NCBI GenBank assembly: GCA_032622095.1
Contig: CP136061.1
Coordinates: 252,041,582 to 252,105,581 of the forward strand
DNA length: 64,000 nt
From: Siphonodentalium dalli
Taxonomy: Eukaryota; Mollusca; Scaphopoda; Gadilida; Siphonodentaliidae
Reading direction: 5' to 3'
Shown here: positions 1 through 64,000 of the stretch, piece by piece
How the letters are laid out: the number at the start of each line of letters is the position of its first letter
Numbering within the stretch: position 1 is the first letter of the stretch
Notes under the pieces: generated by a model
Databases searched by the model: none
Told to the model about the DNA's origin: nothing
The model's input: only the letters and a program-made list of their open reading frames with translations
Made by a program: the position numbers and the translations under genes

Positions 1-1334
1 CCCGTTTCCGTTCAAAAACAAGGAAGATTTTGGCAAAATCCATATTGCGTTCCTGAAAATGAACTTGTCATGTCTCGTGTGCTACCGGGACAACCAGAAT
101 AGAACATTTAGTTTATTAAGTAGCATATGAGTCACAATTGATTATGTATACATATACACCACGTATATACACATATGTATATAATAATGTTTAGCAAATT
201 TGGTTGCCAATTTGTAAGCCATCTTGAGTAATTTTGTCTAAAACAACTCAGTGTGACACATGTAACACAGATCAAAACAATAAACATCTTGATACCAAAC
301 ATAGTTCCATTTTACTTCTAAAAAATGGCTCAAACATGAAAAGCGACTTTTTACCGATTTTGATATCAGGTTTGTGACAGAAAATTTCGAATAATTCTGG
401 TAATTTCAGTGGTTAAAATAGTAACAAATACCCAAGGCGCATCACAAATGTTAGTAGTCAAGCTACATAAGACAGAATAGTCAATTATGTGCATCACCAC
501 AACTTGTAAGCGGTTGCATGACACGCTGGGATAATAATTACCATTTTAAATATTTTGGCCGACCATTTTGACAGCCATTTTGAGCCAAAGTGACAATTTT
601 GGTACCATTGAGTTCGAATATCAATAAGATATAGAATGCATCACTTACATTGCACAGTTCTTCCCACTGCTCGATGAAATATGGGAATCTTTTGTGAAAT
701 GTTATACCGTGTTTTGTAAAATCAATTTTTTGAGTGATCGGAAGGGGTGTGGACTCCATGAACAGCATATTTCATTGCTCCAATGGTCAGTTAACATGCT
801 AAAAAGAAAATAAAGTCACAATTCTCAAACAATTCCAAACCACAGAAACTTATCTTAAAGATATTAGTAAAAAAAAACGTTAAAAATCCACTTCCGGTTG
901 CCATTTTGGCGGCCATCTTGGACGGGGAGTTCCAATTTTGGCACATACAGTTGGCGTTATGTCTTAGCTTCACAAAAATGTATACATGTGTATACATATG
1001 ACAAGATGTTCTCACTATAATAGCATCAAGCTGACTTATAGGAAAATGGCAGCCATCTTGGACGCCATCTTGAATTACAAAAAATGACCAAAGCGGATTT
1101 TAGCGGATTTTGGATATGTTATAGAGAATATATTCCTCTTCAAAATGCTATACAAACCAACTTAGTCCAAATTTTTTCTAGGTCAAACCTTTTATCGACC
1201 AGACTACCAGGCCACATGGCAGCTGCTCCGTATTCCAGTATAACATATATATTTTTAGTCCATCTTCCAAATGGTATATAACATGAAATATGTTTTATAT
1301 TGTGATCTGGGGATTCGAAAATTAAAATGTGCCT
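1..1334. other. No gene seen; degenerate 'gccattttg' repeat region
   Basis: No ORF here resembles a known protein. From about 530 to 1080 the sequence holds several diverged copies of a motif reading gccatttt(g) or gccatcttggac, sometimes two close together. The same motif recurs near 25590 and between 45540 and 46020. This looks like an old dispersed repeat. Its ends could not be fixed. Confidence 0.4.
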
Positions 1335-1362
1335 TTAAAATCTACTGGTGTATGATTACAAT

Positions 1363-1510
1363 GAATGACTTGCAGTTCAATTGGGGTTATTGATTTTGAT
1401 CGGCAGAGTAATTAAACAAAGTCCGTATGACTCCCTTCGGGATTCACACGTTTTATTTATTTACTCCGTCGGTCAAAATCCAATGACCTCAATCAATCTG
1501 AAAGTCATTT
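1363..1510. repeat. Palindromic (foldback) MITE, copy 1
   Basis: The two halves are inverted copies. The left arm runs from aatgacttgcag through a gatcggcagagtaa block, and the right arm runs from ttactccgtcggtcaaaat to ctgaaagtcatt, with a centre near 1425 (cttcgggattcacac). A second copy lies at about 57375-57520. The left flank (cctttaaaatctactgg) is also shared with 55600, where a large foldback element interrupts the same context. Confidence 0.75.
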
Positions 1511-1515
1511 CTTAA

Positions 1516-1908
1516 CCCTTTACCCAACAGAAGGGCCCTGTGCCAATGCATTCTCTTATATATGCGAGTCGACCATAGGTCGCCTCGCATATATAAGAGA
1601 ATGCATTGGCTTAACACATTAAAAATTATAAAATTGTTAAAGAATATAAGAAAAAATGGTAAAAAGTGTTAAAAAAAGATTTTTTTTTAGGCCAATGCAT
1701 TCTCTTATATATGCGAGGCGACCTATGGTCGACTCGCATATATAAGAGAATGCATTGGCATAGGGCATAACTGTAACTATCACAATGTGGTCAAGGAGCC
1801 GGTTCTAATGATATCCATATTTGTATGGTTCTATTGAGACAGACCGAAGATATTTTAGGCTGTTGAAGCTTTATTTGGCCGGTTTTGGCCGGTTTGTTGG
1901 GTAAAGGG
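1516..1908. mobile_element. TTAA-type (piggyBac-like) MITE P1
   Basis: This 393-bp element is bounded by TTAA on both sides (1512-1515, 1909-1912). It has terminal inverted repeats CCCTTTACCCAACA at the left and the reverse complement at the right. TTAA target duplication with CCC-starting ends is the piggyBac pattern. Inside are two roughly 70-bp perfect-looking hairpins (ccaatgcattctcttata...), about 90 bp apart. There is no coding capacity. Full-length copy P2 lies at 23092-23483 and deleted, inverted copy P3 at 62394-62663. Confidence 0.85.
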
Positions 1909-2103
1909 TTAAATAACGCATGTAAGTCGAGATTTCGTGTATCTATAAACCTATATCTTATCCCCCCCCCCCTTACAAATAACTTATGAGACATAATTGA
2001 TCATAATTCGTGGGCTCAACTGATTAACTATTCCATTTAAAAGAATGTAAGAAATTATTATGTAAACTACATTATCATTGGCTGTGTCACCGCGTCCCTT
2101 ATA

Positions 2104-2555
2104 GGTTACACACAACTAATTATTTTCCATAGGCGACAGTGTTAACTAAAAGTCCCGCCGGCCATGGGTTTGACCTATTTGAACTTCAAGTGGTCAATTT
2201 TCCCTTAGAACGTCATCCTCTGCACCAGCATGTGACAACAAACGCGCCCTTTTCGGTATTTTTTTCAAACGATAATCTTGCATTTCCACAACTACCCCAT
2301 TTACTGCACAAAAATCAGCAGCATAAAAATACCACGACCCCTTCGGTAACTTCTGGACACCACCAGACTCTTCCTGGACATCTAAACATACACGATCGCC
2401 ATATTTACGTAGGTTATAATTTTCTGTTCCCGATTAGGGATATTTCCCTCAATGATAATCAACCAATCAGCAGCCAGAATTTTTTTTTATGCTGACTCGA
2501 GTTTCCCTACACAAATTCAAGAAGCGTAACTCTATATAATTAGTTGTTTGTAACC
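2104..2555. mobile_element. GGTTAC-family element A1
   Basis: This 452-bp element starts GGTTACACACAACTAATTA and ends TAATTAGTTGTTTGTAACC, giving imperfect inverted termini. TATA stands on both sides (2100-2103, 2556-2559). Near-identical copies A2 and A3 lie downstream in the same orientation. The inner 43 bp of the left end also match one end of the M elements at 48851 and 50191 in inverted orientation (taattatttcccataggc, cagtgttaac), so A and M are one family. The ORFs of 118-130 aa inside it have no recognisable domain and are not called as genes. Confidence 0.75.
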
Positions 2556-3443
2556 TATAATTGAAAAGAAAATTGAAGTTTGATCGTGTAAACCGCGCCA
2601 ATTTTACAAAAAAAGCTTTACCGTGACACAATAGATCTATAGGAGTCATTGGACATCATATTATCTCCCAGCGGTCATTTAACCCACATACCCCGTTTTA
2701 AAATTAACAATTTTTTTGGGGTAAGACATAACACCAGTTATAGAATCCTGATAAATCTGGAAGCGCAGTTTAGTAGAAAAGATACTAATGTCTCATGTTA
2801 AGCGTGTCATAGACATATATACTGCACAGTGTCGCATGTCCCATGTCCATCCACTCACTAATGGGGATATTATGACCACAAATGTGACCACACCCCAAAT
2901 TCAGGGTTTTTCATCATAATTTAATTTGTAAAAACCGACTCGCGTGCATAACGCACACGATAGAAAGTAATATGTATAAGTTTTGAAAACTAGTCACGTA
3001 TAGCTACCATACGTTTTAAGGAATTTATCTAATTTTGAACAATACAATGTTTAATCGGATTTGAAATAGACCCCCCCCCCCCCTCAAAATTTCACCATCC
3101 GATGATGGTTTGGTTCAATGATAGCGGATGTCCCTTTAAATTTCAGTACTTTTTAGGAGTTTGAGTCGAATTCCTATAAGAGAAACTTTCATCACCTCGA
3201 TCGTGTTATTTTGAACATTAAAGGTCCACCTATATGCACAAATTTGATGATTTTCAGAAAATTTCGCCTCCGGAAACAGTTTAAGTTCCGGCGACAGAGG
3301 GTTAATAAATGTCTCGCATAATCTGAAAATGGGTCTGCAGGGAGTGAAAATATAATAACTCAACAAAACGAGTCGGTCTTTGTTTATCAGTGTTCCTAAA
3401 TTCGCTGCCCTGAACGATATTTGAAAAATGTGATTTTTTTGCC
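2556..3443. repeat. Spacer unit B1 of the A/B array
   Basis: This unit of about 888 bp starts tataattgaaaagaaaattg and ends ttttttgcc. It contains a long C-run near 3070, acgcacacgatagaaag, and a segment around 3140-3300 whose minus-strand ORF is repeated in the other units. B1 is directly followed by B2 with no A element between them. No gene is recognised. Confidence 0.75.
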
Positions 3444-4336
3444 TATAATTGAAAAGAAAATTGAAGTTTGATCGTGTAAACCGCGCCAATTTTACAAAAA
3501 AAGCTTTACCGTGACACAATATAAATATAGGAGTCATTGAACATCCTATTATCTCCCAGCGGTCATTTAACCCACATACTCCGTTTAAAAATAAAAAAAA
3601 AATTTGGGGTAAGACATAACACCAGTTATAGAATCCTGATAACTCTGGAAGCGCAGTTTAGTAGAAAAGATACTAATGTCTCATGTTAAGCTTGTCATAG
3701 ACATATATACTGCACAGTGTCGCATGTCGCATGTCCATCCACTCACTAATGGGGATATTATGACCACAAATGTGACCACACCCCAAATTCAGGGTTTTTC
3801 ATCATAATTTAATTTGTAAAAACCGACTCGCGTGCATAACGCACACGATAGAAAGTAATATGTATAAGTTTTGAAAACTAGTCACGTATAGCTACCATAC
3901 GTTTAAGGAATTTATCTAATTTTGAACAATACAATGTTTAATCGGGGATTTGAAATAGACCCCCCCCCCCCCTCAAAATTTCACCATCCGATGATGGTTT
4001 GGTTCAATGATAGCGGATGTCCCTTTAAATTTCAGTACTTTTTAGGAGTTTGAGTCGAATTCCTATAAGAGAAACTTTCATCACCTCGATCGTGTTATTT
4101 TGAACATTAAAGGTCCACCTATATGCACAAATTTGATGATTTTCAGAAAATTTCGCCTCCGTAAAAAGTTTAAGTTCCGGCGACAGAGGGTTAATAAATG
4201 TCTCGCATAATCTTAAAATGGGTCTGTAGGGAGTGAAAATATAATAACTCAACAAAACGAGTCAGTCTTTGTTTATCAGTGTTCCTAAATTCGCTGCCCT
4301 GAACGATATTTGAAAAATGTGATTTTTTTGCCTACA
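3444..4336. repeat. Spacer unit B2 of the A/B array
   Basis: This is a second copy of the 0.89-kb B unit, differing from B1 by scattered substitutions and small indels (for example C-run length near 3961). The B1/B2 junction reads gcctataattgaaaag. That is exactly what a site without an A insertion should look like, with a single TATA. Confidence 0.75.
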
Positions 4337-4790
4337 GGTTACACACAACTAATTATTTTCCATAGGCGACAGTGTTAACTAAAAGTCCCGCCGGCCATGG
4401 GTTTGACCTATTTGAACTTCAAGTGGTCAATTTTCCCTTAGAACGTCATCCTCTGCACCAGTATGTGACAACAAACGCGCCCTTTTCGGTATTTTTTTCA
4501 AACGATAATCTTACATTTCCACAACTACCCCATTTACTGCACAAAAATCAGCAGCATAAAAATACCACGACCCCTTCCGTAACTTCTGGACACCACCAGA
4601 CTCTTCCTGGACATCTAAACATACACGATCGCCATATTTACGTAGGTTATCATTTTCTGTTCCCGATTAGGGATATTTCCCTCAATGATAATCAACCAAT
4701 CAGCAGCCAGAATAATTTTTTTTATGCTGACTCGAGTTTCCCTACACAAATTCAAGAAGCGTAACTTTATATAATTAGTTGTTTGTAACC
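4337..4790. mobile_element. GGTTAC-family element A2
   Basis: This is a copy of A1 in the same orientation. It is flanked by TACA at the left (one change from TATA) and TATA at the right. It sits between B2 and B3. Confidence 0.75.
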
Positions 4791-5673
4791 TATAATTGAA
4801 AAGAAAATTGAAGTTTGATCGTGTAAACCGCGCCAATTTTACAGAAAAAGCTTTACCGTGACACAATAGAAATATAGGAGTCATTGGACATTCTATTATC
4901 TCCCAGCGGTCATTTAACCCACATACCCCGTTTTAAAATTAACAATTTTTTTGGGACATAACACCAGTTATAGAATCCTGATAACTCTGGAAGCGCAGTT
5001 TAGTAGAAAAGATATCAATGTCTCATGTTAAGCTTGTCATAGATATATATACTGCACAGTGTCGCATGTCCCATGTCCATCCACTCACTAATGGGGATAT
5101 TATGACCACAAATGTGACCACACCCCAAATTCAGGGTTTTTCATCATAATTTAATTTGTAAAAACCGACTCGCGTGCATAACGCACACGATAGAAAGTAA
5201 TATGTATAAGTTTTGAAAACTAGTCACGTATAACTACCATACGTTTAAGGAATTTATCTAATTTTGAACAATACAATGTTTAATCGGATTTGAAATAGAC
5301 CCCCCCCCCTCAAAATTTCACCATCCGATGATGGTTTGGTTCAATGATAGCGGATGTCCCTTTAAATTTCAGTACTTTTTAGGAGTTTGATTCGAATTCC
5401 TATAAGAGAAACTTTCATCACCTCGATCGTGTTATTTTGAACATTAAAGGTCCACCTATATGCACACATTTGATGATTTTCAGAAAATTTCGCCTCCGTA
5501 AAAAGTTTAAGTTCCGGCGACAGAGGGTTAATAAATGTCTCGCATAATCTGAAAATGGGTCTGTAGGGAGTGAAAATATAATAACTCAACAAAACGAGTC
5601 AGTCTTTGTTTATCAGTGTTCCTAAATTCGCTGCCCTGAACGATATTTGAAAAATGTGATTTTTTTGCCTATA
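4791..5673. repeat. Spacer unit B3 of the A/B array
   Basis: This is the third B unit. A2+B3 (4337-5673) forms the full array period of about 1337 bp. It differs from the other B units by a shorter C-run and a small deletion near 4954. Confidence 0.75.
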
Positions 5674-6121
5674 GGTTACACACAACTAATTATTTTCCAT
5701 AGGCGACAGTGTTAACTAAAAGTCCCGCCGGCCATGGGTTTGACCTATTTGAACTTCAAGTGGTCAATTTTCCATTAGAACGTCATCCTCTGCACCAGTA
5801 TGTGACAACAAACGCGCCCTTTTCGGTATTTTTTTCAAACGATAATCTTACATTTCCACAACTACCCCATTTACTGCACAAAAATCAGCAGCATAAAAAT
5901 ACCACGACCCCTTCCGTAACTTCTGGACACCACCAGACTCTTCCTGGACATCTAAACATACACGATCGCCATATTTACGTAGGTTATAATTTTCTGTTCC
6001 CGATTAGGGATATTTCCCTCAATGATAATCAACCAATCAGCAGCCAGAATTTTTTTGTATGCTGACTCGAGTTTACACAAATTCAAGAAGCGTAACTCTA
6101 TATAATTAGTTGTTTGTAACC
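5674..6121. mobile_element. GGTTAC-family element A3, right end of the array
   Basis: This third A copy ends ...GTTTGTAACC followed by TATA. The sequence to its right (acttatatagcattg) is not B. The whole A-B-B-A-B-A block is therefore bounded by outer A ends and TATA at 2100-2103 and 6122-6125. Confidence 0.75.
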
Positions 6122-6125
6122 TATA

Positions 6126-7600
6126 ACTTATATAGCATTGACCTTAAATCCACATTTACTGTTGACATTGCACGAATATTCATAGTAAATGACACGTCTA
6201 TCCAAACCATACGTGAACATGTCGAGTCAGATAAAGCGACTGGTGTTGAGTTACCGAGAGAGAATGCAGTCACGGTGCGTTAACTGTGCATCACATGCTG
6301 CAACATGCAAATAGTGCAGGAGAATGCACTGTGAATCACATGCTGCAATATGCACGTACTCTAATCCTTGCTTTGATTAAGTTTGTGTGTATTCTTTAAG
6401 CAGGTCAGATATATATTTATTTATTTATTTATGTATTGCCTCCTGTATGGAGAGGTAGTACAAACAATAGAAAGGAAGAATATACACGTGCAAACATAAA
6501 TAATACATATTTGCACGAGAGTGATACATGCACAATCACAAGTTTGATACTGTCCGGTTTTTTTTATAACTGATCATCTGGTGCATACAGGAACGTGACG
6601 ACATGGGGTTGAGTGTCTCCCCCCCCCCCCCCAACAATAATTGTAGTTTGATTTTACAACATTTTATTAGGGGAATTTGTTGTTTTAGACCAACATTAGC
6701 ATATTTACCTACTTTTGGTAAAAACAAATTTGACTGAAATTGCCATCAGTTGGAAATTTTGCAACCTTAGGGGTGTGTCAGGTTGGAAATTTCCAACACT
6801 TGGTAAGCTTGTTTACTGGTCGCTCCCCCATGGCCAGTCAAAAACTGCTAGTTAATTTAAGAAAACATTATTTTCTTACATTTGGTCAAAATTGTGGACT
6901 GAAATGATCATTAGTTGGACATTTTCCAACCTAAGTGGAGGGTGTCAGGTTTGAAATTTCCAACACTACGAAAGCTTGAGGCCAGTCTAGATAGATCGTG
7001 GTCGGCCCGGTGTGTCCTTGTCTCTCGCCCGTGACCCTGCGAATTTGTCTGGAGCTAGACCACTAGACTTTAGGATTTATGCAATTTTTCAGGTTCAGAT
7101 CTCTAAATGTTCTCATACCGGGTATATAACCATGGTTCTGTTTCTCCATCTGGCTATAGTGACCACAAGAATAGGCTATCGGGTCTGTAAGGGGGCAGTT
7201 GGTGCGCGAGGGGCGTGCAAATGAATTCGGCAAACTTGTGTTTGGTCGGATTCAAGTGGGGTGCAATTGGAATTCCTAAGGTGGGCACCCCCTCCCCCAC
7301 GGAGACCCTCTAGCCACGACCATGGGTACATATTCGATATATTAAATATCACTTTACCCGAGACAGATGTTGGAAATATGTGATACTTTATTCCCAACTG
7401 AAATCTGACTTTGAGCGCACGTTCAGGGTTTTAGTTGTAGTTATAAAAGTAAGTAGTTATAACTGATGCAGATGTTTTCCATTTTGTTGAGAAATCCATA
7501 CACAACACAAAACAGAACTTTACTTTCTTCTCATCTTTTTGGCGTGCGTGAAGTTAGCTAGACGTTCGGTTCGACGATCGGTATTAATTTGATATTCGAG
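6126..7600. other. No gene seen; short direct repeats
   Basis: No supported coding region. A degenerate direct repeat pairs about 6690-6805 with 6880-6980 (cattagttgga, ggtgtcagg, aatttccaacac, aaagcttg). Near 6375-6400 the phrase tgtgtgtattctttaagcaggt recurs near 31880 and 54665, marking another dispersed repeat. A 14-base C-run lies near 6618. Confidence 0.4.
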
Positions 7601-7733
7601 TTTAAGGTACTCAATCAGATTCGATCGTCCCCATATAATCAGATTCCAACAACAACAACATTTTTAGAAATGCCGCTTCAGTTATCAGAATCGATTATTT
7701 GCCCAAAAATAATGCTAACCACTGTCAGCTATA

Positions 7734-8215
7734 CTGCAAGAAATAGAGGATGAAAGCCACTTTCTTTTGCGCTGCCCGCTGTACACACATTTAAGGTCCC
7801 GGCTCCTGGGTTCTATTCCCGTTGATATTACTATTACTAATGAAAATAACAACGCATTGACTGAATTAATTTCATATCCACGTCAGTTAGCAAAATTCAT
7901 TTTTGATGCCTTTATGAAAAGAAAAAATTGTCTCTATAAATAACTATTGGAATGGTAAACTCCATATTATATATAATTGTTAAAGATCACTCTCATGAAA
8001 TATATTACTTTTCCGACATATAGATACGGATGAACAATAATCCCAAGAATTTTCAATGCAATGCCTCTGAACATTACATCACACGCATGCAATTACATAC
8101 TATAAGCGTGACTTATAGGCCCCATGTGGCCGGGTGCAATATCATTATTTGTTTATGTAATATATTTATGTATTGTAGATGCACATGTCACGTTAATAAA
8201 AGATTATCTCTCTCT
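7734..8215 (+). mobile_element. 5'-truncated non-LTR retrotransposon (LINE) tail
   Basis: Frame 7734-7943 reads LQEIEDESHFLLRCPLY and continues for about 50 residues to a TAA at 7941. The acidic stretch followed by HFLLxCPLY is typical of the C-terminal end of LINE ORF2 proteins, where the H and C belong to a CCHC knuckle whose first half is missing. A 3' UTR of about 270 bp with AATAAA-like sequence ends in TCTCTC repeats. CTATA flanks both sides (7729-7733, 8216-8220), consistent with insertion into the first satellite unit. The fragment is dead on arrival, encoding only the last 69 residues. Class assignment beyond LINE is not made. Confidence 0.75.
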
Positions 8216-11212
8216 CTATAGTATAAAATAATGCTAACCATTGTCAACTATAGTATAAAATTAATGCTAACCACTGTCGACTATAGTATAAAATAATGCT
8301 AACCACTGTCGACTATAGTATAAAATAATGCTAACCACTGTCGACTATAGTATAAAATAATGCTAACCACTGTCGACTATAGTATAAAATAATGCTAACC
8401 ACTGTCGACTATAGTATAAAATAATGCTAACCACTGTCGAATATATTATAAAATAATGCTAACCACTGTCGACTATAGTATAAAATAATGCTAACCACTG
8501 TCGACTATAGTATAAAATAATGCTAACCACTGTCGACTATAGTATAAAATAATGCTAACCACTGTCAACTATAGTATAAAATAATGCTAACCACTGTCAA
8601 CTATAGTATAAAATAATGCTAACCACTGTCAACTATAGTATAAAATAATGCTAACCACTGTCAACTATAGTATAAAATAATGTTAACCACTGTCAACAAT
8701 AGTATAAAATAATGCTAACCACTGTCAACTATAGTATAAAATAATGCTAACCACTGTCAACTATAGTATAAAATAATGCTAACCACTGTCAACAATAGTA
8801 TACAATAATGCTAACCACTGTCAACTATAGTATAAAATAATGCTAACCACTGTCAACTATAGTATAAAATAATGCTAACCACTGTCAGCTATAGTATAAA
8901 ATAATGCTAACCACTGTCGACTATAGTATAAAATAATGCTAACCACTGTCAGCTATAGTATAAAATAATGCTAACCACTGTCGACTATAGTATAAAATAA
9001 TGCTAACCACTGTCAACTATAGTATAAAATAATGCTAACCACTGTCAACTATAGTATAAAATAATGCTAACCACTGTCAACTCTAGTAGAAAATAATGCT
9101 AACAACTGTCAACTATCGTATAAAATAATGCTAACCAGTCAACTATAGTATAAAATAATGCTAACCACTGTCAACTATAGTATAAAATAATGCTAACCAC
9201 TGTCAACTATAGTATAAAATAATGCTAACCAGTCAACTATAGTATAAAATAATGCTAACCACTGTCAACTATAGTATAAAATAATGCTAACCAGTCAACT
9301 ATAGTATAAAATAATGCTAACCACTGTCAACTATAGTATAAAATAATGCTAACCACTGTCAACTATAGTATAAAATAATGCTAACCACTGTCAACTATAG
9401 TATAAAATAATGCTAACCACTGTCAACTCTAGTATAAAATAATGCTAACCACTGTCAACTATAGTATAAAATAATGATAACCAGTCAACTATAGTATAAA
9501 ATAATGATAACCAGTCAACTATAGTATAAAATAATGCTAACCACTGTCAACTATAGTATAAAATAATGCTAACCACTGTCAACTATAGTATAAAATAATG
9601 CTAACCACTGTCAACTATAGTATAAAATAATGCTAATCACTGTTAACTATAGTATAAAATAATGCTAACCACTGTCAACTATAGTATAAAATAATGCTAA
9701 CCACTGTCAACTCTAGTATAAAATAATGCTAACCACTGTCAGCTATAGTATAAAATAATGCTAACCACTGTCAACTATAGTATAAAATAACGCTAACACT
9801 GTCAACTATAGTATAAAATAATGCTAACCACTGTCGACTATAGTATAAAATAATGCTAACCACTGTCAACTATAGTATAAAATAATGCTAACCACTGTCA
9901 ACTATAGTATAAAATAATGCTAATCACTGTTAACTATAGTATAAAATAATGCTAACCACTGTCAACTATAGTATAAAATAATGCTAACCACTGTCAACTC
10001 TAGTATAAAATAATGTTAACCACTGTCAACTATAGTATAAAATAATGCTAACCACTGTCAGCTATAGTATAAAATAATGCTAACCACTGTCAACTATAGT
10101 ATAAAATAACGCTAACACTGTCAACTATAGTATAAAATAATGCTAACCACTGTCGACTATAGTATAAAATAATGCTAACCACTGTCAACTATAGTATAAA
10201 ATAATGCTAACCACTGTCAACTCTAGTATAAAATAATGCTAACCACTGTCAACTATAGTATAAAATAATGCTAACCACTGTCAACTATAGTATGAAATAA
10301 TGCTAACCAGTCAACTATAGTATAAAATAATGCTAACCACTGTCAACTATAGTATAAAATAATGCTAACCAGTCAACTATAGTATAAAATAATACTAACC
10401 ACTGTCAACTATAGTATAAAATAATGCTAACCACTGTCAACTATAGTATAAAATAATGCTAACCACTGTCAACTATAGTATAAAATAATGCTAACCACTG
10501 TCAACTCTAGTATAAAATAATGCTAACCACTGTCAACTATAGTATAAAATAATGATAACCAGTCAACTATAGTATAAAATAATTATAACCAGTCAACTAT
10601 AGTATAAAATAATGCTAACCAGTGTCAACTATAGTATAAAATAATGCTAACCACTGTCAACTATAGTATAAAATAATGCTAACCACTGTCAACTATAGTA
10701 TAAAATAATGGTAACCACTGTCAACTATAGTATAAAATAATGCTAACCACTGTCAACTCTAGTATAAAATAATGCTAACCACTGTCAACTATAGTATAAA
10801 ATAATGCTAACCAGTCAACTATAGTATAAAATAATGCTAACCACTGTCAACTATAGTATAAAATAATGCTAACCACTGTCAACTATAGTATAAAATAATG
10901 CTAACCACTGTCAACTATATTATAAAATAATGCTAACTGCTGTCAACTATAGTATAAAATAATGCTAACCACTGTCAACTATAGTATAAAATTAATGCTA
11001 ACCACTGTCAACTATAGTATAAATTAATGCTAACCGCTGTCAACTATAGTATAAAATAATGCTAACCACTTTCAACTATAGTATAAAATAATGCTAACCA
11101 CTGTCAACTATAGTATAAAATAACGCTAACCACTGTCAACTATAGAATAAAATAATGCTAACCACTGTCAACTATAGTATAAAATAATGCTAACCACTGT
11201 CAACTATAGTAT
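8216..11212. repeat. 32-bp satellite array (about 90 units)
   Basis: Head-to-tail units of 32 bp contain ctatagtataaaataatgct followed by aaccactgtcaa. Some units are 28 bp because ctgt is missing (aaccagtcaac). The left end favours gtcga and the middle and right favour gtcaa, with some gtcagc and ctcta variants. Higher-order blocks repeat, for example around 9640-9810 and 9920-10100. There are no unique spacers between units. Confidence 0.95.
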
Positions 11213-11520
11213 AACATTTCCTGAAACGTCTTATTTATCAAAATGTTGTTCGACGAAATTTGGAATTATTATTAACAGAAAGCCTCTTGATTTTAGAGTT
11301 ATCCATCTTCATCCGCAATTTGCTCCGAGACCGTGGGCTCATCGTCTGTTTACTGGGCCACTTATAATTATCGATGGTGAAATATAATATATTTTTTTAA
11401 ATGGATATCGAATAACTCGGAGCTTTGTTAGGTGGGTTCCTCGACTCGAATCAAATATATTTTACCCCCGAATCAAAATAAATAGTAATTGAGGGGCGCT
11501 AAATCGGATTATGCATCTTC

Positions 11521-12300
11521 AAGTTGGTTTCACGTTGGTCGCTTTTTAATAGAGAAAAAAATGGCACAAACTTGACATGAGAAGCCAAAAACAACTATAC
11601 GTATATTATATATAGTAGAACACACTTAACGTGTGACGGAAATTGGAAATATTTGATACTTTCTTCCGACTTTGTGCACAGTTAAGGGTCTGTTGTTGAG
11701 AAATTTCCACAAACAAAACTGAATCCTTGTTGGTGAGTTCTCTGTCAAGAACGCTTTGTTGAGAAATCCATATATTACAGCACAAAACATGATTTAATTC
11801 TCATGTTTTTGAAGCAAGTGATCAAATTTTGAAATGACACAACCAGATATCACACAGCAGTATTTGGCAATGACTGTATAGACTTGCTGGTGGGAATTCA
11901 TTGAGTAATCTCTTGATTAATCCTGATTGGGATTTTGACCAGGCTGGCCATGTTAAAATATAAGCTGGCTTGCGCTGGGTTTGCTGAGGGAATCTGAACT
12001 TGCACAATTACAGTCATAGTCAAATCAAGCTGTTTGCTTTCTGGTGAAGTTGAGCCACAACACATACCCTGGCTTTGGAACATTTCTTGTGGAGTTCTCC
12101 TGAATCATGTTGTCTGTACGTGCGCACCAAGTCAAGAGAGTGGTTGGTAAATATGTGCTATATATTTTTTAATCTGCTACCAGTATAGTGTTGGTAACTA
12201 CATATGATACATTGATAGTTGTTTTCTTTGAATTTTGTGACGTTTTTGATACTTTCCTACCAGTTTTAAAATTTGAAAAACATATTGGACTGGTTTGGTT
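11521..12300. other. No gene seen; dispersed repeat fragment
   Basis: Around 11630-11860 the phrases gtgcacagttaagggt, gagaaatccatat, acaaaacatgattta and ttgaaatgacacaac are shared with about 7380-7530, 37460-37660 and 55250-55470. This marks a diverged repeat family. No coding region is supported. Confidence 0.4.
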
Positions 12301-12399
12301 AAGCCTTAACCGCTAAATGACATTGTTGCAATTGATATTGTTCTGAAGCGATGGGGGTGTGCAAGAAAAACATCTAACTAATTTATATATTGAAACTTG

Positions 12400-12840
12400 C
12401 GGGCGAAGCGTTTCCACAAGAACATTTCGATAAATGGAGAATAATCCGGTGTTCCAAGAATGTTCATTTAATAATACTAAAATGATCAGACTTTGGACTA
12501 CGAAAATAGCTATAGAGAATAAATTGTATCTTTCCATTACTAGCTCAGTAGTCAGTACTGCACTTAAAGGGGTACTGGACACTAAATCCGGTCATTTATC
12601 ATTTTATGAGACCATCTCCTTTTATACTCAACAAATGAGTGAATTTGAGCCATGGATTCGTGCAAAATACACCCATGTGCTATATGAAAAATGCAGACAA
12701 CATGTTAATTATAATGACAATGAGTTTATTACTTAGTTTACGTCACCACACGCTTGTCATGCCGAAAGAATGCCACCCCCCCCCCCCCCAGTTAAACTTT
12801 AGCAAAACATACCTAATTTCTTAATGTAGTCACTTAGGTC
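12400..12840. repeat. Segmental duplication block S1 (upstream of D1)
   Basis: The sequence from gcgaagcgtttccacaagaa to acctaatttcttaatgtagtc is repeated at 18970-19395 upstream of D2 with scattered differences. The 100-aa ORF inside it is not conserved in the second copy (stops and frameshifts), so it is not called a gene. A C-run lies at 12777-12790. Confidence 0.75.
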
Positions 12841-12994
12841 TAAGACACACTCGGAAATTATACTTTGCAACGATACCTCATCAAGTTGGCTGAAGAAACG
12901 TTGGAAATATGGATTTACGAATATAATGAGTCAGGAATAATGAGTCGCATATAATCTTGAATCATAATTATAGTCATGAATCGTCTAAATTGGA

Positions 12995-13170
12995 TAGATC
13001 TCACTCGTGCCTTCGGAATTAAGAAGGGTGAAGTTAGTCTTGATTGGTAGTTATGAACTCTACACTCACTCGCGCTTCTCGCTCGGGAACAGAGTTAATC
13101 ACTTCCAGTCAAGGCAAATGCCATCCTTCTTAATTCTGAAGACACTCGTTGCGATGATCTATCCAATACT
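12995..13170. repeat. Palindromic element R1 upstream of D1
   Basis: The inverted arms are attggatagat...cgtgccttc..aattaagaagg at the left and ccttcttaattctgaag...gatctatccaat at the right, joined by a centre rich in ctcgcgcttctcgctcgg. Related copies lie at about 19550-19735 (D2) and 57650-57835 (D4), always just upstream of the 61-bp minisatellite. Confidence 0.75.
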
Positions 13171-13194
13171 AATCGTATAGACGTGACAACAGGA

Positions 13195-13326
13195 ACGTCG
13201 TTCATCCGAGCGAGTGGGAGTGGGGTTAAGTACGCCGGTTGGCGATCAAACGCATGGAACGATTATGTGTGATTGTTGCTTATTTGAGAAAGTAAGCCGG
13301 TTGGCATGAACACGCATGGAACGATC
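13195..13326. repeat. 61-bp minisatellite, short form (about 2 units)
   Basis: Two units containing agtaagccggttggc...aacacgcatggaacgat are present. The second unit runs straight into ccattgttactaaaa, just before the D1 start codon. The leader present at D2 and D4 between these two points is absent. Confidence 0.75.
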
Positions 13327-13361
13327 CATTGTTACTAAAAAATAAACCTTTTCGTTACAGA

Positions 13362-14129
13362 ATGGGGCTTCGAATGGTGGCTAATATGCTGCTCGTGTGT
13401 GTGGCACACTGCTCAATTCTCATCAACCGATTCCTCGCGTACTTACCGTTTTATACAAGATTCGTCGAATATATAGTTACATGGGTAGGAAAGAAACGCG
13501 GCTTTTCAAACAAGAAAACTGCTGCACAGCTATCTGTAATTAAAACCTCACGAGAAGGCGATTCCAGAAAACAAGTTGCACAAATGTTGAAACGCTTGCG
13601 ACAAATCTACGAAACAGAAGCGCAAGAGGGAAAGAAGGCATTAAATTCCGTCCTGTTTTCTTTAGACGGCGTTACACATATTAATCTGTTTGATCTAGTC
13701 AAGCATGGGCGACCTATGGTGGTCAATTTTGGCAGTTGCAGCTGACCACCGTTCATGGCGGATCTGCAGAATTTCGCTGAGCTCACGCGCGAGTTCGCGA
13801 AGTACGTAGATTTCGTTTTCATCTACATATCGGAGGCACACCCAGTCGAAGGTTGGAATTTTGAAAAAAATGAATATAAAATCAAAGACCATCGCAATCT
13901 CCAGGATCGAATCGAGGCCGCCAAGATGTTGAAAGCTCGAGTTGGTGATATCTGTCCGATTTTGGTGGATAATTTTGATAATACAACCAGCCGATGGTAC
14001 GGAGCTTTACCGGAACGTCTATACGTCATTCAAGATAGTGTCGTTGTTCTACAGGGAGGGGTTGGTCCATTCCAGTACAGCGTCGATGTTGTTGGGGATT
14101 GGCTAAATAAAACATTCACGAAGCAATAA
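13362..14129 (+). CDS. DIO: Iodothyronine-deiodinase-like selenoprotein D1 (Sec at TGA 13743-13745)
   Basis: The protein is 255 aa if TGA at residue 128 is read as selenocysteine. Deiodinases are membrane-anchored thioredoxin-fold oxidoreductases that remove iodine from thyroid-hormone-type iodothyronines using Sec. Seen here: a hydrophobic N-terminal segment (about residues 5-28) as a likely membrane anchor, NFGSCS-U-PPFM around the catalytic Sec, YISEAHPVEGW with the conserved His, HRNLQDRIEAAKML, and PERLYVIQ...GGVGPF near the C-terminus. These motifs are in the order and spacing known for the family. The length resembles vertebrate type 1 enzymes. The coding exon has no intron. The start is the ATG after ttcgttacagA, shared by all four copies; that tract could also be a splice acceptor for an upstream leader exon. 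Substrate and true hormone role in this animal cannot be inferred. Confidence 0.92.
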
Positions 14130-14464
14130 GGGAACCATATTAGAGAGAGTTCGCATACAACGGCACAGTGAGGTATTGCTCTAGCATGACATTGTAACAA
14201 CAATAACAATCATAACAGAAATTTAGTCAAAGAGCGCTGTAAGCAAACACAAGAACCACATAACCAGAAGCGAAACTTAGACGATGAAACAATGAGATAT
14301 ATATAATTATCTTCCGATTCCGTATCCTGGATGGAAACATAATAGAGATTAATATGATCCACACATTAACGCTTTGTCTGATTAAGAAATAAATACACTG
14401 CGCAACGGCGTGCATGTATAGTAGAATTTGGCCATAGACATAGAAGCTGATTGTAGGACGAGCC

Positions 14465-14768
14465 GAGGCAGAGTTTTACAATCAGTTTATGTGGGCGGAG
14501 TTATACAATCAGATTATGTGGGCGGAGTTTTACATTCAGTTTATGTGGGCGGAATTTTACTATCAGTTAATGTGGGAAGAGTTTCACAATCAGTTTATGT
14601 GGGCGGAGTTTTGCAACCAGTTTAATGTGGGCGCAGTTTTTCAATCAGTTTATGTGGGCAGAGTTATACAATCAGATTATGTGGGCGGAGCTTTACAATC
14701 AGTTTTGTGGGCGGAGTTTTACAATCTTATGTGGGCTTAATTTTACAATCAGTTTATGTGGTCAAAAT
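14465..14768. repeat. 28-bp tandem repeat (cagtttatgtgggcggag) in D1 3' region
   Basis: About eleven imperfect units contain tttatgtgggcggagttt and tacaatcag. The same array in almost the same order lies at 22187-22478 after D2, and none is seen after D4. It produces short spurious ORFs rich in MWAEF. Confidence 0.9.
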
Positions 14769-14983
14769 TCGGCTATACACGCCGATACGCATTGAATGTA
14801 TTTGTTTTGTAATTCGAATGTATGTTTTCGTCGAAAATTTAGTATTACAATTGTACATGTAACTATTTTACCGCCAATATATCCAGAGGAGAAAAATGTA
14901 TATTATATATCAGAATTATATCACAAATCTGTCACACCTTTCGGTTTAAAAATATGTTCTATATTATTTCAGAAATCGACATA

Positions 14984-15070
14984 CTGGCCAGAGTGGAAAC
15001 AAATGATGACTGAAGCTATAAAAGGTTTAAACCCCAGCTCAGTCGGATGTCGATTTCGCACTCTTACCAT
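14984..15070 (+). promoter_or_regulatory. SECIS element D1-a
   Basis: SECIS elements in the 3' UTR direct UGA recoding to selenocysteine. Seen: quartet strands TGAT (15004-15007) and GGAT (15045-15048) able to form tandem G.A pairs; helix II GACTGAAGCT with AGCTCAGTC (one bulged A); an apical ATAAAA (15018-15023) followed by a GGTTT/AAACC mini-stem, as in form-II SECIS; lower helix CTGG..AGAGTG with CACTCT..ACCA. It lies 0.85 kb after the D1 stop. Confidence 0.85.
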
Positions 15071-15328
15071 AATGTTGAACTCTTAATGTTGAAAGTCTGT
15101 CACTGTACAACTGTATATTGCATCTACCTGAAAATTTTGGAGGCCTCTATACAACATTTCACCATATGCAAATATATACCTGAAGTTTCAAAACAGTTAT
15201 ATGGCTTTAACATATTTGTGTTATATATGTTCTTGCATGACTGTGTTATTGGTGTATATCGCAAAGCTGCCACACTTCTCGGGTTTTCAAAGATGTATAT
15301 AAAGTATAGTATTCCAGAAATCGACATA

Positions 15329-15351
15329 CTGGCCAGAGTGGAAACAAATGA
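15329..15351 (+). promoter_or_regulatory. Truncated SECIS, 5' half only
   Basis: CTGGCCAGAGTGGAAACAA and ATGA match the 5' half of the other SECIS copies. The sequence then diverges to atggtaactgtactc, with no A-rich loop or 3' strand. It occupies the place where D2 carries its split SECIS and is unlikely to function. Confidence 0.75.
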
Positions 15352-15548
15352 ATGGTAACTGTACTCTCCCCGGTTGCAGGAGAAATGCTGCAGAGATCAA
15401 ATGTTCCTTTAGTTGCACTTAATCGCTTGATGAATCTTATGCGCTCACTATGGCGAATGGCCACTATTTATCAGTTCATTCTTGCCTCACCTCTCGCTAT
15501 TTCATAGATATACATGTAATAGTATACAGTATTTCATAGATTGACATA

Positions 15549-15635
15549 CTGGCCAGAGTGGAAACAAATGATGACTGAAGCTATAAAAGGATTACACCTC
15601 AGCTCAGTCGGATGCTAGATTTGCACTCTTGCCAG
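15549..15635 (+). promoter_or_regulatory. SECIS element D1-b
   Basis: Same architecture as D1-a: TGAT (15569-15572) opposite GGAT (15610-15613), helix II GACTGAAGCT/AGCTCAGTC, and apical ATAAAA at 15583-15588. The lower helix is the best in the window: CTGGCCAGAGTG against CACTCTTGCCAG pairs at 11 of 12 positions. It lies 1.4 kb after the D1 stop. Confidence 0.85.
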
Positions 15636-15911
15636 AATGTATCGAGGAAGTGGTGACAAGGGGTATGCCTCCCACAGTTGGTCAACATATTCAATATTTT
15701 GGAACTGTCATGCCGTTAGTTATGGTTTGTTCGATTTTAAATGCAATGACCGTCAATTTGATATATGTAACTAACCAGATATCATTAGTACACATGCACC
15801 TTATTTTTTCGGCTATATTTATCTCCATGTGTATGTTTTATACATGTATACATCATGTACTTGATATAGTGTAAATGTCTGACACGCCTCGTGAAGCCTA
15901 TGGTGAATATT

Positions 15912-15917
15912 AATAAA
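15912..15917 (+). terminator. Poly(A) signal, D1 unit
   Basis: AATAAA in the context gaatattaataaattaatctg. The same block with AATAAA follows the last SECIS in the D2 and D4 units, and the shared 3' block diverges soon after. Confidence 0.6.
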
Positions 15918-15984
15918 TTAATCTGAATCTAAATCTGAGCATGAATTTGCGAACAGTAGACCATAACAGCGTGATCTGCACGAC

Positions 15985-16030
15985 CGGGGCCACTCGACAC
16001 ATGGACAACCCTACCCGAGACAATTAATGG
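15985..16030. repeat. GAC-AACCC-GACC simple repeat, short form
   Basis: A few degenerate units (acatggacaaccctacccgagacaa) follow the D1 poly(A) signal. The same motif is greatly expanded after D2 (23890-24140) and D4 (61655-62135). Confidence 0.6.
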
Positions 16031-16039
16031 CTAAGACAC

Positions 16040-17460
16040 TGCGCTTGTGTTGTCTTATGAAGCCAATCAACGAACCAACATTCGAGCATTTAACAACAGA
16101 CAATTGGGTGCGAGTTGTGCAAAATTCAAATTCAAATTAGTTTATTCTCATTCATCATCATGATATGATATATAGAGATGACAAATATACATGTAATACA
16201 TTATACATAAAATAGGTATGGCGTTAATACTAACAATTAAGTACATATTTTCTAACGTTTACATATCATGAATATGGTCATATAGGGAAGGTTCGTGCTG
16301 TCTAAGTTGCTAAAAAGGGGGTTGGAATGGGTTGTGCTGTGTTGGGAGCGGTGAACTCGTCAAGTAGACGTTCGTCTTATATAATCGCATAATTTATGTA
16401 GGACGCGCAAGAGAGTAGACGGGCGCGAAGCGCCCGGGATGGTCGAAAAGATCGAGTGATCTTCTCCTTCACCCCACGGTTTGTTGTTGTTGGAGATATT
16501 GTACACAGAAAATTGTCATGTCTGAACCCGGCAAAGGTTGAGTTGAATTGAATTGAATGTTGTGTGAGGGAGGGCCCACGAGCTTTAATATGGGGTATGA
16601 TGGTGGAGTCCCGAGTTGTCCCTTTAATGATTTTGTTGTTGCTGAGCGAGTCATTTGGTGCGCTGGAATGAAGAACGGGGCCCGTGTTGTAATGATAAAG
16701 TTTGTTAGTTGTTTAAAAGTATGCATATGTATAAACTCAAGCAAACGCAAGCAGGAAGACCAGGGACCAGACGGATGCGGTACGCGCAGAGCGAGAGCGA
16801 GACATAGGGAGAATTGCATGTAGATAGGGCCCGCAATTGCACTTAGAGTTTTGCGTAGTTGTCGTATGTTGTTGTATTTACCTCCCCCATATTGTACGGG
16901 CGTACGTGAATGCGTATTTTGACAATTTCATATAGTGTTAATTAAGATTTTTATTTATTCACTGAAATAAATTTGAATGACAATGAACAAGGCATGATAT
17001 ACTCTCTATATATATGTATGACTATTGTATTGCACTGAAAGAGATTTTAATTCCAATAGCATGTTTGAACACTGTTGTATTGAATGGCATGTGATGTTGA
17101 GCAGAAGAGAAGAAGGGCGCGAACACCCGAGATGATCGATGTGATATAGAGAGAGAGAGAGGTGAGGAGATTGGAGTTTGGCGAGTTACCCAGAGGTGTT
17201 GATGCATTTTTCTATCCCACCCTTCTTCCCCATGTCGTGCACGGGCGTAGGTGAAATCATATTTTTAACAATCATATACAGTGTTAATTCAGATTTATAT
17301 TCGCTGAAGTAATTTTGAACGATAATGAACAGGACATGATATACATCTATATATATATAAGTATTGTACAGTGAACATATTTTTTTGGTTTATATGATTT
17401 TTTTGGTTATTTTATTTTGGTAAAATGATGTATGTACAAATTGATAATTACAATGTGTTC
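16040..17460. other. No intact gene; possible LINE-related flank
   Basis: There is an imperfect direct repeat of about 150 bp (16870-17040 and 17215-17375; shared gtgttaatt..agattt, aatgaacaaggcatgatata). The phrase caaattcaaattagttta near 16130 would read on the minus strand as an A-rich tail and could be the 3' end of the minus-strand LINE, but this is not established. Short ORFs here have no recognisable domain. Confidence 0.35.
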
Positions 17461-18041
17461 TTGATGGGCCGTTCCTGGCCTCCCGAAGAAAGTCGCAGAG
17501 CAGCAAGCGGCCGAACATATGAGGGTATATGTCCGGCCTTAACTCGATGAGAGCTTAGATGACCACTTATGGGTCTGAAGTTTCCTTGCACCCCACCCCA
17601 AGCTTAGTGCTGGGTCGGTTTTTATGCCGGGTCCCGCTCGATAGGTGTTGTCGGATGAGTGGAATGTGTTAGACACGAGCGCTAGTTTCTGTAAATGTTA
17701 CAAGATATGCAGTTAGTTAGTTTGGTTTGGAGGAGATAATTATTCGATGGCTTATACTACGGTCACCAACGGGGTATCTACACCGCCCGAGGACATTCAT
17801 CAGCGCCCAAGGAACCATCTAGGGCCGGAGCCCGCTAACCTATGTTTTAATTTTGGTGTTAGTCAATTTGTAATAATGGCTATGTTTGTCAGCATTATGG
17901 TGAGATAGGCAAAGTTTGTTAGTTTTTTTTATAGGAGATAATTAATCAATGGCTTATACTACGGCCACGACATGCGTATCTATGCCGCCCGAGGACATTC
18001 ATCAGCGCCCAAGGAACCATCTAGGGCGTGAGCCCGCTAAC
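17461..18041 (-). repeat. LINE 3' UTR region with duplicated 110-bp segment
   Basis: On the minus strand this follows the LINE stop codon. Two copies of a roughly 110-bp segment are present, about 17740-17845 and 17935-18045. They share gcttatactacgg, cgcccgaggacattcatcag and ggaaccatctaggg. The GC-rich block 17461-17640 is single copy in the window. Confidence 0.65.
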
Positions 18042-18968
18042 CTAGGTTTTATGATTGGTGTTAGTAGTAAAATGTAGGACAGTCACATTGTTGGAGTTTA
18101 ATAGGAGAACAAAACTGTATGTACTAGGATTCTCAGTCAATGAAACTGGTATATTTCGTCTGCGTAAGGAACTCCAGTAATTACATTCCATTAAGTGATG
18201 ATATTCGTCACCTAATGAATTAGTCCTACATAAGTTACAATATCTTTTATTCTTGTCAATGTTAAGCCACGATCCTCTTTCTATTGGCAGGCGATGGTTT
18301 CTACAGCGATATCTCATTAAAGTAATCACATCGTTTCTTGTTAACTTACATAAGTAAGGTTCAGTACCAAAATTTATTTTGTAAATTCTATAGGTCGAAC
18401 ATTTACCAATTGAGTTCACTTTTAATTTCCAATCATAGATAAATTTTTTAGTTAAAGTTTGTTTGACTGATTCTTTAACATGTGCTGGTTCGAACTCTTC
18501 GGTGCCCTGTATAATCCAATAATAAGATAAACCCGTGATATTCATAATACCTTATATATGACTTATCCAGGGGTGACTCCATTCTTTTGAATAATTACTA
18601 AGTAAATAGTAGTATAGTGTTTGCGTTATCTTAGGTTTGTTCGAATTAATTAATTTTGCCCAGTAGTAACCCATTATTGTGTCTATTTCAATCTCCAAAG
18701 GAGTAACACCTGTTTCACCGTATACCATGACGTCTAGAGTACTATATTTAAGGTTAAAGATATACTTCAAATACGTTAATTGCACTTTTTCAAGTTCAAG
18801 CTTTTCATGATATCCCCAAATTTCGCAAGCGTACAAAAGAATTGGTTTAACAGTCTTTTCAAAGAGGTCTATTTGTAAATTGACAGGTATGTTCATTCCT
18901 TTTTACTTATATATAAGTGCATACATAGCTCGTCTGGCCTTAGCTATTAACTCCTGCAGAGACTCGAA
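18042..18968 (-). pseudogene. Decayed LINE reverse-transcriptase C-terminal region
   Basis: Reading on the minus strand from 18968 gives LQELIAKARRAMYALIYK, a TAA stop (18903-18905), then NIPVNLQIDLFEKTVKPILL with ACEIWG. This is the thumb/connection region typical of LINE ORF2 proteins. After a second in-frame TAA (18552-18554) the same frame continues with RCRNHRLPIERGSW and a CNLC...HHLMEC zinc knuckle near the C-terminus. The two premature stops and the missing polymerase and endonuclease domains show a dead, 5'-truncated copy. Its 5' end abuts segmental block S2 at about 18969. Confidence 0.88.
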
Positions 18969-19400
18969 TTATTGTCGGACGAAGCGGTTTCCACAAGAAC
19001 ATTTCGATAAATGGAGAATAATCCGGTGTTTCAATAATTTTCATTTAATAATACTAAAATGTTCAGACTTTGGACTACATAAATAGCTATAGAGAATAAA
19101 TTGTATCTTCCCATTACTAGCTCAGTGGTCAGTGCTGCACTTAAAGGGGTACTGTACACTAACTCTGGTCATGTATGGAACCTTCTCCTTTTATACTCAA
19201 CAACTGAATGAATTTGAGACATGGGTTATTGCAGAATACACTCATGTGCTATATGAAAAATGCAAACAACATGTTAATTATAATGACAATGAGTTTATTA
19301 CTTTCATTTAGGTCACCACATTTCTTGGCATGACGAAACAGTGTCCCCCAAGTTAAACTTTAGCAAAACATACCTAATTTCTTGATGTAGTCACTTAGGT
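18969..19400. repeat. Segmental duplication block S2 (upstream of D2)
   Basis: Second copy of block S1 (12400-12840), carrying small indels that break the ORFs of S1. Confidence 0.75.
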
Positions 19401-19549
19401 CTAAGACATACTCGGAAATTAAACTTTCCAACGATACCTCATCAAGTTGGCTGAAGAAATATTGGAAATATGGCTTTGCGAATATAGTGAGTCAGAAATA
19501 CCGAACCGCATATAATCGTGAATCATAATTATAGTCACTAATCGTCTAA

Positions 19550-19735
19550 ATAGGATAGCTCATCTTATTCGTGCCTTCAGAATTAAGAAGGGTGACGTTA
19601 GTCTTTATTTGTAGTTATTAACTCTACTAACTCGCGCTTCTCGCTCGGGAATAGAGTTAATAACTTCCAGTCAAGGCAAACGACATCCTTCTTAATTCTG
19701 AAGACACTCGTTGCGATGATCTATCCAATACTAAT
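19550..19735. repeat. Palindromic element R2 upstream of D2
   Basis: Copy of R1 with inverted arms cagaattaagaaggg and ccttcttaattctgaag around the same ctcgcgcttctcgctcgg centre. Confidence 0.75.
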
Positions 19736-19779
19736 CGTATAGACGTGACAACAGGAACGTCGTTCAGCCCAGCGAGTGG

Positions 19780-20275
19780 GAGTGGGGGTAAGTAAGCCGG
19801 TTGACGTGAACACGCATGGAACGATTAGGTGTGATAGTTGTGGGTAGAGAAAGTAAGCCGGTTGGCGTTAACACGCATGGAACGATTAGGTGTGATAGTT
19901 GTGGGTAGGAGAAAGTAAGTCGGTTGGCGTTAACACGCATGGAACGATTAGGTGTGATAGTTGCGGGTGTGAGAAAGTAAGTCGGTTGACGTGAACACGC
20001 ATGGAACGATTAGGTGTGATAGTTGCGGGTGGTAGTAAGTAAGCCGGTTGGCGTGAACACGTATGAACGATTATGTGTGATGGTTGCGGGTGGTAGTAAG
20101 TAAGCCGGTTGGCGTGAACACGTATGAACGATTATGTGTGATAGTTTCGGGTGGTAGTAAGTAAGCCGGTTGACGTGAACACGCATGGAACCATTATGTG
20201 TGATAGTTGCGGGTGGTAGTAAGTAAGCCGGTTGGCGTTAACACCCATTGAACGATTCTGTATGATAGTTGCGAT
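19780..20275. repeat. 61-bp minisatellite upstream of D2 (about 8 units)
   Basis: Units contain agtaagccggttg(a/g)cgt, aacacgcatggaacgatta and gtgtgatagttgcggg. Two interleaved subtypes occur, taacacgcatggaacg and gaacacgtatgaacg, which differ by one base in length. Confidence 0.9.
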
Positions 20276-20375
20276 GGATGTATGCGAATGTGCTCGTGGA
20301 CGAACTGGTATGCTGTGTCAGATTGTATGTATGTGCGTTTGTGGTATGTTGGCGTGGCTGTATATGTGGATGTGA

Positions 20376-20547
20376 AGTTTTTGATATTCTTCTAATTTAA
20401 ACACATCGCAAACGTGTCCCTGAAGGCTACATGAACTGGATTGGTTGCACCTTGAATTTTCGTACAATCGTATTGATGCATCGGTGCTCACACATCGCAG
20501 AAAACAAGCCATCCATTGTTACTAAAAATAAACCTTTTCGTTACAGA
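20376..20547 (+). promoter_or_regulatory. Conserved D2 leader/upstream region
   Basis: Conserved with D4 (59540-59698) and in pieces at D3: aatttaaacacatcgcaaac, cgtacaatcgtattgatg, cacatcgcag, catccattgttactaaa, ccttttcgttacag. The minisatellite stops at its left edge and the ATG at its right. It may hold the promoter, a leader exon and a splice acceptor (ttcgttacag), but no TATA box or start site was identified. Confidence 0.5.
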
Positions 20548-21315
20548 ATGGGGCTTCCAATGGTGGCTAATATGCTGCTCGTGTGTGTGGTACACTTCTT
20601 TACTCTCATCAACCGATTCCTCACGTACTTACCGTTTTATACAAGATTCGTCGAATATATAGTTCCATGGGTAGGGAAGAAACGCGGCTTTTCAAACAAG
20701 AAAACTGCTACACAGCTCTCTCTAATTAAAAGCACAAGAGAAAGCGATTCCAAAAAACAAGTTGCACTAATGTTGAAACGCTTGCGACAAATCTACGAAA
20801 CAGAAGCACAAGATGGAAAGAAGGCATTAAATTCCGTCCTGTTTTCTTTAGACGGAGTTACACAGATTAATTTGTTGGATCTTGTCAAGCATGGGCGACC
20901 TCTGGTGGTCAATTTTGGAAGTTGCAGCTGACCACCGTTCATGACGGATCTGCAGAATTTCGCTGAGCTCACGCACGAGTTCGCGAAGTACGTAGATTTC
21001 GTTTTCATCTACATATCGGAGGCACACCCAGTCGAAGGTTGGAATTTTGAAAACAATGAATATAAAATCAAAGACCATCGCAATCTCCAGGATCGAATCG
21101 AGGCCGCCAAGATGTTGAGTGCTCGAGTTGGTGATATATGTCCGATTTTCGTGGATAATTTTGATAATACAACCAGCCGATGGTACGGAGCTTTCCCGGA
21201 ACGTCTATACGTCATTCAAGATAGTGTCGTTGTTCTACAGGGAGGGATTGGTCCATTCCTGTACAGCGTCGATGTTGTTGGGGATTGGCTAAATAAAACA
21301 TTCACGAAGCAATAA
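20548..21315 (+). CDS. DIO: Iodothyronine-deiodinase-like selenoprotein D2 (Sec at TGA 20929-20931)
   Basis: The protein is 255 aa with Sec at residue 128, collinear with D1 and D4. The N-terminal hydrophobic segment is ANMLLVCVVHFFTLI. The catalytic motif is NFGSCS-U-PPFM, followed by YISEAHPVEGW, HRNLQDRIEAAKML, FPERLYVIQ and GGIGPFLYS. Relative to D1, most changes are conservative and the frame is intact throughout, which argues for function or recent duplication. One intact SECIS (22702-22788) lies 1.39 kb downstream. The second is split by a transposon. A 519-bp TTAA element also interrupts the 3' region. Expression depends on whether D2-a alone suffices and whether the longer UTR is transcribed. 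Confidence 0.92.
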
Positions 21316-21534
21316 GGGAACCATATTAGAGAGAGTTCGCATACAACGGCACAATGGGGTATTGCTCTAGCATGACATTGTAACAACAATAACAGTCATA
21401 ACAGAAATTCAGTCAAAGAGTGCTGTAAGCAAACACAAGAACCACATAACCACATAACTTAGACGATGAAACAATGAGATATATATAATTATCTTCCGAT
21501 TCCGTATCCTGGATGGAAACATAATAGAGATTAA

Positions 21535-22053
21535 AGATGGATTATCTCTTTAAATAACAAATTTTAAATAGTTGCGTGGGTATAAAATAATAGATATGAA
21601 CTGAAGACCTATGTCCGGAAAAGCTTCTATCAATTAATATTGATTTTATTTCGAATATTAAATCGGGCCCATTTATGTTACTATTTTTAGAACCGACCAT
21701 TCGGATGAGACCGTATTGCGATATAGAGCACTGGGCTGTTCCTACGCTACGCATCGAATGTCAAATGTCACAGATTGGTTGTTTGTATTGTTTTGTTTCA
21801 CAGATATAAGCGATAATGAGTATAATTAACGTTTATTTGTGACAAAATAGCGCAATATAATTTCTGGTCTCTGTTAATAGTAACCACTATTGTTCGTTAG
21901 CTGAACAAACACACCTTTTTAGACCAGAAAATATTCGAAATAAAATTAATATTAATCGATAGAAGCATTTCCGGACAGGAGTCTTCGATTCAAATCTAAT
22001 ATTTTATACCCCGGTAACGATATAATACATGTTTACAAAGAGATAATCCACCT
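21535..22053. mobile_element. TTAA-type MITE (AGATGGATTATCTCTTT ends) in D2 3' region
   Basis: The 519-bp element is flanked by TTAA (21531-21534, 22054-22057). Its terminal inverted repeats are AGATGGATTATCTCTTT and AAAGAGATAATCCACCT, and the subterminal blocks are also inverted (ttaatattgattttattt against aaataaaattaatattaa; tatgtccggaaaagcttct against agaagcatttccggaca). D1 shows the empty site (gagattaatatgatcc). Fragments of the family lie near 44450-44540 and 54787-54960. Confidence 0.85.
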
Positions 22054-22186
22054 TTAATATGTTCCTATATGATCCACACATTAACGCTTTGTCTGATTAA
22101 GAAATAAATACACTGCGCAACGGCGTGCGTGTATAGTAGAATTTGGCCCGATAGACATAGACGCTGATTGTAGCACGAGTCGAGGC

Positions 22187-22478
22187 AGAGTTTTACAATC
22201 AGTTTATGTGGGCGGAGTTATACAATCAGATTATGTGGGCGGAGTTTTACATTCAGTTTATGTGGGCGGAATTTTACTATCAGTTAATGTGGGAAGAGTT
22301 TCACAATCAGTTTATGTGGGCGGAGTTTTGCAACCAGTTTAATGTGGGCGCAGTTTTTCAATCAGTTTATGTGGGCAGAGTTATACAATGAGATTATGTG
22401 GGCGGAGCTTTACAATCAGTTTATGTCGGCGGAGTTTTACAATCTTATGTGGGCTGAATTTTACAATCAGTTTATGTG
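22187..22478. repeat. 28-bp tandem repeat in D2 3' region
   Basis: Counterpart of 14465-14768, with the same unit order and the same variant units (gttaatgtgggaagagtttc, tttaatgtgggcgcagttt). The array therefore predates the D1/D2 duplication. Confidence 0.9.
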
Positions 22479-22701
22479 GTCAAAATTCGGCTATACACGC
22501 CGATACGCATTGAATGTATTTGTTTTGTAATTCGAATGTATGTTTTCGTCGAAATTTTAGTATTACAATTGTACATGTAACTATTCTACCGCCAATATAT
22601 CCAGAGGAGACAAATGTATATTATATATCACAATTATATCACAAATCTGTCACACCTTTCGGTTTTAAAATATGTTCTATATTATTTCAGAAATCAACAT
22701 A

Positions 22702-22788
22702 CTGGCCAGAATGGAAACAAATGATGACTGAAGCTATAAAAGGTTTAAACCCCAGCTCAGTCGGATGTCGATTTCGCACTCTTACCAG
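22702..22788 (+). promoter_or_regulatory. SECIS element D2-a
   Basis: TGAT (22722-22725) faces GGAT (22763-22766). Helix II is GACTGAAGCT/AGCTCAGTC, the apical run ATAAAA is at 22736-22741, and the GGTTT/AAACC mini-stem is present. The lower helix is CTGG..AGAATG against CACTCT..ACCAG, with one pair weakened relative to D1. This is the only unbroken SECIS of the D2 unit. Confidence 0.85.
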
Positions 22789-23060
22789 AATGTTGAACTC
22801 TTAATGTTGAAAGTCTGTCACTGTACATTGCATCTACCTGAACATTTTGGAGGTCTCTATACAACATTTCACCATATGCTATACAGTCTTTTCTGCAAAT
22901 ATTTACCTGAAGTTGCAAAAAATATATATGGCTTTAACATAGATTGTATTATATAATTATTTTCTTGCGTGACTGTGTTATTGGTGTATATCGCAAAGCT
23001 GCCACACTTCTCTGGTGTTCAAAGGTGTATATAAAATATAGTATTCCAGAAATCGACACA

Positions 23061-23543
23061 CTAGCCAGAGTGGAAACAAATGATGACTTAACCCTTTACC
23101 CAACAGAACGACCCTGTGCCAATGCATTCTCTTATATATGCGAGTCGACCATAGGTCGCCTCGCATATATAAGAGAATGCATTGGCTTAACACATTAAAA
23201 ATTATAAAATTGTTAAAGAATGTAAGAATAAATCGTAAAAAGTGTTAAAAAAAGATTTTTTTTAGGCCAATGCATTCTCTTATATATGCGAGGCGACCTA
23301 TGGTCGACTCGCATATATAAGAGAATGCATTGGCACAGGGCATAACTGTAACTATCACAATGTGGTCAAGGAGCCGGTTCCAATGATATCCATATGTGTA
23401 TGGTTCTATTGAGACAGACCGAAGATATTTTAGGCTGTTGAAGCTTTATTTGGCCGGTTTTGGCCGGTTTGTTGGGTAAAGGGTTAAGCCATAAAAGGTT
23501 TAAACTTCAGCTGAGTCGGATATCAGATTTGCACTCTTGCCAG
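23061..23543 (+). promoter_or_regulatory. SECIS element D2-b, split by MITE P2
   Basis: The 5' strand (23061-23087: lower helix, ATGAT and gac) and the 3' strand (23488-23543: ataaaa, mini-stem, cagctgagtc, GGAT, CACTCTTGCCAG) match an ordinary SECIS. P2 and its TTAA duplication interrupt them inside helix II. The helix cannot form in the usual way with 392 bp inserted. Confidence 0.85.
23092..23483. mobile_element. TTAA-type (piggyBac-like) MITE P2
   Basis: This 392-bp near-identical copy of P1 is flanked by TTAA at 23088-23091 and 23484-23487, with the same CCCTTTACCCAACA ends and two internal hairpins. The pre-insertion sequence is known from the sister SECIS copies: gatgactgaagctataaaa became gatgac-TTAA-insert-TTAA-gccataaaa. 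Confidence 0.9.
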
Positions 23544-23823
23544 AATGTCGAAATCGAGGAAGTGGTGAGAGGGGGAATGCCTCCCAAAGTTGGTCAAAAT
23601 ATTCAATATTTGGAACTGTCATGCCGTTAGTTATAGATTGTGTGATTTTAAATGCAATGGCCGTCAATTTGATACATGTAACTAACCAGATATCATTCAT
23701 GCACATCTACCTTATTCTTCTGCTATATTTATCTGCATGTGTATGTTTTATACTTGTATACACATCATGAAATTAATATAATGTAAATGTCTGACATGCC
23801 TCGTGAAGCCTGTTGTGAATATT

Positions 23824-23829
23824 AATAAA
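23824..23829 (+). terminator. Poly(A) signal, D2 unit
   Basis: AATAAA in gaatattaataaaataatctg, matching the D1 and D4 units. Confidence 0.6.
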
Positions 23830-23889
23830 ATAATCTGAATCTACATCTGATCATGAAGTCGCGAACGACAGACCACAAAGGCGTGATCT

Positions 23890-24140
23890 GCACGGGCCAC
23901 CCGGCCCAGGGACAAACCGAACCGGGGACAAATCGTCCCAGTGACAACCCAACCCGAGACAACCCGACCCGGACGAATTTTATTAAATTAAACTGAACCA
24001 GTGTCAATCCGACCCAGTTTCAATCCGACCCCGGGACAACCAAACCAGAGACAACCTGACCGGGACACCCCGACCCGGGACAAACCGACAGGTACAACCC
24101 GATCCGAAACAACCGACCCAGGGACAACGCGACACATGCA
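23890..24140. repeat. GACAACCCGACCC-type simple repeat after D2
   Basis: About 17 degenerate units of 14-15 bp (gggacaacccgacc, cgaccgggacacccc). They come directly after the D2 poly(A) region, as at D1 (short) and D4 (long). Confidence 0.85.
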
Positions 24141-24259
24141 AATAAAGAATAAAATGTAATTTTCTCAACTTTATTTAAAACAAGAATAAAAGGTGGGGGG
24201 AAACATGAGGATATATACCTCTACAATGGAATGTATTATGTTTTAGTGACGTTGCAGAC

Positions 24260-25080
24260 GACATTGTAACACAATGCATAATCGAGGTGCCCATTGGATT
24301 CACATCACCATATTCGCCTTACCATATTCGCCTTCTTGGTACTTAGATTTGAGTTTAGTTCTTCCATAGCAGATGAGGCCATGCACAATGAGGTGCACAG
24401 AGGATGAATTTGCACAGCGGGCTAGTGTCAATAAATGACCTTCTGGGAACCTCATTCTGCTAATATCCGTCACCATGATGATGTTCAGGGCATGACGTTA
24501 CTGTTTTCGTGGACAGGTCTGAAAATAAGTTACCGGACATTGAAATTATTTTTGCAGAAGGAGGTCCCCAAAAGGTGAATTTATTGACGCTACCCCACAT
24601 ACACAATGGGCTAGCATAATTAAATTAACCTTATGTGGGCCTAATTCTGCTTAGGCCTCATCTTCTCTGGAGAGTATCTTTATTGTCAAATTAAAAAAAG
24701 AATTATGTTCCGTTTACTTCTGTAGAAAGTTTCGTTTTAGTTTAATTTCCCTATATGCCCAAATTGGTAGACGACACAATGCATAATCAAGGTGCCCAAT
24801 GGATTCATTTTGGAACTTAAATTTGATTCTAGGTCCCTCTTAGCAGATGAGGGCATGCAAAATGTGGTCCCCAGAGGATGATTTTGTCAATAAATTACCC
24901 TCTGGTAACCTCATTATGCAAATGTCCGGCACCATATTTTTAGGAAATGACGTCACTGTTTTCGTGGACCCGTTCTCAGTGTTCGAATCCGCGTTATGTT
25001 GTGTTCACGAACAGCCGACCAATAACACGTGAACCGGTTGTCAGAATTCGAACACCCGAGAACAGTTATTATAGTCCACG
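24260..25080. repeat. Degenerate direct duplication and small inverted repeat
   Basis: Segments 24265-24515 and 24770-24970 are diverged copies (cacaatgcataatc, aggtgccca, tggattca, agcagatga, gaacctcatt, cactgttttcgtgga). At 24965-25078 gttctcagtgttcgaatccg and cagaattcgaacacccgag are inverted arms. No tRNA-like fold was found despite the ttcgaatcc phrase. No gene is seen. Confidence 0.6.
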
Positions 25081-25299
25081 TTTCCTTCGACGTAAAACAG
25101 CTTGTGAAATCGTTTGGGATTCATATCATTCACCATGACCTGGGGTGTGGGATGGAAAAATCTCACCCGATGGTCCAGGTATTGGACCGGACACTAGATA
25201 GTTATTTCGTGGCCACGAATTAGTATTTATATCCTATTTTTATAGCAAAACACCCCATGTCATAAACCAGCTATATACCGTAAAATACACTGGACAAAT

Positions 25300-25859
25300 C
25301 AGGGGGGGGGGGTCGGAAAAAAATTCCAGGCACGTATGGCATTTTTTCCCTTTCGATCATTTTTTTACCCACCCACCCCCACCGCCAAATTTTTTTCCGT
25401 TTTCGGCAGTTTTTTCCGACCCTTTTTTGACACCCACCCCACCTTTTAACACTAAAACAGAGATTTGCGGGGGGAAATTCACTGTAAACAGCTGTATATG
25501 AATTTCTGTGCATACTATTTATCATGGATGTTAACATGGACATGTAAATAGGAATGAGTCATTTTGAGGTCATTCGGCCAAAAAAACATGGCTGCCAGCG
25601 GCCATCTTGGATTTCAAAATTTGCAACAAAATACAACACGATAACTGCCTGCAGTCAGTTTACAGTTAGAATTACATTATTTCTCTCATTCAACTGAGGT
25701 GGGTTTGAAGCCCAACTCATTGCCAAAACCCTAAAAAACAAGCAGGAATTTTTTTTTTAGTTGCGGAAAAAATTGCTTGTTGGTGGCTTTGACCACCCAC
25801 CCACCCCGGCATACGTGCCGGAATTTTTTTTTTCACCCCCCCCCCCCCCCCCCCCCCCT
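25300..25859. mobile_element. hAT-like non-autonomous element with long C/G-tract ends
   Basis: The 560-bp element is flanked by an exact 8-bp repeat GGACAAAT (25292-25299 and 25860-25867). It starts CAGGGGGGGGGG with tcggaaaaaaattcc and ends ggaattttttttttcacc followed by a long C-run. Inverted subterminal blocks include aattccaggcacgtatg and catacgtgccggaatt. An 8-bp duplication and CAG-type start are typical of hAT elements. There is no transposase. Confidence 0.75.
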
Positions 25860-25867
25860 GGACAAAT

Positions 25868-26883
25868 GAAGAATTTATTCGAAAAGTTCAATATTTACAA
25901 TAGTTGATTTGCTTTGGGATCCCAATCTAAAAATGATAAAAACATGATTGACAGTGCATTCAATTGTTTTATACGATGCAATCTTCATGTTTCGAGCATT
26001 AGCTGGGTTATATTATTAAATTAATTTAATAGCAGCCAACAATTGTTATCCGTACCGGTACACGTTTTGTAATCGCAATCTGATTCAAGGGTAGAATTCA
26101 TCACATCGACTGGTATTAGAGCGATGCCGCTTCTAATGTTTGTACGGAGTGTATGGATTGTGAGTGTGTATCCCTGGTAACTGCGTACTACGTATATATT
26201 CGTGTGTGTCATGTAGTGAGGCTAGATGTGATTATTGTTTCTTGTAAATGTGTACTACATGTAGACGATTAAACATATATAATTATTACAACTTAAAAGG
26301 GTGTTTTCTAGGCCATTAATACAGTTTTTCAGGCCGTTCCAAATAGCGTATTGTTACCAAAATATTCGGGCGGCAACTGACCGGAAGTTAGATCTCGTTT
26401 ATTATCACGCGAGTTACGTCCCTTTGACATACGTGATTATTTCAAGAAAATAATCGAAAGATGAACAATATTTTCCAGACAGTGTTATGGTTTTATGTTT
26501 TTGGAAATCACGCTATATGGTTGAATCATTGTCCCAAGGGTAAATGTGCATTAATAACTTTAGCTGTCAAAATCTCACCGTTTGTCACTCGTCTTCAATG
26601 CTGGTTTTTCTCTCTCCTATTTTCGAGACTCCTTGTCACCTGACAAGTCTTAATGAACATCCACTTGCACCAAGTGTAATGCCTGGGGCCACATTTCACC
26701 ATAGCACAATTCACAAGCACTACACATGATTGTTAACTTATGTGTACTCTTAAAGTTTAATTGAGTTAGTGTTCATATTATATTAAATTAATATGTTCTT
26801 GGAAATATATCTCTCTCTCTTCATCTACCTCATTATTCCACTGGCATTGGGTCGATTGTCCACATCTGTGGTAATAATATTAA
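25868..26883. other. No gene or repeat recognised
   Basis: Unstructured AT-rich sequence. The ORFs of 60-63 aa have no recognisable feature. Confidence 0.4.
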
Positions 26884-27057
26884 TAACATGATCATATCGG
26901 GCAGTATGGTTTATTAACGGCAGTCTGGAATGATTAACAGACATCGGGCCTATTAGCGGCCCTCGACTTCGTCTAGGGCCGCTAATAGGCCCTTGGGCTG
27001 TTAATCAATCCAACCGGGCCGTTAATAAACCATAACGCCCTCAAAAATCATGTTATT
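26884..27057. mobile_element. Foldback element, GC-rich centre
   Basis: Long inverted arms run from aataacatgat and ggtttattaacgg at the left to ccgttaataaacca and atcatgttatt at the right. They meet at gggcctattagcggccct and agggccgctaataggccc around 26971. Confidence 0.8.
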
Positions 27058-27339
27058 GTTAGATTGTTTACATAGATATACAAATGTTGATTGTCGTTAC
27101 TTGCAACTTTTAATCGTGATTGTCCACGTTATATGAGTCGATATGAGTATTATTTTATTTTAGTGATTAACTTACAAGCTTTTTGTCAATAAGACCAACA
27201 AACTCTTCAATTCTAAACAAAATTGTCATGTCTCGAGACAACAACGCTGTTGAAAAACTGTTGAACAAATTGCTGTACAATGTAAGTTAAGTTTTTATAT
27301 AATAATTTGTTATAATCAATGTATCATAAATTCCACCGA

Positions 27340-27500
27340 ACAGTTATAAGCGTTGTATATACATATATGTGGTTTATATTAAGCGGACGTGGTACCGGGT
27401 GGACGGTGCTTTATAACGGGTATATAAGCGTTGTATACATATATGTGGTTTATATTAAGCGGACGTGGTACCGGGTGGACGGTGATTTATAACGGGTATA
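27340..27500. repeat. Tandem duplication of about 75 bp
   Basis: Two nearly identical copies contain ataagcgttgtata, tatgtggtttatattaagcg and gacgtggtaccgggtggacg. Confidence 0.9.
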
Positions 27501-27779
27501 TAACCTCGCAACAACCACATGTCCTAGTAAAATAATCACATTATTGGTCAATGTCATGCCTTAAACATGATTATTGGTCAATATCAGACTGTAACAGAGG
27601 CTGACATAGTTCTGATAGTTCAATTTTATAGTTAAAATTTGGGGTAAACTATGTGGATTCCAAGAGTAAAATATTTACCTACATATTCAACCAATTTGCT
27701 TATGGAAATCACCGATGTTGGCGGATTGAAACGCTAGAAGCGGAATATCTCTAACGAATGCATGGTGAGCCAACTGCAA

Positions 27780-28945
27780 CAAAATGTATATATCGTCGGT
27801 GGGCTTATAAATGTATATATCTTCGGTGGGCTTATAACTGTATATATCTTCGGTTGGCTTATAAATGTATATATCGTCGGTGGGCTTATAAATGTATATA
27901 TCTTCGGTGGGCTTATAAATGTATATATCTTCGGTGGGCTTATAAATGTATATATCGTCGGTGGGCTGATAAATGTATCTATCTTCGGTGGGCTTATAAA
28001 TGTATATATCGTCGGTGGGCTTATAAATGTATATATATTCGGTGGGCTTATAAATGTATATATCGTCGGTGGGCTTATAAATGTATATATCGTCGGTGGG
28101 CTTATAAATGTATATATCGTCGGTGGGCTTATAAATGTATATATCGTCGGTGGGCTTATAAATGTATCTATCTTCGGTGGGCTTATAAATGTATATGTCG
28201 TCGGTGGGCTTATAAATGTATATGTCTTCGGTGGGCTTATAATGTATATATCTTCGGTGGGCTTATAAATGTATATATCGTCGGTGGGCTTATAAATGTA
28301 TTTATCGTCGGTGGGCTTATAAATGTATATATCTTCGGTGGGCTTATAAATGTATTTATCGTCGGTGGGCTTATAAATGTATATATCGTCGGTGGGCTTA
28401 TAAATGTATCTATCGTCGGTGGGCTTATAAATGTATCTATCGTCGGTGGGCTTATAAATGTATATATCGTCGGTGGGCTTATAAATGTATATATCGTCGG
28501 TGGGCTTATAAATGTATATATCGTCGGTGGGCTTATAAATGTATATATCGTCGGTGGGCTTATAAATGTATATATCGTCGGTGGGCTTATAATTGTATAT
28601 ATCTTCGGTGGGCTTATAAATGTATATATCGTCGGTGGGCTTATAAATGTATATATCGTCGGTGGGCTTATAAATGTATATATCGTCGATGGGCTTATAA
28701 ATGTATATATCTTCGCTGGGCTTATAAATGTATATATCGTCGATGGGCTTATAAATGTATATATCGTCGGTGGGCTTATAAATGTATATATCGTCGGTGG
28801 GCTTATAAATGTATCTATCGTCGGTGGGCTTATAAATGTATATATCGTCGGGGGGCTTATAAATGTATATATCGTCGGTGGGCTTATAAATGTATATATC
28901 GTCGGTGGGCTTATAAATGTATATATCGTCGGTGGGCTTATAAAA
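27780..28945. repeat. 27-bp minisatellite (about 43 units)
   Basis: Units of 27 bp read aatgtatatatcgtcggtgg then gcttata, with cgt/ctt and ata/cta variants. Because 27 is a multiple of three and the unit lacks stops in several frames, it yields long ORFs on both strands (9-aa repeats NVYIVGGLI on + and KPTDDIYIY on -). One 26-bp unit near 28240 shifts the frame on both strands. No promoter, splice structure or non-repeat domain supports a protein. Confidence 0.95.
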
Positions 28946-29054
28946 CGGCATACCTGCCAATTTGGCGCGAAACTTTTTATTGCATTTTCGGAATCTACGG
29001 ATTTAATTACATTGATTCGTCAGATAACTTGTCAATATTTCAAATATAGATACC

Positions 29055-29345
29055 ATATATGTGACCCGCCATATCAAATCCAGTCGTAAGTCGGGATTTT
29101 TTTACCCTGTGCCAATGCATTCTCTTATGCATTGGCCTAACAATTTTTTATCATTTTTTTTTAAATAAATGTTTCTTGCAATTTTTAGGACATAAAATAA
29201 AAAAAACATCCATTACCCTACAGGGAGCCCCACACATATATAGAAGCATATAGAAGAGTGTCGTCTGCTCACGTTTGTCTGGGGCTCTGTATGGGTGAAA
29301 TTATAAAATTGTTAAAGAATACAAGAAAAACATATTATAATTGTA
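29055..29345. mobile_element. Hairpin-end MITE Q1 (right end lost)
   Basis: The left end is tatatgtgacccgccatatc followed by aatccagtcgtaagtcggg. A collapsed hairpin (ccaatgcattctcttatgcattggc) comes next, then a core shared with Q2 (ggacataaaataaaaaa, agggagccccacacatata, gtgtcgtctgctca). The hairpin sequence is the same as in the P MITEs, although the rest of the element differs. Confidence 0.75.
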
Positions 29346-32300
29346 AAAAATTGTTAGGAAATTCGTGGCCTAAAATATCGTATATGAGTTGAAATTGGGT
29401 TCTCCGCAAAAATGTTCGTTAATTCTAAAATGTATAATTTGTTCTCGAAACCGTTCCTGGTAGAATAATTCTGATTGGATTCTTTTGAAGAGTAATAGCC
29501 GGAAGGCGTATCCTCTTTATCCTGAGTGACAGGGACTAACGTCAAAACAAAGACAAAAGGTCGTATGAGCAAGATTTCTAGTAATTTTCTCCAAAAAAGT
29601 CGCATAGCACCATAAAATCACTTTTTCTCATCAACTAGAAGATAATTGAATATGAAAGTGAAAAATATTATAACAACTGTGATATGAGGTGTTATTTGCA
29701 GATATCGATTATAGTTCCAGAGATAAATAGTTTTGTGTGTCTCCTGAACAATTTGATTTTCCTGAGGTACGACCTTTTAGAAGCCCACGACGATATGCTA
29801 TATAGAGAAATTGTTATTGGCATCCGCTGTATTGGCCGACATTACTGTTACTTACCGTTACGAAGACGATGTACCTGGATAATCAGTTGCATTCATCGGG
29901 ACCGAGGCGACAGTGAATGGGAAGGTGTTGGCGTTTTTCTTTAACTCATTGTGGTAAATTTTCAAATGGATTTCACAAATGCATTTCATCACCCCCGTGT
30001 ACGTGGTATTGCCAAACCCGAGGGTATCACCAAACCAGAGAATTGCGGTTTTGATAAATGAAAATATCTTCCCTCAGATGAAGCTATATATATCCCAGTT
30101 AAATGGTGATATCCACTATTCAAAACATAATTTCGCAAAGCAGAATGTTCCCTCAATGGGATAGCGACTATAGCTTGCTCTCACCGCAATAAATTTAATA
30201 GAAATTCAGACTCATTTCCGATTTTATCATAAATAGTAGACATTTTTTTACGTTAGGTAGTTCGTTTGAAACATAATTATCAGTCATAGATGGCGGATAA
30301 TGCGTGTATCAATAGAAAAATATATGTTTAGTTAACCATAGAATTGTCTAGCCTGCAGAGCGGTTCGCAAAAATACTATATGCGACCAAGTGTGGGTACC
30401 CACCATAATTTCAGGTATCAACGCCGCAGATCGATCCTGCGATGAGATGTACCCAAACCAGAGCTGGGGTGTCACGACGTTATTGCTCTTATATGCATTG
30501 CGGCAGTTGTATTAAAATATTTATTGCGTCGTAGTTCGGATTTGGCGAAGTCTTATAAATTGAATGATTGATTGGTGCGAGTAGATTCGAGAAATTTTAG
30601 CAGTATGTAAATGTAATGCCTGGAATTAGAAGTTAGACACCCCATCGCGAGTGAAGAGGCTCTGTGTATATTCCTTCTACTAGACTGCCAGTGCATGGTC
30701 AGTCAGCGCGCCATTGTACTTGAAATTCATTGTATATGAGATTTATGGAGGCATGGACTCGGTGTGATGGTTAATTTTTTTTCAAATGTACTTGCTTCAG
30801 TAAACAAATTCTCATTTGTTATCGAAATGGTCATGTATTGATCGGAATGGCACACTGAGATGTTCAACTCAGATCAAGCTAGATCAAGCGATTTTTCGTC
30901 CATGTCGGGGTTATAGCACCCATGCCAACCTCGTCTAGTATATATTTACAGGCATATATTATGTTGTCATACTTGTACATGCAAGTCATATAAAATAAAT
31001 CGTTCACAATGAAATAACCATTAAGTGCGATGTTGAGCATCCGTTATTAAAAAAATGTACGATCCATTATCTTAACATGTCTTAACAGGACGCGGTGAAA
31101 AAGGCGTGAGTCGTGGTCATGTGTTAATTCCACAATATGGTAATGCCTATATATGTAAGGGTCGAGACTGCTTCTAGCACAATCTACTCACTCTTTTTAC
31201 CATAATCTTTCATTATTGGAAAGACCGCAGTTGTTAGTGAAACGATTGGCTTTCCGTAGTTAGCTCAGTGCTAGAAGCCGCATTGAGAGTTTGAACACAA
31301 AGCGTGACTTAAATGCAACTTTATCAGTACGATTTGCGGATGGTATCTTGCAATAAAATGTTAATACATAGCTGACTGCTATTTCTTAGAATTCGTGTAC
31401 TTTTGGGTGAGAAAACCTTAGTGAAATGTTACCGGTCAATAGGACACATTCACCCGCTCCAAATCCCTATCGCTCGTATGTGCTGTATTGAAAGTACGCA
31501 AGTGGCCTTGACAAAGTTTCACCGATTTACCCATTCCCGTTCCCGTCGGATGGCTATCGAAAACTCGCTATTATATTTAAGAGACCAACTGAATTATGTC
31601 GATGATAATTGCACGATCATGCACAGTCATAACCCAGAAGCCAATGTTGACATTATGCAAATACGTGCACAATATCAATATCCACCAACGGTGTCTCTTA
31701 CCGATAACACGACGTGAGAGAAGTTACCACGCTATGAGCAACGACTCGACACTATGTGAAACGTCTATTCTTATTATGTGATGTACATTCATATTAAATG
31801 GCTGGTGGAGTTTACAGATACAGTAGCTGTCATGTAATCCACTTTTCCATGCACATGCTGTGATTACATGTTTGGACGAAGTGTGTGTTATTTATAAGCA
31901 GGTGAGAGATCAAAGCCCTGTACTGTAAAACTTCTGCACGTGTATACATCTTCCGGGGGCGCGGGGCGGCTATTTATGGGCTTGTGAGTCTACACGAGTC
32001 CTGTGCGCGTTTTTGTACCCACACAAGGAGCCATACATACATCGTACGCGTGTAAACCCTCACCAATGTCCAATCGTACTGCGTTAGACTCCACAGTGTG
32101 TAAGCCTGTACGTAAGGATTTGCCTTTCTTCGGAGAAATGCTACTACTTTCTTCGGATTTGCATCACTTTTGACCAAAAAACTTATCACATATCTACAAA
32201 AACTGTTAATAAAGGGGTTAAATGTCGGCAGATGAATAAGTCAACTTAACCACGGGACTAACCAATTATCTAAATGTGTTATTCAGACCAAAACACCTAT

Positions 32301-35300
32301 TTTGCATATTTATACAAATAAACGACCTATTTCTCAGATTTTGTGATAATTTTTCGTTCCGTATAGGCGATAAAATGTATACTCATACTCAAAGTACCTC
32401 AACTATATCCAGAAACAATGACTTCTCAGCACAACACTATATACCCCCTCTATTGTATACAAGAAAACCAATGTCAGAAATGGTAACGCGCTCAAGATCA
32501 TATATTATATACCCATCATTGTAATTATAGAATATAAAATATATTTGTTTTGCGAATGACCAACTCAGAATTCCGTTAAAATAACAATAACAACCAGCAC
32601 CTAATTAACGAACCGACGGCCGACTTACAAATTATCTTTTTCATTTCTTTTATTTGTAATTGGCATAGATTATCACAAACCAAAAATCAACAGTATTGAC
32701 ATAATGTTAACGACAATAAACGAAATTGAAATTCCCAACTACACCTTTTACTGGACTCGGCCTCCGGTCGCAGTTCGACTTTTAATCCTCCCAAAAAAAT
32801 TCCCATTCTATAAATAAAATGCGCCCAGGCGAAACAAGAATCTCTACATTAGTATACACGCGGAGCGTGCGTAATAAAGCTTGGTTGGGGTTTACGCATC
32901 CGGGTTGGTCTACTATAGTAGCTATCCTGTCTGTACTACTTCAGTCGCTGAGTGTACTTCTGTTTGCAGACAAGCCAAATGACACTGTAGTCGGATTCCT
33001 TATGTCATTCTTGGTTTGTTAAAAGCAATATGAAAACGGATTATGTATGCCTAGTTGGTGTGTTTTCAGGATTGACTTGTTTCCATTCTTGAATTTTGGC
33101 GGGTCGGCCTAAATCGGGGTCAACATAATTTAGAGAGCGTTTCGTATTTACAGAAAACGATAGATGGTGCCGTCTGGCGTATGGTGATCGGTGCGATTTG
33201 AAAGTTCTCAAAACTACTAGCTATGACCCTTACATGTATTTTTGGATAAATGGTGCCATTTTGCGTATGATGATATGCGCGTACTGATATTCCTAAAAAA
33301 TACTAAGTATGAAACACAGACGTGATCAGATGATTCTTGCTGTTACAGTTGCGATCAAAATTTAACACAGAACCCTATGGAGAATTTCGTGTTATGCTCA
33401 AACGTTGATTGTAATATCACTTATTGGCGATCGTGTGCAACTATATATGAAGATTAACACTCGCGTTTGACCAACTGTAACCATCCGTTACATTTAATAG
33501 ATGCAATGTATGATATAGTTATGCCTCAAGATACAGTAATTGGCAAAAGTAAGTGTCGAATGTTTTTGTAATTTCGATAATATGCAGTTTGTTGAGTCAA
33601 ACGAAACTATTCCTAACAAGACTGAAGTTTTACGATGTGATGACATATTAAATTATTGTTCAGTTGATACTTGTCCGTCTCGTTGTCCACTGACTAGTAT
33701 TTGAAGCCACATTGTTGATCATAACGGGATGTAGTTTCACAATTACACAGGTATAGATGTTAGTTGTTCATAGTCATTAACTCCATCGTTGTCATCGGAG
33801 TCTATCCCACATACACTGGGAGATTCTGTGTTTTCGCAGGATTTGTGCTACTGACAAATGGCCATTTCGGTGCAGCTGAGATCTTTACTATAGCAGTATA
33901 GGCTTTGCTTTCACACTTCCCACACGGTTACATTTGGCGAACTTTAGTACATCGACTGAAACCCAACATTCACCATCAATATTCTAACCACAATTAATCT
34001 TTACGCTTCATGTATAGCTGTGACAATCAAGTAAATTTCCACTAAAGTAGAGCTTAATGAGTAAAATAGATATCAACTATAATTGCATTTTCCTGCAAAT
34101 TCTGAGTAGGTGCTTACAAACCGTTACTAAGGAGCTATCGGGTGGCAAACTCTCCCGATCTTATAATGATCAGTGGTCTATGCAGAACATGCCTGCACAG
34201 TTTTAGACATACATGTGCCCAACTTGGAACAAAACCAGCACCATGTGATTAGACACTGACTAAATTAAGGCAAAAATGCCAATGAATGTTTAGTACACCA
34301 TTGTGATATTTGATTAGCAACCGTTTTCTAACCTTAAATAAGATATTTGGTTCACTCTGATGGTCAGGTATATCTCAAATTTCACATTTTGGTATTAACT
34401 GCATCGGAAATGCAAACACTGGCATTGAATTACGACGCTATAAGCTATAATTGTAATTTCCAGTCAATTCCCGGCAGTTGCCAAGGCTAAGTTTCTCGAT
34501 CTTATGGGGCAAAAACCTGTACAGTTTCATATCTGTGTCACCATTTGAACATAACCAATATCACCCGACCATAGACACTATCTAATTTACGGGAAAATAC
34601 CACGACCCAGTGTGTTGATCGCATGTTGTACATATCTGTTGTATATACACTCATATATCTCAATATCATGTAACACTTGATAAGAGAATAAAGCATATAA
34701 TGACGCCACGGTTCAAAGCCCAAGTATAGAACGATCCATTAAGCTAAGTCGATGTTTTGTTCACAACAGATGGAGTCATGATACATTATGAAGGATGATG
34801 GAAGGGTCCCCTCAACTATGTTCTTCAACTTTGCTAGAATCAATAACTGGTATTCACGAAACCACCATGCACGACTTCCTGTCTCTTCGCGATCTTGTCG
34901 CACCATTATCATGTCAGCCTAAGATATATTGAACCCTCTCCTCAAAATATAAACAATGCTGTACAATCCACAATATCGACAATTGTCCGTCCAGTAAAGG
35001 CACGTATACCTGTCGCAGAATGAGAGCGTTATTGTAAACGTTATCACCATATAATAATACAACAACGTCATTGTTTTTTTTAGGACCCACAGTTCTCACA
35101 CATGCACATAAATGTAGAATTTATTACTTTTAATTTTGTAGTAGACATGGTGAAATTGACAACACGTGTCATTATTATTCTATCCCATTAATCGTCATCC
35201 ACAAGCAAGTCTTTCTAAGCTTTGTCCACGCACTGTGTCACTTGCATATTAATGTGTTTTACTAAAAGACCAAGCACATAATGCACATATTTGTCTTCTT

Positions 35301-37900
35301 ATAAATAAATTATCTCTTAGAAAGTGTCCAGAGATATCTTGCCTATTTATACTAACAATTTTTTTTTCTTGTGGCAAAGGATTTGAGGGAGTAATTTGTT
35401 ATGTTGACTAAGATGTTAATTTAGTATGTGAAACATATATCCCGGGGGATGTATTGAGTGGACAGATAAAGTGTCTTCTTTATCATCAGATCAACATAAT
35501 TTCAACTCCCAATTTGGATAAACCCGACCAGGATTTATAGAACAACAACTAACCTATACCGAGCAATGTTTAGCAATACAAATGGACATGATAACATTGT
35601 TTAAAAATTTGAAACAATACCACCATTATTCACATGTATGGCTAAACATATCATTGACATAGATGAGTTGTTGTAGTTGTTACATTGATGTTGGTCGGGT
35701 TTCTCCAAATTTAATACTAAAACAGAATTATCCATAAGCACCAGAGCTTGGCATGAAAATATAAAAAAAATACTACATGACCGAACTAATTTTAACAAAC
35801 AGTTAATGGCAATTAACATTAATTTTGTCAATTGATGAAAAAACACCATCAATCAATTTAAAACGACATCCTGAAACTTTAGTCTTGATAAACATTACAT
35901 TTGTAGAATAGTGGAAATTATCACTGAAGCACGTGATTGTGATGTATATAATTGATGTGAACCACATTTGTTATCAATTACTTATCTGGTGGCCTGACTA
36001 TATTGCAAGTTAATTTTGTAAAATCACATATAGTTACAGTAGATTACATGTAAGAGAAATGCATATATGATAGCCATTAAGTTCCATCACTGTGAACATT
36101 TGAGTAAATTGTCAACTGTCTATAGGGTTCAACATTAAATTTTGATCGCAACTGTAGTACTGTACCCGCGGAGACTTATCTGACGACACCAATATTCTCA
36201 AAAATATATTTCAGAGTCAAACCGCCATATTTGATAATTTTGTTAATTTAAACTAGCACAGTCCACCAGAAGGTTAGTTATGAGGATTAATATTTGCACA
36301 ATAAGTAAACGCTCTTTAAATCCTTAAAACAGTCAAAAAAAACTTTTTCCAATAAAATTTCAACTGGACACAGGTAGGCTCTGAAAGTAGATACGCTATT
36401 GATAAATAAACAGTTCACATGTCGTGTTTGACATTCCGAAATTGCGCGACCGTTTTTTTTTTCGACCAAAGGAATATGACTTGTCGTGCAATCAGCGAGG
36501 GTGGGGGTAGGGTTAGCTTTTCTGGGATATCTTTACCAAAAATCTATGTATCGGAGTTTTTTGTTTGTGACATATTATCAATATATCCTTGTAGATTGTT
36601 CATGTTCGTCTACCTGTGATATAGCTGATTTTAAGAATATACATACCTTAATATTTGGGAAAGAAAATTGAAAATGCAGTCATAAATACAATTCATCTGA
36701 TGATCTTATGATAAAATTCCACATTAAGATATGTAATTATGCAATTTGTGGCAAGATCTCTCCCTGTTTTTCGATTTCCAGGAACAAAGAAAGCCACTTA
36801 CCGAACTTGCTATGCGTAACAGCATGTTTTTTTATTACCAGGTGGAGGTGAAAAAATAGAGGGGTACACAAACAAAAGCCTCACACAAACCTGTTTCCTC
36901 TAAAATATCAAGCTGGAAACAGGTAGATTCTGAAAATAGACACACTGGTGGTATAGAAACCGTTCTCATATCGTTTTTAACATTCCGAAAATCCACGACC
37001 ATTTTTTTCGACATAAGGAGTCCGACTACTGTACTACTTTAGTCTATATGTTATTTTCAAATTGGGTTATGCGAAAGCCACAGTGGTCTACTTTTCCAAG
37101 GGTTTGTACTAATATACACTATATCCATATGGGTTCACCGCCTCGATTGTAACTCGTCTTTTTCGTTGTCTTTTCTGGCATCATATATATATATATTTAG
37201 CTTAATTGTTTGTCGATATACGACATTGTTTCCAGCACGCGAGCACAACTATGGCCATATATGTTGATTTTGTTATTCTTTCGAGTTATGATTTGATAAA
37301 ATAGCAATAAAAATGGTAGAGTATCCCATAGCTGCAAATTACATACAAGTACAACTGCCCAGAGCTTTATAGTATAGGGCCATGGAGTGGCTAAATCAAC
37401 CGTACATATGCCAGAAAAAGCAAATAAACTTTACCTGCAACAGATAGTGAAAATATCTAATTCATAATTCTTCCCAAATGAAATCTGACTTTGTGTGCAC
37501 ATACCGGGTTTCAATATTAAGAAATTGTTACAACTAAACGTAATTCTTGGTTTGGGAGTTCTCTATCAAGAATGTTTTGCAGAGAAATCCATATACATTA
37601 CAAACAGAACAAGAATTTATTTCCATGTTTAGGAGTGAGTATTTGAAATGACACAACAACAAATATCACAAATGACAAATAGACAAAATAGAAAACGTAC
37701 AACGCTCAGCCAGATATCTAGCAAACATAATTCAATAACAGTATAGTTCAGTTACTGAGATGCATGACAACCTATACGATGACAAAGACTACAAGAGAGA
37801 CGCCTTGAATCCAGGCTCCCTGGTCGGATTCGTCAGCTCCAGTTTAAACTTCCGAGGTTAAACCTGGTTTAAATCTACACTGGGGCCGGATTCGTTATCT
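29346..37900. other. Long stretch without a recognised gene
   Basis: No ORF above about 105 aa and none with a family signature in either strand. Minor structure: a degenerate direct repeat pairs about 36340-36490 with 36890-37030 (tcaactggacacaggtag, tctgaaa.tagat, cattccgaaa, cgaccattttttt). A fragment of the gagaaatccatat repeat family lies at 37460-37660. Exons of a split gene could be hidden here, but none is supportable by eye. Confidence 0.4.
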
Positions 37901-38179
37901 CTGGTTTAAACAGGGTCTATATATGTAAACATCTATAGGCTAAAACCGCCATTTGACAGATGAATACATGGTTAAAACCCGATTTTGATTGGACATTTAT
38001 AAGCGAGTAATCGCCCACACCTGTAAAGTGTGTGGGGATAAGTTTGTTGGCAATCGCGATAAATTTGTGCATGTTAACATTAAACCGACAATTAAACCAT
38101 TCTATTCGACGATCCAGCAAACCGGGGATTAGTTGGGCGATACCCAAATATGTCTTTTTTACATGTGTGGGGTTATATA

Positions 38180-38568
38180 TATATACACACAATCGCTATT
38201 GACGGTGTGTCTGTATGTGTATCGCTATTGACGGTGTGTATGTGTGTGTATCGCTATTGACGGTGTGTCTGTATGTGTATCGCTATTGACGGTGTGTCTG
38301 TATGTGTATCGCTATTGACGGTGTGTCTGTATGTGTATCGCTATTGACGGTGTGTCTGTATGTGTATCGCTATTGACGGTGTGTCTGTATGTGTATCGCT
38401 ATTGACGGTGTGTCTGTATGTGTATCGCTATTGACGGTGTGTCTGTATGTATATCGCTATTGACGGTGTGTCTGTATGTGTATCGCTATTGACGGTGTGT
38501 CTGTATGTGTATCGCTATTGACGGTGTGTCTGTATGTGTATCGCTATTGACGGTGTGTCTGTATGTTG
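38180..38568. repeat. 29-bp minisatellite (about 13 units) upstream of D3
   Basis: Units gtgtatcgctattgacggtg then tgtctgtat, almost perfectly conserved, with one gtatgtgtgtgtat variant and one gtatat variant. Confidence 0.95.
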
Positions 38569-38799
38569 AAAGTGGTGGCTTGATATTATTATGTCACAAT
38601 TGATTCATTCTGACACGAGGGCTGTTAAAAGCCTGCGCCTGTTCGAATTAATTGAGGGCGTACCAATAATAATTATATTGGCATGTTGTGGTCCGCCTGG
38701 TAACTGGGTGTCGCAGGCCGCAGGCCCCTCTGACGCTGAATAAAGGCCCACGAAAGGTGCCCGTTTCAGCTAGTATGATATATCTTAGTTGTTTTCTGT

Positions 38800-38852
38800 C
38801 AAAGTTGTGACGATTTTGATACTCTCCTCCCAATTTAAACATATCGCAAAAA
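38800..38852 (+). promoter_or_regulatory. Distal part of the D3 leader
   Basis: gattttgatactctcctccc and aatttaaacatatcgcaaa match the leader upstream of D2 (20380) and D4 (59545). The leader then breaks into the 30-bp minisatellite and resumes at 39515. Confidence 0.5.
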
Positions 38853-39508
38853 TGCCACATTCGACTGATCTGGTTATAAACATGCCACATTCGACTGATC
38901 TGGTTATAAACATGCCACATTCGACTGATCTGGTTATAAACATGCCACATTCGACTGATCTGGTTATAAACATGCCACATTCGACTGATCTGGTTATAAA
39001 CATGCCACATTCGACTGATCTGGTTATAAACATGCCACATTCGACTGATCTGGTTATAAACATGCCACATTCGACTGATCTGGTTATAAACATGCCACAT
39101 TCGACTGATCTGGTTATAAACATGCCACATTCGACTGATCTGGTTATAAACATGCCACATTCGACTGATCTGGTTATAAACATGCCACATTCGACTGATC
39201 TGGTTATAAACATGCCACATTCGACTGATCTGGTTATAAACATGCCACATTCGACTGATCTGGTTATAAACATGCCACATTCGACTGATCTGGTTATAAA
39301 CATGCCACATTCGACTGATCTGGTTATAAACATGCCACATTCGACTGATCTGGTTATAAACATGCCATATTCGACTGATCTGGTTATAAACATGCCACAT
39401 TCGACTGATCTGGTTATAAACATGCCACATTCGACTGATCTGGCTATAAACATGCCACATTCGACTGATCTGGTTATAAACATGCCACATTCGACTGATC
39501 TGGTTATA
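38852..39508. repeat. 30-bp minisatellite (22 units) inside the D3 leader
   Basis: Twenty-two nearly perfect units (atgccacattcgactgatct then ggttataaac); only three single-base variants were noticed (39368, 39444, 39509). The array lies between leader segments that are adjacent in D2 and D4. The unit resembles the leader phrase ggccacatggactggatt of D4, so it probably amplified from it. The ORFs of about 250-280 aa across it are by-products of a period divisible by three. Confidence 0.95.
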
Positions 39509-39543
39509 TACACCTTAATTTCCGTACAATCGTATTGATGCAT

Positions 39544-39783
39544 CTTCATCCGCAATTTTGTCCGAGACCTTCCGATCGACCACGTGTTTCTGGGCCACGT
39601 ATTATTACACAACTCGAGAAATAACAAACTTCAAAAATCGATATCTGATCACTCTGAGCTTTGATGGGTTGGTTCCCCGACTCGAACCAAATATGTTTTA
39701 ACCCCGACGCCAAAGAAATAGTCATTTAGGAGCGTCTGATCGGATTGAGTACATTTAATCATATAGTAATCGTTTATATGCAT
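39544..39783. mobile_element. Partial TTAA-element insertion in the D3 leader
   Basis: cttcatccgcaattttgtcc through gagtacatttaatc matches the 3' portion of the element at 40712-41145. It interrupts the leader phrase cgtattgatgcat / cacatcgcag found at D2 and D4, with atgcat repeated on both sides. The left terminal repeat is missing. Confidence 0.7.
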
Positions 39784-39804
39784 GGGCGTTCTCACGTCGC
39801 AGCA

Positions 39805-39904
39805 AACAAGACATCCATTCTTACTAAAATAAACCGTATTCGTTACAGAATGGGGCTTCTAAAAGACATCCATTCTTACTATAATAACACGTTTTCATTA
39901 CAGA
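39805..39904 (+). repeat. Duplicated acceptor/start module before D3
   Basis: The segment catccattcttacta.. through ..ttacagaatggggcttc occurs twice in tandem, at about 39810-39864 and 39868-39918. The first copy has its own ATG (39850) but reads MGLLKDIHSYYNNTFSLQNG, out of the deiodinase frame. The second copy starts D3. If ttacag is used as a splice acceptor, two alternatives exist. Confidence 0.75.
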
Positions 39905-40699
39905 ATGGGGCTTCGAATGGCGGCTGATATGCTGCTCATGTGTGCCGTGTTCTTCGTCATGCTCGTCAACCGATTCCTCTCGTTGTATCTACCGTTTTAC
40001 ATAAGATTCATCGAATATTCAGTGCTATGGGTAGGGAAAAAACGCAGCTTGCCAAACACGACAACTGCTGCAAACATATCTGCAATAAAAAGCTTAGGAG
40101 AAAACGATGCCAAACAACTAGTTGCTGAACTATGGAAATTCTTACAAAACATCTACGCAACAGAAGCAAAGGAGAAAAATAAAGCATTAAATTCCGTCCT
40201 GTATTCTTTAGACGGAGTTACACAGATTAATTTGTTGGATCTTGTTAAGCATAAGCGACCTCTGGTGGTGAATTTCGGTAGTTGTAGCTGACTGCCGTTC
40301 ATGGAGGAACTTGAGAAGTTCGCTGAGCTCACGCGAGAGTTCGCGAGGTTCGCAGATTTCGTTTTCATCTACATAACGGAGGCGCATGCAGTCGATGGTT
40401 GGAAAATTGCACATAATGAATATAACATCAAAGAACACCGCAATCTCCAGGATCGACTCGAGGCCGCTAAGATGTTGAGTGATCGAGTTGGTGATATTTG
40501 TCCAATTTTCTTAGATAATTTTGACAATACAACCGGTCGCATGTACGGAGCTTTCCCGGAACGTCTATATGTCATTCAGGATGGTGTTCTTGTTCTACAA
40601 GGAGGGTTGGGTCCATTCATGTATAGTGTTGACACTGTAAGGACTTGGCTAAACAAAACATTCACGAAACATCGACGGAACGGAACGCTACACTCTTAA
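39905..40699 (+). CDS. DIO: Iodothyronine-deiodinase-like selenoprotein D3 (Sec at TGA 40289-40291)
   Basis: The protein is 264 aa with Sec at residue 129 and is the most divergent of the four. It retains a hydrophobic anchor (MLLMCAVFFVMLVNRFL), the catalytic NFGSCS-U-LPFM motif with Leu instead of the first Pro found in the other copies, YITEAHAVDGW with the conserved His, HRNLQDRLEAAKML, FPERLYVIQ and GGLGPFMYS. It has one extra residue near the membrane segment (SLYLP) and a 9-residue C-terminal extension after FTKH. The nearest recognisable SECIS is 4.1 kb downstream at 44833, so whether this gene can still insert Sec is open. Without a SECIS it would stop at residue 128. Confidence 0.88.
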
Positions 40700-40711
40700 A
40701 AGTATTGTTAA

Positions 40712-41145
40712 AGGTACTCAATCCGAATTGACGGCCCCCATATCATTAGATTCCAACAACAACATTTTTTTAAATGCTGCTTCAGTTATCAAAATCGATT
40801 AATTGCCCAAAAATAATGCTAACCACAGTCAACTATAGTATAAAATTGCCCAAAACCCTGTTATTTGTCAACTTTTTGTTCAACGAAATTTTGTCGGTTG
40901 TCAAATATCTGACACAAAAAAGCCTCTGGATTTCAGAGTTATCGATCTTCATCCGCTATCTTGTCAGATAAGTTCTTCTCGTCGACAGTTTACTGGGCCA
41001 CGTAAAATTAAAATAATAGATTCAAACATCGATATCTGATCACTCCTAGCTTTGATGGGTGGGTTCCTCGACTCGAATCAAATATTTTTTACCCCCGAAG
41101 CCAAGGAAATAGTAATTTGCGAGCGTCTGATCCGATTGAGTACCT
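40712..41145. mobile_element. Complete TTAA-type element containing one 32-bp satellite unit
   Basis: The 434-bp element is flanked by TTAA (40708-40711, 41146-41149). Its inverted ends are AGGTACTCAATC and GATTGAGTACCT. At 40813-40845 it holds a single aataatgctaaccacagtca actatagtataaa unit, the same sequence that forms the 8216-11212 satellite. It starts only 9 bp after the D3 stop codon and so replaces the 3' flank seen at the other copies. Confidence 0.85.
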
Positions 41146-41149
41146 TTAA

Positions 41150-44100
41150 TCTACGACAGCAGAGAGAATCATTTAGCGGACCATGTAGGTCAGTGTTATG
41201 AGTCTACATACATTCCAAGCTATATTTCCCAGACCATCGTTCCGTTTTTTAACATATGCTATATTTACGTATACAATAGTTCCGTGAATGTCAACACGTG
41301 ACTTGGCCACGTGGTTTGATCACTATATGCGGCTACGCATAATTGTCGCGAGTGAAATCAGTCGCCAATTTTCTTCAATTCACTTTTCGAGAATGTCATG
41401 CAGGTATGGTAAATAAATGATATGTTGTTGTATGTACAGTACGTAAAGAATGTGAGATAAGTAAAACACTCAACCCTGACGATATTTTTTTGTTCACGGT
41501 GACCCACTCTACACTAAAATCTTCAGTGGCGAGGATAAGTGAGCGATATGGTGTAATCGACGCGATTGTGGCACACAATTGTACCACTCTGTCCACGAGA
41601 GTACATATGGGCGGGAAAATCAGGCTCCTTCGAATTAGGATGATGAGGATTTTAATTTCTGACATACGACATTTAAAAATATGGATATATAATAGTCACA
41701 CAATCATCGCATCCCACCAGCATGTTGGTTTAGCTGGTCGGGAGCGGAATATCGTCCGTCCTCTCTCAACGCTACGTTATCACGATCTCCCCCGATGGTT
41801 CTCATATCATTTTCATCGTCCGATCCCCAGCTGGCGTTTATTGACCGCCAGATGAACCATCATCGATGTGTCCTGTCCTGATGTGATCCTGATTGCACAG
41901 GGCCACATCTCAAGAGTGTTGATCCCCAAATGGCGTTTATTGACCGCCAGATGAGTCATCGTCGATGTGTCCTGTGCTGAGATGATCCTGAGTGCACTGC
42001 AGGGCCACATATCAAGAGTGTTACACAATGCATCATCAATATCACCGCCAAACTTCTATATATAGAGGATCTCCAACGAGTTTCATACAATCTTATATCC
42101 TAACATAACGAGTTGAAGATCTTGTATATCACACGAAAAAAGCTAGAGCTTTATGCCTTTTTAACAAATCAAAACCCATAACAGAAGCTTAAAAACGCAC
42201 ACATTTACCTGTTGGCTGAGACGCTTCACAACTGTAAACGACAGTACTGTGCGCTCGAGCTGCCGACGGAAAATATAGTCCCCCAATGTGGCTCTTTGTT
42301 TTTTGTGTCTATTTTTGTTATTGCAACGAAGTTGGACAATAATTTAACTTTAATGAACAAAGCAATCATTTTTAATTGTCTTGTGTTGTTGTAATGTGCG
42401 GCTTTACGAAATAGTATTAATCCGCCTGATTCAACGTAAAGTAATTTTGTTGGCGCGATGCCAAGTTGGCGGTAAGCACGCGACTATTCGTCACTAGTGA
42501 GAGATAATGATATAATATGGGTTTCATTGAAATAAAGATGTATGCAACAGGAATCGTATTGCATTGTCGTTTAAATCTTGAACAAGTCATGACAATACAA
42601 TAATTAATGTTTAGTTAATAATTCAGTATCAACCAAATATTGATAATTGTTTTAGATTTAATATAATAAATCTAAATGGCGTAGAAATACTATAAGTACA
42701 TGTAGTTGTCTGGTTTTTTTTGCGGTGATTCTCAGTGGTTCGCGGTTATTCCTGGTTAGCCCAAGTCAGTCTCCGTGTAGCATGTCGGTTTAATTAATAT
42801 TAATCCGCACCACTCAAGTTCACGATGGACCGCGAGAAACATCACCATGAACCCCGGGGATCGACAGTGTGAGGTGTGTGGTATCCACGGTGTTTAGTGT
42901 TTTGCTTATTGTACACGCTTTACATACTGTAATTTATGGAACTATTAACGCTGTTGTCCATGTTCTGTGGAGCCATTTGTTCAGCAAAATATTATCTTTA
43001 ACGTGATGTTTTCTTCGACATATTATGAATTTTAAACAGTCTGTGGCTGTACTGTATTATGTACTTCAAAGCATCAAATTCAATTTAGCCATACAAGAGA
43101 GTTGCATAATTGTGCTGAACAAATAACCCACGTAAATCATACAACGGGGCTAACACGGTGGCTAGTTTATTTCCAACAACATATAATTGATTTATCATAC
43201 TTACATGTACTTTCTAAAATTACGGCAATTACAACCATCATATATATATGGACATTAGTACAGGTCCCTATAACAAAATTGACCCCACCCCCCACAGTAC
43301 TTAATGCTGTAGAAAGATATTCAACTTGGCCGTGCCTAATTTTTTATCATTTTTTTCAAAATCCACAAACAGGTTCAAAATACACAAAAACAATATTTGT
43401 TACATAAATGCCTCATATATAGGTAGACAGATATTTTATTACTCTTCAATTTAATGTATCCCGTGTAAAACTTGGTTCTGAAAAACTCCGGTTGTGAGCA
43501 CAGGTCTGACGCAAACCGGCTGTAAAAGTTCACTCGTTCGATATGGAGTCCGCTAAACTGGGTCAAAGAGACGGATTTTTACACCTACTTGCGCTTCAAA
43601 AACACACTCAATGGTAAGTAGAATATATATATATTATACATCATTAGAAGCGGAATTGTTTACTGACCCACCCAAACCAAGCCACATCACGGCATCGTAT
43701 CTCTCGTATTTGTTGAAAAAATCTGTTTCATACACCCGGAAGCAAATTTAATTTTCCAAAACCTTTGTGTATTTTGAAAAACCTTTGTGTATTTTGAAAA
43801 ACATTAGGCCCGGCCAAGTTGTATACCTTTCTATAGGATTCAGTACTATTGCGGGTGGGGTAAATTTTTGTTCTGCGTGAGGACCTGTGCTAATGTCCAT
43901 ATTTTGTATAGTTGATAGGATTCAGTACTATTGGGGTGGGTGTGTGGTCAGTACTATTGTACGGGGTGGGATACCTTTCTATAGGATTCAGTACTATTGT
44001 GGGTGGGGTTCATTTTTTGTTCTGGGGACCTGTGGACATTAGTCCTATCACAGATCACTGTTCATTAAAATCAGGAACCAAAGTCCTGTAAAGTTACGGT

Positions 44101-44725
44101 ACTTACAACTGTCATTTATATTAACAATAGGCACCTTTCTCATACCATTTATCTGTAACATGATTAACCAAAATTATGTAAATATACATTCAGTTAGTTG
44201 TATACAATCATGTAAATATACAGTCAGTTAGTTGTATACAGTAAACCACGTGTCCGTAATGTTACGGAACAATGAGATGGCAGATATTTATCCAGTCATT
44301 TCTTCCGTAAAATTTACAGCAACCCTATTAACATTGTACTAAACTGCATAGGGCACAAAGACGTATTGCTCTAACGTGTGTTACAAGATTAACAGTTTCT
44401 ATACTAAATACTCATTATCGAGCAGTTATCCTTTAATATTTTTTTGTATACCAGAAAATAAAAAATAAAATCAATATTAATTTATAGAATCGTTTCCGGC
44501 CAGTGATCTTTGATTCATATTTATTATTGTGTAACCACCAAACTATATAAAACTTGTTATAGGAAGAGATAGACCATATTTATACCCAGGAAACCATATA
44601 AAACTTGTTCTAGGGAGAGATATACTATATTTATACCCAGGAAACTATATAAAACTTATTATAGGAAGAGATAGACTAGCTTTATACCCAGGAAACTATA
44701 TAAAAACTTGTTATAGGATTGTAAC
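41150..44725. other. No gene seen; several short tandem duplications
   Basis: A 99-bp tandem duplication lies at 41822-42022 (gatcccca..tggcgtttat, cgtgtcctg-like phrases). Repeats of ataggattcagtactatt with gggtggggt occur at 43840-44040. A gtcagttagttgtataca duplication is at 44190-44240. A period of about 59 bp is seen at 44540-44720 (actatataaaacttgttata, ggaagagatagac). Part of 44450-44540 matches the 21535-22053 MITE. The ORF at 41490-41855 lacks family features. Confidence 0.5.
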
Positions 44726-44727
44726 AA

Positions 44728-44970
44728 TTCTACCGCCAATATATCCAGAGCAAAAATATATATCACAAAGCTGCCACACTTCTCCGGTATTCACATATAG
44801 ATATGCACTATAGTATTTCAGAAATCAACATACTGGCCAGAGTGGAAACAAATGATGACTGAAGTTATAAAAGGTTAAAACCTCAGCTCAGTCGGATATC
44901 GATTTTGCACTCTTACCAGAATGTTAAACTCTGAATGTTGAAAGTCTGTCACTGTATATTGCATCTAGTT
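44728..44970. repeat. Detached deiodinase 3'-UTR fragment
   Basis: Contains taccgccaatatatccagag and tctgtcactgtatattgcat, matching the flanks of SECIS a of D1/D2, and cacaaagctgccacacttct, matching the left flank of SECIS b. The block looks like a recombinant of the two SECIS neighbourhoods. No deiodinase coding sequence is attached. Confidence 0.75.
44833..44919 (+). promoter_or_regulatory. Orphan SECIS element
   Basis: TGAT (44853-44856) faces GGAT (44894-44897). Helix II is GACTGAAGTT with AGCTCAGTC (a G.U wobble replaces one pair), apical ATAAAA is at 44867-44872, and the lower helix is CTGGCC-AGAGTG with CACTCT-TACCAG. The fold seems intact. The nearest upstream Sec gene is D3, 4.1 kb away with a transposon between, so it is either the D3 SECIS in a very long or spliced UTR or a relic. 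Confidence 0.8.
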
Positions 44971-47625
44971 ATACAAATTTGAGGCATTTGATAGACTATT
45001 TTACAGTACGATATGTAGGTTTTTATTTGCAAAAATAAACATAACTTGCTGTCGAAAAATATATGTTTAATATAATTATATGTTCTTGAATTTGCTATTG
45101 ATGTTTTTATTCCCCAGAACATAGTTCGTCGGCCAATTCTCAGAAGACATAGGTTTCGATTTCGCTGCACCCCGTCCTCGCATGTTTTCATTTCTATACA
45201 TCAATATAAAGAGCGTCTTCTGTGGAACGCCGTATATCGTTTGCCAATGTATATCGTTTGTCAATATATGTATATCAAATGTTTTTTTTCAATTTGGTTC
45301 AGTTTATACATTCTCGAATTATGAACCTTTTCAGCTCAACTTCACAGTCAAGTTTGAGCTATTGTCATGGGTTGTCGTCCGTGCGTCCGTCAATCGGAAC
45401 GTCCGTCAATACATATAAATTCCTTTAGCACACCATTACATGCCATATCCCTCATCCAATCGTCACTAAAACGCATACGGTGTTCATGGTAACCTCCAGA
45501 TGACGGCTATTGATATTTCCGATATTATTTTTTAAAACATGACCGCCATTTTGATGTTCAAATTGGAATGGATTAGCATACCCTGTAGTCCGAATTTATT
45601 GGAGAAATGTTTTCAAAATTAACAGGCAAGTTTAGGATCATCTCTAGATGGGAGCTACCGAATTTGAACGATTTTCGACGAAAAACATGGATTTTACTTT
45701 ACTTTGCATGACTAGGTCCTTTGGCACAACCTACATGCCACATTCATCATGCGATCGTCACCAAACTTCCTTTGGTTCTTCGGTGTGATCTCTAGATGGG
45801 AGCCAATAAATTGTTTTCTCCAAAATTCATTAAAAAAACATTGCCGTCAGCAGCCATCTTGGATTTCAAATTTGAATCCATTGGCACACCCTGCAGCCCG
45901 CATTTATTTGCAGAATTGTTTTGAAAAAGTACAGTCACGATAAGGATCACCTCTAGATGGGAGATATCCAATTTGAACAATTTTCGATCAAAAACATGGC
46001 GGATAGCAGCCATCAAATGGATGTTATTGTTTGCATCACTAAATATATATTTCGGCATGCCCTACAACCAACAGTTGTTATCCAATTGAGCCCAAACTTT
46101 TAATGGCTAATATGGCTGACCTCTGGAGTTACTTAGACATATAAACTTTCCGCATTCCTTATCACTCCATTAACTGTAATATTTGAAATTATTCTGCATA
46201 ATCCTAACATTTCCAGTTATTGGCCAATTCTAACATGACATGCGCCATCCTCCGTGGTTGGCAAATTACCATCAGTCCCATCAAGTATGCATGACCCCCC
46301 CCCCCCCCCCCCCCCCCCCCCCGCCCACCACGTTGACCTTACATATATTTTTAAGTATCACCATCAAAAGTTAACAAATGGTCAGTGCACAAATGTATAA
46401 CCTGTGTTATATTTCTTTGAAACAGCATACAATCGCGTGAATAGTGCCTATATTATATCGTTCAATATACAGTTGATTAGTCATCATCGACGTGGCTAGA
46501 GGGCTCCGTGGAGTTTCCAGCTGCCTCCCGCCCCTTTTAACCAGGCCGAACTCGCATGCAATGTCGCGTAATTTCATTTGCTTCCCACACAGTGGCTTGG
46601 AATTACTTAACTGTGCTTATTGTGGGGAGGAATCACGAAACAATTTGAAATATGAGCATGAACACTGCAAAATCCTAGTATCTATAAAAGTCTAATTCCA
46701 TGAAAATCCAGGCCTCGATTTGTCTTGTTTTTTTCTAGAATATATATAAACATGTATAGGTCTAACTACAGACAAATTCAGGCCTCGATTTCGTTTTGTC
46801 TCTTTGTTTTATTTTTAATTTGTAATTGATTAGCACTTTAGCAGGTTTTGACTGGCCAATGACTGACCTCAAGAATTCCAAGTTTTGTACATTTCCAAAC
46901 TGACACTGAGATTGGAAAATTCCCGTCGAAAGTTTTGACCGAATGTAGGAAAGTTGTCTAAACACCAACAAATTCCCCGCTAATTACTAATTACCCCCAC
47001 CCCAATATGAACGCCCGAGTCCCTGTTACAACAGTCGTTTTATGCATAGTTTTATTCTATTTTCTCGACTCGCAGGTAGTATAGCATCAAATAATTCCTT
47101 GCGTATTCTTAAAGGAATCAGGGAGCTAAATGTGTTCTAGAGTCGGGGGAGCGAGTACACCGTGGTGTGAAGGTGAAGGTAATTATATAATTATATACCT
47201 CACTATACTTAACTGTAACTATATACGTGACACGTGATATCCAGGTTATAATATGTCTCCAATTCTCACACGAATTATATTATATTGAAAACGCACTTGC
47301 TTTATAAAACCATTCAAGTATACAAATAAATCGTGTAAGTTGCGTGTACACGTGTGCCTGTGCGTGTTGGTGCGTGCGTCCCATTCGGTTGGGATCAGTT
47401 GGCCAGTAGGATGACAATCCAATGCTTCAGTATATCCTGCGCGTCCGGGTGCACGTGTGTGCGTTTGGCATACACCAATGTATGCCGTTGTGGCTCACCC
47501 CTATGTGTGCGTACCATATGGCAACGAAATGGCAGTTCGGATGCATTACTACCGCGTGTAGTCATGCCGAACAGTACGTGACGGTACGTGTACGTAGGCG
47601 CGCAGACCCAACTCCATGCATAATG

Positions 47626-47657
<32 letters not shown>

Positions 47658-47768
47658 ATATACTTTTGATTGTTCATATGCTTATGTATAAGCGTTTGTA
47701 TCATGTTCTTTATTTGCCATTTGTCATATATAATCTTCAGTAATGGAGGATAATTAAAGATATATATA
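44971..47768. other. No gene seen; dispersed repeats and simple sequence
   Basis: Between 45450 and 46030 a unit of the type atctctagatgggag with gccatcttggatttcaaa recurs about four times, related to 530-1080. A C-run of about 30 bases sits at 46289-46322 and a TA repeat at 47625-47653. ORFs of 60-90 aa show no family signature. Confidence 0.45.
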
Positions 47769-48152
47769 TATATGCGAGTCGACCATAGGTCGCCTCGCAT
47801 ATATAAGAGCATGCATTGGCCTAATAATTTTTTAAATAAAAGTTTCTTACAATTTTTAGGACATAAAATAAAAAAACATCCATGACCCTGCAGGGAGCCC
47901 CACACATATACAGAAGCATATAGAAGAGTGTCGTCTGCTCATGTTTGTCTGGGGCTCTGTATGGGTGAAATTATAAAATTGTTAAAGAATACAAGAAAAA
48001 ATTATTAAAATTGTAAAAAATTGTTAGGCCAATGCATTCTCTTATATATGCGAGGCGACCTATGGTCGACTCGCATATATAAGAGAATGCATTGGCACAC
48101 GGTAAAAAAATCCCGACTTACGACTGGATTTGATATGGCGGGTCACATATTG
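47769..48152. mobile_element. Hairpin-end MITE Q2 (left end lost)
   Basis: Shares its core with Q1 (29055-29345) in the same orientation. Its right end carries the gtgacccgccatatcaaatc terminal sequence in inverted form (ggatttgatatggcgggtca). Together Q1 and Q2 show that the family has long inverted ends, each followed by the ccaatgcattctcttatata hairpin. The left end here runs into a TA repeat. Confidence 0.75.
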
Positions 48153-48846
48153 TTCTTGCATTTTCGTGATCAACTAGACAAAGTGCCAATCTAGCTGGGT
48201 AAACATCACCGGTATGGCCTCCAGGCTTCAATTCAGTGAATTTGGCCGAAACGTTAACTCTGTCGCCTATGGGAAACCATTTAGTTCAGTTATTCCTATA
48301 GAATGCCCACATGTATTCTTAAAAGAATGGCCGTTAAAATAACACCCATATGATCAAAAAGCTTGAACATTCTACCAGATAAGAGACTTATCAGGACAAA
48401 GGGATAAAACGCCGATGGATTTTAAATGTTATATACCTGTAGTTCCCTGTCAGAACGGGTCATACCGTCAGAACATCAACAAGTTCACAATAACAAATAA
48501 ATAATAAATAATAAATGGTGGAGTATGATCTATACGAGCGTATTAGTCCCAGATAATAGTAGAGATTCGTGGCATAATCAAATAAACTACGTGATCATGG
48601 CGCCTAGAAAAATGTATCTGTAATACCTCCTGTATGGAGAGTCAGATTATATACACTATACATGTATAGAAAATACAATATATATACACTCTACATTGAA
48701 GACTAATTTGAAGTGTGTCTCTCTTTTGGCTGTGACATGTGCACCGACATCGCGACCATTGTAACTTGTACGATAGCGACGTTAAGACATCAGCGACACC
48801 ATGCAGTGATACAGCAAAGCCGTCCAATGATAGATACATACCGTTC
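48153..48846. other. No gene seen
   Basis: Plain sequence. At 48800-48850 the phrase ccaatgatagatacat..ccgttctata matches 54480-54510. It is the target repeat into which the M element pair inserted. Confidence 0.4.
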
Positions 48847-48850
48847 TATA

Positions 48851-49300
48851 GGTTACAGTGAAGTAATTCGATTGGTAGCGCCCTCCAACGGATTTTGAAC
48901 CAAGATGCAGGAGAGAATTAAACAAATTCTGGGCTCTGGTTGGTTAATAGTAGTTTTGATATTTAAACATATAAAATACATGCAATCACTCCTCTTGAAA
49001 TTTCAGACTCCAAACAAAACATTGGCACATTGTAAAGCACGTGGTTCCTAGATTTAATTTTTTTGGTGTGAGGTAAAAAATGTCAATATTTTGTTCATGC
49101 AATTCTGACTCTCGATTATAAATCCCAAATTTAAAGGTGCATTCCATGCTCGACGATATGATTTTTTCATGCAGAAACTTTGCGCAGATGCCAATCCTGG
49201 TGACCATGTACTCATTTATCACAATTCGTGGATAGTCAGGGCTGCAGGCCATTATATGTTAACACTGAGGCCTATGGGAAATAATTACTTCACTGTAACC
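48851..49300. mobile_element. GGTTAC-family element M1 (uninterrupted copy)
   Basis: The 450-bp element begins GGTTACAGTGAAGTAATT and ends AATTACTTCACTGTAACC, a perfect 18-bp inverted terminal repeat. TATA lies immediately left (48847-48850). It shows the uninterrupted sequence ggccattatatgttaac, which in M2 is split by a larger transposon. No coding capacity. Confidence 0.85.
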
Positions 49301-50190
49301 TAAAGCACAAAAATTATAATTTTTCTCATTTGGGCCCAGTGGTGGGTTTCCTATCAATATTGACCAACAAACAATCAGGGAACTTGTAGCACGTGGCATA
49401 TTATATTATTTGAGTTGGTGGTAATCAATGAGAAGCCAATATTAACCCATCTTGGACAATTTTTGCCTCAATTTTCACCTCGAAAATCTCCCCTTTTTGT
49501 CCGTTATGAGCCCATATGTGTACCTTTAATGAATGTCATGGTAACAAATCGCGCACTGAACATCGAGGGTCAGTACACAACTTAAATAAAGGCTTTTCGA
49601 CTAGGCATGAGAGCAAACTACATACCTATCTGTGGCAGGTCTCTAAATTTGATGTAAAACATGACCAGTTCAGGGTTAAATGGCAGCCAATTAGTCTGCT
49701 TGAGGTGGCTTGTCGACAAAAAGTGTTACACGGTGGTGTGTTTGAGTGATGTGGCTGTTTCCATGCACATACATGTAGGCACAGAATAATTCTGCTGCAC
49801 TCAAAACTTCAGTTTTATGCCAAAATTTCGTTTACCAGGACCCAGAATTTGTCAAGTGCGCCCAATTCAAGCTCCAGCGTGTCCATGTTTATCCGGCGAA
49901 CCATCGTTCATATTTTCTCAGAGAGAAATCGGTCAGCTATAACACCAATGATGTGTATATATGCTACCATCATTTACGTTATCGACATGGACCTCACATG
50001 GTGACTTTTCGTATTCATTTTAAGATATATTGTGTTGCAATTGTAAACAGGGGTGGTGTCAGGAAAGGGTTAATAAGACGAAAACAAAGTCATTGATAGA
50101 GATTTTGTATTTTATTTTCAAATGTGAAGAGTCCAGGGACCGATTTGTGTCATTTTCAGATGGCATGTTATTGACGCTGTTGTCACTTTA
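49301..50190. other. 890-bp spacer between M1 and M2
   Basis: Single-copy in the window and not similar to spacer B of the first array, although of almost the same length. An ORF at 49516-49749 (77 aa) has no recognisable domain. Confidence 0.5.
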
Positions 50191-51203
50191 GGTTACAGTG
50201 AAGTAATTCGATTGGTAGCGCCCTCCAACGGATTTTGGACCAAGATGCAGGAGAGAATTAAACAAATTCTGGGCTCTGGTTGGTTAATAGTAGTTTTTAT
50301 ATTTAAACATATAAAATACATGCAATCACTCCTCTTGAAATTTCAGACTCCAAACAAAACATTGGCACATTGTAAAGCACGTGGTTCCTAGATTTAATTT
50401 TTTTGGTGTGAGGTAAAAATGTCAATATTTTTTTCATGCAATTCTGACTCTCGATTATAAATCCCAAATTTAAAGGTACATTCCATGCTCGACGATATGA
50501 TTTTTTCATGCAGAAACTTTGCGCAGATGCCAATCCTGGTGACCATGTACTCATTTATCACAATTCGCGGATAGTCAGGGCTGCAGGCCATTATCACGCT
50601 GGTCATCCGTGTAACGAGGACCCGGAGTAGTAACGACGGACGGGATTTCCGTGTGAAGAAATTGTCTCGGGATGGTCAAGAAAAACGTTCAGTAAAGGTC
50701 TTTAAAATTAATCTACCTATGTTTTAGTGTACGTAGTGTTTTGGCACAATATTAGTCTAAATCTGTGGGTGCTAAATTGATGTCAACGTGTCCACAATTA
50801 ATGTATAAAGAGGAAGTTGTTGCAAAACCCTAAAATTGCACGCAAATTGACGCACAAAAATAATTATATCACGTGCAAATCTGAACAATTCATGACGTTG
50901 AGGTCCCGCCGGGATCCCTGTCATTGAAATATAAGCAACACAACCACCGCCCAGTAACCAGTTTCCAGCAATTCGAATAGTTAGCATTATCAACGAGTAA
51001 TGAGGACCCGTTGTCATGTAACGTTGGACGCGCTTCAGAAATCACATTGATTAACCGCGGACGCGAATATTCCGACAAACAATTTATTTAGAAACATGAA
51101 TGTTTTGAATGTATAAGGAATCACATGCATGTTTATGTGTTTTACCAGTATTTGTCGCACTGTTAACCATCTGTTTCACAGCAAATTTTAAACAGACGAA
51201 ACG

Positions 51204-51479
51204 TTGTCAGGAGACTTAGGTGCTTCCTCTCGCCATTACTCTGTTTCTCTTTGCACAACTAAGAGTGTATATGAATGTTTGCTATCGATAGGCACGTGGT
51301 TGGGTGGATTTAGGACCCTAGCCATCGGCGAGATAATATCACTCAAGCTAATATGGGACCCTGATGCAAATTACACGTGTGTGGAGATCACTAACCCATG
51401 CCAGCAGGCATGTTGTGATACTGAAACAGTAAATTTGTTGTTGAACATTTCAGGCCTTATAAAATGTGTGTCGACATGA
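51204..51479 (+). CDS. Uncertain small ORF inside transposon Z
   Basis: A 91-aa ORF with five cysteines in its second half (NYTCVEITNPCQQACC...IKCV). No known domain is recognised. It lies about 100 bp upstream of the larger decayed gene and could be a separate exon or chance. Splice sites were not resolved. Confidence 0.25.
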   Translation: MSGDLGASSRHYSVSLCTTKSVYECLLSIGTWLGGFRTLAIGEIISLKLIWDPDANYTCVEITNPCQQACCDTETVNLLLNISGLIKCVST

Positions 51480-51582
51480 ACTAATGCAAGTAATTTGCAG
51501 GATACCGACATATTTTTTCGCTACTAAACACAGGGTCGTGAATAAAAAAAAATTGTATTGACTATCAAGTCCAGAAAACAGA

Positions 51583-52989
51583 ATGACAGAGTATAAAGAT
51601 TTCCCTCCACCGAACATAGACCCAACTGTTCAATGCCATGACACCCCGGATAGCAATATAGTTCATCCGGAGGAGGACCTGATAAATAAACGCTACAATC
51701 CAGAGAAGTCGGGAATGGGCAGTAATAGTTCACAATCCGACGACAGGTATACACACCTCTCCCGGGGCAATTTTTGTTTATCAAAACTGGAAGTCAGTAG
51801 CGATGAGGAAAAATCGGAGGCCCCTATATCACATGGTGACATCCAGTCAGCCATCCCCGGTAAAAATGTATCGGCTATCCCCTCAACTAGGATAAATTAC
51901 TTGTCCATATATGCTCAGGAAAGAGTAAAATTGATTGCTGAAGTGCGAAAGACCAGGGGTGATGAGAGGGTGTACGACCAAAAGATCCTTATATAAAACC
52001 CCGGAATGACTCGCTGGATATGCACAGGGCCCCGCGGCCATACCTCAGACCGGTTGTGAGTAATGATTATCATTACTCGGGACAGGCCTTTGCTAATTAT
52101 GACCACGGCCAATACGCATCGGAAACCCAAACGACAAAATATGACTACAGCCACTCAAATAATAATCACAGGGCCAGTGACGATGACCGTCGCACGTCAA
52201 ATAAAATGAATAATAAAGTGGCAGAGCTGGAACAACGATTTGGGTTGTTGGAGAGTTTAAGCAGATTAAACAAACCAAGGGCTAATGCGGGTGACCATTA
52301 TAGGGAAGGGTTCCCAGAGGGGGGCCAAAGCCCACGAGAATATGAGCCGCCAAACAGTAATTACCACGGTAGTGATGATAACCACCAATGGACAGGAGGA
52401 CCATGCAGTCGGCTTATCATGTGATGATAGTAACTACCATCACACCACGGCTAATCTGGAGAGTCAATTGGCTGACATCGAACAGCGATTTGGGTAGTTT
52501 AAAGATTTAATGCAATTAAACAAACCAAGATCGAGCGATGGTGGCTATCATAGGACCATTACTCACGAACTGATGCCAGGCCAAGATAATTATAATGCCA
52601 GGGACGATAACAGTCGCTTGACATGGGGGCAAGGAGGTCCACCAAGTGACGATGACCGCCACTTGACGGGAAATTCAAACTGTGAGACCGACCGAACCGG
52701 TGGGACAGGACAACACATTAAGCCTATCACAAATGACGGTACTACAAGGGAGCTGGGGATACACAGAGGGGCAGCACATGCCACTCGCGTTGTCCAACAG
52801 CCAGTAACAGTACCGGTTGTGACACCTCCCCACTACAGGCCACCCGAACATGTCACTGGCCAATCAGTAACACAGGTTCAGTCCAAGGGAATACACATGG
52901 ACACTCATGAGTACAGGCCACCTGAACCCGTCACTGGCCAGTCAGTGGCACAAGTTCAGTCCCAGGGAATACACATGGACATGAACTGA
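51583..52989 (+). pseudogene. Decayed hydrophilic repeat-protein gene in transposon Z
   Basis: Three ORF pieces (51583-51996, 52020-52424, about 52425-52989) join into one long reading. Around 51980 the first frame (VYDQKILI-stop) is better continued one frame over (KDPYIKPRNDSLDMHRAPRP). Another shift lies near 52385-52424, and a TAG interrupts at about 52496. Two homologous units can be seen: VAELEQRFG..LNKPRANAGDHY and LADIEQRFG(stop)..LNKPRSSDGGYH, each with a short coiled-coil-like start. The C-terminus has a doubled motif YRPPEHVTGQSVTQVQSKGI / YRPPEPVTGQSVAQVQSQGI. The product would be acidic, Asp/Asn/His-rich and low complexity, vaguely gag-like. Introns instead of frameshifts cannot be excluded. 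Function unknown. Confidence 0.55.
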
Positions 52990-53358
52990 TGCTTCGTGCT
53001 TGCGGAGTCCACTCGAATCCACGAATGATATGTTGCATGTAGTACATGCGTGTGTGACCTCGATGCAAACCTTGCTGTGTCGATTTCTGACGTCCTTTGA
53101 ACTAAAGGTTTTGTTGCACCCTCTGCAAACACGTGGATAGCTTTGTGTATGTCGGTTCACGTGTGACTGGAAGAGATTTGGTTTGATAAATGTCTTTCCA
53201 CATCCTTCAAACGGGAAACATTGTTTTAATGCTTCGTTGTGTATTTTGTAATGTTGTCTGAACACGGATAGACTGAATAACATCACACCACACTTCTCGC
53301 AGAGAACATTATGGTGGTGGCCATATCTGTGAGCCCTGAATTCATCACTCGACGACAT
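52942..53358 (-). CDS. C2H2 zinc-finger protein ORF in transposon Z
   Basis: 138 aa with four zinc-finger-like units in order: CEKC..HYKIH (C-x2-C-x12-H-x3-H, residues about 19-39); CFPFEGC..HVNRH (x5 between cysteines instead of the usual 2 or 4); CRGC..HSKVC (a C2HC variant); CTTCNISF..HEASVH. TFIIIA-like fingers bind DNA or RNA. Its 3' end overlaps the end of the plus-strand decayed gene by 48 bp, so the two are convergent. The frame is intact, unlike that neighbour. A further exon upstream (beyond 53358) is possible. Whether it is a captured host gene fragment or a transposon protein is not clear. Confidence 0.65.
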   Translation of the reverse strand: MSSSDEFRAHRYGHHHNVLCEKCGVMLFSLSVFRQHYKIHNEALKQCFPFEGCGKTFIKPNLFQSHVNRHTQSYPRVCRGCNKTFSSKDVRNRHSKVCIEVTHACTTCNISFVDSSGLRKHEASVHVHVYSLGLNLCH

Positions 53359-54432
53359 GGGTTTGTCTTTTATATGAGAAAGTGAATGTTGCCGTAATGA
53401 TTGCAGGTTTATATATTTCTTTCCAAATTCGTGGCACTGCTTGTTACCAGCACCACGCAGAAGGCGGGATCACTGGGGAAGCTAGGCTGTCGTCGACTTC
53501 CAGGAATTCGCCTTCAATAGGCACCAATATTTCTCCGTCTGAAAATGAAAAATAGAAATTTATAAATAACAAGACTGGCTATTGTTTATATATGGGGGGG
53601 TGCAAATGTAATTTTGAGAACTGTTAGGAGTGTTTAGTTTGGTTCAAGGGGATACAGTTGAAAAAATCCTGGTCGACATGCATCACCCGCCCCCAACGGA
53701 GACGACATGGACACGCCCCGGTGTGTTAGAGTATATCTCCCATTATGTTGTGCAAAAAAAAAATCTGATTATTAATTGGACATATCCTAAATATTTTACC
53801 TTTATTGTTTTTCAAACATGACCATATATACCTATGACATATCATGTGAAGGTAAATATTTCTGAGAGAAAAAACGCGTCCGTCGTTACAAATTTTCGCA
53901 TCCAGTTACTTTCCCAGATAAAATTCAACGGGTCCTCGTTACTACCAAAGTTGCTGGAAACGCGAATAAAAGTCCATTTTACTTGCATCTATAGCAATCC
54001 TGAAATTTCTACGGTATGTTATATATGTGAACGGTACACACATCATCCGACACGACAACATGTATCAGGGAGGAGGTTTCGTATTTCTGAATTTTCATTA
54101 GTTATTTGAACATATATTCTTTGATAAATCGAAACCTCATAGTTTATTGTCACAAATGATGCTAAAATATATAATCCAGTATGACATAACAAGTTGTAAT
54201 TGGAGAACCAACTATTGTTAACGATAACAATACAACAAAATCGTCTGCTTAAACCGACAAGGTATTATAATAACGATATGTGTGTACCTACCTGAACTCA
54301 TCGCTCATGGAAAGGATGATGGATTAGTCGCGTCCGTCGTTACTTATCCGGGTCCTCGTTACACGGATGGCCAGCGTGATTATATGTTAACACTGTGGCA
54401 TATGGGAAATAATTACTTCACTGTAACCTATA

Positions 54433-54620
54433 GTCGCTAAGACCACAGCGATATGCATACAGTGAAACACAAAGCCCGCCCAATGATAGATACATGCCGT
54501 TCTATAGACGCTAAGACCACATCGATATGCATACAGTGAAATACAAATGCCGCCCAATGAAATATATATATTATATATCTACCATTCTATCGTAATACAT
54601 AACCCGCAGACCATTGATGT
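54433..54620. repeat. Short tandem repeat serving as insertion target
   Basis: Units of about 75 bp (cgctaagaccacagcgatat, gcatacagtgaaacacaaa, cgcccaatgatagatac) occur about twice here, and a diverged unit lies left of M1 at 48770-48850. The junction ccgttctatagacgctaag near 54500 is an undisturbed version of the M1/M2 target site. Confidence 0.7.
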
Positions 54621-55624
54621 ATTGAACGAGAACAGAGAATGTTGTGATTGCATGTTTGGACGAAGTGTGCCTATTCTTTAAGCAGGTTAGTATATATATG
54701 TAGTGACTAAATCAACATACGTACCAATATCAATGACTCACTGAGAATGTCATATACATACATTAGATATAGTACATAACAGTTTAAAGATGGTCTGTCT
54801 CTTTGTAAACTTGTGTTATATAGTTATCTATATAGATTATATATTCTCTGATAGCACTACAATTCTTTCACAAACACAGTTAATATTGAGAGCATATAGC
54901 TCTGGTGTATAAAATATTAGATATGAATTGAAGACCCCTAACATTTAACTGGCGGCTGGGCTTGGGTAAATAGCCTTTTTTTATAAATTTATTTTTGAGA
55001 ATTTGTTTCTGGAATTACAACACTTGACCTAGTTTTTTAAAATCTATAAAAAAAATTCTAAAATAAATACATCAACTTTCTAATAGAACAAATTCCAAGC
55101 CGATCCGCCGAATAAATGTGTATTGTTCCCAATACCACACAAAGTCACACCCAGAAATATTTGCAACTCTGTCACTTTTGCTGCGGAGATTTGCATGGAA
55201 ATTCCAATTCAAAATTGGTCACCTGACCTCCTCCTTAACTGCGATAGATAATGGACAATGTGATACTTTCATCCAAAGTGAAATCTGACGTTGAGCTCAT
55301 GTACCACGGGCTTCAGTTGTTGTAGTTAAGAAATTCCCATAAATTAAAGTAAGCCCTAATTTGGGAGTGCTCTGTCAAGAATGTTTTGCGGATAAATCCA
55401 TATACATTACACAACAGATTGAATTTATTCTCGTTTCTCGAAGTGAGTGTTTGAGTTTTGAAAAGATACAACATATATCGCATATCTTGTTTTATATCAA
55501 GCCTATAGGTGGCAGTGTGCATCCAAAAGTGTTGTAAACTGAGCTCGAGGTATCATTCGGGATCGACGGTCATGAATAGTCCTAACGGTGTGGGCCTTTA
55601 AAATATATTGGTATATGATTATAA
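54621..55624. other. No gene seen; repeat fragments
   Basis: 54650-54690 carries the ttggacgaagtgtg...ctttaagcaggt repeat. 54787-54960 resembles the left end of the 21535 MITE (tttaaagatgg, ctctttgtaaac, ttagatatgaattgaagac). 55250-55470 belongs to the gagaaatccatat repeat family. Confidence 0.45.
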
Positions 55625-57372
55625 TAGTCCAGTGCATTTATGAGAAAAAAGTGCCAAACCTCAAACTAATTGCAACACAATGTTTCTTAGCAGGATTATG
55701 TCTATTAACCAATTATAAACAGCATACTGAAAATAAAAAAGGATCAAGAAAGGCGAAATTGTAAATTTTGTGAAATAAATTAGTTAAATTTTGGTCATTT
55801 TTAAGACTCAATTTATAGCTTTTCAAGGATGTTTATAAAAACTTCATTTCGTATGTCCTTCCATTTATATACTCCATTTTGTTAAGTACACAATCATGAT
55901 TACAGAACAGAAAACATTTTCCAGATACGTTGAGTATGTTTCGAGTTATGTGCCTCCAAATTTGGGAGTTTGTCTAATTTCAGAGCCTCAATTTCCAAGA
56001 ATTAGCTAAAATCCATATTTTATTGTCTAGTATCTTAAAAACTAGAGAAAAATGAAGGGGATATCTTGCTGTTCTATTAGTTTCCTCACTATATTGTGCA
56101 CAACAAATTATTAGTTCATGCATCTATGATCGAGAAGACAAACATATTCTTAAACAAAATGTGTGTCCCATTGTATGGACTTTGCCAAATTTGCCCTGTG
56201 ACACAGAACTGGTGTGATGAAATACCATATTTGAGGTCATACAACTCAATAAATTGATATCCATATGCCCTGTATTTCTCATATCCACTTAAGTGTACTA
56301 GGTTAAATACACTGTGCTGGAGTTGTTAAACACATGTGTGCCAAGATCATCTTATGGCCCTATGAATTTATGCATCAAGGTCCATGTTTTCTGAGATTTT
56401 GTCAATATGGTTCCCCCTACCCCATTTTTCAGATATTCAAATTTAGCGTCAGTTTCCAGAAAAATGAGTGAAATGCAGTGACATTCATTAACATATCCAA
56501 TATAAGGCTATTATTTCAACACTAAGGTGTTTTAGGGGGAAAGTTCAAATGATTTTACACATTAAACGCACATTGTTTTTTCTATTTATACAAAAAAACG
56601 TTTAAAAATGGACAAAAACGCCAAAAATGGCATTTTTTATAAAAGTCAATTCTAAGGATTCATAGGGTCATAATTTGGTTTCTACATCATGATTTTGGAA
56701 ATTCCTTCACAGTGTGTTTAACCATGTATACTTAAGTGATTATGAGACATACAGGGGAAATGAATATCTATTTATTGAGTTGTATGATCTCGAATATGCT
56801 ATTTAATCACGCCCGTTCTGGACCACAGGCAAATTTGGCTAATGGTGGAACACACATTTTGTTTAAGAATATTTTTGTCCTCTCAATCATAGATGCAAAA
56901 AGAATTCATGTTGTGCACAACCTAGAGAGGAAATGACCAAAATAACAAGAAATCCCTTTATTTTTCTTTAGTTTTTAAAATGCAAAACCATAAAAAATGG
57001 ATTTAACTGATTTTGAGAAATTGGGGCTCTGAAATTAGATAAACTCCAAATTTTGGAGGCGCATAACTCAAAAAATACTCAACGTATCTGGGAAAGGTTT
57101 TCTGTTCTGTAATAAGGTTTGTGTACTCTACAAAAGGATATATAAATCGAAGGCCTTGTGAAATAAAAACATTTATAAACATTTTTGAAAAGCCATAAAT
57201 TGAATATTTTACCAAATATTGACAAATTTATTTCACAAAATTCATCAATTTCGCCTTTCTTGATTCTTTTGGATTTTTAGTGTGTTGTTTGTGATGGGTT
57301 CAAGTACTTATTCCCACTGAGAAACTTTGTGTTACAATTAGTTTGAGGTGAAACAATAAATGCACTGGACTA
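55625..57372. mobile_element. Large foldback element (1.75 kb)
   Basis: Ends TAGTCCAGTGCATTTAT and ATAAATGCACTGGACTA are inverted. The two arms, about 55625-56330 and 56680-57372, are diverged inverted copies over most of their length. Matching pairs include aaggcgaaattg / atttcgcctttcttga, acgttgagtatgt / actcaacgtatct, gtgcctccaaatttgg / ccaaattttggaggcg and tgtgcacaacaaat / tgttgtgcacaac. No ORF carries a recognisable domain. It sits inside the flank of a palindromic MITE, whose uninterrupted counterpart is near 1340-1365. Confidence 0.75.
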
Positions 57373-57374
57373 TA

Positions 57375-57520
57375 AGGAATGACTTGCAGATCGATTTGGG
57401 GTCATTGGTTTTGACCGACAGAGTAATTAAACAAAGTCCGTATTAATCCCTTCGGGATTCACACGTTTTATTTATTTACTCTGTCGGTCAAAACCAATGA
57501 CCCCAATCGATCAGCAATTA
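57375..57520. repeat. Palindromic MITE, copy 2
   Basis: Counterpart of 1363-1510. Arms ggggtcattggttttgaccg and cggtcaaaaccaatgacccc are perfect inverted copies around cccttcgggattcacac. The outer right arm is lost. Confidence 0.8.
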
Positions 57521-57639
57521 AATAATCGTTCTCGTGATCAGCTTCAGGTTCTCGTGGTTTGCAAGTTCAACACCGAAGTTTTCCAAATGGGTTTTTACTT
57601 CCGAGAAGAATCGCATATAATCTTGAATCATAATGATAG

Positions 57640-57840
57640 TCATGAATAGTCTAAATTGGATAGATTATCTTATTCGTGCCTTCAGAATTAAGAAGGGTGA
57701 CGTTAGTCCTGATTGGTAGTTATGAACTCTACTCACTCGCGCTTCTCGCTCGGGAATGGAGTTAATAACTTCCAGTCAAGGCAAACGCCATCCTCCTTAA
57801 TTATGAAGACACTCGTTCGGATGATCTATCCAATACTAAT
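57640..57840. repeat. Palindromic element R3 upstream of D4
   Basis: Third copy of R1/R2: attggatagat, cagaattaagaaggg, ctcgcgcttctcgctcgg, gatgatctatccaat. Upstream of it, 57605-57640 also matches D1 and D2 (gcatataatc..gaatcataat). Confidence 0.75.
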
Positions 57841-57884
57841 CGTATAGACGTGACAACAGGAACGTCGTTCATCCGAGCGAGTGC

Positions 57885-59430
57885 ATGGGAGTGGGGGTAA
57901 GTAAGCCGGTAGGCGTGAACACGAATGGAACGATTATGTGTGATAGTTGCGGGTAGAGAAAGTAAGCCGGTTGGCGTTAACACGCATGGAACGATTAGGT
58001 GTGATAGTTGCGGGTGGGAGAAAGTAAGTCGGTTGGCGTTAACACGCATGGAACGATTAGGTGTGATAGCTGCGGGTGGTAGAAAGTAAGTCGGTTGGCG
58101 TTAACACGCATGGAACGATTAGGTGTGATAGTTGCGGGTGGGAGAAAGTAAGTCGGTTGACGTGAACACGCATGGAACGATTAGGTGTGATAGTTGCGGG
58201 TGGGAGAAAGTAAGTCGGTTGACGTGAACACGCATGGAACGATTAGGTGTGATAGTTGCGGGTGGGAGAAAGTAAGTCGGTTGGCATTAACACGCATGGA
58301 ACGATTAGGTGTGATAGTTGTGGATGGGAGTAAGTAAGCCGGTTGGCGTGAACACGTATGAACGATTATGTGTGATGGTTGTGGATGGGAGAAAGTAAGC
58401 CGGTTGGCGTTAACACGCATGGAACGATTAGGTGTGATAGTTGCGGGTGTGAGAAAGTAAGTCGGTTGACGTGAACACGCATGGAACGATTAGGTGTGAT
58501 AGTTGTGGATGGGAGTAAGTAAGCCGGTTGGCGTGAACACGTATGAACGATTATGTGTGATGGTTGCGGGTGGGAGTAAGTAAGCCGGTTGGCGTGAACA
58601 CGTATGAACGATTATGTGTGATGGTTGCGGGTGGGAGTAAGTAAGCCGGTTGGCGTGAACACGTATGAACGATTATGTGTGATGGTTGCGGGTGGGAGTA
58701 AGTAAGCCGGTTGGCGTGAACACGTATGAACGATTATGTGTGATGGTTGCGGGTGGGAGTAAGTAAGCCGGTTGGCGTGAACACGTATGAACGATTAGGT
58801 GTGATAGCTGCGGGTGGTAGAAAGTAAGTCGGTTGGCGTTAACACGCATGGAACGATTAGGTGTGATAGTTGCGGGTGGGAGAAAGTAAGTCGGTTGACG
58901 TGAACACGCATGGAACGATTAGGTGTGATAGTTGCGGGTGGGAGAAAGTAAGTCGGTTGGCATTAACACGCATGGAACGATTAGGTGTGATAGTTGCGGG
59001 TGGGAGAAAGTAAGTCGGTTGGCGTTAACACGCATGGAACGATTAGGTGTGATAGTTGCGGGTGTGAGAAAGTAAGTCGGTTGACGTGAACACGCATGGA
59101 ACGATTAGGTGTGATAGTTGTGGATGGGAGTAAGTAAGCCGGTTGGCGTGAACACGTATGAACGATTATGTGTGATGGTTGCGGATGGGAGTAAGTAAGC
59201 CGGTTGGCGTGAACACGTATGAACGATTATGTGTGATGGTTGCGGGTGGGAGTAAGTAAGCCGGTTGGCGTGAACACGTATGAACGATTATGTGTGATGG
59301 TTGCGGGTGGGAGTAAGTAAGCCGATTGGCGTGAACACGTATGAACGATTATGTGTGATGGTTGCGGGTGGGAGTAAGTAAGCCGGTTGGCGTGAACACG
59401 CATGGAACGATTATGTACGAGAGTTGCTGG
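57885..59430. repeat. 61/62-bp minisatellite upstream of D4 (about 25 units)
   Basis: Same unit as upstream of D1 and D2. Homogeneous blocks of the cgtatgaacg subtype (58530-58800, 59140-59400) alternate with blocks of the cgcatggaacg subtype, indicating local block duplications. Minus-strand ORFs of 79-146 aa across it are repeat artefacts. Confidence 0.95.
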
Positions 59431-59529
59431 TGGATGTGTGCGAATGTGCTTGTGGATGAACTGGTATGCTGTGTCAGACTGTATGTATGTGCGTTTGTGG
59501 TATGGTGGTTGGCTGTACTTGTGGACGTG

Positions 59530-59698
59530 AAGTTTATTATATTCTTCTTCCAATTTAAACACATCGCAAACGTGTCGTTGAAGGCCACATGGACTGGATT
59601 CCTTGAATGTCCGTACAATCGTATTGATGCATCGGTGCTCACACATCGCAGAATACAAGCCATCCATTGTTTCTAAAAATAAACCTTTTCGTTACAGA
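59530..59698 (+). promoter_or_regulatory. Conserved D4 leader/upstream region
   Basis: Nearly the same as the D2 leader: aatttaaacacatcgcaaac, ggccacatggactgg, gtacaatcgtattgatgcat, cacacatcgcag, ccttttcgttacag. This is the most complete version against which the D1 deletion and D3 rearrangements can be judged. Confidence 0.5.
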
Positions 59699-60466
59699 AT
59701 GGGGCTTCAAATGGTGGCTAATATGCTGATCGTATGTGTGGGAGACTTCTTAATTCACATCAGCCGATTCCTCACGTACCTACCGTTTTATACAAGATTC
59801 ATCGAATATATAGTTCCATGGTTAGGGGAGAAACGCGGCCTTTCCGACAAGAAAACTGCTGCACAGGTATCTATAATTAAAATCGCAAGAGAAGGCGGTT
59901 CCTTACAACAAGTTGGATCAATGCTGACACGCTTGCGAAACATCTACGAAACAGAAGCGCAAGAGAGAAAGAAGGCAATCAGTTCCGTCCTGTTTTCTTT
60001 AGACGGAATTACACAGATTAATTTGTTGGATCTTGTCAAGCATGGGCGACCTCTGGTGGTCAATTTTGGTAGTTGCAGCTGACCACCGTTCATGGCGGAT
60101 CTGCAGAATTTCGCTGAGCTCACGCGAGAGTTCGCGAAGTACGCAGATTTCGTTTTCATCTACATATCGGAGGCGCACGCAGTCGAAGGTTGGAATTTTG
60201 AAAACAATGAATATAAGATCAAAGAACATCGCAATCTCCAGGATCGACTCGAGGCCGCCAAGATGTTGAAAGCTCGAGTTGGTGATAGCTGTCCGATTTT
60301 CGTGGATAATTTTGACAATACAACCAGCCGATGGTACGGAGCTTTCCCGGAACGTATATACGTCATCCAAGATGGCGTCGTTGTTCTACAGGGAGGGATT
60401 GGTCCATTCCTGTACAGCGTCGATGTTGTTGGGGATTGGCTAAATAAAACATTCACGAAGCAATAA
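59699..60466 (+). CDS. DIO: Iodothyronine-deiodinase-like selenoprotein D4 (Sec at TGA 60080-60082)
   Basis: 255 aa, Sec at residue 128. N-terminal anchor ANMLIVCVGDFLIHI, then FLTYLPFYTRFIEYIVPWLG shared with D1/D2. Catalytic NFGSCS-U-PPFM, YISEAHAVEGW, HRNLQDRLEAAKML, FPERIYVIQ, GGIGPFLYS. In several positions (AHAVEGW, DRLEAAK, IQDGV) it agrees with D3 rather than with D1/D2, placing it between them. It has the richest SECIS set (three) and the shortest distance from stop to first SECIS (0.28 kb), so it is the best candidate for an active member. The frame is open from at least 59603, but the ATG at 59699 matches the other copies. Confidence 0.93.
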
Positions 60467-60743
60467 TGGAACCATATTAGAGAGAGTTCGCATACAACGA
60501 CATGAGGTATTGCTCTAGCATGACATTGTAACAACAATAAATAACAGTCATAACAGAAATTCAGTCAAAGGGCGCTGTAAGCAAACACAATTCGAATGTA
60601 TGTTTTCGTCGAAATGTTAGTATTACAATTGTAATTATTTTAACTCCAATATATCCAGAGAAAAATGTATATTATATATATCACAAATCTGTCACACCTT
60701 TCGGTTTTAAAATATGTACTATATTATTTCAGAAATGGACATA

Positions 60744-60830
60744 CTGACCAGAGTGGAAACAAATGATGACTGAAGCTATACAAGGTTTGAACCTCAGCTC
60801 AGTCGGATGTCAAACTTGCACTCTTACCAG
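60744..60830 (+). promoter_or_regulatory. SECIS element D4-a
   Basis: TGAT (60764-60767) faces GGAT (60805-60808). Helix II is GACTGAAGCT/AGCTCAGTC. The apical loop is ATACAA, so the A-run is interrupted by C but two A's remain before GGTTT. The lower helix is CTGACC-AGAGTG with CACTCT-TACCAG. Confidence 0.8.
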
Positions 60831-60923
60831 AATGTTGAACTCTTAATCTTGAAAGTATAATATGATATAGTATTTCAGAAAATTGTGTTTTCAACATATA
60901 TATATATTTCAGATATTGACATA

Positions 60924-61009
60924 CTGGCCAGAGTGGAAACAAATGATGGCTGAAACTATAAAAGTTTTAACCTGAGCTCAGTCGGATGTCGATTTTGCAC
61001 TCTTGCTAC
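60924..61009 (+). promoter_or_regulatory. SECIS element D4-b (weakened)
   Basis: TGAT (60944-60947) faces GGAT (60984-60987). Helix II GGCTGAAACT against AGCTCAGTC has an extra mismatch and a wobble. Apical ATAAAA is intact. The lower helix 3' strand is CACTCTTGCTAC, losing pairs at its base. Probably weaker than its neighbours. Confidence 0.7.
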
Positions 61010-61266
61010 AACATGATTCGTGGCAAGCAAGAAACAACATATTCTTCTTGTTTATAATCACAAACAAAAGTAGAATTAATTATATGGCTGTCATTTGGCC
61101 GGCTTGTCTCACTGAGGGCGTGTCATTGTTAACAAACAGGACAGATAATAACGAAATCGTATTTCACTGTAGATTCTAAGAGATACATACGATGATCCAC
61201 GTTTCGGTAATTTTCCGTTATTTTACAGGCAAACATATAATAAATAGTATCTCAGAAATCGACATA

Positions 61267-61352
61267 CTGGCCAGAGTGAAAACAAATGATGACTGAAGCT
61301 ATAAAGGTTTACACCTCAGCTCAGTCGGATGTTAGATTTGCACTCTTGCCAG
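61267..61352 (+). promoter_or_regulatory. SECIS element D4-c
   Basis: TGAT (61287-61290) faces GGAT (61327-61330). Helix II is GACTGAAGCT/AGCTCAGTC, apical ATAAA, and the lower helix CTGGCCAGAGTG with CACTCTTGCCAG is as good as in D1-b. Confidence 0.85.
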
Positions 61353-61608
61353 AATGTCGAAATCGAGGAAGTGGTGACAAAATTGGTCAAAATATTCAAC
61401 ATTTGGAACTGGCATGCCGTTAGTTATGGTTTGTTTGATTTTAAATGCAATGGCCGTCAATTTGATACATGTAACTAACCAGATATCATTCATGCACGTG
61501 TACCTTATTTTTTCTGCTATATTTATCTCCACGTGTATGTGTTATACTTGTATACATCATTAACTTAATATAATGTAAATGTCTGACATGCCTCGTGGTA
61601 TGAATATC

Positions 61609-61614
61609 AATAAA
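61609..61614 (+). terminator. Poly(A) signal, D4 unit
   Basis: AATAAA in gaatatcaataaaataatct, matching the ends of the D1 and D2 units. It gives a 3' UTR of about 1.15 kb. Confidence 0.6.
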
Positions 61615-61654
61615 ATAATCTAATTCTAAATCTGAGCATGAATTTGCGAACGGT

Positions 61655-62135
61655 AGACCACCGACCCATGGACAACCCGACCCGAGACAATCCGACCCGA
61701 TCGACCCGGAACATCTTGACCTGGAACAACCCGACCTATGGACAATCCGACCCGATGGACCCGGGACAACCCGACACGATCGATTCGGAACAACCCGACC
61801 GATGGAACCGGGACACCGGACACGGGACAAACCGACGAGGGACAACAGACACAATCGACCCCGAACAATCCGACCTATGGACCCGGGACACCCGACCGAC
61901 CGAAGAACAACCCGACCAGATCGACAACGAGACAGGGACAATCCGATCAGATCGACCCGGGGCAACTCGACGGGGATAATCCGACCGAGGTACAACCAGA
62001 CCCAGGTACAACCCGACCAGTGACACCCTGACCCGGGACAACCCGACCCAGGGACCACCCGACCCAGGGACAAAACGACCCAATGACAACACGACACAAT
62101 GACAACCCAACCGACCAGAGACAACCCGACCGGGA
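61655..62135. repeat. GACCCG/GACAACC simple repeat after D4 (long form)
   Basis: About 33 degenerate units of 14-15 bp (gggacaacccgaccc, gatcgacccgg). Long ORFs in all frames on both strands, including one of 212 aa on the minus strand, follow from the base composition and are not genes. Confidence 0.9.
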
Positions 62136-62393
62136 TATCTTAGTAAACATTTTCCAAAATGGGTTAATTATTTTTCCTCCAAAACCATCAGGATATACCG
62201 ATAGTCAAACACTTCATAACAATAAACATATACATAAACATACCAACAGAAAAGGTGTGTCAGTTATAATAAGGTTTATAAAATCAAAATATATTATATC
62301 TGACAGCGATATAACTGTTGTACTAAATTTGCCAGTAGTGAGTACTATTTACATTACATATTTATATTGTCCCACGAATCAGTGTCGCTTTAA

Positions 62394-62663
62394 CCCTTTT
62401 CCCAACAAACCGGTCAAAAACGGCCAAATAAAGCTGCAACAGCCTAAATTATCTTAGGTCGCCTCGCATATATAAGAGAATGCATTGGCCTAAAAAAAAA
62501 AACATTTTAACACTTTTTACCATTTTTTCTTACATTCTTTAACAATTTTATAATTTTTAATGTGTTAAGCCAATGCATTCTCTTATATATGCGAGGCGAC
62601 CTATAGTCGACTCGCATATATAAGAGAATGCATTGGCACAGGGCCGTTCTGTTGGGTAAAGGG
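62394..62663. mobile_element. TTAA-type (piggyBac-like) MITE P3, internally deleted
   Basis: The 270-bp inverted copy of P1/P2 is flanked by TTAA (62390-62393, 62664-62667). Its ends are CCCTTTTCCCAACA and TGTTGGGTAAAGGG. One of the two internal hairpins is reduced to half and the segment next to it is deleted. Confidence 0.85.
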
Positions 62664-62789
62664 TTAACAACGGAACCTCTGAAATCGCACAAACAATACA
62701 ACCTTTTTGTGATAGTGTGTGGAATTCAATAGCTGTTATGAATGGAACCTTTTTGTTGCGGTGGTTGGGGGCCTGGCGTGGTGGGTCTC

Positions 62790-63315
62790 TTGTTTGGATA
62801 GCAGAAGCAAATACTTCGCAATGAACTGGGGACCTCGTGGTGGTAAATGTATAAGTAATGACCCGGGGACCGCGTGGTTGGTGAGTGTGCCGTTGGTGAC
62901 CTGGGAACCTCGTGTTGGTAAATGTGCAGTAATGGCCCGGGTACCTCGTGTGTAGTAAATGTACAATAATACCTTGGGCACCTCATATAGGTTGTGGATG
63001 TTCATTAATGACCCGGGGACCTCGTGGGTTGTGGATTTGCAGTAATGACCCGGGGACCTCGTGGGTGGTGGATTTGCAGTAATGACCCGGGGACCTCGTG
63101 GAAGTGAATGTAGTTGGTGACCGGGGAACCTCGTGGGTAGTAAATGTGTAGTAACGACCCGGGGATCTCGTGGTAAGTACATGTAAGTTATGACATAGGG
63201 ACTTCGTGGGTAGTAATGTATAGTAATGACCGGGGAAACTCGTGGTTAATAAATATACAGTAACGACATGGAGACCTCATGAGTACTAAATTTACAGAAA
63301 TGACCAGGGACCTCG
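62790..63315. repeat. Degenerate 37-bp minisatellite (about 14 units)
   Basis: Units contain taatgacccggggacctcgt with gggtagtaaatgtgcag. Best preserved around 63000-63110, with strong divergence at the ends. Minus-strand ORFs such as 62736-63182 are repeat artefacts. Confidence 0.85.
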
Positions 63316-64000
63316 TTTTTTCATTATTTCTTTTTCAAATAACGTTGAGCATACAATGATTAAATTAAATCTTATTATGAAATATAAATCATAACACGAA
63401 ATGTGTTCTATGGGTTTCTGCTATCTTTTATTTTCCTACTCTTTATGACTATATCAGAAACTGCCTATACAGCAGAGTGCTCTACCTATCATTAGCTTAT
63501 GTCAGCTTCCGGTGGGTAAGACATGGTACCTCTAATTGTGGACTCTTCTGCTATAGGGCATCCCCCCTCTACTCACATAATGTGGGTCACACAAAGCTAC
63601 GATATATGGAACCCATAGCGATATGTTCTGCGATAGAGGGTTCTTTTGGCCCTATAGACTGTTTGACCTATTTATTTTACATCCTAATTTTGATATTTTC
63701 ACCATTATCACCTTATTTGACAAGCTCTTAAACTTTTGTTTAACTTTTTATTTCTCAAAAATACCCAGCACAGAACTCGGAAACATTATGTGATAACCCA
63801 ACCTAAAAATTGTTAACTTATAATTCAGTGGGAGTGTCGTGCGCCTTACTGGGTGGGTCATCGGGACGGAAACTTAAACATTGCCAAATGAATGAATATA
63901 TAGTTGTGATGCATAACATAAAATATTTCTAACTCTATTCTAATCGCACAAGGAACCCGCCAGGGGGCCGTAAGCTCCCCGTTCTTCTACCTGGTCTACA
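63316..64000. other. No gene or repeat recognised
   Basis: AT-rich sequence. An 84-aa ORF at 63477-63731 ends in a hydrophobic stretch (LTYLFYILILIF) but has no further support. Confidence 0.4.

Follow-up and report, generated by a model that had tools for sequence, protein, structure and literature searches.

Tandem clusters of genes for selenocysteine-containing deiodinases have been described in amphioxus, Trichoplax and Lottia, and the occurrence of two SECIS elements 3′ of one deiodinase gene has also been published; cluster members with an incomplete or absent SECIS are considered probably inactive (PMC3473315). In Mytilus coruscus two deiodinase genes have been cloned, McDx and McDy, encoding proteins of 258 and 242 aa with a TGA-specified Sec and a SECIS in the 3′ UTR; no cluster is mentioned in the part of that report available to us (PMC8481496). 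A primer for McDx given there encodes the active site SCSUPPFM that is also found here.

We have analyzed a stretch of 64,000 nucleotides from the scaphopod Siphonodentalium dalli (contig CP136061.1), here called the window, which contains four deiodinase-family genes, D1 through D4, within 47.1 kb (Table 1). The arrangement is that of the clusters of PMC3473315, with at least three duplicated selenocysteine deiodinase (DI) genes arrayed in tandem along a single sequence. The published clusters also include a gene, Bf.DI_b, that is followed by two strong SECIS elements, as is found here, and some of their members lack a SECIS. In contrast to those clusters, D1–D4 all lie on one strand, and several copies of the SECIS recur 3′ of D1 and D4. 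Both tandem clusters and the double SECIS are thus already known, and the array is a real but expected find; the first-pass annotation had taken such a local array to be unusual, which is at odds with the published examples.

Table 1. Coordinates of the genes, SECIS-like elements and flanking features of the array, numbered from the first nucleotide of the window.
Feature	Position	Strand	Remarks
D1, deiodinase-family selenoprotein CDS	13362..14129	+	255 aa; in-frame TGA at codon 128
D2, deiodinase-family selenoprotein CDS	20548..21315	+	255 aa; TGA at codon 128
D3, most diverged deiodinase-family selenoprotein CDS	39905..40699	+	264 aa; SCSULPF active site; TGA at codon 129
D4, deiodinase-family selenoprotein CDS	59699..60466	+	255 aa; TGA at codon 128
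D1 SECIS a	14985..15072	+	core ATGA at 15003; 874 nt past stop; z -3.36
D1, 5′ half fragment of another SECIS-repeat copy	15306..15351	+	blastn 95.7% over 46 bases
D1 SECIS b	15550..15636	+	core ATGA at 15568; 1439 nt past stop; z -4.01; AATAAA at 15912
D2 SECIS a	22703..22790	+	core ATGA at 22721; 1406 nt past stop; z -1.28
D2 second SECIS copy, split	23038..23555	+	pieces 23038-23091 and 23486-23555; fold z +0.74
Insertion splitting second D2 SECIS	23088-23487		TTAA at each terminus; termini perfectly inverted
D3-assigned SECIS	44834..44921	+	core ATGA at 44852; 4153 nt past stop; z -2.82; AATAAA at 45034
D4 SECIS a	60745..60832	+	core ATGA at 60763; 297 nt past stop; z -1.71
D4 SECIS b, decayed	60925..61008	+	z -1.77; helix II absent from minimum-energy fold; missed by strict descriptor
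D4 SECIS c	61268..61354	+	core ATGA at 61286; 820 nt past stop; z -4.08; AATAAA at 61609-61614
Candidate 3′ splice site, D1	13328..13360	+	TACTAA-like branch site, TTTTCGTTACAG; one base before ATG
Similar candidate 3′ splice sites	ends 20546 (D2), 39903 (D3), 59697 (D4)	+	
62-bp minisatellite 5′ of D4	57891..59433	+	25.1 copies; GTRAGT 23 times
Related minisatellite array 5′ of D2	19788-20273		7.9 copies; GTRAGT 7 times

D1–D4 are in all likelihood recently duplicated, probably functional genes for selenoenzymes of the deiodinase family, judging from their sequences. Each has an intact open reading frame on the + strand with a single in-frame TGA at the catalytic position, within the motif SCSU(P/L)PF. 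The TGA occupies one column in the alignment of the four, and this column corresponds to the selenocysteine of mouse DIO3. The deiodinase-family domain PF00837 is matched over the catalytic domain by all four (E 1.4e-57, 2.4e-57, 8e-58 and 6.3e-55 for D1–D4 in order), with scores of 186–196 bits against a curated cut-off of 27. In comparison with PDB sequences D2 matches mouse DIO3 at 8.6e-40 and mouse DIO2 at 1.2e-32, and the alignment with DIO3 crosses the TGA and reaches the end of the domain, so that the halves downstream of the TGA align with known deiodinases. The first-pass annotation had claimed four deiodinase-like genes in a local array with the marks of selenoproteins, and on these data, together with the SECIS elements described below, it was correct. 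The region it delimited ends at 61614, the final base of the AATAAA 3′ of the last D4 SECIS. No further deiodinase copy was found in the window by tblastn with D2 and D3 as queries at E 1e-3. The D2 frame could be opened from an earlier ATG at 20431, still with one TGA, and that of D4 from 59402, but with two additional TGAs to be read through; we take both extensions to be due to chance because they traverse the candidate splice acceptor. Six other ORFs or pieces of the window were scanned against Pfam, and C2H2 zinc fingers in the piece 53080-53358 were the sole match above cut-off.

The catalytic residues of the vertebrate enzymes DIO3 and DIO2 (PDB 4tr3, 9h48) are common to D1–D4. In DIO3 numbering the TGA is position 170, and Ser167, Cys168, Tyr197, Glu200, His202, Trp207, His219, Cys239 and Glu259 are kept in all four. 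These include the Ser/Cys/Tyr/Glu/His/His network around the catalytic Sec, and the residues assigned to the proton relay and to anchoring of the loop are retained apart from Thr169, which is Ser in every copy. The loop from Trp207 to His219 aligns with DIO3 without gaps. An AlphaFold model of D1 (mean pLDDT 72) has DIO3 and DIO2 as its top two structural matches in the PDB. By sequence, the protein begins with a hydrophobic N-terminal stretch, which a linker joins to the catalytic domain bearing the Sec codon. The best 19-residue segments score 1.8–2.2 on the Kyte-Doolittle scale within residues 1–28, compared with no more than 1.46 past residue 60, and the D1 model has a helix over residues 2–26 at low confidence (pLDDT 58–68). 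The predicted product would be anchored in the membrane and would catalyze the reductive removal of iodide, either from an iodothyronine or from an iodinated phenol related to it, with the iodine attacked by the Sec selenolate. Since proline occupies Sec+2 in all four, their kinetics are predicted to be DIO2/3-like and propylthiouracil to be without effect, a prediction less sure for D3 with its leucine at Sec+1.

Might the main substrate of these enzymes be neither T4 nor T3, but for instance a different phenol carrying iodine or another halogen, or a peroxide? Compared with DIO3, Arg275, Asp211, Arg176 and Phe258 are all replaced. Arg275, the proposed clamp of the substrate carboxylate, is V/I/L/I in D1–D4, Arg176 is D/D/E/D and Asp211 is K/N/H/N; the roles of these three residues are taken from the accessible parts of PMC7506546 and PMC11592359. 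Moreover, a non-selenoprotein member of the family in amphioxus acts on TRIAC but on neither T3 nor T4, according to the portion of PMC8699336 at hand. However, position 275 is variable. It is Arg in six of the 25 database rows of our residue table, of which three (P0070, P0072 and P0073) look misaligned there, and it is Ser in a rabbit deiodinase. Since the position varies in the family, the loss of Arg275 is not diagnostic, and the idea that its aliphatic replacement marks a functional shift was dropped. With the proton relay and loop anchor also preserved, we regard a different principal substrate as unlikely.

The four genes form a clade of their own in both trees. The larger tree and the residue table were made from the 31 of 79 rows having letters at positions 170, 202 and 275, hence from 25 of 73 database proteins; there the clade has support of 97/92, with 14 of the 28 inner branches left open and an unsettled bootstrap, and placement among the other rows is weak. 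In the smaller tree, whose database rows are P0001–P0004 and P0006 (P0005 and P0007, with incomplete C-terminal parts, were omitted), the support is 100/99. In the larger tree, where the vertebrate rows are mouse DIO2, mouse DIO3 and one rabbit deiodinase, D1–D4 do not group with any one of the subtypes DIO1, DIO2 or DIO3. Their separation from the included vertebrate enzymes identifies the cluster as a lineage-specific expansion, of little help in tracing how thyroid signalling began. The suggestion that a local array bears on how iodothyronine signalling arose is thus not sustained by the trees, nor by the published tandem clusters, and taken alone the cluster has no bearing on how that of vertebrates came about.

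The SECIS-like hairpins behind all four genes, which were absent from the first-pass annotation, are the strongest support for reading them as selenoprotein genes. A strict descriptor (ATGA/GA core, helix II and unpaired apical adenines) has six matches on the + strand of the entire window, all 3′ of D1–D4, and a single match on the – strand. Each of the four genes is followed by one or more strict copies. The mRNA would retain a SECIS in its 3′ UTR, so that the UGA would be decoded as Sec. The ATGA and GGAT sequences are invariant in the seven aligned copies. The copies are not independent of one another, and there are no compensatory changes in any of 26 base pairs because they are too alike (mean column identity 93%). 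Markov control sequences gave 1–6 descriptor matches in each of ten, and the observed number is not above this; the case therefore rests on the placement of the elements and not on their number. The first scan extended 3.5 kb downstream and gave no credible element for D3, whose copy came from a motif search; the block around it (44718-44967) shares 78–82% identity with the SECIS blocks 3′ of D1, D2 and D4, and AATAAA follows 182 nt further on. The Rfam model SECIS_1 (RF00031) applied to D1 SECIS a alone gives 22.5 bits (E 0.023), under the gathering score of 35. The Rfam search of the whole window had no SECIS row, and that of the 5.3 kb 3′ of D3 did not list the copy there. The whole-window search did return 18 rows, all under their gathering scores. 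Sixteen are microRNA rows, and the 12 of these that lie within the three copies of a palindromic element with flanking TTAA are read as repeats.

Comparison of the two sides of the TGA points to constraint on the downstream half in the pairs with D3. The three pairs that include D3 have dN/dS of 0.35–0.41 after the TGA, below neutral with P 0.0005–0.04 over kappa 1–3. The value is 0.57 for D1–D4 and D2–D4, which is not significant, and that of 2.63 for D1–D2 is uninformative, deriving from one synonymous and nine nonsynonymous changes. The upstream half has evolved near neutrality. By Fisher's test the contrast between the halves is significant in one pair of six (p 0.018 for D3–D4; 0.088–0.967 in the remainder). 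The first-pass annotation was to be refuted by C-terminal halves lacking deiodinase matches, or by dN/dS near 1 past the TGA, and this refutation fails: the downstream halves have such matches, and purifying selection on them is indicated in the D3 comparisons. The contrast with the first half is weak, and the case rests on the deficit of nonsynonymous changes after the TGA in the D3 pairs and on homology. Some copies may be under relaxed constraint, given the near-neutral 5′ half, the single significant contrast and the nine-to-one changes between D1 and D2.

It is at this point that a loss of Sec decoding in some copies, most plausibly D2 or D3, has to be weighed; their mRNA would end before a working SECIS, and the product would stop at the TGA. 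The second D2 element is split by the insertion, and the first, the sole intact copy found 3′ of D2, is equalled in folding by 25 of 200 shuffled sequences. The first AATAAA or ATTAAA 3′ of this element (23194) sits within the insertion. Between the stop codon and the first SECIS there are one, four, seven and one such signals for D1–D4 respectively, so that the only and distant D3 element lies past seven potential poly(A) signals, and the published cluster members with an incomplete or absent SECIS are the probably inactive ones (PMC3473315). Yet the frames are intact beyond the TGA in all four genes, the clearest constraint there is in the pairs with D3, and the D3 SECIS block resembles those of the other genes and has its own AATAAA. 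We therefore think such a loss rather unlikely, and favour four genes that are still decoded.

The first-pass annotation had called the genes intronless. This holds for the coding region of all four; it does not extend beyond, where a candidate 3′ splice site ends one base 5′ of each ATG. An uninterrupted coding region would be expected if the genes were processed retrocopies, derived from a spliced deiodinase mRNA and fixed as an array without function, but the conserved splice-acceptor-like site, the intact frames and the retained SECIS make this origin barely credible. In addition D1, D2 and D4 have common upstream and 3′ non-coding flanks, about 84–94% identical among the alignments listed, and these point to segmental duplication rather than retroposition. 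Local duplication would have built the array, D3 being the most diverged copy and D1 and D2 the closest pair, and the duplicated units would have carried 3′ blocks that already had several SECIS copies.

The paralogues differ in their SECIS complement, having one to two strong copies situated between 0.3 and 4.2 kb past the stop codon. As number and spacing differ and evolve through tandem duplication, through decay and through interruption by transposons, the cluster could tune Sec incorporation gene by gene through the 3′ UTRs, with the donor-bearing minisatellite 5′ of D2 and D4 varying the 5′ UTR; we rate this as improbable speculation. The array offers a clean, analyzable case of a selenoprotein family expanding in place along with its recoding signals, and its intact and transposon-split elements provide a natural series for gauging the amount of SECIS that a deiodinase mRNA requires. 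Gene prediction mishandles genes of this kind. In the residue table 23 of the 25 database relatives have tryptophan at the Sec position, probably a TGA translated as W.

Scanning the window for open reading frames with TGA read as an amino acid revealed four long frames (D1 to D4, numbered along the window) that are plainly similar to one another, each with exactly one TGA. Longer variants begin at 20431 for D2 and at 59402 for D4, the latter with two further TGAs. The TGA column is identical in the alignment of all four; D1, D4 and D3 are 89, 84 and 71% identical to D2, and no fifth copy was found by tblastn across the window. All four match Pfam PF00837 at 186–196 bits (cut-off 27), and D2 has sequence matches to the catalytic domains solved for the mouse deiodinases DIO3 (8.6e-40) and DIO2 (1.2e-32), with the TGA aligned to their selenocysteine (Sec). 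Thus the four paralogues with an in-frame TGA at the deiodinase active site, proposed in the first-pass annotation, are borne out. DIO3 and DIO2 are also the top structural matches of a predicted model of D1 built from an 11-row alignment (mean pLDDT 72); thioredoxin- and peroxiredoxin-like proteins come next, at far weaker E-values.

Features of the window (window coordinates; SECIS copies by the first base of ATGA)
Feature	Position	Strand	Remarks
D1	13362-14129	+	
D2	20548-21315	+	
D3	39905-40699	+	
D4	59699-60466	+	
SECIS D1a	15003	+	fold z-score -3.36
SECIS D1b	15568	+	fold z-score -4.01
SECIS D2a	22721	+	fold z-score -1.28
SECIS D3	44852	+	fold z-score -2.82
SECIS D4a	60763	+	fold z-score -1.71
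SECIS D4b	60943	+	fold z-score -1.77; helix II does not form
SECIS D4c	61286	+	fold z-score -4.08
Partial SECIS copies	15306-15351; 23038-23555		behind D1; behind D2
27-bp repeat GGCGGAGTTTTACAATCAGTTTATGTG	14467-14761; 22184-22479		behind D1; behind D2; 11 copies each
Duplicated acceptor-like segment	39808-39914		D3
Elements with inverted ends CCCTTTACCCAACA beside TTAA	23088-23487; about 1512-1912; about 62390-62667		three copies
62-bp minisatellite	19788-20273		upstream of D2; GTRAGT 7 times
62-bp minisatellite	57891-59433		upstream of D4; GTRAGT 23 times
Minisatellite, 32 bp x 94	8216-11214		
Minisatellite, 27 bp x 43	27782-28944		
Minisatellite, 29 bp x 13	38192-38566		
Minisatellite, 30 bp x 22	38848-39512		
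C2H2 zinc-finger coding piece	53080-53358	-	PF00096, 6.9e-07

In DIO3 numbering, counted from Sec170, Ser167, Cys168, Tyr197, Glu200, His202, Trp207, His219, Cys239, Glu259 and Arg260 are kept in all four genes. Thr169 is Ser throughout, Pro171 is Leu in D3, and Arg275, Arg176, Asp211 and Phe258 are replaced. Position 275 varies among relatives, being Arg in 6 of the 25 database rows, and so no functional conclusion is drawn from its replacement. Passages of PMC7506546 and PMC11592359 treat several of the compared residues as part of the proton relay, as loop anchors or as substrate contacts; PMC7506546 ties ping-pong kinetics to Pro-Pro after Sec, and propylthiouracil sensitivity to Ser at the second place after Sec, which is Pro in D1 to D4. 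In 23 of the 25 relatives the Sec position holds W, suggesting that a TGA there may have been taken for W by gene callers.

Reading an in-frame TGA as Sec needs a SECIS hairpin. Within 3.5 kb behind each gene, the motif ATGATGACTGAAGCTATAAAAGG...CAGCTCAGTCGGAT is found behind D1, D2 and D4, and extending the search to the whole window, with part of this hairpin motif, brought in D3 and D4a. ATGA and GGAT are invariant among the seven aligned copies. Every copy except D4b forms helix I, an internal loop, helix II and an A-bearing apical loop; no covariation is present among the copies. A strict descriptor has six + strand hits, each of them one of the seven copies, and one on the – strand (27557); ten first-order Markov control sequences gave 1–6 matches each. 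Rfam SECIS_1 picks up D1a below its gathering score (22.5 against 35 bits), and does so only with that stretch as the whole query. The D3 copy lies 4153 nt beyond the stop codon, in a block of ~250 bases that is 78–82% identical to the 3′ regions of D1, D2 and D4. In each gene AATAAA or ATTAAA follows the final intact SECIS at a distance of 182–473 nt, for D2 within a TTAA-flanked insertion, and also between stop and first SECIS (one in D1, four in D2, seven in D3, one in D4). The GGCGGAGTTTTACAATCAGTTTATGTG repeats of D1 and D2 lie in this same interval.

Selection was compared on either side of the TGA by Nei-Gojobori estimates for the six pairs. After the TGA, dN/dS is 0.41 (D1-D3), 0.37 (D2-D3) and 0.35 (D3-D4), rather than the value near 1 that the first-pass annotation had set against translation, and the nonsynonymous deficit is significant against neutral expectation (P 0.0005–0.04, kappa 1–3). 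This deficit is seen in the pairs with D3; on the same test it is not significant in the other three: D1-D4 and D2-D4 (0.57 each), and D1-D2 (2.63, from 9 nonsynonymous changes and 1 synonymous). Before the TGA the ratio is 0.67–1.36, with no significant deficit in any of the six pairs (kappa 1–3). In every pair the half after the TGA has fewer nonsynonymous changes than the half before it, but Fisher's test comparing the halves gives p < 0.05 for D3-D4 only. The half after the TGA thus does not drift freely, against the outcome that the first-pass annotation named as refuting, though the youngest copies carry little information.

The genes had been described as intronless. Their coding regions are indeed uninterrupted, but a short pyrimidine run with TTACAG, a candidate acceptor, ends one base before the ATG in all four; this segment is duplicated in D3. 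TACTAA-like branch sites are present in D1 and D2, with weaker forms in D3 and D4. Across the window, the + strand has 49 copies of GTRAGT, the splice-donor consensus, 7 and 23 of them in the 62-bp minisatellites upstream of the candidate acceptors of D2 and D4. These sites make an intron in the 5′ UTR plausible.

D1, D2 and D4 have upstream and downstream non-coding sequence in common at about 84–94%, and by this measure the duplication is segmental. Going by the partial SECIS copies and the three behind D4, several SECIS in a row may already have been present in the ancestral 3′ region. Between D1 and D2, synonymous divergence is 0.099 before the TGA and drops to 0.012 in the half after it, a pattern that would be compatible with gene conversion. 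A 396-base insertion flanked by TTAA interrupts one SECIS copy behind D2; the inverted ends of the insertion match at 18 of 18 bases, TTAA included, and its TTAA targets and CCC ends are reminiscent of piggyBac-type elements. This insertion is the 23088-23487 copy of the CCCTTTACCCAACA element. Among the three copies one end has a mismatch, and the inner palindrome gives weak microRNA rows in Rfam.

In a 31-row tree with vertebrate members, of the kind that the first-pass annotation proposed, D1 to D4 form one clade (support 97/92), separate from the DIO2 and DIO3 of mouse and from a rabbit deiodinase; an 11-row tree supports the clade at 100/99. Deeper placement in the 31-row tree is weak, with 14 of 28 inner branches open and the bootstrap not settled. 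Deiodinase selenoproteins number 4 in Lottia, 9 in Branchiostoma, 11 in Trichoplax and 12 in Capitella (PMC3473315, sections 5 and 10). Gene clusters are described there for Branchiostoma, Trichoplax (six genes) and Lottia, some members being without SECIS; Bf.DI_b has two strong SECIS behind the gene. Passages of PMC8481496 and PMC4692385 report, respectively, two Sec deiodinases with SECIS in a mussel and two deiodinases in the Pacific oyster. The array is a newly found, well preserved case of these already described clusters. Elsewhere in the window, the 27-, 29- and 30-bp minisatellites contain long repetitive open reading frames in several frames.

Follow-up and report, generated by a model that had tools for sequence, protein, structure and literature searches.

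Among described systems the closest is the deiodinase Bf.DI_b of Branchiostoma floridae, one gene of a three-gene deiodinase cluster, which has two SECIS and for which the authors propose non-reciprocal recombination during duplication (PMC3473315). Two predicted SECIS are also reported for Nv.Gpx_a of Nematostella (PMC3473315) and, both of form II, for the one-Sec gene SelW1 of Ciona intestinalis (PMC2874816). Selenoprotein P, which in both human and mouse has 10 Sec codons, carries two SECIS in one 3' UTR, to which separate effects were ascribed on the basis of mutant mice (PMC5133445). The Sec deiodinases McDx and McDy of the mollusc Mytilus coruscus have a SECIS core of the form UGAN/KGAW (PMC8481496).

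Here we describe SECIS-type hairpins behind deiodinase genes in the window, a stretch of 64,000 nucleotides from the scaphopod Siphonodentalium dalli. Like Bf.DI_b, the locus has a one-Sec clustered deiodinase with two strong SECIS downstream; unlike it, and as far as the two can be likened by description only, copy number varies over several paralogues and losses are traceable (PMC3473315). SelW1 and Nv.Gpx_a belong to other protein families and are each described as a single case (PMC2874816, PMC3473315), whereas selenoprotein P differs from the present genes in that here there is one Sec codon with near-identical SECIS copies (PMC5133445). The core UGAU/GGAU found here fits that of McDx and McDy, for which one SECIS per gene is described, as compared with up to three copies here (PMC8481496). 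Several SECIS behind one UGA were rightly called unusual by the earlier note, but selenoprotein P is not the sole precedent, since two SECIS on a single-Sec gene are already a published kind, as described for the amphioxus deiodinase, Nematostella GPx and Ciona SelW1. No description of three SECIS on a single-Sec gene was found in the literature searched, which is not proof of absence.

Deiodinase genes of the cluster

A genome-wide profile search of the 2.23 Gb genome with PF00837 (T4_deiodinase) gave 11 places above the cut-off, all 11 with a TGA inside. Ten are on C1, where L003 has two broken ones and L006 has one, and four lie within the window (E 4.0e-50 to 4.7e-53). These four are intact + strand iodothyronine deiodinase ORFs with a single in-frame TGA each: D1 (13362-14129, one open frame, UGA-Sec codon 13743, stop TAA 14127-14129), D2 (20548-21315, UGA-Sec 20929), D3 (39905-40699, UGA-Sec 40289, stop 40697-40699) and D4 (59699-60466, UGA-Sec 60080). 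Judged by their sequences they are iodothyronine deiodinases, with deiodination of thyroid-hormone-like substrates as a putative function.

The coding part 3' of the UGA is constrained, with dN/dS of 0.27-0.60 in 20 of 21 pairs among seven genes, the three broken copies (two L003, one L006) and the C7 gene being left out; the exception, D1-D2 with 2.45, is based on 1 synonymous change. dN is lower after the UGA than before it in all 21 gene pairs. tRNA-Sec gave 14 matches above the cut-off in the genome.

Anatomy and folding of the hairpin copies

Seven near-identical copies of the hairpin occur in the window, all on the + strand behind the + strand deiodinase ORFs, with a mean column identity of 88%. 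As the earlier note had claimed, the hairpin repeated behind these single-Sec genes is of SECIS type: each of the seven copies has a stabler fold than its dinucleotide shuffles have on average (z -2.03 to -4.30), and only 0 to 6 of 200 shuffles per copy fold as well. The non-Watson-Crick quartet AUGAU/GGAU (AUGAN/NGAN) is present in 14/14 aligned copies, including L6_4 with its replaced 5' part. In type II SECIS an unpaired AA follows AUGAN at a distance of about 10-13 nt. Here the spacing to the first AA is 12 nt in all but one of the 14 copies, the exception being D4 SECIS a with 14 nt. Pairing probabilities are 0.80-1.00 for helix I and 0.91-0.94 for helix II in 12/14 copies, where ministem III reaches 0.53-0.94; helices I and II have a probability of about 0 in D4 copy c and in L6_4. 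Among 280 mononucleotide-shuffled control rows the highest mean probability of helices I and II was 0.18. Distances from UGA to SECIS range from 683 to 4563 nt over the paralogues. The repeated hairpin is almost certainly a type II SECIS, which would direct Sec insertion from the 3' UTR.

The covariance search named as a check in the earlier note gave a mixed result. Rfam RF00031 (SECIS_1) was the top of 4227 families in five of five short stretches (best-match E 0.03-0.27 each) and matched six of the seven full-length window copies with 17.0-22.5 bits, the gathering score of 35 being reached by none. A scan of the full window gave no match at E<=1, and neither did the genome-wide search, in which 150 of 40523 candidates were scored and which is uninformative, as its control rang nowhere. 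The model is probably insensitive. Complementary changes, also claimed earlier, were not borne out: TTACCAG/TTGCCAG is a one-sided change from C.A to C-G and GAAGCT/GAAGTT one from C-G to U.G. Over 13 distinct copies two pairs change on both sides, against a shuffled mean of 1.0 and reached by 121/500 shuffles, and the covariation score was reached by 99/500; the copies are too alike for this test.

The generic SECIS scanner that we wrote is permissive: with a total energy <= -20 its first version gave 23 places in 119 kb on both strands, of which 12 are on copies (with the register shifted for D4 SECIS a) and 11 are not, and it missed D4 copy c and L6_4. As a control it was run on five GPx 3' regions, three of which (L012, L013, L014) gave a strong canonical sense hairpin, with an antisense place outscoring the sense one in L014 (-30.8 vs -27.3); nothing strong was found in those of L010 and L011. 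The 3' region of the glutathione peroxidase L013 is tandemly duplicated together with its SECIS.

D1 is followed by two complete copies and a half, as noted earlier: SECIS a (14966-15088) and SECIS b (15531-15651), whose quartets at 15003 and 15568 lie 1260 and 1825 nt beyond the UGA, and, between them, the 5' half of a further copy (15317-15351; blastn 94% over 35 nt), which is unable to fold as a SECIS. The description of one intact and one split copy after D2 likewise stands. SECIS a of D2 (22684-22806) is its sole uninterrupted copy and has one A.C mismatch in helix I, while SECIS b is cut within helix II into a 5' part (23049-23091) and the remaining 3' part (23486-23555) by a TTAA-flanked element (23088-23487) with the inverted ends CCCTTTACCCAAC / GTTGGGTAAAGGG. 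The same inverted ends are found in a 401-bp element at 1512-1912.

Three copies are indeed present after D4, only one of which is fully canonical; three working SECIS behind this gene are not supported. SECIS a (60726-60848) keeps the fold with the AA misspaced, and gave no RF00031 match at E<=10. Copy c (60906-61027; RF00031 17.0 bits) has a helix II mismatch and a broken basal stem, its SECIS fold lying 11.5 kcal/mol above the best fold with a SECIS helix probability of 0.00. SECIS b (61249-61370, 1206 nt after the UGA) has the lowest MFE of the 14 copies (-46.9) and is the only D4 copy with every feature.

The complete copy at 44815-44937, with its quartet 4563 nt after the D3 UGA, had been taken for an orphan. 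It aligns with the D1 SECIS-a block over 276 columns (44720-44967) at 78% and lies 4.1 kb past the D3 stop on the same strand, which makes D3 its most likely gene. The label a for this copy is based on its downstream side; its upstream flank is closer to that of the D1 half-copy (88% over 97). All copies described here are on the + strand. A duplicated splice acceptor is a disfavoured reading of TATTTCAG, which stands upstream of many copies: on visual inspection, several a-type copies have a TCTGAA at their outer foot with which TTCAGA could pair.

The wider cluster of about 0.5 Mb shows how far copy number varies. A DNA search of the genome gave 17 matches to the element, a lower bound because very common words are skipped, all at C1:251.745-252.254 Mb within the deiodinase cluster and on the + strand, which is the gene strand; in this the element is unlike a mobile repeat. 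D3, L002 and L005 have a single copy each. Behind the frame-broken deiodinase gene of L006 stand four SECIS able to fold, so that an intact hairpin is no proof of use. No related SECIS was found in 8.8 kb and an additional 2.2 kb behind L004, an intact UGA gene. Its scanner candidate at +7582, of GUGA/CC type, matches the real copies in energy (-30.1) and is unlike them otherwise; like the best L003 candidate (+2003, -27.0), also unlike the copies, it is an improbable SECIS. For the C7 deiodinase the scanner found nothing better than -21.4.

Origin and fate of the copies

The most probable reading, to which we assign a probability of about 0.7, is that these are genuine type II SECIS in a young tandem deiodinase cluster, duplicated by unequal recombination, with redundant spares that are decaying. 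Most likely the duplications covered parts of the gene tails, and loss of the surplus copies is still going on, in its own way in each gene. Unequal recombination in the 3' region would have duplicated a SECIS-bearing segment, and the ancestor of D1, D2 and D4 would have carried a minimum of two copies, a and b, within a single 3' UTR with a shared poly(A) signal at its end. One intact SECIS would suffice to recode the single UGA, further copies being redundant, and their loss would have taken a different course in each gene, by interruption of b in D2 and by the AA spacing of a and the fold of c in D4, with both copies kept in D1. The redundancy suggested in the earlier note fits the finding that 4/4 window genes retain at least one copy folding as a SECIS and that the damage in D2 falls on other copies than that in D4. 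Conservation of SECIS b between D1 and D4 and the grouping of these two b copies also favour this reading. Weighing against it are the low RF00031 scores, the AATAAA upstream of SECIS a in D1 and D2, the flank-like divergence of SECIS a, the helix I mismatch of D2 a, the hairpins behind the broken L006 gene and the lack of a related SECIS behind L004.

The predicted poly(A) signals are consistent with this ancestral layout. Only one AATAAA after the stop is aligned across D1 (15912-15917), D2 (23824-23829) and D4 (61609-61614), all on the + strand, and it lies downstream of SECIS b in each. Its place beyond the last copy suggests a single 3' UTR in which all copies would be transcribed.

It is unlikely, if conceivable, that the multiple SECIS are themselves under selection, raising or tuning Sec insertion at the single UGA or providing isoforms by alternative polyadenylation. 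D1 has two complete copies, the two-copy layout is common to D1, D2 and D4, and in a comparison of D1 with D4 SECIS b differs at fewer sites than its flanks (3/86 vs 49/356, Fisher p=0.005; p=0.011 against the downstream flank alone). An AATAAA at 61239, just 5' of D4 b, could yield a transcript without b; 10-25% of human SELENOP mRNAs lack SECIS 2 owing to a poly(A) site that lies between its two SECIS (PMC5133445). No AATAAA or ATTAAA counterpart adjoins b in D1 or D2, however. D2 has lost b, a and c of D4 are damaged, and D3, L002 and L005 have a single copy. From D1 to D4, SECIS a differs no less than its flanks do (9/87 vs 13/185, p=0.35), which gives no support to constraint acting on two copies together. 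The interrupted D2 b, its two parts handled apart, differs at the flank rate from both D1 b (9/83 vs 46/371, p=0.85) and D4 b (8/82 vs 39/352, p=0.85). These conservation tests are few and small and would be disturbed by gene conversion between copies. Dosage control by multiple SECIS, proposed earlier, is unsupported in the present data. Arrays as a selected trait with the distal b as the main element, the extras adjusting Sec insertion or permitting poly(A)-dependent isoforms, and perhaps arisen again in the GPx L013, are improbable.

Similarly doubtful is the possibility that only the stop-proximal SECIS is transcribed and the distal copies are remnants of deleted neighbour genes past the transcript end. 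L006 has two copies 4.5 kb further on, one with its 5' half replaced, where the PF00837 search shows no deiodinase. Other AATAAA motifs precede some copies, among them one common to D1 and D2 upstream of SECIS a (14388 / 22103, identical surroundings), which, if used, would leave an mRNA without any SECIS. Against remnants speak the sole AATAAA aligned across D1, D2 and D4, which sits beyond b, and b itself, which is better conserved than a when D1 and D4 are compared and comes closest to the canonical form among the D4 copies. A tree of the SECIS copies has little resolution, with none of its 10 inner branches starred and 9 open; in it D1 b and D4 b group together (94/90).

A dispersed mobile or satellite repeat merely resembling SECIS would agree with the several tandem copies and the repeat-rich window, but it is strongly disfavoured and highly improbable given the full SECIS anatomy and the confinement of all 17 matches, a lower bound from a search of 2.23 Gb that skips very common words, to the gene strand of the deiodinase cluster.

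Several SECIS on single-Sec genes have seldom been described. In this cluster close paralogues retain different copies, some as pairs of an intact copy with an interrupted or misfolded sister. For annotators this is a warning that the number of hairpins need not equal the number of working SECIS. The paralogues form a natural experiment on whether a single SECIS suffices and on which features matter, such as AA spacing and helix I, and they inform the gain and loss of recoding signals.

Deiodinase genes and Sec decoding

The window (C1:252041582-252105581 of a 2.23-Gb, 9-contig genome, evidently that of an animal) contains four iodothyronine deiodinase genes on the forward strand, D1 (13362-14129), D2 (20548-21315), D3 (39905-40699) and D4 (59699-60466), each a single open frame with one in-frame TGA in an SCSU motif. 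Genome-wide, PF00837 was found at 11 places, all over the cut-off (11/11); ten lie on C1 at 251.74-252.26 Mb and the remaining one is a divergent copy on C7. Among the 52 tRNA-Sec matches listed for the genome at least 14 are over the cut-off, a count resting on 53 scored candidates. Nine listed matches of the same score lie in a 15-kb tandem array (C3:91435809-91450537), and 38 weaker tRNA-Sec-like ones on C8 (163268352-163411082), many about 1.7 kb apart.

Pairwise comparison of seven deiodinase genes (the C7 gene and the three broken copies are omitted) gives dN/dS values of 0.27-0.60 for the part 3' of the UGA in 20 of the 21 pairs; the exception, D1-D2 (2.45), is based on one synonymous change. 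In all 21 pairs dN is lower after the UGA than before it. Because the coding part after the UGA is constrained in this way, the sequences support read-through of the deiodinase UGA.

The hairpin and its distribution

An earlier note had proposed several SECIS-type hairpins behind single-Sec genes, and anatomy, best-matching RNA family and folding bear this out. The seven copies reported in the window share 88% mean identity, and every one folds better than the mean of its dinucleotide shuffles (z -2.03 to -4.30). Seven extra copies from L002, L005 and L006, loci of the deiodinase cluster outside the window, gave an alignment of 14 copies. The hairpin has a helix I of AGAGUG/CACUCU with an extended basal stem, a quartet of AUGAU/GGAU and a helix II of GACUGA(A)GCU/AGCUCAGUC; an AA follows 12 nt past AUGAN and then a ministem. 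In the modelled fold this is the anatomy of a type II SECIS. The covariance search was favourable in short stretches, where RF00031 (SECIS_1) is the best of 4227 families in five of five searched and on the correct strand, but not in the scan of the full window, which gave no match at E<=1. The same family matches six of the seven full-length window copies at 17.0-22.5 bits, below its gathering score of 35. Covariation among the copies is uninformative because they are too similar to one another.

A genome DNA search gave matches exclusively on the plus strand of C1:251745468-252254107, the span of the deiodinase cluster; there are at least 17, a lower bound since the search passes over very common words. 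The 14-copy model, run over the window and L001-L006, returned 29 rows. Fourteen are the copies themselves and three are partial copies; 11 hit these hairpins on the reverse strand, and the last is a weak match at L001 (E 1.1), part of the C7 deiodinase region. By its location, the predicted SECIS belongs to the deiodinases.

Intact and damaged copies

Behind D1, SECIS a and b are both complete and there is a further 35-nt half copy, as had been read from the sequence; the reading of D2 as one intact and one split copy likewise holds, a folding with one mismatch in helix I and b having its helix II cut by a 400-bp element with TTAA flanks. The three copies reported after D4 are present, but only b is complete, with the lowest MFE of the 14 copies (-46.9 kcal/mol). 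D4 SECIS a retains its fold, yet its first AA lies 14 nt from AUGAN, a spacing that may disable it, judging by the usual range; in c the SECIS form is 11.5 kcal/mol above the best fold, with RF00031 still scoring 17.0 bits. D3 has a single copy (44833), 4563 nt 3' of its UGA. This copy had been taken for an orphan, which is rejected, as its surroundings align with the D1 SECIS-a block.

Elements of some 400 bp, flanked by TTAA and sharing the same inverted ends, occur at 1512-1912 and 23088-23487, the latter interrupting D2 SECIS b; we take them to resemble short piggyBac-type elements.

Beyond the window, a single copy occurs at L002 and another at L005, the latter with its basal stem cut off by an insertion of about 550 bp. 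L006 (C1:252208500-252217500), where the deiodinase is frame-broken, carries five copies, of which four can fold and the fifth has a replaced 5' half: three stand 516-522 nt apart behind the gene and two, including the altered one, about 4.5 kb further with matching spacing. No related copy was found at L003, with two broken deiodinase genes, or in about 11 kb 3' of the deiodinase of L004 (C1:252239800-252249500), searched together with L009. The L004 ORF is intact, with an in-frame UGA and a post-UGA part that still looks constrained; its lone candidate is a GUGA/CC-type hairpin at +7582, 7.6 kb behind the gene. The C7 Sec deiodinase (L001, L008, L007; C7:118045000-118074000, minus strand) is divergent, sharing 43% identity with D4 across 163 aa, and a purpose-made SECIS scanner found no convincing SECIS in 28 kb downstream.

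Probable origin and possible use of the multiple copies

D1, D2 and D4 have in common a block around SECIS a and a block around SECIS b, the latter up to a homologous AATAAA (15912, 23824, 61609). The main D1-D4 and D2-D4 alignments stop about 50 nt past this motif and the main D1-D2 alignment about 105 nt past it, with a few short pieces beyond. Sharing of these blocks makes it probable that the ancestor of the three genes already carried a and b within a single 3' UTR. A second AATAAA, common to D1 (14388) and D2 (22103) upstream of SECIS a, would if used yield an mRNA without SECIS and counts against one 3' UTR.

In the tree of SECIS copies D1 b and D4 b group (94/90), most other branches being unresolved. 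Between D1 and D4, SECIS b differs at 3/86 sites versus 49/356 in the flanks (p=0.005), or 42/326 in the downstream flank alone (p=0.011). For the interrupted copy, D2 b, divergence is at the level of the flanks, both from D1 b (9/83 vs 46/371, p=0.85) and from D4 b (8/82 vs 39/352, p=0.85). SECIS a differs between D1 and D4 at 9/87 sites, a rate no lower than that of its flanks (13/185, p=0.35), though compared with D3 it is conserved above its flanks (p=0.022 and 0.017). These six comparisons, on few sites, support, short of proof, use of SECIS b in D1 and D4.

D1 (14467-14769) and D2 (22184-22487) have a tandem repeat with steps near 27 nt in their predicted 3' UTRs, downstream of the stop codon and ahead of SECIS a; it has no counterpart in the D1-D4 alignment. 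Long tandem-repeat tracts at 27734-29089 and 38648-39858, with several frames open on both strands and KPTDDIYIY-like and HSTDLVINMP-like translations, are probably minisatellites.

The likeliest mechanism has the single UGA recoded by one SECIS, with spare copies produced when the 3' region underwent unequal recombination and then decaying in a pattern different in each gene. A GPx gene on C6 (L013, C6:198775300-198780800) is possibly a second multi-SECIS gene: in its 3' region a 1.07-kb stretch is duplicated in tandem with 93% identity (293-1351, 2210-3277), so that a SECIS-like hairpin is present twice, at 927 and 2849, 1.9 kb apart. As a further case within one genome, it fits a general tendency.

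Two SECIS are described for a Nematostella GPx (PMC3473315) and Ciona SelW1 (PMC2874816), two potential ones for human Sep15, the upstream one nonfunctional (PMC2874816), and two inferred to act differently for SELENOP (PMC5133445); annelid SBP2L gave Sec insertion in reporter work from SECIS including that of Capitella SelT, form 2 (PMC3328465). Two SECIS on a single-Sec deiodinase are already published for a Branchiostoma cluster, where they are explained by non-reciprocal recombination (PMC3473315). The case in the window appears richer than those found described in the literature searched; what it adds is a number of SECIS copies that changes from one close paralogue to the next, together with losses that can be seen and that differ.
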